From assembly GCA_033398695.1 (NCBI GenBank), contig CM065803.1, positions 44,569,501 through 44,633,500 on the forward strand: a stretch of DNA of 64,000 nucleotides. Reading direction: 5' to 3'. The notes beneath the pieces were generated by a model. It did not search any database. It saw only the letters and a program-made list of their open reading frames with translations, and was not told where the DNA came from. Below, piece after piece: positions 1 through 64,000 of the stretch; position 1 is the first letter of the stretch; each line of letters starts with the position of its first letter. Both the position numbers and the translations under genes were made by a program. This DNA comes from Orobanche coerulescens. Its lineage: Eukaryota > Streptophyta > Magnoliopsida > Lamiales > Orobanchaceae.

Positions 1-660
1 GATCGAGTTGGTGGCATGAACGTTGAGGCGTTGCCACGTATTTGTTGTACTAGCCTTTTGTGAGAGGTGTGAACTGGTATTTAATGGTTGTCGTCTCATG
101 GTGGATTGCGTGTGCCACACGAGTGTGAGATGTTGAAGCTTGGGTTTGTACGTTGGTGTACATATGTGATTGTTTCATGATGTTTGTATTACGTGCTGGT
201 TATCGTTCGGGCCATTGAGGTCGCCAAACGATACCGTCGTTGTTGTAGTGTTTGTGTGTGTATTACTTTACGATGGTAATCATTGTATAGGATATGTGTT
301 ATGATTCCTTGTTGTGCTGAGTTGGCATCTCCGGTATGTTGTTTTGCGGTGTTATGTTCCATTGTATCTAGCATTTGTATTTTCGATATGCCGAGCCGAG
401 GCATTTCAACCGTGATGTGCCGGGGGAATGTACGTGCAATTTGTCCTTCTCGTCAGTAACACATTTCGAGTGTGGACTCGAGGGACGCCGAATTCAGTTT
501 TGCAAATTGGCTACCAAGACTTTTGGAGTTCGCGCTTCAGCACAGATATCAGAATCGGCTTTGAGAGGCCTTTGAAGGATGTTTATGTTGATTACCTGTT
601 GTGTCGTCTCCTTGGGTTTCGTTGTTGTGAGTTTCGGGGACGACACTTCTTTTAGAAGAG
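1..660. other. Non-coding, retrotransposon-like sequence without a recognisable gene
   Basis: No frame gives a recognisable protein. The segment is GT-rich on the plus strand, like the interior of the chromovirus-like LTRs elsewhere in this window. It ends at 627-655 with a degenerate copy of the GTTTCGGGACGAAAC motif that in these elements follows the pol stop codon and precedes the polypurine tract. I infer that it belongs to the 3' internal or LTR part of an element truncated by the window edge. Confidence 0.4.
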
Positions 661-1500
661 GTCGAATATAATACCCGTATTATTTTTGGCTTCTATATTT
701 TCTCTTTCTCCAGTCTATCGATTCGCTCGTGTTCGTTGATACTGTCTGAACTTGTTCTGTATTTCGGTTTCATCATTCGAACGAGCTATGATCTTGTTTT
801 GGGTCGATCTGGTTATCGCTGTGACTTTTCTGAGTTCGATTCTTGTTAACCTTGTTTTGAAGTAACACCTCTTGGTTCTACTAGTTCTTTTATTCGAATT
901 GGATCGGATTTTGAACTTCTGTATTTTCGACTCTGTCGACTCGTTTATGTTCGTTGACATTTTCTGAGCTTGTCCTGCCCCTTGCTTTTGTTGATCGAAC
1001 GAGCGTGGTATTGTTTCGGAATAACTCGTTTGTCGTTGTGACTTTTCAATTTCTATTCCCTTCCTGTGGATCTTATGTGAATGCACATCTTGTTGTTTTC
1101 ACCGGATCATGTATTGTCTCGAGTCGAGATGTGAACCTTGGAGTTGTTTGAATTTTATTGTTCTTCGTGATTCGAACATGATTGTTCGATTTTTGTGGTC
1201 TCGATCGTTGAGTTCGATCATTTGATTGTTCGGTTTTTGTTGATCTCGTTTCATGATTGTTGAACATTTAGACTCCTTCGTAATTCCCTTAAGTTTGGGA
1301 AATTAGTCTCGTTTTCGATCTTCCAACCCTTGGGCGGTGGAATTCCGTATTTGTTCAGCGTTTGGCTCGTGTTTTGATTGATGTACCGTTGGGTTGGTCA
1401 ATCGTATTGACTTTCGTTGGTTGTGTTTTGTGATTGTTCGGATAATCGACTTGATTGTATTATCTGTTTGATGACACTTGTCACTTGTTGATTTTATTAT
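661..1500 (+). repeat. Partial chromovirus-like LTR related to that of element B
   Basis: It starts with a TAATACCCGTA-type LTR start just after a degraded pol-end motif. Around 1275-1420 it resembles the B LTR around 2015-2110: a TAATTCCC..AAGTTTGG stretch followed by a CTTGGGCGG-type stretch. Two imperfect copies of a segment of about 230 bp lie in tandem (roughly 690-915 and 920-1150, both around CGTTGA..TTTCTGA.CTTGT). It does not reach an LTR 3' end; by about 1500 the sequence is no longer LTR-like. It may be a truncated LTR of a sister element or a duplicated 3' region. Confidence 0.45.
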
Positions 1501-1698
1501 GTCTCTACCGGTGGCGTTGTGTTGGTCGTCGTGGAGCGTGTTTTCACGCCGTATATTCCTTTGTGTTGCTTGTAACGTTTCGACGTTGGGCGTAAGTTAC
1601 GCGTTTCTTGTGTATCTCGTTGAGTTTTCTTGACGGTATATTGCTTCTCCCTACTTGTTTTAAGTTTCGGGACGAAACTTCTTTTAAGGAGGGTAGTG
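1501..1698 (+). mobile_element. 3' internal end of gypsy element B with polypurine tract
   Basis: The motif AAGTTTCGGGACGAAACTTC at 1662-1681 is followed by a purine-rich tract (AAGGAGGGTAG, about 1687-1697) directly before the LTR start at 1699. The same order is seen at 51068-51102 on the minus strand, where the motif follows the stop codon of a chromodomain-type integrase. No pol reading frame remains upstream, so B is represented here only by its 3' end. Confidence 0.6.
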
Positions 1699-2117
1699 TG
1701 TAATACCCGTAATTTCGATTTCGGTAATTTTATTTATTTCAGCGGAAGTCCGTTTTGACGACTCGCTCATGACCATTTCGTCATTTCGAGAATGATTAAT
1801 TCTGCACTTTTTGTCATCCGAGTTCGTTTCGGTGTTGTTTTGTTGAGTTCCGTGTCTTTTGGCGACTTTTCCGCACTTGAGCTCGATTCTTGCGAATCTC
1901 GTCCGAAACAATTGTTTCGAGTTCCTCGTAAGTTCATTTAATGTTATTATTCATTTTGCGAGTTTTGGTTTGGTGTTTCGATCACGTATCGCGATTTCCA
2001 GGCGTTTTGGGCTATTTTTGTAATTTCCCAAAGTTTGGGGTAATTACTTCCGTTGTCGAATTCCAACACTTCGGGTGGTCGGAATCGTGTGTTCTCTTAG
2101 CGCTTGGATTCGTCTTT

Positions 2118-2122
2118 GCGAG
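2118..2122. repeat. Target-site duplication GCGAG of element A (left copy)
   Basis: GCGAG at 2118-2122 directly precedes the left LTR of A (TGATGTAACC). GCGAG at 12800-12804 directly follows the right LTR (..CGTCCTATCA). A perfect 5-bp duplication shows that A inserted as one intact unit into the LTR of B and has kept both ends. Confidence 0.95.
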
Positions 2123-2835
2123 TGATGTAACCGAGCTGATCGGTCACCAAGAACCGGGTTAATCTTAGAAGTTTAGCTAAGAAAACCCAAAATATATGAA
2201 GTATTCTCTTTTCTTTCTCTCTCTAAAATATGCTATATTCTCAGAGTGTGTTGTCTTTTGAGAAACCCCCTCTCTCACTTTTATAGGAGGAGGGTGCCTT
2301 GTTGTCTAAGATTTTCCCTGATTTCCAGAGAAAATCCCGGATATCTAGGGATTCAGGCTGCGATTTTCCATCCCTGGATTTCCGGGATTGCAAGGTATGG
2401 GCTCTCAATCCCTGGATCTTAGGGATTCACGTGAGTCGGATCTTCTTTCCCAAGAGTTCGACCTTCCTGAGTTCGGTGGTTTTAGGTCGGCTCATTCCTA
2501 TTCAAATCAGTAGGTCGAGAGACCCTTGAGGTCGGCAACCTTTTATCAGATATCATAGGTCAGCGGGGCCTCTGAGGTCGGCGCCCTTCTAACAGATGTC
2601 ACAGCTAAGTGGGGCCTCCGAGGTCGGCGACCTTTTATCAGATATCATAGGTCAGCGGGGCCTCCGAGGTCGGCGCCCTTCCAACAGATGTTACAGCTAA
2701 GTGGGGCCTCCGAGGTCGGCGGCCTTCTAAAGGACCTTGAGGTTGTCATCCCCTTGTCTAAGAACCTAGGTCGGACTTTTATTGGTCCATATTTTAAACC
2801 GGGTTTTCAGGGAGCGTACATTCGGCGTCCTATCA
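2123..2835 (-). repeat. 3' LTR of element A
   Basis: It is 713 bp and matches 12082-12799 almost throughout; on the element strand it reads TGATAGGACG...GGTTACATCA. A TATA box on the minus strand (CTATAAAA) lies at about 2279-2285. The largest difference from the other LTR is at about 2428-2440, where the 5' LTR has five or so extra bases. Confidence 0.93.
2525..2745. repeat. Tandem GAGGTCGGC repeats in the A LTR
   Basis: A half-unit of about 45 bp beginning GAGGTCGGC and ending GGGGCCTCC recurs about five times. It alternates between two subtypes (..TTATCAGATATCATAGGTCAGC.. and ..AACAGATGTTACAGCTAAGT..), giving an order of about 90 bp. The same block is at 12490-12690 in the other LTR. On the element strand it lies upstream of the TATA box, in U3, about 240 bp away. 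Confidence 0.85.
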
Positions 2836-2857
2836 ACCAGTCCCCCCTACTCTGGTC
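2836..2857 (-). other. Polypurine tract of element A
   Basis: On the minus strand the sequence AGTAGGGGGGACTGG directly precedes the 3' LTR, the position expected for the primer of plus-strand DNA synthesis. The run of six G residues is intact. Confidence 0.7.
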
Positions 2858-3141
2858 GAGCTGTAAGACCGAGTAGAGTAAGATTTGTTTATAATCGGAC
2901 GACCTTGACGCAATAATCCTTGGGACTCCCGTTCCCAGATAACGAGGCTCTTCGGACTTCGTGCGCTATAATAACCTGTCTTTTCCTTTCCCCGCCTCCC
3001 AAACGTCGCGTCGATGGTCAAATCCAGGTGTCGACCTGCTATAGGTTGGATAAGACGGTGCCAAATCCGAGCCGTTCTTTCGAATAAGGCATCGGACGCT
3101 CCAGATCGTCCCTATCCTTCTTGGTTTTCGCCCCTCCCTCC

Positions 3142-3148
3142 TATAAAA
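3142..3148 (+). promoter_or_regulatory. TATA box of the antisense gene in element A
   Basis: TATAAAA stands in a CCTCCTATAAAAGGAGG palindrome context, 245 bp upstream of the first in-frame ATG of the plus-strand gene and on the opposite strand to gag-pol. The following 150 bp are C/T-rich, as plant leaders often are. A GT..AG pair at 3301-3345 looks like a leader intron, but at 45 nt it is shorter than plant introns normally are, so I do not rely on it. Confidence 0.6.
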
Positions 3149-3386
3149 GGAGGTCTTCTTCTTCCTTTGTCATTTCTGCGTTTTTATATCCTCAACCTCT
3201 GGTGCGAAAATTCTCAGGCGACACTAGCGATCACAGCTATCTGTCTCCAGCGACGCGCTTGCTCTACCTTTCTCCGGCGATCTTCCACCCAATCCCATGG
3301 GTATGTTCATCTAAACATCTCTTTAGTTTTTGATTTTTTTTACAGATATTTTCCTTTTCTTCTTCCTCCCTTTTCTTCCTTTTGTT

Positions 3387-5874
3387 ATGTCGTCTATTTC
3401 GGATTCTCAAAATATTTCCGGCGAATCGGCTGTGAACTCTTTTTTAGAAGGTCTTTCCTCTTCTGATGGGGATTCGGGGGGTAGGTCGGGGCGAGCTACT
3501 GGTTCCTCCCTCTGTCTTAGGGAGGAGCCCTTAGGTGACGTAGACTGGTCCGAGCTAGGTGACATCCCTCCCTCTGGCATCCCCCTAATCATTGTAGATC
3601 CTCCTTCCCCTCCTCCTATGGACGAGGTAACTGTAATCGGCCTCTTAGCCGATCCATATCAGACGGTTGTAGGAGCGACTTGAGTTCTCCCTCCCCATCC
3701 TCTATCGAGGACTAGCCCATCCGCGTTGGCTAGTTTTATAAGATTTCTTAGACTTCCCCCGGGGTGTGAATTTGTCACACCTCAGGCTAGTGATACCCCT
3801 GATCATCCTCCCCCGGGGCATATTACCTGGTTTGTGGATCAGGTGAGCAGTGGTCTTCGCTTTCCACCCCATCCCTTCCTTGTCTCTCTCTCCGTTAAAT
3901 ACAATCTTCCCCTCAACCAGTTTTCTCCTAACTCTTTTCGCTACATGGTTGGTTTTCTCGTGCTGTGTCATTACAGACATGAGGAACCCGACTTGGGCTT
4001 TTTCTATTTTTGTTTTGGGCTGAAGAGTTTTAAAGGCTCCTTTTACTTGACTTCTCGAAACAACGCCCATTTCTTCACCCACCTCCCTTCCAATGTGAAG
4101 GACTGGAGGTCCCGCTTCTTTTTCCTTCGGCTCCCTACATCTGATTCTTGGGGCTTTCCTACGGAATGGACACAGGCTACTCCGAGCCAGGATCCTATTC
4201 CTAGGCGCAATTCCATCCGAGCTGTGTGGGTCGAGAAAGTTCGGGAATGGAATGCCATTCCCTATAATGCTTTCCAGCTGACGCAATTCCATGATCTTCT
4301 GTTCCATTGTGGGCTGAGCTCGAATCCCTACCCGGCTATCCCTGACATCGGTAGGCTTTATCTATTTTTTCTAGATCTTTGTTATTTTGATTTTTAGCTA
4401 TTTCCCTTACTGTTTGTATTATTTTTTGTAGATCAGTTCATGCGGACCTACCAGTCGGACTCCTCCAAGCCGGCTGAACCAATAAAAGAGAAGGTCCCTA
4501 AGTCGACGAATCCCCCCAAGGAGAGGGCAGAGGGTTCATCCAAAACTAAACGGAAGTTCCCTTCTCGCCCTAAGTCTGGGGTAACTCTCCCCTCCGACCT
4601 GGCTCCTACCTTGACCACCGGACGAAGCCCTGCGAGCTCGTCTCGGCAGCTTCAGGTCACTCAGAGGGCCTCTTCTCCTAGCTCCCCTGCTTCCAAACGG
4701 CCGAAGACCGTGGGTCCCCCAGGTCCGGCTATGTAGACTCTTCTCCGCTGCAATGAGTTTGAGAGATTTCTTCCCTATTTCAGCTCCATGGTCCCGGCTA
4801 AGGATAAGCTGGGATTGCGAGATGCCGCGGAGGACCCTCGCTTTGATGCCATGATGATGTATTTTGGGAAGGTATTAACCTCTTTTGCCTTCCCCCCTTT
4901 TTGATTATTGTCACCTTTATTATTACCTCTCTGCTGACCTGATATAACTTGCTTTCTTATGCAGTTCTTCGCCACCTTTGTGACCTTCGCAGAGGATCAT
5001 AAGCTCGGTGCTACGTCTTCCTCCCAGCTCACCGACCTGGAGGCCGCCCTGTCGGCTAATTCCTATCTCTCGGCTCAGCTTCAGGAGAGAGTATCGCTTA
5101 GATGCTGCCCTTGAGAAAAGTTCTGAGCGGGAGGCGGTTTTGGAACGAGCTCAGATGGCCAATGTTCAGCTGAACCAAGAGCTGAAATTTTGGAAGACCC
5201 TGTCTACAGCTGAAACGGAGAAGGTGGGCCAGCTCGACGCTCAATTGTCGGAAGTTAGGGCCGAATCCGAGAGGATAGCTCAACTTGAGGCCCGGGCTAA
5301 GGCTGAGTTGGAGAAGGTCACCCAACTCGAAGCTCAAGCTAGAGCGGAATCGGAAAAGGTGACCCAGCTGGAAGCTCAACTAGCCGAGGCTAGATCCGAG
5401 GGATCGTCTTATGAGCGCGGGGCGACGGATGGCCGACGTCGATTTCTGACCAGTGAAGTTGGTCACTCTTTCCTAGAGGCCTACCGTTCCGCCCTCCTGG
5501 CCCGGTATCACAATTCTACCGCTTTCCTGGTTAAGCGAGCCCCTGCCACGACACAATATTTCGATTTTTCCCTAACTCGTGCTCGTGAGCAGCTAGCTTC
5601 TTTGGGTTTTATGGGCGAGATGGACCGTGATGCTGCATTGGACGGGGCTCCCGTTCCTTCGGGTTGGTCCGGGGACGTGGAAGAATCTCCAGAGGCGGCC
5701 TGGTGGAAGGACGCCCTTCAGGAGTCCATAAAGCAATCTGGCCTAGATTTGGAGCTGCCTTCTACTCCACCTAGCTCACCTGATAAGGCTAGCACTCCTA
5801 ATCCCGAGGTGGTTGGGACCGACCGTGATGCTTCTCCTCCGTTGCCTCCTCCGTCTTCAGAGCCTGTAGTTTAG
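3387..5874 (+). pseudogene. Antisense extra gene of element A: gypsy-type 'Transposase_28'-like protein with coiled coil
   Basis: It runs opposite to gag-pol. Proposed coding exons are 3387-4350, 4432-4871 and 4965-5874. The introns 4351-4431 (GTAGG..TTTGTAG) and 4872-4964 (GTATTA..ATGCAG) both keep the reading frame exactly when removed. The region about 3843-4060 resembles the plant 'putative gypsy type transposon' domain (HPFLVSL..YNLPLNQFSPNS..CH). Residues encoded by 5092-5400 form a Glu/Gln/Leu-rich coiled coil with repeated K/SEKVTQLEAQ blocks. The C-terminus is Pro/Ser-rich. Defects are an in-frame TGA (3681-3683), TAG (4734-4736) and a one-base insertion near 5088. Antisense extra ORFs are known from Tat elements; their function is unknown. 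Alternative: a captured host gene. Confidence 0.75.
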
Positions 5875-6207
5875 TGTAGACATGTATATATATTTTCTTC
5901 TGTTTCTTTTTATCAGATCGCACAAATTTATTTTGAATGACAACTTTTTGAGTTGAATATACTTGGGGTTTGTATGATAGTGATGTGCTTTGTATGACAA
6001 GTTGATGTAGTTCGGTGTTGATTGTAACCTTGATGTATCTTGTGCCTGTTTGATTTGATATGATTACTTTCCGACATGGCCTGGCTTTTCTCTTAGTATA
6101 GTCCCGACTATTAAATTTCGAAATATCTTAAATGTAACCCAACCATTTTGACTTAACTTTTTCACCGATCTTTAGTGTAGGTTGGGTATTTCCCTTAGTC
6201 ATAGCTT
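5875..6207. other. Spacer between the antisense gene and the minisatellite
   Basis: T-rich plus-strand sequence that probably includes the 3' untranslated end of the antisense gene. I see no clear polyadenylation hexamer and no further reading frame. Confidence 0.4.
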
Positions 6208-6588
6208 CATAGGGCGGTTCACCCTTACTCGGATCTGGAGGCGTTTCGCCTGATTAGATGTCAGAGGGCGGTTCACCCTTACTCGGATCTGGAGGCGTTT
6301 CGCCTGTTCAGATGTCAGAGGGAGGTTCACCCTTACTTGGTTCTGGAGGCATTTCGCCTGTTCAGATGTCAGAGGGCGGTTCACCCTTACTCGGATCTGG
6401 AGGCGTTTCGCCTGATCATATGTCAGAGGGTGGTTCATCCTTACTCGGATCTGGAGGCGTTTCGCCTGATCATATGTCAGAGGGCGGTTCACCCTTACTC
6501 GGATCTGGAGGCGTTTCGCCTGATCAGATGTCAGAGGGCGGTTCACCCTTACTCGGATCTGAAGGCGTTTCGCCTGATCAGATGTCAT
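6208..6588. repeat. 54-bp minisatellite, seven copies, in the 3' region of element A
   Basis: A unit containing GGCGGTTCACCCTTACTCGG and GGCGTTTCGCCTGATCAGAT recurs at exactly 54-bp spacing, with the core GCGGTTC at 6214, 6268, 6322 (variant), 6376, 6430 (variant), 6484 and 6538. Because 54 is a multiple of three, long repetitive frames stay open on both strands (18-residue periods such as MSEGGSPLLGSGGVSPDQ). I regard these as by-products. Hypervariable tandem repeats in the 3' untranslated region are known for Tat-type elements. Confidence 0.93.
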
Positions 6589-6677
6589 TTCTAGTTTTAC
6601 TTGATCAACACATTCAGAGAGATATATTTTTGTAATAGACTTTTATTAAAACAACATAAGCTTTTTTCCACACCTCT

Positions 6678-7728
6678 TCACACAAAATACTTTTTTAAGT
6701 GACATATGTTCCAAGGTCTTTTTATGAGGTGCCCTTCTATATCCTCAAGCTCGTAAGCTCCCCCCGCATAAATTCGGATTACCTTGTAAGGGCCTTCCCA
6801 ATTCAGCTCCAGCTTTCCTGTTTTTCTGAGGGCATCAGCTCGCCTAAGCACCAAATCACCGACCTGGAACTGTCTCTTCCTGACTCTTTTGTCATGAGCT
6901 GCTTTTGTCAAGCTTTTGTATCTTTCAGTTCGTGCTGCCGCCGCTTCCCTTATTTCTTCTATGGTATCTAACGCCTCCTTCATTATTTCCTCGTTCTCCA
7001 TCTCGTTGAACCATCGAACCCGGTGGGACATTTCTCCGACTTCTGCGGGGATGACGGCTTCGGACCCGTATACCATACTGAAGGGTGTTTCTCCTGTTGA
7101 CGATCTAGGTGTGGTCCTGCATTTACCATAGTACCGAGCTAAGTTCATCCACCCATCCTCCTCCAACTTTGTCTAAGCGGGTTTTTATCCCCTGCAAGAT
7201 TGTTTTGTTAGTTACCTCCACTTGCCCATTAGCTTGCGGGTGAGCAACCGCAGCGAACCTTTGCTTGATATGCATACCCTCGCACCAGGAGTGGGTTCTC
7301 TTCCCATTGAATTGGGTTCCATTATCTGAGATGAGTATCTGGGGCGCTCCGTACCTGCAGCAAATGTTGTTAAACAGAAAACTTATGATTCTTTGCTCGG
7401 TTATGGTGGCCACGGGCTCGGCCTCTACCCACTTGCTGAAGTAGTCTATGGCTACTACTAAGAACTTTCTTCCTCCCGAGCCAGGTGTAAACTGCTCCAT
7501 GATATCAATTCCCCATTTAGCGAATGGACAGGGCGCTCCCATGGTGATCATATCCTCGACTGGGATGTGAATTAAGGGTGCGTGCACTTGACATTTTTGG
7601 CATCGCCTAACCATTTCCACTGCTCTCTTGCCCATGGTCGGCCAAAAAAAACCAGCCCTTAGCGTTTTGCTAATCAGCGCTCTTCCTTTGGTATGGTCTC
7701 CGCAGAACCCTTCATGGATTTTTTCCAA
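6678..7728 (-). pseudogene. Element A integrase (frameshifted)
   Basis: Reading begins with the zinc-binding region (HEGFCGDH..CQKC). The catalytic core has Asp in WGIDIMEQF, Asp in ISDNGTQF and Glu in NGQVEVTNK, with about 35 residues between the last two as in the DDE family. A one-base shift near 7115 moves the continuation into the frame that ends at 6678. That part has the TPFSMVYGSEAVIP motif and the C-terminal VGDLVLRR..GKLELNWEGPYKV region, and ends ICHLKKYFV. No chromodomain follows, which fits Tat rather than chromovirus integrase. Confidence 0.85.
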
Positions 7729-8690
7729 TATACTTCGCCCTTCTTCTTCCGAAACGCATCGTAGGTATGGACCGAGGTAGGACCTCTTGTATAGCTCATC
7801 ATTAATGCAACAGAACCTCGCTGCTCTTCACACAATTTTCATTCTTTCTTGCCTCTCCTTGGGTAGTTCTGCCCTTCTTAGGTATGCCAACAAAGGAGTT
7901 CGCCAATCTGCTATCTCGTTCACCTCCATCACCTATTTCATGATGCTACTCCGGGCTGCTCCCAAAATCGTTACTGTTCGCGAGCGGCAATCCACTAAGG
8001 AGCTTCCCATTTTTGCTAGGTAATCAGCTTTTGCATTTTCCGCCCTAGGGATATGGATTAACTTCCATTCCCCTAGTTGTTGGCGACCTCTTTCACTTCC
8101 TCCACATACTTCTTCATCCGATCTTCATTTATCTCAAATTTTCCTTCTACCTGTTGTGTGACCAGTTGGGAATCAGAGTAAGCAATGAGTCGTCGCGCGC
8201 CCAAGTCTATTCCCAGCTGCATTCCCTTAACCAGGGCTTCATATTCGGCCTCGTTGTTAGATGCCCTGAAATCGAATTTTATGGTATACTCTAATTGCTC
8301 ACCTTCCGGGGTAGTAAGGATTATCCCTGCCCCAGAACCACTAGTTGTCTCCGATCCATCCATATGTAACAGCCACTGTCCTTCTGGTGGCGATGGCATG
8401 GCCCACTCTTGGATAAAGTCTGCTAGGGCCTGAGCTTTAATCGCCGTTCTCGGCTCATACTCCATGTCGTACTCCCCTATTTCTACCGCCCACTTCACCA
8501 GACGACCTGACACATTAGGTCGCCCTAATATCTCTCTCAAGGGCAAGTTGGTTCGCGGTTTTATCTGGTGGGATAGGAAATAGGGCCTCAGTCGCCTGAC
8601 TGTAACCACTAACGCCAGCGCCCCTTTTTCTAGCTCGGAGTAGTTCCGTTCTGCTCCTTGCAAAATTCGGCTTGTATAATAAATAGGCTT
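7729..8690 (-). pseudogene. Element A RNase H, second RNase H-like domain and linker to integrase (broken)
   Basis: The frame opens right after the stop that ends the RT segment (TAA at 8691-8693). It contains YTSRILQGAERNYSELEK and the first RNase H end (ILGRPNVSGRLVKWAVEIGEY), then at about 8363 the second RNase H-like domain (HMDGSETTSGSGAGIIL..ASNNEAEYEAL..SDSQLV). Near 8080 a small indel shifts the frame. The linker 8072-7729 (KLIHIPRAENAKAD and on to integrase) is still recognisable but has at least two more stops. A duplicated RNase H is characteristic of Tat elements. Confidence 0.82.
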
Positions 8691-9475
8691 TTACTTATTC
8701 ATTTCTTCTCTTATCAAGACCGAGCTAACCGCTCCTTCTCCCACGGATAAGTAGAGTACAAGATCCTCTCCTGGTACTGGTTTGGTGAGCAGGGGCAGCT
8801 CGGCCAAATACTCTTTCAATTTTCCGAATGCTGTTTGCGCTTCTGGGGTCCATTCGAACTTGTTCCCTTTTCTTAAGAGTTTAAAAAATGGGAATCCCTT
8901 CTCGGCCGAGCGTGATATGAAACGGCTCAGCCCTGCTATTCTTCCTGTTAGTATCTGGATATCCTTGATATTTTTTGGAGGATTCATTTGCAGCACTGCC
9001 TTGACCTTCTCCGGGTTGACCTCGATTCCTTGTTCTGTGACCACATATCCCAGGAATTTTCCCGATTTGACTCCAAAAGAACATTTTGATGGGTTGAGCT
9101 TCATTCCGTACGCGCGCAGGTTCTCGAACGTCTCTTCTAGGTCTCTGATATGCTCTCCTGCCTTCACACTTTTCACTAGCATGTCATCCACGTATACCTC
9201 CATGTTTCTGCCGATTTGGGATCTAAAGATTCTGTCGAACATCCTCTGATATGTAGCTCCTGCATTTTTTAATCCAAAAGGCATGCGTACATAACAAAAA
9301 GTTCCCTTTGAAACCACAAAACTAGCCCTCTTTCTGTCCTCGGGTGCGAGAGGAATCTGATGATATCCCTGGGAAGCGTCCATCATACTGAGTAACTCGC
9401 ACCCCGAGGTTGAATCCACTAGCTGATCTATGCGGGGTAACGGGTAGTGATTCTTGGGACATGCTTTATTAGGTC
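8691..9475 (-). pseudogene. Element A reverse transcriptase, catalytic part
   Basis: After a one-base deletion near 9475 the frame continues from NKACPKNHYPLPRID. It has MDASQGYHQI (first catalytic Asp region), MPFGLKNAGATYQR and the EVYVDDMLVKS box at about 9183-9200, then LNPSKCSFGV and FLGYVVTEQGIEVNPEK. The catalytic YVDD is preserved. A TAA at 8691-8693 ends the frame after EEMNK. RT would copy the element RNA inside gag particles; this copy cannot do so because of the breaks on both sides. Confidence 0.88.
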
Positions 9476-10699
9476 CCGGAAGTCCATGCACATCCTCCAC
9501 TTCCCCTGGCCTTTCCCCACCATCACAGCGTTGGATAGCCACTCTGGAAACTGGATCTCCATTATGTGTCCAGCTCGGAGGAGCTTATCGACCTCTTCCC
9601 CAATGACCCCATCCATCTCTGGCCCGAAATGCCTCCTCTTCTGCTTTACTGGTCTTATGGTTGGGTCGATGTTCAACCTGTGTTCGACAATTGTTGGGCT
9701 GATTCCCACCAGATCCTCAGCTGCGAACGCGAAAATGTCCACGAATCTCCTTAGCAGGCTGATGAGGCTTTCCTTTATTCCATCATCCAACCGACTTCCC
9801 ATGCGAGTTTTTGTTTCCGGCTTTCCTGGAACCAATTCTATTTCTAGTAACTCCTCGTTGGGCTTGACGCCTTCTTCCTCAGCTTCCTCGGGCGCCTTCG
9901 ATTGCTTATTCCTCTTAGAGTCCGGATGCGGACCCCCGAGCTCGGGTGTCCTCTTTCCGCGTTGCACTCCCTGCTTTACCGTTGTCTGATAACAAGATCG
10001 GGCTACAAACTGATCTCCTGCTACTTCTCCCACCTCACCTCCTATGGGGAATTTTACTTTCATGTGTGCGGTAGAGGCCACTACTTCGAATTTGTTGAGC
10101 CCTGGTCGTCCTAAAATGGCGTTATAGGCCGATTTGGTGTCCACCACTAAAAATCTGAGTGTCTTGACCTTCCGATGGGGCATCCGACCTAGTGCTACTG
10201 GAAGCACCACTTCTCCGACTGGTTGCACCTCGGTCATACAGAACCCATAGAGCGCGGTATCTACCTTTCTCAATTCCACTTCCAGGTTCATCTGTTTGAA
10301 ACAGTCATGGAATAAGATGTCTACCGAGCTTCCCGTATCGATAAACATCCTTTGCACATCGTAACTGGCGATCTCCGCGGTGATGACCAGCGCGTCATTG
10401 TGGGGCGTATGTATCCCGTTATAATCCATGGGGCTGAACTGAATGATAGGCCCACTGCCTACAGAGGCGACCTCCTTGAGCTGATGACACCTAGCCTTTC
10501 GCGCGTGGGCTTTTCTAGCCTGATTAGAACTTCTGTCGGTTGGTCCCCCTGATATCATGTGGATCACTCCTTTTTTAGCCGGGGGAGCAGCGGGTCCCCG
10601 AGGAGCTTCTCTTTTCACCCCCGCACCTCTTTGGGGCATGGGTGGTTGCCTCCAACCTCCATTTCTCTGCTGATATGTGAACTCCATCAGATGTCCCGC
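9428..10699 (-). pseudogene. Element A protease and N-terminal reverse transcriptase
   Basis: It is in the same frame as gag, separated from it only by a TGA codon (10700-10702). The aspartic protease active site FIDTGSSVDILF lies near 10340, followed by LGRPGLN..VASTAHMKVKFP. The RT start follows: RPVKQKRRHFGPE, LLRAGHIMEIQFPEWLSN and WRMCMDFRDL. The reading then leaves frame through the deletion near 9475, so the last 15 or so residues to 9428 are out of frame. This is a single gag-pro-pol frame in origin. Confidence 0.87.
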
Positions 10700-12019
10700 T
10701 CAGACCAGCCTCTCGATCTCATCATTAAGGTGCTTGCATTCATCTGTTTTATGCCCGTAATCATTGTGGAATCGACAATAAAGCTCTGATTTCGGCTGAG
10801 TGGGCCTATTAGGACGAGATGCAGGCCACTCGATAACCCTGTTCATCTTACCCTCAACTGCTTCCAAAACCTGAGCTCTCCTCATTGTTAGTGGGCTGTA
10901 TTGGTCAAATCTTGGTCGCCTTAGAAAGATATCGTTCTTCTTTCGATCTGTTTTTCCCCGCGACATTTCTTCCCGTGGTAAATTTCCTTGAAAGGTGTAC
11001 TCCTCCCGTCGTATCAATCTGCTGGACCCCCTTTCCCCATCCTCGGGCTTTTCTTGCAATTCCTCCATATCCTTCTTGGTTTCCTCAACATTAATGTATT
11101 TCGAGCATCGAGCTAAGACCTCATCATATGTTCTGGCTCGTTTTTTAGCTAATGAGGTGCGTAGCAACCCCGGCCTCAGTCCATGCGTCAAGGCACTGGT
11201 TTTTACTTCTTCTGACGACGAGGGTACCTCCAGACATGCCTTCGTGAATCGGGTCACATAAGCTCTCAGCGCTTCTCCAGAATATTGCTTGATACTGAAC
11301 AAGGACATGAAGGTATTTTGGTGCGCCCTGGCGCTGGCAAAGTGAGTCAAGAACGCGGAGCTAAAAGTTTTGAAGCTGGTGACTGACCCAGGGGGTATCT
11401 GGTGGAACCAATCCTGAGCTGACTCTGTCAGTGTAGCCAAGAATGCTCTGCAACTCACGGCATCCAAATATCGATGTAGTACCACCATGTTCTCGAATCG
11501 GTATAAATGTCGGGTAGGATCTGAGAGTCCAATGTAGGTGAAGGTGACAACCCTAAACCCATATGGGAGCTCGGCCTGCAGTATGCCTTCTGAGAAGGGA
11601 TGGCCTGGATGACTCTCCATGTCCTTCCCCGCAACCCTCTGTCGCAACTCTTCCAGCTCGTCCTGCATGCTGGATATCAAGGGATCCTGTGTTTTTTCCT
11701 GTCTGGATCGCTCCCATATTCTTGGATAACTCTCCTCATGTTCTTCCTGCTGCTCAATTTCCTCCGGCCCATCCGAAAGGATGGGTATTAATTTCCGTGG
11801 TACCCTTTGTCTTTCGACCTCCCGGCCCTTCTGGATTGCAATGGCGATTATGTCGGCTAAGGCTTCCTTCGTCAGTGTAATTGTGCTTGGTGCGACTTCT
11901 TCTACAGGGGTGACGGGTGTTTTTTCCAGAGTCGCTTCTCCACCCGCAGCTGCTAGTTCCTCTTCTAGATTTTTGGGTATTAACTCCCCTATTCTTTTCT
12001 GGTTCATTTCTTCTGCCAT
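10700..12019 (-). pseudogene. Element A gag
   Basis: I place the start at ATG 12019 (MAEEMNQKRIGEL); the frame is open upstream only to a GTG. The central part is a retrotransposon gag domain (LSDPTRHLYRFENMVV..WFHQIPPGSVTSF..AFLTHFAS..SGEALRAYVTRFTKACL). The C-terminus has a CCHC-like knuckle (YCRFHNDYGHKTDEC). It ends at a TGA directly before the protease part, a site where CGA would give continuity, so I read it as a nonsense change rather than a programmed stop. Gag would form the cytoplasmic virus-like particle. Confidence 0.87.
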
Positions 12020-12061
12020 CACTAACCTCACGTCTCAACTCAAAGTGACTCGATGTCACAC

Positions 12062-12081
12062 TTCCCACAGACGGCGCCACT
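12062..12081 (-). other. Primer-binding site of element A
   Basis: Two bases inside the 5' LTR on the minus strand the sequence reads TGGCGCCGTCTGTGGG. The first nine bases would pair with the 3' end of a tRNA ending CGGCGCCA, such as plant tRNA-Asp; the rest matches less well. Location and the leading TGG are as expected for a retrotransposon primer site. The tRNA assignment is an inference. Confidence 0.65.
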
Positions 12082-12799
12082 TGATGTAACCGAGCTGATC
12101 GGTCACCAAGAACCGGGTTAATCTTAGAAGTTTAGCTAAGAAAACCCCAAATATATGAAGTATTCTCTTTTCTTTCTCTCTCTAAAATATGCTATATTCT
12201 CAGAGTGTGTTGTCTTTTGAGAAACCCCCTCTCTACCTTTTATAGGAGGAGGGTGCCTTGTTGTCTAAGATTTTCCCTGATTTCCAGAGAAAATCCCGGA
12301 TATCCAGGGATTCAGGCTGCGATTTTCCATCCCTAGATTTCCGGGATTGCAAGGTATGGGCTCTCAATCCCTGGATCTTAGGGATTCTATCAGGTGAGTC
12401 AGGATCTTCTTTCCCAAGAGTTCGACCTTCCTGAGTTCGGTGGTTTTAGGTCGGCTCATTCCTATTCAAATCAGTAGGTCGAGAGACCCTTGAGGTCGGC
12501 AACCTTTTATCAGATATCATAGGTCAGCGGGGCCTTTGAGGTCGGCGCCCTTCTAACAGATGTCACAGCTAAGTGGGGCCTCTGAGGTCGGCGACCTTTT
12601 ATCAGATATCATAGGTCAGTGGGGCCTCCGAGGTCGGCGCCCTTCCAACAGACGTTACAGCTAAGTGGGGCCTCCGAGGTCGGCGACCTTCTAAAGGACC
12701 TTGAGGTTGTCATCCCCTTGTCTAAGAACCTAGGTCGGACTTTTATTGGTCCATATTTTAAACCGGGTTTTCAGGGAGCGTACATTCGGCGTCCTATCA
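12082..12799 (-). repeat. 5' LTR of element A
   Basis: 718 bp, nearly identical to 2123-2835. It ends at 12799 and is followed by the target duplication GCGAG (12800-12804). It contains the minus-strand TATA box (about 12238-12245) and the GAGGTCGGC tandem block, so it is presumably the promoter for gag-pol transcription. Confidence 0.93.
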
Positions 12800-12907
12800 G
12801 CGAGTACTTCGTAACCGTATCTCCAATTTTTACTCAAGTTCGGGTTTTGGGGTCGGCCGAGCCGTCGGAGTGGCCACGGCCGAGTCACGGCCGGAGCAGG
12901 GCCTGGC

Positions 12908-13176
12908 CTGGCCGAGTTACGGTCGTAAGGTGCCGGTTACGGTCGTAATGTGTGCCAGTTACGACCGTAAGCGTGATCAGGTACGGCTGTACGGGCGCTG
13001 GGCATCTTCCGGACGAAGACCGGTTACGGCCGTAATGTGTGCCAGTTACGGCCGTAAGTGTCCGACAGTTGCTAGACTGATTTTTTGACGAATGCTGGTT
13101 ACGGACGTAAGGCCTGCCGAGTACGGCCGTAAGGGCCGAGTTACGGCCGTAAGGCACTGCCGGTTACGGCCGTAAC
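12908..13176. repeat. Array of about ten GTTACGGCCGTAA palindromes in U3 of the B LTR
   Basis: Ten 13-bp units at about 12914, 12935, 12958, 12979, 13021, 13043, 13097, 13119, 13140 and 13162 match or nearly match GTTACGGCCGTAA. Its core TTACGGCCGTAA is a perfect palindrome. Most are 21-23 bp apart. The last unit ends about 12 bp before a TATA-like ACATATAG at 13187-13194. No unit is part of a reading frame with any support. Confidence 0.93.
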
Positions 13177-13186
13177 CCTGCCGGCT

Positions 13187-13194
13187 ACATATAG
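13187..13194 (+). promoter_or_regulatory. TATA-like box of the B LTR
   Basis: ACATATAG follows the palindrome array directly and precedes a C/T-rich stretch (13210-13240), as at transcription starts of the related E and F LTRs. It would drive plus-strand transcription of element B. Confidence 0.5.
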
Positions 13195-14184
13195 CCTGGG
13201 CTCGGCCAGACCTTCATTTTCACCCTTTTTCTTCTTTTTTCGGCGGCTGGCGACGGGAGGCTCGGGAGATCGAGTTCTTGGCCGATTCTAATTATTTCCA
13301 AGGCATTTTGGAAGATCTTTGTTGATTATATCATCATCCAATCCGTGTTCTTCGTCGAATCAAGGTATATTTCTTTATTTTCCTTCAAGTTGACTTTTTG
13401 GGAAATTTGTTCTTGATTTCAATTCTTGTCCGATTTTGATACATCGGTTGGTGTAGTATGATGTTATTAATCGTGTTCTATGGGTTGTATATCCATATTT
13501 CAAGTTTGTTCAACTCAATTAGTGATTCGAGTGTTCTTGGGAGTTATCGAACATTGAGTGTTCGATTAAATGTCCCAATGAGTTTCCCTTCGATAGTTTG
13601 TTGGGATTTCCATTGTTTTGGCCTTGATTCTCATCGTAACCATGTGTTATTGTTCCTTCCGGAGGTTTATAGGTGTTCGAGGATTCCGATGTTGAATCCC
13701 GTTTGGTGATTGATGACTCGTATGGTGTTATTCTCGTAATACTCGTGGTGCTATCGCGTTCTTCATATTGTTCGGGGGTTCGGGGCTATTCGACCACGTC
13801 CCATCCGTCGTCTCGTTGCGATCTTGATATCGAGGCAAGTACCTTGTCCATACTATTCTTGTTTTATGGATATGATAATTAGTGATCATCTAAATGTGGT
13901 TGTTTGGTCGTTTGAATTGAACTTTCAAAAGATTCGGTTTAGCCTTGTTAAAGGCTTGCTTTCAAAACGCGTGTGTTTTGTGAATGGTGTGATTTGTGAA
14001 TAACTATGTGAATTCTGTGGATATGTTTGGTGTTGATGTTGCACTTGGTATTGCGTGTGGACGTATATTATTTCATTTCGATGCGTTGTGATTTGACGTG
14101 GTGTTTTACTAAGTGTTTGATGTCTCTGAGTGAATTGTTTGGATATCTTCGTTGCATTGCGCTATGTGTGTGATTGTGTGGATG

Positions 14185-14540
14185 TGGGTGGGGTCTATGG
14201 TGGCACGTGGCATGTGATCATGTGGCCAGGATGCAACAAGCAATTGATCCAACCGTGAGAGCCTAAGAAAAACTACGGTGACACATGGCATGTGATCATG
14301 TGGTCAGGATGCAACAAGTGATTGATCCAACCGTGAGCGCCAAAGATGTTGTGATTTGTTTAGCTAGCCAGCTCGGGAGGGTCCTTCGAGGCCTCGGGCG
14401 GGATCAATGGTATTGCCCTGTTCTCAAGGCGATGCATGTGTGGGATTTGTTTCGCTAGCCAGCTCGGTTGGGCCCTTCGAGGCCCCGAGTGGGATTTGTG
14501 GCTTCGTCCCGGTCCTAGGCGATGCGCGTGCGCGATTATG
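14185..14540. repeat. Two short tandem duplications in the downstream part of the B LTR
   Basis: A unit of about 76-80 bp with TGGCATGTGATCATGTGG and GGATGCAACAAG occurs twice (about 14205 and 14283). It is followed by two copies of a unit of about 110 bp with CTAGCCAGCTCGG and TTCGAGGCC (about 14365 and 14455). The E and F LTRs carry different long repeats at the equivalent place. Confidence 0.8.
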
Positions 14541-14757
14541 TTTTGTTGATTTTTATGTCCGTCGAGGACACGTGATGTTGGGCTCTGACCCTGTAAATTG
14601 TTGGTGGTTTCCTATTTGCGAAAACAAAACCTTTGGGCTGTGACCCTATTGATTTTTGGAAAGAGAAGGATTTGATAATCCTAAATTGTTTTCTATTAAA
14701 ACTCTCGATGGAATTTTAAACTGTTTTATAAATCGTTTTCCGAATTGTTTTCTAAAT

Positions 14758-16731
14758 TGTTGGGATTCGGTGCCTAAAAACGAAGGCCCAGCGGAAGCGG
14801 TAAAACAAAAATTAATTCGATCCGAATCCCTACGAGGATCGATCGAGCTACGTATATACGAATATGTAAACGAAAAACAAGAGATATAGAAACTCACCCT
14901 TGTAGTCCGTTGATTAGATGGATAACCTTCTCTTGAGCTATTCCCCAAGCTCTTGAACGATCCAACGCCGAAAGCACCGCGTCTCTACTTGCCACGCGCC
15001 AGAGAAACGACCGGAACGACAATCACCTTGCTATCCTCCGAGGATATGGCTAGAGCTAAGTGATAAAGCTTTTATTACTACACTCTAAGTGTATAATATA
15101 TCTCTCAATAATTTCTCTCAATTTTTCTCCAAGAAAAAATGAAGAAGTGAATGAAGAAGATGAAGATGAGTTGGAGAAAAAAAACTTTTTCTCTCTCTTT
15201 TCTCTCTATGTCTCACGTATGATGCCAAGAATTGTTGTGAGGATGAGAGATCAAAGTCATCTTTATATTCTTATTCAACCCACAAAAATCAAACCATATC
15301 ACATGTGAGATTCCCCCATATAATGTATATTATGCTTGTCCCCTCAACACATTAGATTCCAAAACCATGATGGGGACAAGTCAATACACACACATGGTTA
15401 TAAGTGGGGGGCAGCCCATGCTAGAAAACGGACGAGTTCGGTTCGTTTCGGACTCCCGAGAGTCCAAACAGATAAACTCATATTCCGTTCCGATGTATTT
15501 GTGTCGTTTAATTAATCCAATTAATTAAACATATAAAATACAAAATAACATAATTAATTTCTCCAAGAAATAATTATATTCGTGAATTAAATTAATCACC
15601 CAGTAATATATTTAATTCATTAGGCCATAAATTAATTTATCCAATAAATTAATTTAGACATCCAATGTCCCAAATTAGATATCCAATATCTAATATTCAT
15701 AATGAGAGAATTAGCTTTATTCATTCCGTCGTCAATCCTATTGCGCGACTCGGTAGGTCCGTCTCAGTCAGCAATGGGAGGAACCAAAGAGTAGTAGCAC
15801 CACCTAGCCAGCCTGGCGGCCTACACTGTACCCCAACTGAGAACGAATGATTGGGATCATTCAAGAACCATTCTGTCGTGAATACCAGTATACGTATAAA
15901 CCCTTCTTTCAAATGTCCCGATCAAGTTATAGGGTCACGGTCAGTCAAACCCTATCTGTTCTTGACGCTATGCATGCGTTAATGCAAATCGAGATCATCG
16001 AGCTGTCGTGTATCTAATACAACTAGCTCCAATGCTTTGGCCAAAGACTTATGATCTCATCTGCCAATAACCGCATAGGACATATAACCCGCTCACTAAC
16101 GGGAGAAAGAATTCTATCTTGGTATTCAGTAGGACCTGCCACTTGCCCGCCAAGATGCACGTCGAGGTTGACCCCCGCCTTCCGGTTTACAGGGTCGAAC
16201 TACTCTAATGAAAATCTTGACGTCACAAGCACATTCCTACTAAATCCTCAAGTCGAAGGTTCACGAATACCTATCACAACCTTTCGATTCCGTCATTGAC
16301 TGTCCCGGAGTGAAATCCGTGTGACAAATCGAGGGTGAGTCGGTTCGAGTATACTAATCCAATTAGCATACCTATAAAGTTTGCTCCCACTAACCATTAG
16401 TGTTCGACAGACACTCTCCATGTCAAAGAACACGTCATATAAGTCTTCACATAAACTTAAAGCCCAGTCAAGTTTCATCGACTTGCGAACGATTAAGTAT
16501 TTGAGCTATAAACCTTTCCAGTGCCGACCCCCTTATCCAATAAGGAGTGGAACTTTTTGCTCTCAAATACACGGACTAGTTTCTATATGTATATTTACGA
16601 GTTAGGAATGCCAGTAACTACCAGTAAATAAAGAAACATCCATTTCCTTATATTAGTGATTTACATAATTACAAGTACAATGCCCTCACTCAATCATCCT
16701 CTGAGTGGCATTCGAGGGCATACTCCCATCA
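14758..16731 (-). repeat. Copia dimer LTR a (3'-most)
   Basis: On the plus strand it runs from TGTTGGGATTCGG to TACTCCCATCA. On the element strand the start is TGATGGGAG, as in LTR b and the plus-strand array, whereas LTR c starts TGTTGGGAG. A GAAGAAG/GATGAAG-rich stretch lies at 15135-15180. A TATA-like AATATAAAG on the minus strand lies near 15260. Confidence 0.92.
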
Positions 16732-17838
16732 ATCTCCCACTTGCACTAAATGCCACACACTATGGTATCTAATACCCATGTTCTCCAGATGACGCTCTAA
16801 GCTAATCTGAGAAAGTGGCTTGGTCAGTGGATCAGCGACGTAGTCGGTTGACTCTACTCTATGCAGCACAATGTATCTCTTTGCGAACAAATGCTCTTAC
16901 GAGATGATACTCTCTCTCAATATGTTTGGTACTGTTGTGAAACCTCGGCTCCTAGGCCTGTGCTACAGCTCTGGCAGCGCAGCACAAGGTGTCACGTAAA
17001 GTTTACCCAGTAACTTCTAAATTCTTCCTTTGGAGGCTTCCGAGGCCGCTTTATACTCAGCCTAATAGGTGGAATTAGCAGTCGCGCTATACTTGGCACG
17101 ATGCCAAGATACTGCTCTTACATTAAGAGTAAATGTAGCCAGAAGTAGACATATAATCGTCTTTCTGTCCTTGGAAGTCCAATACAGTGAATCCCAGCAC
17201 ATTCTGTTCTCCACCACCATATATAAGAATCAGATCTCTTAGTACATTTAAAGTACTTGAGAACATTCTTTACGGCGGTCTAATGTTCCCTGACTGGGTT
17301 ATCCCGAAACCTACTTACCACGCTTCCAGCATGCGCAATGTCAGGTCTTGTACACAATAAAGTATATGTAAGGCTACCCAATGCCGAAGCATATGGTATA
17401 TAACTCATTTCCTTTCATTGTTCCTCACTATGAGGAAACATCTTCAAGGTGAGTTTTATTCCATGTCGCATCAGAAGGAACCCTCTTCAAGATCTAATCT
17501 ATATAGAGGGCTTGGGAAAAACTTATCATTCTCTTCGATCTATCCCAGTAGAATCGAATCCCAAGAATATAGGTTTCTTCTCCCAAGTCTTTCATGGAGA
17601 AATTACTCGAAAGCCAAGCTTTCCCAGAACTGAGCATTCCCACATCATTTCCTATTAGTAGAATGTCATCTACATATAGTACTAAGGATGCGATCTAGCT
17701 CCCAATAACCCTCTTGTATACACAATGTTCCTCTTCATTTTGTACGAAGTCAAAATCTTTGACTGCCTTGTCAAAACGAATGTCCCAACTACATGAAGAC
17801 TGCTACAGTGTATTTCATGGAGTCTACATCCACCATTG
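16732..17838 (-). pseudogene. Dimer unit 1: reverse transcriptase/RNase H remnant
   Basis: About 407 bp present in element G (63511-63917) are missing here, at a join near 17812. This removes most of the N-terminal RT including the first catalytic Asp region. A one-base loss just upstream has also put a stop before it. Downstream, the YVDD box (near 17670) and RNase H stretches remain recognisable in shifting frames, up to the purine tract next to LTR a. Not translatable as an enzyme. Confidence 0.85.
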
Positions 17839-19332
17839 CTAGGTCATTGGTCGTGGGTCGATCTCTTGTTTATCACTTGGAACCTCGAGGAAACCCAGTT
17901 CCTCCAAGTGCATAAAACTATACCTCTCAGGTAATGGAGACACCCTACTTGACCTACGAGGTGGTTGTACTTGTGTTTCAGAAGGTTTGGTTCCAGTTTC
18001 TTGCACAGGTGTCTCCTGAGGAGTTTCATTATATTCTTCTAAAGAAATACTTCTACCTGCTCCGACTTCCTGAATGAACTCATCTTCCAGGAAGTGTGCT
18101 TGTAAAGCAACAATGATCCTTCGATCTTCAGGCATGTAGAATAGATATCCCATCGTCCCAGACGGGAATCCAATGAAACGTCCCTTCGCAGACCTAGCTT
18201 CCAACTTTTCCACCTTAGTCTTCTTGACATAGGTGGGACATCCCCAAATCCTAATATGATTAAGACTTGGTTTCCTTCCCTCCCACATCTCATGTGGAGT
18301 TTTAGGAACGGATTTGGAAGGACATCTGTTTAAGATATAAGCGGCAGTCAGGAGTGCATACCCCCACAGGTAAATTGGTAAGTCAGTATAGCCCAGCATG
18401 GAACGGACCATGTTTAACAAGGTCCGGTTCCTTCTTTCTAACACACCATTTAACTGAGGGATACCTGGAGGTGTTAGTTGTGAAACTATTCCATGTTTCT
18501 TAAGGAACTCGTCAAACTCCGTACTCATATACTCGCCACCTCGGTCCGACCGAAGTGCTTTGATATGATTTCCAGTTTGTTTCTCGACTAGGGCCTTGAA
18601 TTCCTGGAATTTCTCAAAGGCCTCGGATTTATGTTTCATTAAGTATACATAACCATACCTAGTATGGTCATCTGTAAACGTAATGAAATATTGATATCTG
18701 TCACGTGCTGCTTCCAAAGCACCACAAACGTTAGTATGGATTAATCCCATTTTATCAGCGGCTCTTTCAAAAGTCCCTGTGAAGGGGGACTTAGTCATTT
18801 TGCCTTTAAGGCAAGATTCACAAGTAGGAAAGGGATCTGATCCCAATGGACCCATAAGTCCATCTTTTTCCATCTTGTAAACCTTGGTCTGACCAACATG
18901 ACCAAGTCTAAGATGCCATTTTAAAATTCGATTGGTTTCATCCCTACCACGTTTTCTAGTCATAGTATTCACAACTACTTTGTTGCTGAGATTTAGATGA
19001 TACAATCCATTCAACAATGTAGCAGTACCCACTAGTTTATTTCTAAGATAAATTTTGCAGGAACCATCACCAATGAAAAATGAAAAACCTTTTCGGTCCA
19101 TGACCGGAATGGATACAATGTTTTTGTGCCCCTTGGCCAAAACAAGTACATCTTCTAAAGTCAAAACAAAGCCGGATTCTAAACCCAAAAGAAGTGATCC
19201 TATGTCGGTCGCCTCGACACTATGCCCGCTTCCGACTGTGATCATAACTTCTCCAGCTCCAAGCTTCCTACTTTGTTCCAGATCCTGATTTACGGTACAA
19301 ATATGAGAACTAGCACCGAATCCAAGATTCAA
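17839..19332 (-). pseudogene. Dimer unit 1: protease end and integrase
   Basis: An open frame of 497 codons. It starts at a degenerated protease site (the family's LDSGASSHIC is NLGFGASSHIC here). It continues through the integrase zinc region (WHLRLGHV..CESC), the core, and the IWGCPTYVKK and GRFIGF motifs to the Pro-rich end. The first of the three catalytic acidic residues is changed: codon 18730-18732 gives LIHTNVCG, where unit 2 has LIHTDVCG. The other two (LRSDRGGEY and NGVLERRN) are present. Despite its length the integrase should be inactive. Confidence 0.85.
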
Positions 19333-20203
19333 GAAGTAGAAAATACGATAGAGAACAATTTGTTTCCAAAACTAAAAGTTACGTACGAAGTGCCATGAAG
19401 AATCGGACAATCTCTAGCCCGGGCCGACTCACCGCACTTGAGACAAGCATCCTTCTTCTTCTTGTTCTTTGGAACCATTGGGGCCTTGCCCTTACCCTTA
19501 AGGTCCTTAACTTGTGGTCCAGTTTGCTTCTTGGTCTTTTTCTTCTTGTTCTTAGACCTCCGAGGTCCAGAAGAAATCACAGAGCAGACTCATTCATCCG
19601 CGGAGTCTTCATCTGTGACTGAGCGGTCACAAGTTTTTTCATTAGCCCAGCTAAATTGCATGCAATCTCATTGCAGTTGAAGTTCATAACAAACTGTGAG
19701 AAGGAATCAGGGAGAGACTGTAGGATAAGGTCGGTTTGGAGAGACGTATCCATTTTAAAATCAAGAGCCTCTAATCTCTCGATCATGGATATCATTTTGA
19801 GGACGTGTTCCCCAACCTTCTCACCTTCCTTCATCCTTGCACCGAACAGTTGCTTGGATATCTCATATCTAGCAGTTCTGCTGTGCTCACCATAAAGCTC
19901 GGTTAAGTGAGATAGAATCTGCCTAGCAGAAGTCATTTTCTCATGAGCTCTCTGAAGCTCATTAGACATGGAAGCCATCATATAAGCATGAACTTTGACG
20001 TCATCCTTAACCCACTTTTCGTGGTTTTCAATCTCTTCCTGATTGGCTCGGGCCCGCACAGGAGGCGCCGGAATGTCGTTCTCCAAGACGTATCCCAGTG
20101 CCTCTATACTGAGGACAATCATCAGATTGCGGATCCAATCCACAAAGTTAGGTCGCATTAAGGTGTTCTTTTCGAGTAGAATTGCGAGTGGATTCATTGT
20201 CAT
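19329..20203 (-). pseudogene. Dimer unit 1: gag with zinc knuckle (frameshifted)
   Basis: Start ATG at 20203 (MTMNPLAILL). The copia-type gag domain follows (FVDWIRNLMIVL, KMTSARQILSHLTELYG, FMNFNCNEIACNLAGL-like end). Two extra bases near 19615 compared with unit 2 shift the frame. The knuckle part is then read from 19580 (KKKDACLKCGESARARDCP). There the CCHC spacing is damaged: unit 2 has CGELGHWARDC. The plus-strand unit I shares the same two-base expansion. Confidence 0.84.
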
Positions 20204-21926
20204 ATTGAGAGTTATGTCTGCATTAAGTACGACAGATTAATTAGTGACTCGTTATATTATGATCTGAGTATAGAATTAAGGTCTTTTCTATTCTTGTTAC
20301 TCAGCTCCCACTATTTTTATCGGAATAACACACTCCCATGTGAAATCCGGAAGTATCGTCGCTCTACTTCATAGTGGTGATTGAGTTCTTTATAAATCTT
20401 AATAGAGGGCAACCGAACAGGTTTCTAGTCTATTAATTTTCATAAAGTGGTGTCCAACACCAACCCATCTAATGGATGATTTGATCTTCTTTTTCCCCTT
20501 GTTCACTCCCCTCAACCTATACGGTTTCTATGGTTCGTGAACAAGTTACGTTTATACCATCGATGCAAATCAGTTTCACAATTGAATCTTATCCGGCAAC
20601 CTATCAGGTTTCTAGGGATAAAATTTGCTCCAACCGAAGGCATCCAATGCGCTCCCGGTAATTTATCCATCCTCCCCGAACGACTACCCCGATAACTCGG
20701 AAGCATAGCACATCCGGTTTGGATTTCAATTTCCCGAAAGCTCGATGAAGGGAAGGAAAACCTTGAAACCTTATTAACTTAATAATTTGTCGTTGGAGAA
20801 TTTTCGCGATTAATGTTACACTTTGCACATTAATCATTTAAGCGCGTTTGTGGCATTCATACAATATGAAACAACCATTCACAACCTAGTTGCTACCAAC
20901 ATGTGGTTCATGGACCGTTCCTAGAAAACAAAAACTTCGTAATCTAATAACAAGTCTTCGTCTTGAATCTTCGTCTTCTCGAAACGGATCTTCCTCCGGT
21001 CTTCGTCATTACATATAAATTTTACATCGAAAATTGCATCCTAGATACAAACATTTCTAGTAACATAAATAGGCTCAAAACGGCCTTTACAACCCAATTG
21101 AATAAAACGAACGATTCAAAACTAAGTCCACGAACCACATCCCCATTCAAAAGCATTCATCCAATAAATACTATATAAATGAAAAGCATAGAGGTACATT
21201 GATCTAATCAACAATACGAACCGATCCAATCGATTCACACAATCGGTAATATGATAACGTTCAAAATAATTCGGTCGACCATAAATATTCCAATTAATCA
21301 AATTTCCCTTATAAAATGAAATACTATAAATCATTTTAATCATATTAAATCCAATTTAACATGTGGGAGATTAATTTTCAAGAATACACGAAAAATCGAA
21401 ATGGGTGAAATCGCCAAAGATGACCGAAGTCACCCTCGGCTGCCGGAGTCGCTCGCATAGCCGAGTCACGCTCGGAATATGCCGCCAGACACGACCGAGT
21501 CACCAGACACGGTCGGTCCGCACTGCGATTGGCCAGATCGCGCACACGACCGAGTCACCCAGGACACAGTCGAGTCTACCTGGCAGTGACTTGGCCACAC
21601 TGCCGGACACGACCGAGTCACGCAGGACACGGTCGAGTCACTCTCGGCCAGATAACCCTTTTTGTCCAAAAAATCGTCCGACGACGATTCGGGGCTAGAT
21701 TTTCGACCGGATATCCAATATCAATATTTTCCGACTTTCATATCTTCAATATAAATCATATTTCCCAGAAATTTAAGATTTATATTTAGACATAAACTTA
21801 CGGAAAAATATAACTACAAGGAACGTAAAACATGTACCACGATTATGACTAAAATGATTCCAAATCATTCACCATCTAATCGAGCATTCCAAATGCCAAT
21901 ATCGTATATACGATCGCAAGACCTAT
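20204..21926 (-). other. Dimer unit 1: long 5' leader
   Basis: 1.7 kb between the primer site and the gag start, unusually long for copia. Short frames of 60-75 codons recur at the same place in each copy but resemble no known protein, and their conservation is explained by recent copying. It contains the GC-rich array listed at 21415-21660. Confidence 0.6.
21415..21660. repeat. GC-rich GACACGACCGAGTCAC array in the unit 1 leader
   Basis: Repeated GACACGACCGAGTCAC / GACACGGTCGAGTC motifs, spaced about 25-35 bp, stand in otherwise AT-rich leader sequence. Counterparts are at 28605-28860 (unit 2) and 56458-56705 (unit I), with different numbers and order of motifs, so the array evolves faster than its flanks. 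Confidence 0.85.
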
Positions 21927-21938
21927 GCTCCGATACCA
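21927..21938 (-). other. Primer-binding site of dimer unit 1 (initiator tRNA-Met type)
   Basis: Minus strand TGGTATCGGAGC, one base from LTR b. This matches the usual plant copia site TGGTATCAGAGC except for one base. The same sequence follows LTR c (29134-29145) and the plus-strand LTR (56173-56184). Confidence 0.88.
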
Positions 21939-21939
21939 C

Positions 21940-23916
21940 TGTTGGGATTCGGTGCCTAAAAACGAAGGCCCAGCGGAAGCGGTAAAACGAAAATTAATTC
22001 GATCCGAATCCCTACGAGGATCGATCGAGCTACGTATATACGAATATGTTAACGAAAAACAAGATATATAGAAACTCACCCTTGTAGTCCGTTGATTAGA
22101 TGGATAACCTTCTCTTGAACTATTCCCCAAGCTCTTGAACGATCCAACGCCGAAAGCACCGCGTCTCTACTTGCCACGCGCCGGAGAAACGACTGGAACG
22201 ACAATCACCTTGCTATCCTCCGAGGATACGGCTAGAGCTAAGTGATGAAGCTTTTATTACTACACTCTAAGTGTATAATATATCTCTCAATAATTTCTCT
22301 CAATTTTTCTCCAAGAAAAAATGAAGAAGAAGTGAATGAAGAAGATGAAGATGAGTTGGAGAAAAAAAAACTTTTTCTCTCTCTTTTCTCTCTATGTCTC
22401 ACGTATGATGCCAAGAATTGTTGTGAGGATGAGAGATCAAAGTCATCTTTATATTCTTATTCAACCCACAAAAATCAAACCTTATCACATGTGAGATTCC
22501 CCCATATAATGTATATGATGCTTGTCCCCTCAACACATGATATTCCAAAACCATGATGGGGACAAGTCAATACACACACATGTTATAAGTGGGGGGCAGC
22601 CCATGCTAGAAAACGGACGAGTTCGGTTCGTTTCAGACTCCCGAGAGTCCAAACAGATAAACTCATATTCCGTTCCGATGTATTTGTGTCGTTTAATTAA
22701 TCCAATTAATTAAACATATAAAATACAAAATAACATAATTAATTTCTCCAAGAAATAATTATATTCGTGAATTAAATTAATCACCCAGTAATATATTTAA
22801 TTCATTAGGTCGTAAATTAATTTATCCGATAAATAAATTTAGACATCCAATGTCCCAAATTAGATATCCAATATCTAATATTCATAATGAGAGAATTAGC
22901 TTTATTCATTCCGTCGTCAATCCTATTGCGCGACTCGGTAGGTCCGTCTCAGTCAGCAATGGGAGGAACCAAAGAGTAGTAGCACCACCTAGCCAGCCTA
23001 GCGGCCTAGACTGTACCCCAACTGAGAACGAATGAGTGGGATCATTCAAGAACCATTCTGTCGTGAATACCATTATGCGTATAAACCCTTCTTTCAAATG
23101 TCCCGATCAAGTTATAGGGTCACGGTCAATCAAACCCTATCTGTTCTTGACGCTATGCATGCGTTAATGCAAATCGAGATCATCGAGTTGTCGTGTATCT
23201 AATACAACTAGCTCCAATGCTTTGGCCAAAGACTTATGATCTCATCTGCCAATAACCGCATAGGACATATAACCCGCTCACTAACGGGAGAAAGAATTCT
23301 ATCTTGGTATTCAGTAGGACTTGCTACTTACCCGTCAAGATGCACGTCGAGGTTAACCCCCGCCTTTCGGTTTACAGGGTCGAACTACTCTAATGAAAAT
23401 CTTGACGTCACAAGCACATTCCTACTAAATCCTCAAGTTGAAGGTTCACGAATACCTATCACAACCTTTCGATTCCGTCATTGACTGTCCCGGAGTGAAA
23501 TCCGTGTGACGAATCGAGGGTGAGTCGGTTCGAGTATACTAATCCAATTAGCATACCTATAACATGTGCTCCCACTAACCATTAGTGTTCGACATACACT
23601 CTCCATGTCAAAGAACACGTCATACAAGTCTTCACATAAACTTAAAGCCCAGTCAAGTTTCATCGACTTGCGAACGATTAAGTATTTGAGCTATAAACCT
23701 TTCCAGTGCCGACCCCCTTATCCAATAAAGAGTGGAACGTTTTGCTCTCAAATACACGGACTAGTTTCTATATGTATATTTACGAGTTAGGAATGCCAGT
23801 AACTACCAGTAAATAAAGAAACATCCATTGCCTTATATTAGTGATTTACATAATTACATGTACAATGCCCTCACTCAATCATCCTCTGAGTGGCATTCGA
23901 GGGCATACTCCCATCA
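21940..23916 (-). repeat. Copia dimer LTR b (shared middle LTR)
   Basis: 1977 bp. It serves as 3' LTR of unit 2 and 5' LTR of unit 1. It has variants not found in LTR a or c: CTTGCTACTTACCCGTCAAG near 23325 and GAATGAGTGGGATC near 23030. The plus-strand LTR at 54195-56171 has both. Confidence 0.93.
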
Positions 23917-25023
23917 ATCTCCCACTTGCACTCAATGCCACACACTATGGTATCTAATACCCATGTTCTCCAGATCACGCTCTAAGCTAATCTGAGAAAG
24001 TGGCTTGGTCAGTGGATCAGCGACGTAGTCGGCTGACTCTACTCTATGCAGCACAATGTATCTCTTTGCGAACAAATGCTCTTACGAGATGATACTCTCT
24101 CTCAATATGTTTGGTACTGTTGTGAAACCTCGGCTCCTAGGCCTGTGCTACAGCTCTGGCAGCGCAGCACAAGGTGTCATGTGAAGTTTACCCAGTAACT
24201 TCTAAATTCTTCCTTTGCAGGCTTCCGAGGCCGCTTTATACTCAGCCTAATAGGTGGAATTAGCAGTCGCGCTATACTTGGCACTATGCCAAGATACTGC
24301 TCTTACATTAAGAGTAAATGTAGCCAGAAGTAGACATATAATCGTCTTTCTGTCCTTGGAAGTCCAATACAGTGAATCCCACCACATTCTGTTCTCCACC
24401 TCCATATATAAGAATCAGATCTCTTAGTACATTTAAAGTACTTGAGAACATTCTTTACGGCGGTCTAATGTTCCCTGACTGGGTTAGCCCGAAACCTACT
24501 TACCACGCTTCCAGCATGCGCAATGTCAGGTCTTGTACACAATAAAGTATATGTAAGGCTACCCAATGCCGAAGCATATGGTATATAACTCATTTCCTTT
24601 CATTGTTCCTCACTATGAGGAAACATCTTCAAGGTGAGTTTTATTCCATGTCGCATCGGAAGGAACCCTCTTCAAGATCTAATCTATATAGAGGGCTTGG
24701 GAAAAACTTATCATTCTCTTCGATCTATCCCGGTAGAATCGAATCCCAAGAATATAGGTTTTTTCTCCCAAGTCATTCATGGAGAAATTACTCGAAAGCC
24801 AAGCTTTCCCAGAACTGAGCATTCCCACATCATTTCCTATTAGTAGAATGTCATATACATATAGTACTAAGGATGCGATCTAGCTCCCACCAACCCTCTT
24901 ATATACACAATGTTCCTCTTCATTTAAATGCAAGTCAAAATCTTTGACTGCCTTGTCAAAACGAATGTCCCAACTACATGAAGACTGCTACAGTCTATTT
25001 CATGGAGTCTACATCCACCATTG
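23917..25023 (-). pseudogene. Dimer unit 2: reverse transcriptase/RNase H remnant
   Basis: Same RT deletion join as unit 1 (near 24997, CAGTCT joined to ATTTCATGGAGTC on the plus strand). YVDD-region and RNase H stretches remain but are broken by stops. The purine tract and LTR b follow on the minus strand. Confidence 0.84.
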
Positions 25024-26217
25024 CTAGGTCATTGGTCCTGGGTCGATCTCTTGTTTATCACTTGGAACCTCGAGGAAACCCAGTTCCTCCAAGTGCATAA
25101 AACTATACCTCTCAGGTAATAGAGACACCCTACTTGACCTACGAGGTGGTTGTACTTGTGTTTCAGAAGGTTCGGTTCCAGTTTCTTGCACAGGTGTCTC
25201 CTGAGGAGTTTCATTATATTCTTCTAAAGAAATACTTCTACCTGCTCCGCCTTCCTGAATGAACTCATCTTCCAAGAAGTGTGCTTGTAAAGCAACAATG
25301 ATCCTTCGATCTTCGGGCATGTAGAATAGATATCCCATCGTCCCAGACGGGAATCCAATGAAACGTCCCTTCGCAGACCTAGCTTCCAATTTTTCCACCT
25401 TAGTCTTCTTGACATAGGTGGGACATCCCCAAATCCTAATATGATTAAGACTTGGTTTCCTTCCCTACCACATCTCATGTGGAGTTTTAGGAACGGATTT
25501 GGAAGGACATCTGTTTAAGATATAAGCGGCAGTCAGGAGTGCATACCCCCACAGGTAAATTGGTAAGTCAATATAGCCCAGCATGGAATGGACCATGTTT
25601 AACAAGGTCCGGTTCCTTCTTTCTGACACACCATTTAACTGAGGGGTACCTGGAGGTGTTAGTTGTGAAACTATTTCATGTTCCTTAAGGAACTCGTCAA
25701 ACTCCGTACTCATATACTCGCCACCTCGGTCCGACCGAAGTGCTTTGATATGATTTCCAGTTTGTTTCTCGACTAGGGCCTTGAATTCCTGGAATTTCTC
25801 AAAGACCTCGGATTTATGTTTCATTAAGTATACATAACCATACCTAGTATGGTCATCTGTAAACGTAATGAAATACTGATATCCGTCACGTGCTGCTTCC
25901 AAAGCACCACAAACGTCAGTATGGATTAATCCCATTTTATCAACGGCTCTTTCAAAAGTCCCTGTAAAGGGGGACTTAGTCATTTTGCCTTTAAGGCAAG
26001 ATTCACAAGTAGGAAAGGGATCTGATCCCAATGGACCCATAAGTCCATCTTTTTCCATCTTGTAAACCTTGGTCTGAACAACATGACCAAGTCTAAGATG
26101 CCATTTCAAAACTCGATTGGTTTCATCCCTACCACGTTTTCTAGTCATAGTATTCACAACTACTTTGTTGCTGAGATTTAGATGATACAATCCATTCAAC
26201 AATGTAGCAGTACCCAC
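25024..26217 (-). pseudogene. Dimer unit 2: integrase (two pieces)
   Basis: The zinc region (LRLGHVVQTKVYK..CESC) and catalytic core, with all three acidic residues (LIHTDVCG with codon 25915-25917, LRSDRGGEY, NGVSERRNR), lie in 26217-25465. A stop near 25465 splits the IWGCPTYV region, and the C-terminal part is read from 25398. Unit-2 markers are HVVQTK, ERAVDK, KEHEIVSQ, EGGAGRS and GTEPSE; all recur in plus-strand unit H. Confidence 0.85.
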
Positions 26218-26277
26218 TAGTTTATTTCTAAAATAAATTTTGCAGGAACCATCACCAATGAAAAATGAAAAACCTTT

Positions 26278-27390
26278 TCAGTCCATGACCGGAATGGATA
26301 CAATGTTTTTGTGCCCCTTGAGTAAAACAAGTACATCTTCTAAAGTCAAAACAAAGCCAGATTCTAAACCCAAAAGAAGTGATCCTATGTAGGTCGCCTC
26401 GACACTATGCCCGCTTCCGACTGTGATCATAACTTCTCCAGCTCCAAGCTTCCTACTTTGTTCCAGATCCTGATTCACGGTACAAATATGAGAACTAGCA
26501 CCAGAATCCAGTATCCAGGAAGTAGAAAATACAGTAGTAGAACAATTTGTTTCCAAAACTAAAAGTTCTGTACCTGAAGTGCCATGAAGAATCGGACAAT
26601 CTCTAGCCCAGTGGCCCAGCTCACCGCACTTGAGACAAGCATCCTTCTTCTTCTTGTTCTTTGGAACCATTGGGGCCTTGCCCTTACCCTTAAGGTCCTT
26701 AACTTGTGGTCCAGTTTGCTTCTTGGTCTTTTTCTTCTTGTTCTTAGACCTCCAAGGTCGGAAGAAATCACAATGCACTCCTTCATCCGCGGAGTCTTCA
26801 TACATTCGAGCGGTCACAAGTTTTTTCATTAGCCCAGCTAAATTGCATGCAATCTCATTGCAGTTGAAGTTCATAACAAACTGTGAGAAGGAATCAGGGA
26901 GAGACTGTAGGATAAGGTCGGTTTGGAGAGAAGTATCCATTTTAAAATCAAGAGCCTCCAATCTCTCGATCATGGATATCATTTTGAGGACGTGTTCCCC
27001 AACCTTCTCACCTTCCTTCTTCCTTGCACCGAACAGTTGCTTGGATATCTCATATCTAGCAGTTCTGCTATGCTCACCATAAAGATCGGTTAAGTGAGAT
27101 AGAATCTGCCTAGCAGAAGTCATTTTCTCATGAGCTCTCTTAAGCTCATTATACATGGAAGCCATCATATAAGCACGAACTTTGACGTCATCCTTAACCC
27201 ACTTTTCGTGGTTTTCAATCTCTTCTTGATTGGCTCGGGTCCACACAGGAGGCGCCGGAATGTCCGTCTCCAAGACGTATCCCAGTGCCTCTATACTGAG
27301 GACAATCATCAGATTGCGGATCCAATCCACAAAGTTCTGTCCCATTAAGGTGTTCTTTTCGAGTAGAATTGCGAGTGGATTCATTGTCAT
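26278..27390 (-). CDS. Dimer unit 2: gag and protease, open to a premature stop
   Basis: 370 codons without interruption. The order is gag domain (MTMNPLAILL, FVDWIRNLMIVLSIEALGYVLE), a Lys-rich stretch, an intact CCHC knuckle (CLKCGELGHWARDC) and the aspartic protease start (ILDSGASSHIC). It ends at a TGA (..NIVSIPVMD) where unit 1 and unit I read on through a CGA codon, so a C-to-T change ended the frame. It is the best preserved gag of the family in the window and could supply structural protein but not RT or integrase. Confidence 0.87.
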   Translation of the reverse strand: MTMNPLAILLEKNTLMGQNFVDWIRNLMIVLSIEALGYVLETDIPAPPVWTRANQEEIENHEKWVKDDVKVRAYMMASMYNELKRAHEKMTSARQILSHLTDLYGEHSRTARYEISKQLFGARKKEGEKVGEHVLKMISMIERLEALDFKMDTSLQTDLILQSLPDSFSQFVMNFNCNEIACNLAGLMKKLVTARMYEDSADEGVHCDFFRPWRSKNKKKKTKKQTGPQVKDLKGKGKAPMVPKNKKKKDACLKCGELGHWARDCPILHGTSGTELLVLETNCSTTVFSTSWILDSGASSHICTVNQDLEQSRKLGAGEVMITVGSGHSVEATYIGSLLLGLESGFVLTLEDVLVLLKGHKNIVSIPVMD

Positions 27391-29146
27391 ATTGAGAGTT
27401 ATGTATGCATTAAGTACGACAAATTAATTAGTGACTCGTTATATTATGATCTGAGTATAGAATTAAGGTCTTTTCTATTCTTGTTACTCAGCTCCCACTA
27501 TTTTTATAGGAATAACACACTCCCATGTGAAATCCGGAAGTATCGTCGCTCTACTTCATAGTGGTGATCGAGTTCTTTATAAATCTTAATAGAGGGCAAC
27601 CGAACAGGTTTCTAGTCTATTAATTTTCATAAAGTGGTGTCCAACACCAACCCATCTAATGGATGATTCGATCTTCTTTTTCCCCTTGTTCACTCCCCTC
27701 AACCTATACGGTTTCTATGGTTCGTGAACAAGTTAAGTTTATACCATCGACGCAAATCAGTTTCACAATTGAATCTTATCCGGCAACCTATCAGGTTTCT
27801 AGGGATAAAATTTGCTCCAACCGAAGGCATCCAATGCGCTCCCGGTAATTTATCCATCCTCCCCGAACGACTACCCCGATAACTCAGAAGCATAGCACAT
27901 CTAGTTTGGATTTCAATTTCCCGAAAGCTCGATGGAGGGAAGGAAAACCTTGAAACCTTATTAACTTAATAATTTGTCGTGGGAGAATTTTCGCGATTAA
28001 TGTTACACTTTGCACATTAATCAGTTAAGCGCATTTGTGGCATTCATACAATATGAAACAACCATTCACAACCTAGTTGCTACCAACATGTCGTTCATGG
28101 ACCGTTCCTAGAAAACAAAAACTTCGTAATCTAATAACAAGTCTTCGTCTTGAATCTTCGTCTTCTCGAAACGGATCTTCCTCCGGTCTTCGTCATTACA
28201 TATAAATTTTACATCGAAAATTGCATCCTAGATACAAACATTTCTAGTAAAATAAATAGGCTCAAAACGGCCTTTACAACCCAATCGAATAAAACGAACG
28301 ATTCAAAACTAAGTCCACGAACCACATCCCCATTCAAAAGCATTCATCCAATAAATACTATATAAATGAAAAGCGTAGAGGTACATTGATTTAATCAACA
28401 ATACGAACCGATCCAATCGATTCACACAATCGGTAATATGATAACGTTCAAAATAATTCGGTCGACCATAAATATTCCAATTAATCAAATTTCCTTTATA
28501 AAATGAAATACTATAAATCATTTTAATCATATTAAATCCAATTTAACATGTGGGAGATTAATTTTCAAGAATACACGAAAAAATCGAGCCGGGGTGAAAA
28601 CTGGCCAGCATGACCGAGTCACCCTCGGCAGCCTGCCGGCAGTCAGGCCTGGCATGGCCGAGTCACGCTCGGAATATGCCGGCAAGGACACGGCCGAGTC
28701 ACCCAGGACACGGTCGGGTCTGCCTGGCAGTGACTTGGCCAGACTGCCAGACACGACCGTTTCACCCAGGACACGGTCGAGTCTACCTGGCAATGACTTG
28801 GCCACACTGCCGGACACGACCGAGTCACGCAGGACACGGTCGAGTCACTCTCGGCCAGATTACCCTTTTTGTCCAAAAAATCGTCCGACGACGATTCAGG
28901 GCTAGATTTTCGACCGGATATCCAATATCAATATTTTCCGACTTTCATATCTTCAATATAAATCATATTTCCCAGAAATTTAAGATTTATATTTAGACAT
29001 AAACTTACGGAAAAATATAACTACAAGGAACGTAAAACATGTACCACGATTATGACTAAAATGATTCCAAATCATTCACCATCTAATCGAGCATTCCAAA
29101 TGCCAATATCGTATATACGATCGCAAGACCTATGCTCCGATACCAC
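27391..29146 (-). other. Dimer unit 2: 5' leader with GC-rich array and primer site
   Basis: Collinear with the unit 1 leader. The GACACGACCGAGTCAC-type array is at about 28605-28860 and is longer and differently ordered than in unit 1. The primer site TGGTATCGGAGC (minus) is at 29134-29145 beside LTR c. No supported reading frame. Confidence 0.75.
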
Positions 29147-31122
29147 TGTTGGGATTCGGTGCCTAAAAATGAAGGCCCAGCGGAAGCGGTAAAACGAAAA
29201 TTAATTCGATCCGAATCCCTACGAGGATCGATCGAGCTACGTATATATGAATATGTAAACGAAAAACAAGAGATATAGAAACTCACCCTTGTAATCCGTT
29301 GATTAGATGGATAACCTTCTCTTGAGCTATTCCCCAAGCTCTTGAACGATCCAACGCCGAAAGCACCGCATCTCTACTTGCCACGCGCCGGAGAAACGAC
29401 CGGAACGACAATCACCTTGCTATCCTCCGAGGATACGGCTAGATCTAAGTGATGAAGCTTTTATTACTACACTCTAAGTGTATAATATATCTCTCAATAA
29501 TTTCTCTCAATTTTTCTCCAAGAAAAAATGAAGAAGAAGTGAATGAAGAAGATGAAGATGAGTTGGAGAAAAAAAACTTTTTCTCTCTCTTTTCTCTCTA
29601 TGTCTCACGTATGATGCCAAGAATTGTTGTGAGGATGAGAGATCAAAGTCATCTTTATATTCTTATTCAACCCACAAAAATCAAACCATATCACATGTTA
29701 GATTCCCCCATATAATGTATATGATGCTTGTCCCCTCAACACATGAGATTCCAAAACCATGATGGGGACAAGTCAATACACACACATGGTTATAAGTGGG
29801 GGGCAGCCCATGCTACAAAACGGACGAGTTCGGTTCGTTTCGGACTCCTGAGAGTCCAAACAGATAAACTCCTATTCCATTCCGATGTATTTGTGTCGTT
29901 TAATTAATCCAATTAATTAAACATATAAAATACAAAATAACATAATTAATTTCTCCAACAAATAATTATATTCATGAATTAAATTAATCACCCAGTAATA
30001 TATTTAATTCATTAGGCCGTAAATTAATTTATCCAATAAATCAATTTAGACATCCAATGTCCCAAATTAGATATCCAATATCTAATATTCATAATGAGAG
30101 AATTAGCTTTATTCATTCTGTCGTCAATCCTATTGCGCGACTCGGTAGGTCCGTCTCAGTCAGCAATGGGAGGAACCAAAGAGTAGTAGCACCACCTAGC
30201 CAGCCTGGCGGCCTACACTGTACCCCAACTGAGAACGAATGATTGGGATCATTCAAGAACCATTCTGTCGTGAATACCAAGATATATGTATAAACCCTTC
30301 TTTCAAATGTCCCGATCAAGTTATAGGTCACGGTCACCAAACCCTATCTGTTCTTGACGCTATGCATGTGTTAATGCAAATCGAGATCATCGAGCTGTCG
30401 TGTATCTAATACAACTAGCTCCAATGCTTTGGCCAAAGACTTATGATCTCATCTGCCAATAACCGCATAGGACATATAACCCGCTCACTAACGGGAGAAA
30501 GAATTCTATCTTGGTATAGATCGGACTCGCTACTTGCCCGTCAAGATGCACGTCGAGGTTGACCCCCGCCTTCCGGTTTACAGGGTCGAACTACTCTAAT
30601 GAAAATCTTGACGTCACAAGCACATTCCTACTAAATCCTCAAGTCGAAGGTTCACGAATACCTATCACAACCTTTCGATTCCATCATTGACTGTCCCGGA
30701 GTGAAATCCGTGTGACGAATCGAGGGTGAGTCGGTTCGAGTATACTAATCCAATTAGCATACCTATAACGTGTGCTCCCACTAACTATTAGTGTTCGACA
30801 GACACTCTCCATGTCAAAGAACACGTCATACAAGTCTTCACATAAACTTAAAGCCCAGTCAAGTTTCATCGACTTGCGAACGATTAAGTATTTGAGCTAT
30901 AAACCTTTCTAGTGCCGACCCCCTTATCCAATAAGGAGTGGAACGTTTTGCTCTCAAATACATGAACTAGTTTCTATATGTATATTTACGAGTTAGGAAT
31001 GCCAGTAACTACCAGTAAATAAAGAAACATCCATTGCCTTATATTAGTGATTTACATAATTACAAGTGCAATGCCCTCACTCAATCATCCTCTGAGTGGC
31101 ATTCGAGGGCATACTCCCAACA
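29147..31122 (-). repeat. Copia dimer LTR c (5'-most)
   Basis: 1976 bp. On the plus strand it ends in TACTCCCAACA, making a perfect 8-bp terminal inverted repeat with its own start (TGTTGGGA / TCCCAACA). LTRs a and b end CCCATCA. The following bases, ATTTTTGCACTTGTACTTGC, return to the LTR of element B. Confidence 0.92.
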
Positions 31123-31624
31123 ATTTTTGCACTTGTACTTGCACTAGCAAAACAGTGGAGTTTTGCTAACCCCCGAGTATTCGGGGGGTGGATGTCTATT
31201 TTTGCATTCAGGTTTTGGAGCATAGCACAGGGTCAGCACGAAGGATGATGAAAGATGAACGATACTAATCACACGAGGATCCGTTGACGTCGTATTAGTC
31301 TAGTTGTATTTTCTTTTCCGCTGCAGTATCTTTTTCCCGTTGTACGGGAGTTTATTGTATTTTGACCTCTGCGTGGGTATGTGTTTGGAATTGAGTTGTA
31401 TGTTATTATTGAAAGACCAAGTCGGTCTACTGAGTCATTTTAGCCTTAAAGGCGATGTTTAGATGTTTGATTTTAGTTATCAGCCTGGTAGATCCTCGAG
31501 GACAGGGTCTACGGCGTGTAATATCCCTGAGTGGATTGGGGGTGTTACAAATTGTCGGTTAGGCCCGTGGGGCTAATGGGAAAAGAAATGTTGGTGGCAA
31601 TGGGAACAATGATCAAATTAAATA

Positions 31625-31692
31625 AGTGATAGTTTCGGATTCGGATACGGATATAGCCATATTCGTATCCGTATTATCCGATTGACACCCCT
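31625..31692. mobile_element. End of a hAT-like element
   Basis: CCGATTGACACCCCTA is the reverse complement of the common plant hAT-MITE end TAGGGGTGTCAATCGG. Inside it are GGATACGGATA / TATCCGTATTATCC motifs, typical subterminal repeats. The other end is not visible; it may have been cut when element B inserted or be outside the window. Confidence 0.5.
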
Positions 31693-32016
31693 AATAATAA
31701 TCTTTAAAAAAAATTAACGGTAAATTTTTATTTATTTTAATTGGACCTCACCGCTACCACAGATATTTCTACGTAAATCTAGGCCTGTAAACGATTCGAA
31801 CTTTTTTTGAGCTTCGAACTCGACATGAAAAAAGCTCGACTCGATACTTGATAATTTGAGCTCGAACTCAAATCCGAGCATATATTAGAGATCGATATAT
31901 TAATCGAGCCGACTTAATATATATATATATATATATAATTGTCTCTAAAGCTCGACGAGTTGCTCGATATTTATTAATATATATATTTATTGATATATAT
32001 TTATTAATATATATTT

Positions 32017-33448
32017 TGTTGGTTCTCTGAATTTCCAACAATGTAATTACAATAAAAATTACAAATAAAGGCAACCAAATACAATCTTAATAAATTAAAA
32101 GCTGAATTAAAAATTACAATTTTAGCATAGGCGAGTAGAACTCTTTCTGTAAGAGAATTTTGCCCCCGTATAAGAGCAGATGGCTCCGGCAATATGTCCC
32201 TAAGATACAACTGCTACACATTTCTGAGTTAGGTGCTCCCTAAAACTCAGAACTCCGGCGAACGTTAAGTGCTGGAAACTGGGCACGAAAAACAAGAAGG
32301 AAAAATGCTGCAATATGTGGTATGATGTATTTGTTCTGTTGCATGTTGTATGTTCTGAAATGAAATGCATAAGACATCCTTTTATAGGGTCCAATTCCAC
32401 TCCATCAGGTGGGGGGTTACTACAAATTAAAGTGCCATTAATTCTCTTTAATCCTTCAGCTCAAGAGTTACCTCCATAAATAGTCTCATTTAATTTGGAC
32501 GTTACATTATGGAGTGTGAAGAGTCATAATCTAGAAGCTAAGTTCTCAACTTGCTTCATTTTAGTCGAGACCAAATATCAGCTGAGTTTTCAGCACCCAA
32601 ATATCAGATCAGATGGGTTTTCAGCCCAAATATCAGATCAGATGGGTTTTCAGTCCCAAATATCAGATCAGATAGGTTTTCAGCCCAAATATTAGATCAG
32701 ATAGGTTTCAGCCAAAATATCATATCAGATAGGTTTCAGCCCAAATATAAGATCAGATGGGTTTCAGCCCAAATATCAGATCAGGTAGCTTTAAGCCCAA
32801 ATATCAGATCAGATAGCTTTCAGCCTAAATATCAGATCAGATAGCTTTCAGCCCAAATATCAGATCAGATAGGTTTCAGCCCAAATATCATATCAGATAG
32901 GTTTCAGCCCAAATATCAGATCAGAAAGGTTTCAACCCAAATATCAGATCAGATGGCTTTCAACCCAAATATCATATCAGATGGCGTTGAGCCCAAATAT
33001 CAGATCAGATAGCTTTCAGCCCAAATATCAGATCAGATAGCTTTCAGCCCAAATATCAGATCAGACAGCTTCGGTCCAAATATCAGATCAGATAGGTTTT
33101 CAGCCCCAAATATCAGATGGGTTTTCAACCCCAAATATCAGATGGGTTTTCAACCTCAAATATCATATGGATTTTTAGCCCCCAAATATCAGATGAGTTT
33201 TCAACCCCAAATATCAGATGGGTTTTCAACCTGGTTAACTCTTCACATTTTAAATTAAATGACCAACTTTGATCATTTATTTCTCACTCATTGGAAATCG
33301 GTTTTGAGAAAAATAAAATCCTACGTTCATCTTCTCGAAACGTAGATTCACAATTTATTATTTAATTTCCAAGAATTAAATATTTTATCATTATTAAATT
33401 GATTTAAATTGAGTTAAAACTCATTTATTCTAAAACCAATTTCCAACA
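32017..33448 (-). mobile_element. Solo LTR with TATTT target duplication
   Basis: It begins TGTTGGTTCTC and ends ATTTCCAACA, flanked by TATTT on both sides (32012-32016 and 33449-33453). No internal region is attached, so it is the product of LTR-LTR recombination. A TATA box on the minus strand (CTATAAAAGG, 32378-32387) suggests minus orientation, which places the tandem repeats at 32577-33235 upstream in U3. The family is not otherwise present in this window. Confidence 0.85.
32577..33235. repeat. CCAAATATCAGATCAGATAG minisatellite in the solo LTR
   Basis: More than 20 imperfect copies of a unit of about 27-30 bp, CCCAAATATCAGATCAGATAG plus GTTTTCAG or GCTTTCAG. Towards the right end (from about 33100) the unit shortens to about 25 bp as one GATCA step drops out. 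It can be read through in one plus-strand frame for part of its length, but only because of the repeat. Confidence 0.93.
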
Positions 33449-33470
33449 TATTTATAAAGATATATTTATT

Positions 33471-33471
33471 A

Positions 33472-33551
<80 letters not shown>
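33471..33551. repeat. (TA)n microsatellite
   Basis: About 80 bp of nearly pure TA. Shorter TA runs are at about 31917-31937 and 38779-38799. Confidence 0.95.
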
Positions 33552-33553
<2 letters not shown>

Positions 33554-33659
33554 GAGCTTGGTAATTTTTGAGTTGTAAACTCGAGTATAATAATTTTTCG
33601 AGCTAAATTCGAGCTTGTGAATTTTAAGCAGTCGATTTTAAAACATTTAAAGCTCGTAT

Positions 33660-34845
33660 AATAGAGTTATCAAACTCTTTTGCGTTGCGAAAGCGTAATT
33701 AACTTGCGGAAAGTAAATGACAAAAGATTTATAGAGGTTTGGCCAAATATGCCTACATCCTCTCTACATATCTTTTTCCTTAGTCTTAAAATCAACCTCT
33801 GCGCCTCGTCTTCTATCGGTCTGAGGGATACTGTTACAATATCGTCTTCTATCGGTCCGAGATAAACCGTTACACGATTGTCCTTATGTCGGTCCAAGAT
33901 AAACTATTTTCCTTTTCCATTGGACAAGTAAGCAACCTATCTAGCTTTCGATGGGTACTAGACAAACCTCACTTGGATTTAGATATGATTCCAACAATGC
34001 CGGATTAACGATCCTAATAACACCGAATCAATCTATAATCCATATCTTTCCTCTCGTGTATGTTTTCGTGTATGAACACTCAAACACTTATCGATTAAGC
34101 ACAATTATAACAACGATAGTGTATATAATGATATCTGATCAATATGTGATTTGCTTGTAGTTGTTGTATTGAATGATATCAAATGACTTGGTATTTATAG
34201 GCTCAAAGCCTCAACTACCCGTTAGCAACTGCATCCTCCATTATGTACGTTATCTTCCATACGTAGCGTACGTTATCAGTATTACGTACGTTAACATCTT
34301 TGCGTTACGTACGTTAAGCTTCATTCAGATCAGTCCAGTAGCATTCTGCCTCTTCTATTACATGCGTTAACTTATCTCACTTACGTATGTTAACTGCACC
34401 TTGTAGCGTACGTTATTACTGCTTCATAGCGTACGTTAAGTTATGGTTGTATATCCGTTGCATGACCTTTTGACTTCTCGAATATTCCCAACGGTTCAAT
34501 ATTTGAACTCAGATTCAGACCATTACGTACGTTAAGCTTGTAGGCTTACATACGTTGAGCTCGTCTCTTTACATGCGTTATTCTTCCTGAGTTGCGCACG
34601 TTAAACATATCAGCTGCACTCGTCTGACTTCAAGTAGGTTTATATTATGTACGTTATGTATACTTCATAGCGTACGTTAAGTATGTTATATCTTCAATTC
34701 AATGAATTTTCAGTCTGGATCTTGCGTCTTCGACTTCGTTGTTGTTTTGCTTCGTTCTATTGTTGTTTTCTTTCATTAACAACACATTAATGACTCATCA
34801 TCCATACCATTTTATAATTATGTGGAATAAAATATTCCAATAATA
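33660..34845 (-). repeat. Decayed LTR of the element C family
   Basis: Collinear with 47529-48567: TTGCGGAAAGTAAATGACA..GATTTATAGAGG, then repeated TCGGTC..GATAAACCGTTAC, CAATGCCGGAT, ATAACACCGAATC and finally a TTACGTACGTTAA array. The first bases are lost in the neighbouring hAT-like fragment, and the end (GGAATAAAATATTCCAATA) is degraded. A minus-strand TATA box (TATAAATACC) is at about 34191-34199. No second LTR is adjacent; probably an old solo LTR. Confidence 0.7.
34240..34690. repeat. TTACGTACGTTAA array in the decayed C-family LTR
   Basis: More than a dozen copies or variants of TACGTACGTTA/GTAGCGTACGTTA, upstream of the minus-strand TATA box and starting about 40 bp from it. It is more diverged than the arrays at 45013-45345 and 48118-48440, consistent with the age of this LTR. 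Confidence 0.88.
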
Positions 34846-34869
34846 TCAAAAAGTATTTGATGTTTATTG

Positions 34870-37680
34870 CATGATAGAGATCAATGAATAACATCTCGTC
34901 CCATGTGTATATACAAACGGTCTCATATAAACCACCTTCAAAAGAATATGTATGGTGATTATGTCATTGGTTATGCACACCAATTTGCATATCTTTGTCT
35001 AGAATTATGCAATATTGCATGCAACTTTATAAATCGTTCATTCTTAGACCATCTGCTAACCAATTAGTTTATGCGTACCAGTTGATAACCGGATAGCCTA
35101 ATTTTTGTATTTTGGACCCATACGGACTTGAGTGCCAATTGCACATATTTGGTTATGCATTATATGTGCCTCATGCGCACCACAACGCATCGGTATTTAG
35201 AAACGATTAGGTATCCACGTTGTATAAGAATCCCCAATATTTATCCGCTATTTGGAATCTTCACAAGTGATCTTTTTACCACATGATTTGCGGATTGTCA
35301 CTTTAATGAGACAACCTTCCCGTCATTAGGGGGAGGAGAGAAAACATAATTTCTCGGGGAACGACAGGAATTGAAATGTAATTTCTCGGGGAATGACAGG
35401 AATGGTCATGGTGTCTCCCTAGGGGTGGGCATGGGACGGGATGGGACGGGCCTGGGGTCATCCCACGTCCCGTCCCGTGTAATAACAAGCGGGACGGGAC
35501 GGGACGGGATTGGTGATTTCATAATTTCATCCCGCACGGGCCTAATCCAGGTTGGGACGGGACGGAACGGGACGGGACGGGTTTAGTCCCGTATAAAAAA
35601 GTTCATAATATAAATTAGAAAAAAGTAAGAAAATCTATAATTTTATACATCTAAATTCGGGAAAAATATCCAACAAACTAATTTAATAGCCTAAATTAAA
35701 CTTTTAAAATATCAATTATTAACATTGAATACAACATATTTATTTTTTTTTCAAAAAACATTAGTTACTAACTTTATATCAGTTGATTAGGTTTGTGTAT
35801 AATTATAATATACAGATAGTAAAAAATAAAAATAGTTTATTGTTTAAATTAATTAAAAAAGGGTTACAAATAATAAAAATATATGATTATAAAAAGGATT
35901 AGAAACTAAGCGGGACGGGACGGGCCTTACGGGCCTTAGATTTTTTGTCCCGTGTCCCGTCCCGTAGTTATTCTAATGGGACGGGACAGGACGGGCCTAG
36001 TGTTTTTAATTTTGGATCCCGTCCCATCCCGGGTAATTTTGGGACGGGACCGGGACGGGATCGGGATTTTGATTTTTTGTGCCCAACCCTATGTCTCCCC
36101 ACTTTGTCTCATTATGATCCCCGAACTTCCCAATATTACCGTGAAGCACAAAAAAAAACTCGATTTTCAGGATGTAGCAGATTCGATGCGTTATGCATTT
36201 ACTGATATCGTTCAAGTGACAAGATCTCAAATTACAGCTCAAAATGTGCCTGTAAGATTAGAAGTCACATATAAGGGGTACATCACCAATGAACCGGGTG
36301 ATGCAACCACATTTGGTGGAGGTGTGGTTGAGGTCATGGCTACCTGCGAAGGAAGGGATGGAAGCCACATGGTTCGACTAAATAATCACCCAAGTAAGAG
36401 GTAGAGTATGGCACAAATTCACATGTTAACCAGCAATAAACTCGTTTTATGAGATCATGCTTGATTTTATTATGTTCATGAGTCATGACGAGGGGGACTC
36501 CTCGAAGATATTATTCAGAAAATCAAGAATCTCGATGAAATTATGAGGTTGTGGCTTGATCAACCACTCACTTTGCTGAGATGTCATTAATCATAAAGTA
36601 CGATGATGTCGAACCTCGCTTAGTTGGATGAAATCAACATATATCCGATTGGCCTAAGAGAAACATTCCAGCTAGAACTAGGTTCTCTGACAAAGAGTCA
36701 GGTATTTGGTGTAGGTAGTACTAACCTAACCAAGTGTAAAGCCTGAAGGACATAACCAAGTCTTTATCGTAAAGTGTAGTGAGAATAATAGAGTCCTAAT
36801 GTACAAGGTTCATGAAGTAATGCTTATCACAATACCCTGGAATTGATTACGAGGAAATGTACTCCTACGTATATGTTCCGCTATTTGATTAGCGTAGTAA
36901 TTTCTGAGGGACTGGAAAAGCAGCTAATAGATGTGGTTACTACGTATCTCAACGGGGATAGAGATATGGAGATATATATGAAAGTACTCGATGTCATTTC
37001 ATTACCTAAATCAAGTGACTCTAAACCACGGAGTGAGTTTGCAATTATATTGAAACGCTTAACTTTACGGTTCGGAAGCAATCCCTAAGGATGTGGTATA
37101 ACCGTTTAGGTGATTACTTGATTGGGAAGAGATATAAGAACGACGAACTGTGTTCCCGCATCTTCACAAATAAGTTCTGGATTCACGATCATCACAATGT
37201 ATGACGATGACATGAACATAATCGGTCTTGATGAAATAAGAGAAACCACCAGATACTGGAAATCTGAGTTTGAGATGAAAGATCTTGGGAAATATCGGTT
37301 CTGTCGAGGTATTGACATAGGACATCGATTTGTGGAATTCATTCTACCGGTCTGCCTATGTAGAGAAGATTTTCAGGCATTTTAACATGGACAAGGTACA
37401 CCCGACTAGCACTCCCATGACAGGTCGAACATTTGGATGCAAAGGGAAGAGCCATTTCGTCTAAAGGAAAGTGACGAAGAGCTTTGGAATCCGAAATTCC
37501 CTACTTGAGTACAATAGCGCATTATTGTATGTGTCTCAACGTACACGACCATATATCACTCCCCAGTCAACTCGGTGGCTAGATTTAGTTCAACATCGAC
37601 ACACCATCAATAGAATGGTATCGAGAATATCTTATGATACTTAAAAGAATCTATTGACTTAAGACTATTCTTTCCCTACA
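34870..37680 (+). pseudogene. Old Ty1/copia pol remnant (integrase end to RNase H)
   Basis: In shifting plus-strand frames, short stretches follow copia pol order: an integrase C-terminal stretch (HATLL, then a GYALYVPHAPQRIGI-like stretch near 35160), a FPSLGGE-like site (about 35315), DPRTSQYYREAQ (about 36115), FTDIVQVTRSQITAQNVPVR (about 36195), RT pieces (DVVTTYLNGDRDMEIYMKV about 36930; DDDMNIIGLDEIRETTRYW about 37205; KDLGKYRF) and the RNase H lead (about 37490-37660). Many stops and shifts. It is of a different copia lineage from the dimer and is interrupted by the hAT element at 35420-36091. Confidence 0.8.
35420..36091. mobile_element. 672-bp non-autonomous hAT element, target duplication TGTCTCCC
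   Basis: The ends TAGGGGTGGGCA and TGCCCAACCCTA are near-perfect inverted repeats, flanked by an 8-bp duplication TGTCTCCC (35412-35419 and 36092-36099), the length expected for hAT. GGGACGGGAC repeats crowd both ends (35433-35582 and 35910-36064); the centre is AT-rich with no reading frame. It sits inside the copia pol remnant. It needs a transposase from elsewhere. Confidence 0.9.
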
Positions 37681-37689
37681 GGTAGGCAA

Positions 37690-38844
37690 GCTGTTTTAGT
37701 TGTGCTGTTTGTTTTTGCACTTTCGTATAATTCAGTAGCACTCCTTTTGTTTGCCTTTGGCAATGCCAAGAAACAACACAAAAAGTGCTTAATTGTAGGG
37801 ATGTGCAAACAAAAAAGTCTTCAACTAAAACACAATACAATGGCAAAAACAATCATAAATACTGCTATTGAATTGTGAGAAAGTATAAACACATAAAGCC
37901 TTTAGCCAAAACATAATTGAATGCCACAAAAACTATAAAGTGCTACGGAATTGTTCGAAAGTGCAACTAAATAGCCTTCACCTAGGCTAGTAATATGCTT
38001 CTATATAACTAAAAAAAATAAAACCAGAACAATACTGAACGAAAAAACTACATACAACTCAGAAATAAATAAATATCAAACAAATGAAGAAAGTAAAACC
38101 CAACGAAATTAGAAAATAAAAATTCAATTGGAATAAAAATATGTATAACTCAATGAAAAAAATATGAAACAAATAAACAAATTCAACAAAATATGACTCA
38201 AACACCAGCGAAAAAAATGCGGATAATTGAAAATTGATTGAATAAGAAAGAACGAACGAAAATATTACCAAATTAGTTGAATAAGAACAAACAATGAACG
38301 AAAAAAAATGCCTGTAGAAACCATAATTCCGAATCAAATTGAAGAGAAGTTATCTGCAGTTTAGAGAAATAAGATAAAAAACCAAGTTGAACATAGGGAA
38401 GTTATTTGCGGCAATTTGCTGTATGAACTTAGGGAATATATGTGATGAACGGAAAAAATTTATTTGGATTTACGTTGATATGAACATTGTTCTGAAAAAA
38501 GGATGAAGGAAAGAGAAAACAAAATCACGTCAAATATTCCGCTTACACATTTGGAAGAGATAAGAAAGTGAGATATGAAATCCCATGATTGTAGGAAATA
38601 CCAAACGTGCAATCTGTATAATTACAAAAATATGCCCATAAAAATATTCCGCGTAGCACACTTAGGCTAAATTTTTAGCACAACATGCACAAATCGCAAC
38701 CATTGATCACCAAAGATCAAAGACCCAAAATCATTCTTATTTCCTACGGAAAAAAGCTTTCCTACCTGAACCAATCCATATATATATATATATATATATT
38801 GCTCGTTTAAATTGCTTATTAATCTGTGTAATTAATTATTTAAC
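37690..38844. other. AT-rich sequence without a recognisable feature
   Basis: No supported reading frame, repeat family or RNA gene. A short TA tract is at about 38779. The piece CCATTGATCACCAAAGATCAAAGACC (38699-38724) resembles sequence often found between plant genes and in transposon ends, but I cannot assign it. The end at 38844 is the insertion point of element F. Confidence 0.4.
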
Positions 38845-39589
38845 TGTAACACCCCAGAAATCATCCGGAAATATCACGTGCCGTAGACCCTTCTCACAAG
38901 GATCTACCAGGCTAAACACTACAAAACGACCAATTGTTTGACCGACCGGGGTCAAACAAGATAACAACATGGACCGATAAGGTCACACAACTAAATCAAA
39001 CTAAAATAAGTCCTTACAACACATACCCACACAGAGGTCCAAATACAAAACGATATACACAGCGGAAGACTAAGAATAACACAATAACACAACGACATCA
39101 GACTGAACTCCATTTCCCTCGATTAGTATCACAACCCATCATCTTCCGTGCCGATCCTGCGACTTCTACCAAGAACCAAGCATAGCTGAAATGCATGAAA
39201 CACATTTCCCCTATTTAAGGGTTTAGCAATTCGAATTTGCCAGTACAAGTATCATAACCATACGAAATGTAGCAAGCAAACAACAATCACGAATCATATA
39301 TAGACAACCATCCAATAGTTAATCCCTAGAGGTTTTAGTAATTAGAAAAGCAAGCGATGAAGCATTTGAAGATAAAATCATCATCTCGGGAATTTTAGAA
39401 ACATGAAATCTTTAGGACCACAAGTCTTAAGTTATAAAACTTTTTTCGAAAACGTTACAATCTCAACCCAATTCTTATTTAAATCTCAATAGTTTTATAA
39501 CACGAAAACATTTCCAAAAATCGATTAGGTCTCAGCCCAATCATTCCATTTCCGTAAAAACATTCTTTTCAAAATCTTTGTTCATCACA

Positions 39590-40080
39590 ACATGCTAGTG
39601 ACCCCGTGATCGCTTGCCACAAGTCTCTGTAGGTTCAACAACCCACACGGACTTAACCAAACACAATAAAACAAAATCAATCATGCTCATGACCCCATGA
39701 TTGCTTGCCACGTGTCTCCGTAGGTTCGACAACCCACACGGATTGAGCCAAAGAGTACATTAACATCAATCATGCTCGTGACCCTGTGATCACTTGCCAC
39801 GTGACTCCGTAGGTTCGAAAACCCACACGGATTGAGCCAACACCACTATCACAACAACCAATCGCGAACCATGATGGATTGCCACGAGTCACCGTAGGCC
39901 CCATCGGACCCACATGGTTGGACGTACTGTGCCCTGACCAATGATCGATTGCCATGTGTCATCGTAGGCCTTGTCAGACCCGCACGATTGGACCTCATCA
40001 CCACATACTAAGTTTTGATCCCAGAATCGATTGCCCTGAATCCTCGTCGGTCCCGTCGAACCCACACGAGTGAACTTAGC
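39590..40080. repeat. 80-90-bp tandem repeats in the F LTR (R/U5 side)
   Basis: Copies start at about 39590, 39684, 39770, 39862, 39940 and 40020. Each has GATxxxTTGCCACG and CGTAGGTTCGACAACCCACACGG or a relative of it. A single related piece occurs at 41680-41730, outside the LTR, between the polypurine tract and gag. Confidence 0.85.
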
Positions 40081-41029
40081 ATCACAAGACATAATTTTCA
40101 CATTCACATTACACAAAATCTGTATATGGCCAATCATTCACATTGATTACCACAACTGTACACATCCAACACACATAGTGCAATCTCAACAATCCAACCA
40201 TTATCAACAACACCACACAATCAACATGTCTCATGATCAACACACAACAATATACACATCCACGTGTACAATCAAACCAACACGATTATCATAACCAACA
40301 CCATCCCACAACGTTAAACATACCAAAATAACACAAACATCACCAAATATTCATAACAAGTAATTCATAACCATTTCATACGAACTATGTTTACGAAGTT
40401 AAACTCATCATTACCAACTCAACACGTAATCACTATTTACAGGATACAGATCGTATAAGCAAGATACTTGCCTCGATAACCGACACCCGAATAATCCTAC
40501 GAACACGGCTCGGTCGGACAGCCTTGAATACCTACAATATCCGCGAGAACAATGACAATGCAATCAATACGAGAGTAAGGACCAATAACAATGGAAATCA
40601 CAACCAGCGATCGAAGGAAACTCTTTGAATATTTAATCGAACATCAAATGTTCATGATTTCTCAAGAAACCTAAAATCATCAACCGGGTTGAACGAATCA
40701 AAGATATGGAAATGCAATCCATAAAACATATCTAACAACACCTAAAAACTTCAATCAATCCATCAAAATCGGACTGAAAATGAAATCAAGAACAAAATCC
40801 CAAAATAGACAAATTGAGTTTACCAAGGAAATTACCTCGATTCGACGAAGAGAAAAGATTAGACATTGATATAATCACCTAAAACATCCCTAAAAAATCA
40901 TTGGATGGAGTATAATCAATCAAAGACCCAAACCCTAGCCAAACCATACGATCAACGCGAGAAGAAGAGAAGAAGGGAAGAAATGAGGTGAAAAAAAATG
41001 CGACTGTCCCATTTATACCCGTAGAGACG

Positions 41030-41250
41030 CACAACCACACACACGACCAAATGCTCATGCGTTTGGTCGTGCGCTGGGCCACTGCCCAACTTCTGTTGTC
41101 ACGCACGAGTAGGTGCACGAGCAGCACGCACGAGCACTCGTGTTGCTTGCTCGTGCATCCTTGTTCCTAGCCATAGATCACTGATCAGTGCTGGGGTGCC
41201 GCACGAGTTAGGCACACGAGATCCTGCTCGTGTGGCTTGCTCGTGTACTA
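41030..41250. repeat. CACGAG/CTCGTG array upstream of the F TATA box
   Basis: Nine CACGAG or CTCGTG hexamers, several as facing pairs (GCACGAGCACTCGTG), plus TTGGTCGTG variants near the TATA box. The array lies in U3 on the element strand, starting about 10-30 bp from the TATA box. Confidence 0.82.
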
Positions 41251-41569
41251 CAAACGAGGGCTAGAATCGAGCCCGATACGGCTCCGAAAGCACCCAGAAC
41301 ATAACCAACTCAAAAGGGAGAGATATCATGTGCCCACAACACCTTATAAGAGGCAAAACAACTAGCAGAATACAACATGCCGTGTCACACACACATACAC
41401 ATGATTTGCACGATTTATGCAACAAGTCGTACGTCGAACACCACAACACGGTACATCATATCGTACACAACAGAGAGATAATTCTAAATAATCATCACTG
41501 CAACAAAATAACCTGCACAAAACGACAAATAATTCTAAGCAAACGGAAGCAAAAATCTCAGGTATTACA

Positions 41570-41829
41570 TACTACCCCACTAAAAATAAGTTTCGTCCCG
41601 AAACTTAAACAAAATCATCACAGTGCCACATAACAAAACACAAACGTTCAAACATCAGATATCAAACAAACTCTTGACCTCGTGATTTACCGTCACGTGT
41701 ATCCATAGGTTAAATAATCGACACGGAATTATTTAAGGCAAAACATCAGTCATCAAGCACCAAACATTAAACATAAAAAATCAGATCTCCGCACGAGATA
41801 CAATCCACAATATAAAACACAAAATACTA
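41570..41829 (-). other. F: polypurine tract and 3' internal sequence directly next to gag
   Basis: The minus strand carries the AAGTTTCGGGACGAAACTTA motif (about 41590-41609) and the purine tract next to the LTR. Between it and the end of gag there is only AT-rich sequence. No protease, RT, RNase H or integrase piece is present, so pol has been removed from this element. Confidence 0.7.
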
Positions 41830-42702
41830 TCACTGGGAACTACATGGCCCTCTAGGAGTAGGAGCGGAACTTCGGCTCCCAAACATCTTAGCAACGGTCT
41901 CGCAATGCACCGCTTGGTGTCCCGCTTGACCACACTTGAAACAGTTCACTTGAGGCGAGCAGCAATTCTTACTTGTATGGCCCACACAACTACAGTTGAA
42001 ACACGTTTTCACACTGCTCACCTTACTAACCATATTGGTAGGATTTTTGGATTGACTAACCGAATGGGGACTCCTTCCAGAAGAACAATACGAAACAACA
42101 GGCTCATGGAACTCACTTCTCTGACCCTTTGATAAGGTACCCAAAATCTTCTGTTTCTTACTTTCTTGACCCGCATCCATCACTGAAATGGTCATCTCAA
42201 TAGCTAAAGCTCGACCCTGATACTCTCTTAAAGTAGTACACATGAGGGGAGCCATACTCTGTCGTATGTGGGGTTTCATGCGCATATCAAAGTAAAGGAT
42301 CTTGTCCACTTCACTTCTCACTTGCTCACGAACATAATATAGCTGTTAATTATAATCGACTATCGCCTCGGATATCGACACATCATGGGGTGTACCCGAT
42401 AAAAACTAAACAATCCTGCGCTCTCGAACAGGCAACAGACAATATTCTGCCTCCATGACAGTCTTGAACTTGGCCCAAGTAGTCGTATGATTTCTAAGCG
42501 CTATGGCCTCCCACCAGTCTGCAGCTTCCTTGTCGAGGAGGTACTGAGCAATGGGTACTCTCCTTTCGTCCGGACAAGTTACAACATCAAATGTTCTTCC
42601 CAACTGTAAGAGCCAGTTTTCCCAACCTAACAGATCAGATGAACCTGCAAAACGAGGTGGATGCATTCTCATCACATCTCGCAACCATCTACTAACTCCG
42701 TT
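41830..42702 (-). pseudogene. F: gag with two zinc knuckles, 5' end cut by element D
   Basis: From the right: HPPRFAGSSDLLGWENWLLQLGRTFDVV, DKEAADWWEAI, W.KF...ME.EY (gag domain), a stop at 42404-42406, a broken stretch to about 42322, then RSEVDKILYFDMRMKPHIRQSMAP. Two CCHC boxes follow (CFNCSCVGHTSKNC and CFKCGQAGHQAVHC). It ends GPCSSQ-stop at 41830. A chromovirus gag is normally fused to pol; here the frame stops soon after the knuckles. The N-terminus is missing because copia D begins at 42703. Confidence 0.82.
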
Positions 42703-43116
42703 TGTTGGGATTCGATGCCTAAAAAGAAGGACGCAACAAAAGCAAAAACCAATTTTACCGAACCCCTAAAGAGGACTGGTCATGCAATGTATATACGAAT
42801 ATAAAAGAAGGATAAGAATAAAGATATGAAAACATACTCTTGAAGTCCTTTGATTTATTATTGAGGTTGATCCCGGTGACCGCAAATCCAATTTGATAAG
42901 TCCTCGATGATCCAAATGCCGAAAGCACCGCATCTCTACTAGCCACGCGCCGGGAGATGATCAGAATAGCAACTACTCAATTATCTTCCAAGGATACGGC
43001 TAGAAAAGAGTAGTAGGAAATGATTCTCTCAGATTTGTGATCACTCTAAGTGATATAATTTTTGTTCTTGATTTTCTTTCTCTCTCTAAGAGTGTAAGAA
43101 CTTGAATAAAAATGAA

Positions 43117-43168
<52 letters not shown>

Positions 43169-44660
43169 TGGCCAATTTCGGTGTCTTGGTGAAGGAGGAT
43201 GAACTTTGTTTTATAACAAAGTCCACACAAACCTCCAAGGTCCCCACCTCTTGGTGTATCAAGATAAGATCCCATCTTATCACACCCTTTTGTCCTCTCT
43301 TTATGTAACCAACTCATCATAATAAAAGAGGGGACAAAAGGCACTATCATGGAAGCTGCATATGAGGGGGGCCTACACATGATTAAGAAGGTTCGATTCG
43401 TTCCGATCCATGAAACGGACCGTCGTGTGTCCAGTCCGATTGATACATCTTGGTTCGTCTCAATTAAATATAATAAAATTGATTAATCTAATTAATAAAT
43501 TATATTAAGATATTATTTCTCCAAGAAATAATAATTTATGAATTAAATTAATTACCCAGTAATTTATTTGATTCACCAGATCGATTTAATTTATCCAATA
43601 AATTAAATAAGACATCTAATGTCCAATATTCACAGTAAGAGATACACTTCCAATTATTTCGTCGTCTCCCTAATGCGCGACTAGGTAGGTCCGTCTTAGT
43701 AAGCAATGGGAGGAACCAAAGAGTTATAACACCACCTAGCCAGTCCCGCGACCTATACTGTAACCTTACTGAGAACGAATGATAGGGATCATTCAAGAAC
43801 CATTATGTCGTGAATACCAGTAAACGTATAAACCCTTCTTTCAAATATCCCGATCAAGTTATAGGGTCACGATCAGTCAAACCCTATCTATACCTAATGC
43901 TATGTTTGAGTTAATGTAAATCGAGATCACTGAGCTCTCGTGTATCTAATAAAACTAGCTTCAATGTTTTGGCTAAAGACTTATGATCTCATATGCCAAT
44001 AACCACATAAGACATATACCTATTCACTTATAGGAGAAAGAATCCTATCTTTATATTTAGTAGAACCTGCTACTTATCTGTCAAGATGCATGTCGAGCTT
44101 GACCCCCACCTCTCCGTTTCCTGGGATGAACTACTCTAGTGAAAATATTAACATCACAAGCACATCCCTACTAAATCCTCAAGTCAAAGGTTCAAGAATA
44201 CCTATCACAACCTTTCGATTCCATCATTGACTGTCTCGGAGTGAAATCCGTGTGACGAATCGAGAGTGAGTCGGTTCGAGTATACTAATCCATTACCATA
44301 CTTATAACGTGTGCTCCCACTAACCATTAGTAACAACATGCACTTTCCCAGTCAAAGAACACGTCATACAAGTCTCCACATAAACTTAACACCGAGTCAA
44401 GTTTAATCGACTTTGCGAACGATAAGTATTTGAGTTATAAACTTTACCAGTGCCTATCCCTTAATCTAAAAAGGAGCGGAAAGTTTTCTCTCAAATACAT
44501 GGACTAGTTTCTATATATAGATTTACAAGTCATGAATGCCAGTGACGTTCAGTAAATAAAGAAACACACAATTTCCTTCTAATAATAGTTTACATAATAA
44601 CAAGTGCAATGACCTCTCTCATACATCCTCTAAGTGGCATTTGAGAGCATATTCCTAACA
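42703..44660 (-). repeat. 3' LTR of copia element D
   Basis: It starts TGTTGGGATTCGATGCC, ends ATTCCTAACA, and is collinear with the dimer LTRs but clearly diverged. It carries a (CT)n microsatellite at 43108-43168 instead of the GAA-rich stretch. It belongs to the same superfamily group as the dimer and G, but is older. Left flank CCGTT; the other target copy is not found. Confidence 0.88.
43108..43168. repeat. (CT)n microsatellite in the D LTR
   Basis: About 60 bp of CT repeats with one interruption (CTTTCTCT). It lies in the transcribed part of the LTR. Confidence 0.95.
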
Positions 44661-44675
44661 ATATCCCACTTGTAC

Positions 44676-44943
44676 TCAATGCCACACACTATGGTATCTA
44701 ATACCCATGTTCTCCAGATTACGCTCCAAGCTTATCTGAGAAAGTGGCTTGGTCAGTGGATCAGCGACATTGTTTTCTAATTCTACTCTATGCAGCACAA
44801 TGTATCCTTTGCGAACAAATTCTCTCAAAAGATGATACTTTCTCTTAATGTATTTTGTACTGTTGTGAAACCTCAGCTCCTTGTCCTGTGCTACAGCTCC
44901 TTCGTTATCACACAAAATCATAACAGGCAGCTCAGCAGATGGT
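44676..44943 (-). pseudogene. Element D RNase H, C-terminal part
   Basis: Open to the D stop codon next to the purine tract. It has ELPVMILCDNEGAVA, HNSTKYIKRKYHLLREFV, ENNVADPLTKPL and GIRYHSVWH. The first part of the domain lies at 48573-48839. Element C with one target copy separates them (ATGGT at 44939-44943 and 48568-48572). Confidence 0.87.
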
Positions 44944-45474
44944 TGTTGGAGCAATTTCGGTATTTATAGGAATGGTATTTATAGGCATTGGAGCCTTACT
45001 AGCCGTTGCCTCTTCAGACTGCATTACGTACGCTATATCACTCCTGTTACGTAGGTAAGCTCTTTTACGTACGTTAATGTGTAAATGTTACTTACGTTAA
45101 CATCACCCAGTTTCAGTCCAGTAGTATCCTTCTCTCTTCATTACGTACGTTATCAACTTCACATTACGTACGTTAAACATAGTCAATATGTCCGTTACAT
45201 GTTGACCTATGCCATGATATCATCTCCAACGTTCTTCTCATTTGAATTCGAAAACACACCATTACGTACGTTAGCCTTCCTCTCTTACGTACGTAAAGCT
45301 TCTTATATTATGTACGCTATACATGATATATTACGTACATTAAGCTTGTATAATTCGAGCTTTTTGCACTTCGTTTTCTTTGATGCTTTGCTTCGTCTCT
45401 TTGTTGTTTTGTATTGTATATCAGCTTAATCATCAAAACACTAATATATCATGTATGGAAGAAATGTTCCAACA
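44944..45474 (-). repeat. Element C 3' LTR, internally deleted
   Basis: It starts with the first 23 bp of the LTR (TGTTGGAGCAATTTCGGTAT..), then jumps to the TATA-box region (AATGGTATTTATAGGC), matching 48067 onwards. The short direct repeat GGTATTTA at both edges suggests the route of deletion. The TTACGTACGTTAA array (about 45023-45345) is retained. Confidence 0.87.
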
Positions 45475-46095
45475 ATCTACCCCTTTTTGATGATTGCAAA
45501 ACAACACTTCGTCAATAGGATTTACCTGCAAAAATACAAATATATGTATATGTGTACAGACCAAAGTTTTCGACTTTGTCTGTTTCGTTAGTTTCTGCTC
45601 CCATTTCTTTTTGGACTCCTTCTTTCCTTTTCTTTTTCTTTTCGAATTTTCAAATTTTTATCATCTTTTCGACGTCTCCTCATTTTTCTTTTCAACTTCA
45701 TCTTTTCGACTTTTCTTCGATTTTCACCCCCTTTCAGGGTTAATCCCATTCTTCAATTTTTCTCCTTTCTCCCCCTTTTTGTTTTCATCAAAAAGTGTAA
45801 TAAATAAAACGAGTAATAAATACCAAATTGATAAAAATATGTGATACCAAATGATGAATATAACTATATGCAATAATAGGGTATAAACTCCCCCTGAAAA
45901 TATTATCTCCCCTTTGAAAAATTATTACTCCCCCTCAGTAAAATACAAATTAAATTTTGGGGATCCAACCTATAGTTGGTTTTTATTTCGAGACGTGAAC
46001 GATGTTTGGGATGGTGGTTCCTTTAGGAATCCAAATTTTCTTAACTTTAATCGTCCGTCTTGGGCTTTTACAGTTTGAAATATGATGCCCAATTT
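45475..46095 (-). other. Element C: non-coding internal 3' segment
   Basis: On the minus strand it holds several polypurine-like tracts (GGGGGAGT at about 45887-45895 and 45933-45940, GGGGAGAT near 45910, and AAAAAGGGGTAGAT directly beside the 3' LTR). No pol motif is readable. The wording around 46000-46060 resembles the gag-protease junction of full-length relatives, so the pol deletion starts near there. Confidence 0.55.
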
Positions 46096-47516
46096 TCAAA
46101 TATTTTCCGGTATTTTCAAATTTACGGATTCGTTTTTAGAACATGGTGTGAATCCCATTCCCTGTTTATTTAAAGTAAACTTTTGAACTGAGATCATATT
46201 TTCAAATTTCTCGTTTCCGAGAGAAAATTTCTTCGTTAAATTTTTGAGCTCGGTTTGAATTTTAACAAGATCATTCTTTAAAATATTTTCGTTTTCAAGG
46301 CATTTAGAATGATCGATCTCGACAAATTTTCCCTTTTCAAGAATTTTGGAATTTTTATTTTCCAATGATTTATTTTTAAATTGAAGGGATTTAATTTCGG
46401 ATAAAGCATTTTGATAATCCGTATGCGATAATTCAAATGCTTCAAAAAGTTCGTCATAAGAATTACTTGGCTTTCGACGTCGCTATCGTCGAATGAACTT
46501 CGTGCCATAAGAGCGAGATTATTTTGATTGATAAAATCATCATCTTCATCTTCATCGCTCCATGTTGCAACGAGAACCTCCTTCTTCGGTTTTTCTCGGC
46601 AATTTTTAGCAAAGTGGCTTGGTTTACCACATAATCGACATTTATTGTCGAATTTCTTATATTCGCCCGAGATGTCTTTCTTTCTCCGGTTTAATAAGGT
46701 TTGAAACTTATTAATATTTTTGGCAAAATATGCCGATTCTTCATCGCTTTCATCAACCGGGATTTCTTCTATTTTAGACATCTTAACCTTCAAGGCTATC
46801 GATCTTTCCTTCGGTTTAGGATTTGCATTTCGAGATTTAAGGACAATCTTGTAATTTATTAGTGAACCAACGAGAGCACTAAAATCAATATTATTGAGAT
46901 CTTTCGATTCCATAATCGCCGTAACCGTGTCCCATTCAACAAGTAGTGATCTTAATATTTTCTTGATTTTCTCACTACTTGATAATGGTTTACCGAACGA
47001 AGCAAGTCCATTTGTGATGACCGAAAATCGGTCGAGCATCTTGGTGATGGACTCGTCACCCTTCATCATGAATAACTCGTAGTCATGGAGAAGCATATTG
47101 ATCTTCGTCTCCTTGACTTAAGTTGTCCCTTCGTGTGTGATTTCAAGAATTTTCCATATCTCTTTAGCACTTTCACACGATGAGATACGATTGACCTCTT
47201 CTGGATTTAAGGCACAAAATAGAAATTGAGTAGCCTTACAATTTAGATGGTCGTTCTACCAATCCATGTCATCACATTCTTAGAAATATTTAAGGGTACC
47301 GTCGGAATTGAGAGGAATTTTTGGACCAAGACATATTACTTTCCAAAGCTCGATGTCATATGCTCGGATGAATATTGACATCTTTTTCTTCCATGTCATG
47401 AAATTTGAGCCATCAAAAAATGGTGGTTGGTTGAGAGCAAGGCCTTCGACTGGAGCATATTGAAACGCCAGTTGGATCGACTCCTCGGATGTTAAGCCGT
47501 TTATTAGAGGTACCAC
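46096..47516 (-). pseudogene. Element C gag (broken)
   Basis: The N-terminal part has PPFFDGSNFMTWKKKMSIFI. After a broken stretch (47279-47097) come the copia gag core (HDYELFMMKGDESITKMLDRF, GKPLSSSEKIKKILRSL, ESKDLNNIDFSALVGSL) and a CCHC knuckle (CRLCGKPSHFAKNC), then an acidic stretch (WSDEDEDDDF). After another shift, the Lys/Asn-rich coiled coil is read at 46365-46096 up to LNKQGMGFTP, a motif that follows the coiled coil in SIRE-type gag. A gag-binding element of this type could be packaged by a partner's proteins. Confidence 0.82.
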
Positions 47517-47528
47517 TCCGATACCAAT

Positions 47529-48567
47529 TGTTGGAGCAATTTCGGTATTTACGCCGTTGTGCGGAAGCGTAAATTAAATGTGCGGAAATTAAACGACACA
47601 AGGATTTATAGAGGTTCGGCTATAATCGAGCCTATGTCCTCTCTCGGTATCTTTTTCTATAGGTTGAAGATATAAATCTCTACACCTCTCTTCTGTTGGT
47701 CGAGGGATAACCGTTACAATCACGTCTTCAATTGGTCCGTGATAAACCACTCGTACTTGTCTTTGTGTCGGTCCAAGTTAAACCGTTTTCCTTTTCTATT
47801 GGACAAGGAATCAACCACTCTAGATTTCTATCGGTACTAGATAAACCTCACGAAGATATCGACTGCGATTCTAATAATGCCGGATCCTTGATTCTAATAA
47901 CACCGAATCCAATCGTATATTTTCTTTTACCTCTCGTGTATGTGTTGAATGTATAAACACTCAAACTAACAATATATGCTCAATATCACAACAACAATAT
48001 AATGTATATCAATCTCTGATGGATGTATTGTTTGCTTGAAGTTGTTGTAGTGATACAATACCACAGGAATGGTATTTATAGGCATTGGAGCCTTACTAGC
48101 CGTTGCCTCTTCAGACTGCATTACGTACGCTATATCACTCCCCGTACGTAAGCTCTTTTACGTACGTTAACGTGTAAATGTTACATACGCTAACATCACC
48201 CAGTTTCAGTCCAGTAGCATCCTCCTCTCTTCATTACGTACGTTATCAACTTCACATTACGTACGTTAAACATAGTCAATATGTCCGTTACATGCTGACC
48301 TATGCCATCACGTCATCTCTAATGTTCTTCTCGTTTCAATTCGCAAACACACCATTACGTACATGATCCTTCCTCTCTTTCGTACGTAAAGCTTCTTATA
48401 TTACGTACGCTATACATGATATATTACGTACGTTAAGCTTGTATAATTCCAGCTTTTTGCACTTTGTTTTCTTTGATGCTTTGCTTCATCTATTTGTTGT
48501 TTTGTATTGTGTATCAGCTTAATCATCAAACACTATTATAGCATATATGGAACAAAATGTTCCAACA
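47529..48567 (-). repeat. Element C 5' LTR
   Basis: 1039 bp, TGTTGGAGC to TTCCAACA. It has a minus-strand TATA box (TATAAATACC, 48071-48080) and, about 40 bp upstream of it on that strand, the TTACGTACGTTAA array (48118-48440). Confidence 0.9.
48118..48440. repeat. TTACGTACGTTAA palindrome array in the C LTR
   Basis: About ten units such as ATTACGTACGTTA, TTACGTACGCTA and TTACGTAAGC at irregular 20-60-bp spacing. The core TACGTA or ACGTACGT is palindromic. The same array is in the other C LTR (45023-45345) and, diverged, at 34240-34690. Confidence 0.93.
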
Positions 48568-48572
48568 ATGGT

Positions 48573-48839
48573 GTCACTTGAAGTTCACCCAGAAACTTCT
48601 TAATCCAAAAATCTTCCTTAGAGGCCTCCGAGGCCGCTTGATACTCAGCCTGACAGGTGGAATCAGCAGTCGCGCTCTGCTTGGCGCTATGCCAAGATAC
48701 TGCTCCTCCATTAAGAGTAAAAATATAGCCGGAAGTAGACATCGAGTCGTCTTTCTATCCTTGGTAGCCGGAATCAGTGAAGCCCTTCACATTCAGTTCA
48801 CCACCATACATAAGAACCAAGTATCTAGTCCTTCTTAAG
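48573..48839 (-). pseudogene. Element D RNase H, first part, cut by gypsy E
   Basis: On the minus strand it has a DSMSTSGYIFTLNGGAVSW-like stretch, SAKQSATADSTCQAEYQAA and ASKEDFWIKKFLGELQVTP, then element C. It matches element G at 62660-62935. At 48840 it stops abruptly where the LTR of E begins; the 5' half of D is not found in the window. Confidence 0.85.
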
Positions 48840-49399
48840 TGTAACACCCCAATTCACAAATGGGACATTACACGCCGTAGAACCCTCGTGAGGTCTACTA
48901 GGCTAACACATGACACATAAACCACAATATAATCCCAAACGATGCACTCAAAAAGTAAGTAAGGCCGTGGCCTCGGCCAAAACATTTTAACGGAGTACAT
49001 GAACATAAGATAAATACCAATTCATTGCCCACGCAGGGGACTTAAACCAAGTATCAAAGTAAACAGTCTAACTCCGGTACTCGACAAATGCAATGACAAA
49101 ACATAAAAAAATACAGACTCGAGCCACATCATCAAGCCATCCCATCCTTTGCGTGCGTGTCCCTTGCCTGCTCCTCAGCTCTCCCGGTACCTGAAATGCA
49201 TAAGACGCATTTCCCCCATTTAAGGGGTTAGCATTCGAATAGCTAGTGCAAGTACACAATTACACAACATTATATACAAAATACGGTTTTTACACAATCA
49301 TCTCAAACAGAAGTCATTTGCCATAAATATTCCGGAATACTACATTGGCAATCAAATCAGTTTCCAATCATCACAATATCACAAAATCACAACTGGTAT

Positions 49400-49620
49400 C
49401 CCATGGCCGTACCCCTTAGTATCGACCCCCAGAAATCCTGTCGAACGCTCCGGGTGGAATACCACTTCCGCGGCCGTACCCCTTAGTATCGACCCCCAGA
49501 CATCCCGTCGGACACTCCGGGTGGAAGTTCAATCACACACGCACCCAAGTCCACTTCCACGGCCGTACCCCTTAGTATCGACCCCCAGACATCCCGTCGG
49601 ACACTCCAGGTGGATGGAAT
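49400..49620. repeat. Three tandem GGCCGTACCCC repeats in the E LTR
   Basis: Units start at about 49404, 49469 and 49560, and are almost identical over 65 bp with a variable spacer. They sit on the R/U5 side, the same relative position as the long repeats in the B and F LTRs but unrelated in sequence. Confidence 0.87.
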
Positions 49621-50254
49621 ACAACTCACGCACCCGAAAATCACAGTTCATCATTCATTTCGAAAATCACAACATACTTAACGAAATGTAATACATGCAC
49701 TTGCCTTAAGTAAAACGAAACGAAGGAAACGATGAAGGAATAGGTTTCGGTCCGAACAATCCTCCCAAATCCGTTCCTAACACAATAATGGTATACACAA
49801 GTCTCAATAATGCGGAAAGGTAAGAATTAATCCTTATTCTACCCCTTGGAACGATTTGTCGGCCATGACTTGGGTATCGTCGACTATAAGTGACGAACAT
49901 TGGAAAACTTGAAGTTTAAAACCACAAATCAACAATAAAATGAAGGATTACAAGTACACGATCGAAGTCTAGCGATAACCCAGTGATAATTCGGACTAAA
50001 AGAGTCAAATCCCAAGAAATCCCCAAAATTCCCCCAAAATCTCAAAACAAGGGTTTTGGTAATTTTTACCTTGATTCGGATGGTGGAAAGTGTTAGGAAC
50101 TTGAAGAATTCACGCAAGGAGTGCCCGGTGGTAGTGAATGATGAACTTCAGTCGGAATCGGCCCTAACCCTCGTCTGGAATCGCTCAAAGCCGAGAAGGA
50201 TAAGAAATGATGGAAAAATGACGAAGTTGACTACTGCTGTCCTATTTATATTAA

Positions 50255-50560
50255 ACAGTCTTAGCGCACGCTACGCACAAGCATTAGAGCGCGCTAACGG
50301 GGCGTGGAAGAACAGTCTGCCTACTGTCCTCCAGTTAGCGTGCGCAAGCTGACATGGTTAGCGTGCGCTAATATTAGGAATTAGCGTGCGTTAACGCTGA
50401 ATTAGCGTGCGCTACAGTCCAAGATCTGAAACACCGAACCTCATTGTCCGGACATGAAATCGTTAGCGCACGCTACGGACCCCAGGTCAGCGTACGCTAA
50501 CCACACAGTGATAGCGCACGCAAGTAATTCCGGAGTAGCATGCGCTACTCGGGCGTGATT
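50255..50560. repeat. TTAGCGTGCGCTAA palindrome array upstream of the E TATA box
   Basis: About ten units, for example GTTAGCGTGCGCTAAT, AATTAGCGTGCGTTAAC, CGTTAGCGCACGCTAC and GTAGCATGCGCTAC. The consensus GTTAGCGTGCGCTAAC is palindromic apart from the centre. The first unit is within 10 bp of the TATA box. Confidence 0.92.
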
Positions 50561-51067
50561 GATCTTGCGCGATCTGCTGCCAACAGCACAAAAGTGTCGA
50601 AATGCGAAGCAAGATCAGAATCCGGAAACATAAACACGTAATAATCAAGATGACAAAGCTGAGCGTTGAAAGAGAATATAATCCCGATCACTGGAGAGTC
50701 CGAAATGAAGCAAATAAAGCGAAATTCCCCAAACTTATGAAAATTACAAAACGGCCCAAGTGCTAGAAAATCGCGGTACAACGTCGGATTAACAAACCGA
50801 AAGTTTCAACACGACCAACTCAACCATACAAACTTATACAAATCAAGAAACAACGAAAACGAACAAGTTTTACGAGAATCGAACGCACATGCGGCAAGAT
50901 ATAATTCAAGATGAAATTATGCAAAAACATCCTCGAAACTCGACTAGACGGAAAAACTCCAAGAACAAAATAGATTCAGAATTCCAAAAGCGATTGCTAA
51001 GCGAGTTGTCAAAGCAGACATACACCAAAAATAGAAATTACCGAAAATAGAAAATACGGATATTACA

Positions 51068-51395
51068 TTATCTCCCCCTAAAAATAAGTTTCGTCCCGAA
51101 ACTTACAACGCGAACAACTCGGGGTATCTCGACTGCATACTCTCTTCCGTCTCCCATGTGGCTTCCTCGGATCCATGTCTCGACCATTGAACTTTAACCA
51201 GAGGAATGGTTTTATGACGAAGTTGCTTCACCCGACGCTCTAAAATCTGAATCGGCCTCTCCTCGATGGTAATGTCGGGTCCCAACTCGATCTCTCCAAA
51301 ATCAATAATATGGCTAGGGTCCGATACGTAATTCCTAAGCTGGGAAACATGAAATACGTTATGAACGTGACTCAAAGACGGTGGCATCAACATAG
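51068..51395 (-). pseudogene. Element E integrase C-terminus with chromodomain-like end (truncated)
   Basis: The minus strand gives PPSLSHVHNVFHVSQLRNYV, IEERPIQILERRVKQLRHK and VQWSRHGSEEATWETEE, ending RYPELFAL at a stop (51103). This is the C-terminal integrase and chromodomain region typical of Tekay/Del-type chromoviruses. The frame is intact as far as it goes. Everything upstream is lost at the junction near 51396, where plus-strand copia sequence starts. Confidence 0.88.
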
Positions 51396-51408
51396 ATCCC
51401 CATGATGG
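51396..51408. other. Rearrangement junction between gypsy E and copia unit H
   Basis: Left of it is E integrase on the minus strand, right of it copia gag on the plus strand, joined in mid-gene in both partners. There is no LTR end and no target duplication, so this is a break-and-join and not an insertion. A few bases between the two (about 51396-51407) match neither closely. Confidence 0.75.
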
Positions 51409-51899
51409 AAACTGGACCACAAGTTAAGGACCTTAAGGGTAAGGGCAAGGCCCCAATGGTTCCAAAGAACAAGAAGAAGAAGGATGCTTGTCTCAAGTGC
51501 GGTGAGCTGGGCCACTGGGCTAGAGATTGTCCGATTCTTCATGGCACTTCAGGTACAGAACTTTTAGTTTTGGAAACAAATTGTTCTACTACTGTATTTT
51601 CTACTTCCTGGATACTGGATTCTGGTGCTAGTTCTCATATTTGTACCGTGAATCAGGATCTGGAACAAAGTAGGAAGCTTGGAGTGGAAGTTATGATCAC
51701 GGTCGGAAGCGGTCATAGTGTCGAGGCGACCTACATAGGATCACTTCTTTTGGGTTTAGAATCGCTTTGTTTTGACTTTAGAAGATGTACTTGTTTTACC
51801 CAAGGCACAAAAACATTGTATCCATTAGGTCATGGTGAAAAGGTTTTTCATTTTTCATTGGTGATGGTTCCTGCAAAATTTATTTTAGAAATAAACTAG
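51408..51899 (+). pseudogene. Right dimer unit H: gag zinc knuckle and protease
   Basis: It starts in the middle of gag (TGPQVKDLKGKGKAP). The CCHC knuckle CLKCGELGHWARDC and the protease start ILDSGASSHIC are intact. A small deletion near 51685 (GVEVMITV where relatives read GAGEVMITV) keeps the frame; a further change near 51765 shifts it. The last part to 51899 is out of frame. Confidence 0.82.
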
Positions 51900-52075
51900 T
51901 GGGTACTGCTACATTGTTGAATGGATTGTATCATCTAAATCTCAGCAACAAAGTAGTTGTGAATACTATGACTAGAAAACGTGGTAGGGATGAAACCAAT
52001 CGAGTTTTGAAATGGCATCTTAGACTTGGTCATGTTGTTCAGACCAAGGTTTACAAGATGTAAAAAGATGGACTT

Positions 52076-53080
52076 ATGGGTCCATTGGGATCAGATCCCT
52101 TTCCTACTTGTGAATCTTGCCTTAAAGGCAAAATGACTAAGTCCCCCTTTACAGGGACTTTTGAAAGAGCCGTTGATAAAATGGGATTAATCCATACTGA
52201 CGTTTGTGGTGCTTTGGAAGCAGCACGTGACGGATATCAGTATTTCATTACGTTTACAGATGACCATACTAGGTATGGTTATGTATACTTAATGAAACAT
52301 AAATCCGAGGTCTTTGAGAAATTCCAGGAATTCAAGGCCTTAGTCGAGAAACAAACTGGAAATCATATCAAAGCACTTCGGTCGGACCGAGGTGGCGAGT
52401 ATATGAGTACGGAGTTTGACGAGTTCCTTAAGGAACATGAAATTGTTTCACAACTAACACCTCCAGGTACCCCTCAGTTAAATGGTGTGTCAGAAAGAAG
52501 GAACCGGACCTTGTTAAACATGGTCCGTTCCATACTGGGCTATACTGACTTACCAATTTACCTGTGCGGGTATGCACTCCTGACTGCTGCTTATATCTTA
52601 AACAGATGTCCTTCCAAATCCATTCCTAAAACTCCACATGAGATGTGGGAGGGAAGGAAACCAAGTCTTAATCATATTAGGATTTGGGGATGTCCCATCT
52701 ATGTCAAGAAGACTAAGGTGGAAAAATTGGAAGCTAGGTCTGCGAAGGGACGTTTCATTGGATTCCCGTCTTGGACGATGGGATATCTATTCTACATGCC
52801 CGAAGATCGAAGGATCATTGTTGCTTTACAAGCACACTTCTTGGAAGATGAGTTCATTCAGGAAGGCGGAGCAGGTAGAAGTATTTCTTTAGAAGAATAT
52901 AATGAAACTCCTAAGGAGACACCTGTGCAAGAAACTGGAACCGAACCTTCTGAAACACAAGTACAACCACCTCGTAGGTCAAGTAGGGTGTCTCTATTAC
53001 CTGAGAGGTATAGTTTTATGCACTTGGAGGAACTGGGTTTCCTCGAGGTTCCAAGTGATAAACAAGAGATTGACCCATGA
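52076..53080 (+). pseudogene. Right dimer unit H: integrase
   Basis: 334 open codons. The zinc-region histidines lie just upstream (LRLGHVVQTKVYKM), cut off by a stop at 52060-52062. The catalytic residues are all present: LIHTDVCG (codon 52199-52201), LRSDRGGEY and NGVSERRNR. The unit-2 markers HVVQTK, ERAVDK, KEHEIVSQ, EGGAGRS and GTEPSE are all found here, so H is the plus-strand counterpart of unit 2. It ends at a TGA (53078-53080). Confidence 0.87.
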
Positions 53081-54194
53081 CCAATGACCTAGCAATGGTG
53101 GATGTAGACTCCATGAAATAGACTGTAGCAGTCTTCATGTAGTTGGGACATTCGTTTTGACAAGGCAGTCAAAGATTTTGACTTCGTACGAAATGAAGAG
53201 GAACATTGTGTATATAAGAGGGTTGGTGGGAGCTAGATCGCATCCTTAGTACTATATGTATATGACATTCTACTAATAGGAAATGATGTGGGAATGCTCA
53301 GTTCTGGGAAAGCTTGGCTTTCGAGTAATTTCTCCATGAAAGACTTGGGAGAAAAAACCTATATTCTTGGGATTCGATTCTACCGGGATAGATCGAAGAG
53401 AATGATAAGTTTTTCCCAAGCCCTCTATATAGATTAGATCTTGAAGAGGGTTCCTTCCGATGCGACATGGAATAAAACTCACCTTGAAGATGTTTCCTCA
53501 TAGTGAGGAACAATGAAAGGAAATGAGTTATATACCATATGCTTCGGCATTGGGTAGCCTTACATATACTTTATTGTGTACAAGACACGACATTGCGCAT
53601 CTTTGGGCGTGGTAAGTAGGTTTCGGGCTAACCCAGTCAGGGAACATTAGACCGCCGTAAAGAATGTTCTCAAGTACTTTAAATGTACTAAGGGATCTGA
53701 TTCTTATATATGGTGGTGGAGAACAGAATGTGGTGGGATTCACTGTATTGGACTTCCAAGGACAGAAAGACGATTATATGTCTACTTCTGGCTACATTTA
53801 CTCTTAATGTAAGAGCAGTATCTTGGCATAGTGCCAAGTATAGCGCGACTGCTAATTCCACCTATTAGGCTGAGTATAAAGCGGCCTCGGAATCCTCCAA
53901 AGGAAGAATTTAGAAGTTACTGGGTAAACTTCACGTGACACTTTGTCTTCTTGTTGCCCAGTACATGTGCCTAGGAGCCGAGGTTTCACAACAGTACCAA
54001 ACATATTGAGAGAGAGTATCATCTCGTAAGAGCATTTGTTCGCAAAGAGATACATTGTGTTGCATAGAGTAGAGTCAGCCGACTACGTCGCTGATCCACT
54101 GACCAAGCCACTTTCTCAGATTAGCTTAGAGCGTGATCTGGAGAGCATGGGTATTAGATACCATAGTGTGTGGCATTGAGTGCAAGTGGGAGAT
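53081..54194 (+). pseudogene. Right dimer unit H: RT (deleted) and RNase H remnant, polypurine tract
   Basis: The RT deletion join is identical to the other units (GGATGTAGACTCC followed by ATGAAATAGACTG at about 53100-53125). YVDD-like and RNase H pieces follow in broken frames. The purine tract GCAAGTGGGAGAT (54182-54194) adjoins the LTR. Confidence 0.84.
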
Positions 54195-56171
54195 TGATGG
54201 GAGTATGCCCTCGAATGCCACTCAGAGGATGATTGAGTGAGGGCATTGTACATGTAATTATGTAAATCACTAATATAAGGCAATGGATGTTTCTTTATTT
54301 ACTGGTAGTTACTGGCATTCCTAACTCGTAAATATACATATAGAAACTAGTCCGTGTATTTGAGAGCAAAACGTTCCACTCTTTATTGGATAAGGGGGTC
54401 GGCACTGGAAAGGTTTATAGCTCAAATACTTAATCGTTCGCAAGTCGATGAAACTTGACAGGGCTTTAAGTTTATGTGAAGACTTGTATGACGTGTTCTT
54501 TTACATGGAGAGTGTCTGTCGAACACTAATGGTTAGTGGGAGCACACGTTATAGGTATGCTAATTGGATTAGTATACTCGAACCGACTCACCCTCGATTC
54601 GTCACACGGATTTCACTCCGGGACAGTCAATGACGGAATCGAAAGGTTGTGATAGGTATTCGTGAACCTTCGACTTGAGGATTTAGTAGGAATGTGCTTG
54701 TGACGTCAAGATTTTCATTAGAGTAGTTCGACCCTGTAAACCGGAAGGCGGGGGTCAACCTCGACGTGCATCTTGACGGGTAAGTAGCAAGTCCTACTGA
54801 ATACCAAGATAGAATTATTTCTCCCATTAGTGAGCGGGTTATATGTCCTATGCGGTTATTGGCAGATGAGATCATAAGTCTTTGGCCAAAGCATTGGAGC
54901 TAGTTGTATTAGATACACGACAGCTCGATGATCTCGATTTGCATTAACGCATGCATAGCGTCAAGAACAGATAGGGTTTGATTGACCGTGACCCTATAAC
55001 TTGATCGGGACATTTGAAAGAAGGGTTTATACGTATACTGGTATTCACGACAGAATGGTTCTTGAATGATCCCACTCATTCGTTCTCAGTTGGGGTACAG
55101 TCTAGGCCGCCAGGCTGGCTAGGTGGTGCTACTACTCTTTGGTTCCTCCCATTGCTGACTGAGACGGACCTACCGAGTCGCGCAATAGGATTGAAGACGG
55201 AATGAATAAAGCTAATTCTCTCATTATGAATATTAGATATTGGATATCTAATTTGGGACATTGGATGTCTAAATTGATTTATCGGATAAATTAATTTACG
55301 GCCTAATGAATTAAATATATTATTGGGTGATTAATTTAATTCACGAATATAATTATTTCTTGGAGAAATTAATTATGTTATTTTGTATTTTATATGTTTA
55401 ATTAATTGGATTAATTAAACGACACAAATACATCGGAACGGAATATGAGTTTATCTGTTTGGACTCTCGGGAGTCCGAAACGAACCGAACTCGTCCGTTT
55501 TCTAGCATGGGCTGCCCCCCACTTATAACCATGTGTGTGTATTGACTTGTCCCCATCATGGTTTTGGAATATCATGTGTTGAGGGGACAAGCATCATATA
55601 CATTATATGGGGAATCTCACATGTGATAAGGTTTGATTTTTGTGGGTTGAATAAGAATATAAAGATGACTTTGATCTCTCATCCTCACAACAATTCTTGG
55701 CATCATACGTGAGACAGAGAGAGAAAAGAGAGAGAAAAAGTTTTTTTTTCTCCAACTCATCTTCATCTTCTTCATTCACTTCTTCTTCATTTTTTCTTGG
55801 AGAAAAATTGAGAGAAATTATTGAGAGATATATTATACACTTAGAGTGTAGTAATAAAAGCTTCATCACTTAGCTCTAGCCGTATCCTCAGAGGATAGCA
55901 AGGTGATTGTCGTTCCAGTCGTTTCTCCGGCGCGTGGCAAGTAGAGACGCGGTGCTTTCGGCGTTGGATCGTTCAAGAGGTTGGGGAATAGTTCAAGAGA
56001 AGGTTATCCATCTAATCAACGGACTACAAGGGTGAGTTTCTATATATCTTGTTTTTCGTTTACATATTCGTATATACGTAGCTCGATCGATCCTCGTAGG
56101 GATTCGGATCGAATTAATTTTCGTTTTACCGCTTCCGCTGGGCCTTCGTTTTTAGGCACCGAATCCCAACA
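54195..56171 (+). repeat. Right dimer middle LTR
   Basis: 1977 bp, TGATGGGAG to CCCAACA. It shares with LTR b, and not with a or c, the variants read on the minus strand as CTTGCTACTTACCCGTCAAG and GAATGAGTGGGATC. It is followed by a G and the primer site TGGTATCGGAGC (56173-56184), so it is at once 3' LTR of H and 5' LTR of I. Confidence 0.93.
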
Positions 56172-57909
56172 GTGGTATCGGAGCGTAGGTCTTGCGATCG
56201 TATATACGATATTGGCATTTGGAATGCTCGATTAGATGGTGAATGATTTGGAATCATTTTAGTCATAATCGTAGTACATGTTTTACGTTCCTTGTAGTTA
56301 TATTTTTCCGTAAGTTTATGTCTAAATATAAATCTTAAATTTCTGGGAAATATGATTTATATTGAAGATATGAAAGTCGGAAAATATTGATATTGGATAT
56401 CCGGTCGAAAATCTAGCCCTGAATCGTCGTCGGACGATTTTTTGGACAAAAAGGGTTATCTGGCCGAGAGTGACTCGACCGTGTCTGCGTGACTCGGTCG
56501 TGTCGGCATGTGGCCATGTCACTTCAGGTAGACTCGGCCGTGTCTGGGTGACTCGGTCGTGTCTGGCGATCTGGCCAAGTCATCGCGCCGGGCGGACCGG
56601 CCGTGTCTGGGTGACTCGGTCGTGTCTGGCGGCATATTCGGCGTGACTTCGGCTATGCCGAGCTTTGGCCAGGTGCCGAAGTGACTTCGGTCATCTTTGG
56701 CGATTTTCACCCATTTCGATTTTTTCGTGTATTCTTGAAAATTAATCTCCCACATGTTTAATTGGATTTAATATGATTAAAATGATTTATAGTATTTCAT
56801 TTTATAAGGGAAATTTGATTAATTGGAATATTTATGGTCGACCAAATTATTTTGAACGTTATCATATTACCGATTGTGTGAATCGATTGGATCGGTTCGT
56901 ATTGTTGATTATATCAATGTACCTCTATGCTTTTCATTTATATAGTATTTATTGGATGAATGCTTTTGAATGGGGATGTGGTTCGTGGACTTAGTTTTGA
57001 ATCGTTCGTTTTATTCAATTGGGTTGTAAAGGCCGTTTTGAGCCTATTTATTTTACTAGAAATGTTTGTATCTAGGATGCAATTTTCGATGTAAAATTTA
57101 TATGTAATGACGAAGACCGGAGGAAGATCCGTTTCGAGAAGACGAAGATTCAAGACGAAAACTTGTTATTAGATTACGAAGTTTTTGTTTTCTAGGAACG
57201 GTCCATGAACCACATGTTGGTAGCAACTAGGTTGTGAATGGTTGTTTCATATTGTATGAATGCCACAAACGCGCTTAACTGATTAATGTGCAAAGTGTAA
57301 CATTAATCGCGAAAATTCTCCAACGACAAATTATTAAGTTAATAAGGTTTCAAGGTTTTCCTTCCCTCCATCGAGCTTTCGGGAAATTGAAATCCAAACC
57401 GGATGTGTTATGCTTCCGAGTTATCGGGGTAGTCGTTCGGGGAGGAAGGATAAATTACCGGGAGCGCATTGGATGCCTTCGGTTGGAGCAAATTTTATCC
57501 CTAGAAACCTGATAGGTTGCCGGATAAGATTCAATTGTGGCGATTTGCGTCGATGGTATAAACGTAACTTGTTCACGAACCATAGAAACCGTATAGGTTG
57601 AGGGGAGTGAACAAGGGGAAAAAGAAGATCGAATCATCCATTAGATGGGTTGGTGTTGGACACCACTTTATGAAAATTAATAGACTAGAAACCTGTTCGG
57701 TTGCCCTCTATTAAGATTTATAAAGAACTCAATCACCACTATGAAGTAGAGCGACGATACTTCCGGATTTCACATGGGAGTGTGTTATTCCGATAAAAAT
57801 AGTGGGAGCTGAGTAACAAGAATAGAAAAGACCTTAATTCTATACTCAGATCATAATATAACGAGTCACTAATTAATTTGTCGTACTTAATGCAGACATA
57901 ACTCTCAAT
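56172..57909 (+). other. Right dimer unit I: primer site and 5' leader with GC-rich array
   Basis: Primer site at 56173-56184, then the leader as in units 1 and 2, with the GACTCGGTCGTGTC-type array at about 56458-56705 (the reverse strand of the motif in the left dimer). No supported reading frame. Confidence 0.78.
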
Positions 57910-58819
57910 ATGACAATGAATCCACTCGCAATTCTACTCGAAAAGAACACCTTAATGCGACCTAACTTTGTGGATTGGATCCGCAATCTGATGATTGTCC
58001 TCAGTATAGAGGCACTGGGATACGTCTTGGAGAACGACATTCCGGCGCCTCCTGTGCGGGCCCGAGCCAATCAGGAAGAGATTGAAAACCACGAAAAGTG
58101 GGTTAAGGATGACGTCAAAGTTCGTGCTTATATGATGGCTTCCATGTCTAATGAGCTTCAGAGAGCTCATGAGAAAATGACACGCTGGCGATTTTATCTC
58201 ACTTAACCGAGCTTTATGGTGAGCACAGCAGAACTGCTAGATATGAGATATCCAAGCAACTGTTCGGTGCAAGGATGAAGGAAGGTGAGAAGGTTGGGGA
58301 ACACGTCCTCAAAATGATATCCATGATCGAGAGATTGGAGGCTCTTGATTTTAAAATGGATACTTCTCTCCAAACCGACCTTATCCTACAGTCTCTCCCT
58401 GATTCCTTCTCACAGTTTGTTATGAACTTCAACTGCAATGAGATTGCATGCAATTTAGCTGGGCTAATGAAAAAACTTGTGACCGCTCAGTAACAGATGA
58501 AGACTCCGCGGATGAAGGAGTCTGTTCTGTGATTTCTTCTGGACCTTGGAGGTCTAAGAACAAGAAGAAAAAGACCAAGAAGCAAACTGGACCACAAGTT
58601 AAGGACCTTAAGGGTAAGGGCAAGGCCCCAATGGTTCCAAAGAACAAGAAGAAGAAGGATGCTTGTCTCAAGTGCGGTGGTGGGCCCTTTGGGCTAGAGA
58701 TTGTCCGATTCTTCATGGCACTTAGTCTGAGAACTTTTAGTTTTGGAAACAAATTGTTCTCTTGTATTTTCTACTTCTTGGATTTTGGATTAGTGCTAGT
58801 TCTCATATTTGTACCGTGA
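57910..58819 (+). pseudogene. Right dimer unit I: gag
   Basis: Start ATG at 57910. The gag domain has the unit-1 marker VLENDIPAPPVRARANQ. A frameshift lies near 58185 (after AHEKMT), with the correct frame resuming by 58275. The two-base expansion after KKLVTA, shared with unit 1, shifts the frame again near 58490, and the zinc knuckle (CLKCGG..) is damaged. Confidence 0.84.
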
Positions 58820-58825
58820 ATCGGG

Positions 58826-60067
58826 ATGCGGAACAAAGTAGGAAGCTTGGGTGGAGAAGTTATGATCACAGTCGGAAGCGGGCATAGTGTCGAGGCGACC
58901 GACATAGGATCACTTCTTTTGGGTTTAGAATCCGGCTTTGTTTTGACTTTAGAAGATATACTTGTTTTGCCCAAGGGGCACAAAAACATTGTATCCATTC
59001 CGGTCATGGACCGAAAAGGTTTTTCATTTTTCATTGGTGATGGTTCCTGCAAAATTTATTTTAGAAATAAACTAGTGGGTACTGCTACATTGTTGAATGG
59101 ATTGTATCATCTAAATCTCAGCAACAAAGTAGTTGTGAATACTATGACTAGAAAACGTGGTAGGGATGAAACCAATCGAGTTTTGAAATGGCATCTTAGA
59201 CTTGGTCATGTTGGTCAGACCAAGGTTTACAAGATGGAAAAAGATGGACTTATGGGTCCATTGGGATCAGATCCCTTTCCTACTTGTGAATCTTGCCTTA
59301 AAGGCAAAATGACTAAGTCCCCCTTCACAGGGACTTTTGAAAGAGCCGCTGATAAAATGGGATTAATCCATACTAACGTTTGTGGTGCTTTGGAAGCAGC
59401 ACGTGACGGATATCAATATTTCATTACGTTTACAGATGACCATACTAGGTCTGGTTATGTATACTTAATGAAACATAAATCCGAGGCCTTTGAGAAATTC
59501 CAGGAATTCAAGGCCCTTGTCGAGAAACAAACTGGAAATCATATCAAAGCACTTCGGTCGGACCGAGGTGGCGAGTATATGAGTACGGAGTTTGACGAGT
59601 TCCTTAAGGAACATGGAATAGTTTCACAACTAACACCTCCAGGTACCCCTCAGTTAAATGGTGTGTTAGAAAGAAGTAACCGGACCTTGTTAAACATGGT
59701 CCGTTCCATGCTGGGCTATACTGACTTACCAATTTACCTGTGGGGGTATGCACTCCTGACTGCCGCTTATATCTTAAACAGATGTCCTTCCAAATCCGTT
59801 CCTAAAACTCCACATGAGATGTGGGAGGGAAGGAAACCAAGTCTTAATCATATTAGGATTTGGGGATGTCCCACCTATGTCAAGAAGACTAAGGTGGAAA
59901 AGTTGGAAGCTAGGTCTGCGAAGGGACGTTTCATTGGATTCCCGTCTGGGACGATGGGATATCTATTCTACATGCTGAAGATCGAAGGATCATTGTTGCT
60001 TTACAAGCACACTTCCTGGAAGATGAGTTCATTCAGGAAGTCGGAGCAGGTAGAAGTATTTCTTTAG
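58826..60067 (+). pseudogene. Right dimer unit I: protease part and integrase
   Basis: 413 open codons from EVMITVGSGHSVEAT through the integrase core, frame-shifted near 59975 (after FYM) so that the last 30 codons are wrong. The first catalytic Asp is Asn (LIHTNVCG, codon 59375-59377), as in unit 1. The other two are in LRSDRGGEY and NGVLERSNR. ERAADK, EHGIVSQ and GVLER also point to unit 1. The Pro-rich tail is read in the next frame from about 60077. Confidence 0.86.
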
Positions 60068-60416
60068 AAGAATATAATGAAACTCCTCAGGAGACACCTG
60101 TGCAAGAAACTGGAACCAAACCTTCTGAAACACAAGTACAACCACCTCGTAGGTCAAGTAGGGTGTCTCCATTACCTGAGAGGTATAGTTTTATGCACTT
60201 GGAGGAACTGGGTTTCCTCGAGGTTCCAAGTGATAAACAAGAGATCGACCCACGACCAATGACCTAGCAATGGTGGATGTAGACTCCATGAAATAGACTG
60301 TAGCAGTCTTCATGTAGTTGGGACATTCGTTTTGACAAGGCAGTCAAAGATTTTGACTTCGTACAAAATGAAGAGGAATATTGTGTATACAAGAGGGTTA
60401 GTGGGAGCTAGATCGC
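60068..60416 (+). pseudogene. Right dimer unit I: start of the deleted RT, cut by element G
   Basis: The shared RT deletion join is at about 60277-60302. Sequence equivalent to the FVQNEEE..CVYK region follows and stops at GGGAGCTAGATCGC (60416), after which the LTR of G starts. The rest of I, if it exists, lies beyond G and the window. Confidence 0.84.
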
Positions 60417-62377
60417 TGTTGGGATTCGGTGCCTAAAACGAAGGCCCAGCGGAAGCGGTAAAACGAAAATTAATTCGATCCGAATCCCTACGAGGATCGA
60501 TCGAGCTACGCATATACGAATATCAAAAACGAAATACAAGAGATACGAGAAACATACCCTCGTAGTCCGTTGATTAAATGGATAACCTTCTCTTGAGCTA
60601 TTCCCCAAGCTCTTGAACGATCCAACGCCGAAAACACCGCGTCTCTACTTGCCACGCGCCGGAAAAACAACCGGAACGACGATCACCTTGCTATCCTCCA
60701 AGGATACGGCTAGAGCTAAGTGATGAAGCTATATATGTAAAGATTACTACACTCTAAGTGTTTTAATCTTACTCTCTCTATATGATTTTCTCTCAATTTT
60801 TCTCCAAGAAAAATGAAGAAGAAATGAATGAAGAAGAACACCAAAAATTTTCTCTTCCCTCTCACTAATTTGATGCTGCCGTGAGCTGCCAAAAGAGAAT
60901 GGAAATGAGGCTTTATTTGGTCTTCAAATCATTCACAAGATAAAGTCACCCACCATATCTCCTTTTCCCTTAATATAAGAGATATGAAATCTCAAATGTC
61001 AAAAGTCTTCCAACAAGAAAACAAGACTATGATCAAGGTAGGAAATTAAGGTGGGGCCGGCCTCTAGAAGAAATCGGACGAGTTCGGTTCGTTTCAGACT
61101 CCCGAGAGTCCAAACAGATAAACTCCGATTCCGTTCCGATGTATTTATATCGATTAATTAATCCAATCAATTAATCATATCAAATACATGATAACATAAT
61201 TAATTTCTCCAAGAAATAATTATATTCACGAATTAAATTAATCACCCAGTAATTTATTTAATCCATTAAGCCGTAAATCAATTTATCCAATAAATCGATT
61301 TAGACATCCAATGTCCCAAATTAGATATCTAATATCTAATATTCATAATGAGAGATTAAGCTCGATTCATTCCGTCGTAAATCCTAATGCGCGACTCGGT
61401 AGGTCCGTCTCAGTCAGCAATGGGAGGAACCAAAGAGTAGTAGCACCACCTAGCCAGCCTGGTGGCCTACACTGTACCCTGACTGAGAACGAATGATTGG
61501 GATCATTCAAGAACCATTCTGTCGTGAATACCAGTATACGTATAAACCCTTCTTTCAAATGTCCCGATCAAGTTATAGGGTCACGGTCAGTCAAACCCTA
61601 TTTGTACTTGACGCTATGCATGCGTTAATGCAAATCGAGATCATAGAGCTGTCGTGTATCTAATACAACTAGCTCCAATGCTTTGGCCAAAGACTTATGA
61701 TCTCATCTGCCAATAACCGCATAGGACATATAACCCGCTCACTAACGAGAGAAAGAATTCTATCTTGGTATTCAGTAGGACCTGCTACTTGCCCATCAAG
61801 ATGCACGTCGAGGTTGACCCCCGCCTTCCGGTTTATAGGGTCAAACTACTCTAATGAAAATCTTGACGTCACAAGCACATCCCTACTAAATCCTCAAGTC
61901 GAAGGTTCACGAATACCTATCACAACCTTTTGATTCCGTCATTGACTGTCCCGGAGTGAAATCCGTGTGACGAATCGAGGGTGAGTCGGTTCGAGTATAC
62001 TAATCTAATTTAGCATACCTATAACGTGCGCTCCCACTAACCATTAGCGTTCGACAGGCACTCTCCATGTCAAAGAACACGTCATACAAGTCTTCACATA
62101 AACTTAACGCCCAGTCAAGTTTCATTGACTTGCGAACGATTAAGTATTTGAGCTATAAACCTTTCCAGTGCCGACCCCCTTATCTAATAAGGAGTGGAAC
62201 GTTTTGCTCTCAAATACACGGACTAGTTTCTATATGTTTATTTACGAGTTAGGAATGTCAGTAACTACCAGTAAATAAAGAAACATTCATTTGCCTTACA
62301 TAAATGATTTACATAATTACAAGTGCAATGCCCTCACTCAATATCCTCCGAGTGGCATTCGAGGGCATACTCTAACA
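60417..62377 (-). repeat. 3' LTR of copia element G
   Basis: 1961 bp, TGTTGGGATTCGG to ATACTCTAACA, collinear with the dimer LTRs but with many differences (for example 60730-61075, which is largely unlike them). It is a separate, related lineage. Left flank ATCGC; the right target copy would be outside the window. Confidence 0.9.
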
Positions 62378-62392
62378 ATCTCCCACTTGCAC

Positions 62393-62967
62393 TCAATGCC
62401 ACACACTATGGTATCTAATACCCATGTTCTCCAGATGACGCTCCAAGCTAGTGCGAGAAAGTGGCTTAGTCGGTGGATCGGCGACGTTGTCGGCCGAGTC
62501 AACTCTGTGCGGCACAATGTATCCCTTGCGAACAAATTCTCTTACGAGATGATACTTCCTCTCAATATGTTTGGTCTTTGTTGTGAAACCTCGGCTCCTT
62601 GGCACATGCTACTGACTCCGTCGTTGTCGCAGTACAGTGGAACAGGCAGCTCAGCACATGGTATCATTTGAAGTTCTCCTAGAAACTTCTTAGTCCAGAA
62701 CCCTTCCTTGGAAGCCTCCGAGGCTGCTTGATACTCAGCCTGACAGGTGGAATCAGCACTCGCGCTTTGCTTGGCACTACGCCAAGATACTGCTCCTCCA
62801 TTAAGAGTAAATATGTAGCCAGAAGTGGACATCGAGTCGTCCTTCAGTCCTTGGAAGTCCGAATCAGTGAATCCCACCACATCCAAATCTCCACCGCCAT
62901 ACATAAGAACCATATCTCTCGTTCTTCTCAAGTACTTGAGAACGTTCTTTCTGACAGTCAATGTTCC
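62393..62967 (-). pseudogene. Element G RNase H
   Basis: It is in frame with the RT part but separated from it by a TAG (62968-62970). It has VVGFTDSDFQGLKDD, TSGYIFTLNGGAVSW, SADSTCQAEYQAASEASKE and ELPVPLYCDNDG. A frameshift near 62605 follows, and the end (HIERKYHLVREFV, DNVADPPTKPL, GIRYHSVWH) is read in another frame to the stop at 62393. The purine tract (minus AGTGGGAGAT) adjoins the LTR. Confidence 0.87.
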
Positions 62968-64000
62968 CTACAGGTTTGCACGAAACCTACTCACCACGCT
63001 TACAGCATGCGCGATGTCAGGTCTTGTACACAACATAGCATACATAAGGCTACCCACGGCCGAAGCATATGGTATATTACTCATTTCCTTGCGTTGTTCC
63101 TCACTTTGAGGACACATCTTCAAGGTGAGTTTTATTCCATGCTGCATCGGTAGGAACCCTCTTTTAGAATCATCCATCTTAAATCGCTTTAAGATCTTAT
63201 CTATATAGAGGGATTGGGAAAGGCCTATTGTTCTCTTCGCTCTATCCCGGTAGAGCCGAATACCAAGAATATAGGTTGCTTCTCCCAAGTCTTTCATGGA
63301 GAAATTACTCAAAGCCAAGCTTTCACGGGCGAGCATTCCCACATCATTTCCTATTAGTAGAATGTCATCTACATATAGTACTAAGAATGCGATCTTTCTC
63401 CCACTAACCTTCTTGTATACACAAGGTTCTTCTTCATTTTGCACGAAGTCAAACTCTTTGACCACCTCGTCAAAACGAAGGTTCCAACTACGCGACGCTT
63501 GCTTCAGTCTATAAATGGAACGCTGAAGCTTGCACACTTTCTGAATATCGACTTCGGACACAAAGCCTTTAGGCTGCTCCATATAGATTTCCTCCTCGAG
63601 GAATCCATTAAGGAAAGCCGTCTTTACGTCCATTTGCCATATCTCATAATCGTGGTAGGCAGCTATAGCAAGCATCATGCGAATAGACTTGATCATAGCT
63701 ACGGGAGAGAAGGTATCGTGGTAATCAATCCCTTCCTTTTGGGTATAACCCTTTGCCACAAGCCTGGCCTTATAGGCGTCAACCTTGCCATCAACATCAG
63801 TCTTTCTCTTGTAGATCCACTTATTCCCAATGGGCACTATGCCCTTGGGGCGGTCTACTAGAGTCCAGACCTGATTTACATGCATCGAGTCTATCTCAGC
63901 TTCCATAGCTTCACGCCATTTCGCGGAGTCTACATCCACCATCGCTTGGTCATAGGTCGTCGGGTCGGTCTCTTGGCTATCACTTGGAACCTCATGGAGA
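62968..64000 (-). CDS. Element G reverse transcriptase (partial, continues past the window)
   Basis: Open from the window edge to 62968. The RT is complete from SAKWREAMEAEIDS through WIYKRKTDVDG, the QMDVKTAFLNGFLEEEIYM box with the first catalytic Asp, IYRLKQASRSWNLRFDE and the YVDDILLIGND box, to SNIPYASAVGSLMYAM..TRPDIAHAV. The part at 63511-63917 is exactly what all four dimer units lack. A TAG (62968-62970) separates RT from RNase H, so this copy is not intact, but it represents the autonomous relative. Gag and integrase would lie beyond 64000. Confidence 0.88.
   Translation of the reverse strand, partial: LHEVPSDSQETDPTTYDQAMVDVDSAKWREAMEAEIDSMHVNQVWTLVDRPKGIVPIGNKWIYKRKTDVDGKVDAYKARLVAKGYTQKEGIDYHDTFSPVAMIKSIRMMLAIAAYHDYEIWQMDVKTAFLNGFLEEEIYMEQPKGFVSEVDIQKVCKLQRSIYRLKQASRSWNLRFDEVVKEFDFVQNEEEPCVYKKVSGRKIAFLVLYVDDILLIGNDVGMLARESLALSNFSMKDLGEATYILGIRLYRDRAKRTIGLSQSLYIDKILKRFKMDDSKRGFLPMQHGIKLTLKMCPQSEEQRKEMSNIPYASAVGSLMYAMLCTRPDIAHAVSVVSRFRANL

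Follow-up and report, generated by a model that had tools for sequence, protein, structure and literature searches.

A defective copia dimer present twice, in opposite orientation, at one locus of Orobanche coerulescens: probable local copying at the DNA level

A stretch of the Orobanche coerulescens genome (assembly GCA_033398695.1, contig CM065803.1, positions 44,569,501-44,633,500 of the forward strand; 64,000 nucleotides, here called the window) carries the same defective copia dimer twice, in opposite orientation. The two arrays match unit by unit and in register. The history that we consider probable, at about 0.7, is that the reverse transcriptase (RT)-deleted dimer formed once and that at least 9 kb of it was then copied locally, inverted, at the DNA level. 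The left array (14758-31122) lies on the minus strand and reads, in the sense direction, LTR a, unit 2, LTR b, unit 1 and LTR c. The right array (51409-60416) lies on the plus strand in the order H, LTR R and I. About 20 kb, holding other elements, separates the two within the span 14758-60416. The features are as follows (window coordinates).

13323-14757, plus strand: left flank of the left array, probably the left part of a host gypsy-like LTR that starts further left; three ordered matches to the LTR at 38900-41569
14758-16731, minus strand: LTR c, the 3′ LTR of the left array, with an exact LTR terminus at 14758
16732-21939, minus strand: internal region of unit 1, with gag (19577-20236), integrase (17839-19371) and an RT shortened by the common deletion (about 405 bp)
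21940-23916, minus strand: LTR b, the shared middle LTR of the left array
23917-29146, minus strand: internal region of unit 2, with an RT deletion identical to that of unit 1
29147-31122, minus strand: LTR a, the 5′ LTR of the left array, with an exact LTR terminus at 31122
31123-31549, plus strand: right flank of the left array, probably the right part of the host LTR, being the 3′ end of a gypsy-like LTR and ending TGTTACA
48840-51408, minus strand: 3′ LTR of a gypsy element (about 48840-51067) and the terminal part of its internal region, with a chromodomain at 51106-51408; the junction with H is at 51408/51409
51409-54194, plus strand: H, the 3′ part of a unit 2 copy, lacking the 5′ part and the 5′ LTR
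54195-56171, plus strand: R, the middle LTR of the right array and sister of LTR b
56172-60416, plus strand: I, a unit 1 copy from its 5′ end to the insertion point of J
60417-64000, minus strand: J, a related copy inserted in I, with its LTR at 60417-62377 and the RT region kept; it runs off the window

One frame of unit 1 has a Retrotran_gag_2 domain, and the following frame has gag_pre-integrs, rve and SH3 domains. The remnant of RT is located 3′ of the integrase in the units, and gag and integrase upstream of RT is the copia order. The LTRs are 1.98 kb long and, judged from the junction sequences, of the TG...CA type, and the internal regions measure 5.2 kb. The sequence GTGGTATCGGAGC directly follows the LTR and may represent an initiator tRNA (tRNA-iMet) primer site. 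The units are assigned to an RT-deleted LTR retrotransposon of the Ty1/copia type. All four units share a single RT deletion junction, with about 405 bp missing relative to J, and their RT is incomplete; the dimer must therefore have been built from an element that was already defective. The deletion is delimited on its far side by positions 63918-63993, where the sequence of J again matches the units.

Self-BLAST of the window gave an inverted, in-register match of 97.8% over 9,056 columns, between 17690-26726 and 60416-51400. The out-of-register matches were lower, 96.5% for 24875-31124 against 60416-54193 and 96.8% for 14758-19534 against 56171-51400. The pairing of units was equally clear at individual sites. 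The internal regions offer 1,821 gap-free columns shared by the four units. These hold 24 two-against-two sites, every one of which groups H with unit 2 and I with unit 1, and the same 24 are obtained from 1,830 columns that include nine flank bases at the start of H. Among the LTRs (1,969 columns), 11 of 11 such sites support the pairing (b,R)(a,c). In the shared part, sites at which H is out of register number 9, versus 40 in register, and the corresponding figures for I are 14 and 36. When J is used as the outgroup for the 3′ part of the units, H shares the derived state with unit 2 at six sites and with unit 1 at one, and at four further sites a state common to units 1 and 2 is absent from H.

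Tree tests gave the same result. For the internal regions, AU tests rejected both other four-taxon topologies (p < 1e-40, a loss of 65.6 log-likelihood units), and for the LTRs they rejected the four tested trees that have no b+R clade (p < 0.001). The best LTR topology places c with b+R at weak support (64), and how a and c attach to the b+R clade is only weakly fixed. An earlier note, made from the letters of this DNA, had described the same defective dimer in both orientations, with unit 2 markers in H, unit 1 markers in I and variants of the middle LTR b in the LTR between them, and this description is borne out by the inverted match and the diagnostic sites. Ten peptide markers were checked; six occur in unit 2 and H only, and four in unit 1 and I only. 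The internal and LTR sites and the AU tests strongly support the claim of the note that the order unit 2-LTR b-unit 1 was already in place when one array was copied. The kind of tree that it named as contrary evidence, with H apart from unit 2 or I apart from unit 1, is among the topologies rejected within the window. A small correction concerns the start of H, which had been put at 51408 and is at 51409; positions 51400-51408 are flank.

Patchy gene conversion between units was considered and rejected, as the out-of-register sites are scattered, except for one run of five (columns 4224-4228). At these columns unit 1, H and I agree and unit 2 stands apart, and the run reads as a private change of unit 2, although conversion of H could be the alternative. 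A single long tract is a different matter. An independent element or array on the right could have been overwritten by gene conversion or break-induced replication from the left dimer, and such a tract would put all 24 + 11 two-against-two sites in register over 9 kb, as found. Inverted repeats 20 kb apart can recombine. However, the right array holds no recognised remnant of an older, different copy, and the left-right differences are spread along it, with some clusters, which makes overwriting an improbable origin, if the best placed of the alternatives.

The ends of the right array were inspected for traces of the copying event. H is fused at 51408/51409 to the final part of the internal region of a minus-strand gypsy element. 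The gypsy stretch beside H gave a Chromo domain match (1.3e-5, just above the cut-off) and a match to the last third of a Tf2-1-like SH3 domain (3.5e-5, below the cut-off), and its reading frame breaks off inside the integrase. The fusion looks like an illegitimate junction, and may be either a later deletion or the breakpoint of the copy itself. At the other end, the last base of I (60416) coincides exactly with the 3′ terminus of the LTR of J, indicating that I is interrupted rather than truncated and that the rest of I should lie past the window. Position 60416 is thus the insertion point of J and not the end of the array. The LTR of J is about 12% diverged from the array LTRs. J carries an RT frame of 343 aa that is open to the end of the window (RVT_2 match, 1.3e-69). 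In a protein search, the best 120 of 7,988 passing sequences (among 7,990 scored candidates) were 60-72% identical to this RT; the plant-named relatives among these 120 are dicots, most are nameless and one carries a bacterial name. Within the window, neither end of the right array shows any copied non-element flank; its 5′ LTR was not found there, and its 3′ LTR would lie past the window. How the right array was made is not apparent from the ends that can be seen.

The relative ages of the parts are more informative. With J as outgroup, LTRs a, b, c and R have 23, 10, 14 and 8 private derived sites, respectively, and b and R share nine, while each of the eight other site classes has 1 to 3 sites. 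LTRs a, b and c therefore form a near-star and diverged from about one time, b+R is the only supported clade, and b and R split later. LTR divergence was 41-52 over 1,971-1,973 columns. Units 1 and 2 differ at 149 of 5,202 columns when multi-base clusters are kept, somewhat above the LTR level, and by 116 substitutions in the 5,202 columns (2.2%) when clusters are removed, which equals the LTR divergence. In the 1,821 internal columns shared by all units, units 1 and 2 differ at 51 positions, compared with 27 for unit 2 and H (p = 0.008) and 32 for unit 1 and I (p = 0.045). These values place the split between the left and right arrays at 0.53 of the unit age (bootstrap 0.41-0.66), and a separate estimate from the LTRs agrees, at 0.50 of the age of LTR b (0.32-0.71). 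Given similar rates, the split occurred about halfway from the divergence of the dimer parts to the present; gene conversion between the inverted arrays could also have shortened the left-right distances.

Differences between units 1 and 2 inside two open frames fall on codon positions 1, 2 and 3 in the numbers 23, 20 and 20, and comprise 19 synonymous, 41 nonsynonymous and 3 stop changes. This is the pattern expected of neutral decay, and a non-autonomous family moving in trans could also produce it. The possibility that the units were separately active lineages under selection was set aside, as the codon positions give no sign of it; a non-autonomous family might escape selection anyway.

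Reverse transcription of a dimer remakes both outer LTRs as identical copies and leaves the middle LTR unchanged. The mark expected of a retrotransposed dimer, with outer LTRs identical at the time of copying and an older middle LTR, is absent from the left array: LTRs a and c differ at 46 of 1,971 columns versus 22 of 1,976 for b and R, about twofold (Fisher p = 0.003), a comparison that assumes similar substitution rates and in which private changes are more numerous in LTR a than in c (23 vs 14). If rates were similar, the left array predates the split and was not reverse-transcribed at or after it, and a single replicating master dimer did not give rise to both arrays as fresh copies. Most simply, the right array is a daughter of the left array and not its sister from such a master. 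The earlier note had offered two mechanisms, retrotransposition of a dimer as one unit or duplication and inversion of a segment; the balance tilts towards the second, the terminal LTRs of the left array being older than the left-right split.

The right array by itself might still have arisen from the left dimer by retrotransposition. In that case an RNA of about 14 kb, read through the middle LTR, would have been packaged and reverse-transcribed by the proteins of an intact relative and inserted 20 kb away, with later loss of the 5′ end and splitting by J. The int-LTR-int order is kept, as this would require, and tandem retrotransposition through weak termination is proposed in PMC11899658. 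A related copy with an open RVT_2 frame, J, lies next to the array; J interrupted I after insertion, and H may likewise have lost its 5′ end later. Against this, the copy would have landed just 20 kb from the source, RT is incomplete in the units, the right array shows neither a 5′ LTR nor a target duplication within the window, and the left array itself was not made in this way at the split. We regard this origin of the right array as unlikely, and give similarly little credence to the general case, in which transcription of a defective dimer runs on past its middle LTR and the RNA is reverse-transcribed in trans and integrates as a single 16-kb unit. A local DNA event is preferred because the copy lies so close to its source, a closeness that genome-wide insertion would not predict. 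A local inverted DNA copy explains the orientation, the distance and the kept order without a defective element having to package such a long read-through RNA.

The insertion site of the left array bears on how the dimer arose. No 5-bp target site duplication is present at the left array (sense flanks AAAAT and ATTTA), although both of its LTR termini are exact, and the preferred history does not account for this in full. Both flanks align colinearly, and in matching orientation, with a gypsy-like LTR on the minus strand that runs from about 41569 to beyond 38900. The left flank has three matches (E = 1e-42, 2e-7 and 3e-5), of which the closest stops 95 bp short of the array; the right flank matches at E = 5e-9, with weaker matches in addition. 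The same LTR also gave some weaker off-diagonal matches to the left-array flank. The end of the right flank further matches the terminus of the LTR at 48840 (1.6e-8), and the left flank has no match to that LTR (48840-51067) below E = 0.6. These LTRs are called gypsy from the chromodomain that adjoins one of the flank-matching LTRs, and from their termini, which we take to be typical of gypsy. The left array is probably nested in one gypsy LTR, as judged from these alignments, though the off-diagonal matches and the missing match of the left flank to the LTR at 48840 count against this reading. At this divergence, the target may have lost some sequence between the two flanks (about 160 bp at most), so that two nearby insertions joined by recombination are as possible as a single insertion expanded by LTR-LTR recombination. 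Recombination between two distant insertions, considered for the lack of a target duplication, is disfavoured, as the flanks are colinear in one gypsy-like LTR.

The same colinearity bears on a further scheme, in which unequal crossing-over produced a four-unit array and half of it was then inverted away. This would give the order twice without any flank being copied, but it is hard to reconcile with a left array that has exact LTR ends on both sides, between colinear parts of one gypsy-like LTR, and is very unlikely. An assembly artefact, with one array placed twice, is suggested by the length and roughly 98% identity of the arrays and by some differences that are tight multi-base clusters with indels of 1-6 bp, but is highly improbable given 22 + 57 + 84 in-register substitutions between the arrays and the ends of the right one, which has a gypsy junction of its own on one side and an exactly nested insertion on the other.

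The proposed sequence of events, with local copying at the DNA level, would begin with a copia element lacking about 405 bp of RT, which would have given rise, within a single gypsy LTR, to the dimer LTR-unit 2-LTR-unit 1-LTR. LTR-LTR recombination is the likely mechanism, acting on sister chromatids of one insertion or on two near-identical insertions close together; tandem insertion would be another possible route. The dimer would then have stayed in the chromosome while its parts, showing no sign of selection, gained private mutations. Roughly midway between then and now, a DNA-level event (for example template switching, break repair or a segmental duplication of local range) would have placed an inverted copy of at least 9 kb, including unit 2, LTR b and unit 1, about 20 kb from the source. 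On its 5′ side this copy now abuts the truncated gypsy element, and J later inserted in its 3′ side. The in-register relationship, the relative order of events (under similar rates), the RT deletion common to the units, the exact insertion of J and the gypsy junction are shown by the sequence, whereas the DNA-level route and the origin of the dimer by LTR recombination are inferred.

The left array has the L3I2 layout, LTR-int-LTR-int-LTR, in which the two units have the middle LTR in common. BARE1 belongs to the copia elements and has long LTRs. In barley, at least 4600 three-LTR structures of BARE1 are cited in PMC7215508. Tandem LTR retrotransposons that share internal LTRs are common in plants, according to PMC11899658, PMC7215508 and PMC4717578. 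In PMC11899658 (Morales-Diaz et al. 2025), the origin of plant tandems, by complex insertion or by recombination, is left open, and tandem transposition is named as a possibility. The left array resembles the tandems described there in having two internal regions, three LTRs and near-identical units, and perhaps a single insertion site; it differs from them in lacking a target duplication, in being of copia type with an RT deletion, and in that the ordered dimer occurs twice, inverted. The tandemly arrayed TRIMs and Cassandra arrays, as presented in PMC4717578 and PMC7215508, have the same L3I2 arrangement and shared LTR. They are small and without protein genes, whereas the LTRs and internal regions here are long and include gag and integrase. 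LTR recombination or template switching during reverse transcription is proposed for the origin of Cassandra arrays (PMC7215508).

A literature search, of narrow basis, found no report of an order-preserving second copy of a tandem, which is what this locus represents for a tandem LTR retrotransposon. If retrotransposition of the dimer were true, it would mean that tandem LTR retrotransposons can themselves replicate. For the left array, the LTR-age test argues against an origin by reverse transcription, and a few more kilobases of sequence could decide the case of the right array. The test is a general one: a reverse-transcribed dimer would have terminal LTRs younger than its middle LTR, whereas a copy made at the DNA level would not.

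The differences among the four internal regions of the copia arrays (units 1 and 2 of the left array, and their respective copies I and H in the right array) are partly concentrated in tight clusters, each with 3 to 11 substitutions and indels of 1–6 bp. These are found at about columns 300–570, 2030–2045, 2345–2880, 4224–4229, 4640–4646 and 4987–5012 of the internal alignment. The comparison of the middle LTRs of the two arrays (LTR b and R) showed zero tight multi-substitution clusters of this kind. The internal clusters may stem from mutations that arose together, from conversion over short tracts, from the way the leader's tandem repeat was aligned, or from sequencing error.

Other repeats lie around and between the arrays:

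2118–12804 (−), full-length gypsy element with domains, an LTR pair and a 5-bp duplication
32596–33231, 28-bp minisatellite, ~18 copies, between the left and right arrays
33448–33551, 104-bp AT repeat, between the arrays and 3′ of the minisatellite
43479–48839, older copy of the dimer's copia family, 81–85% identity
44968–48569, 3.6-kb element splitting the older copia copy, LTRs of ~505 bp

The gypsy element encodes gag, RT and integrase domains, is bounded by LTRs (~2123–2835 and ~12083–12799) with near 98% identity, and is flanked on both sides by the duplication GCGAG. It also carries a 54-bp minisatellite of about seven copies (6207–6587). A weak match between 1657–1767 and 51109–51000 suggests that this element and the copia dimer may both be nested in one outer gypsy LTR, parts of which flank the left array.

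The LTRs of the 3.6-kb element are 92.7% identical, and a gag domain was detected within it in the single frame scanned.

The AT repeat is, for the most part, self-complementary. Minisatellites and self-complementary AT repeats such as those separating the two arrays are prone to breaks.
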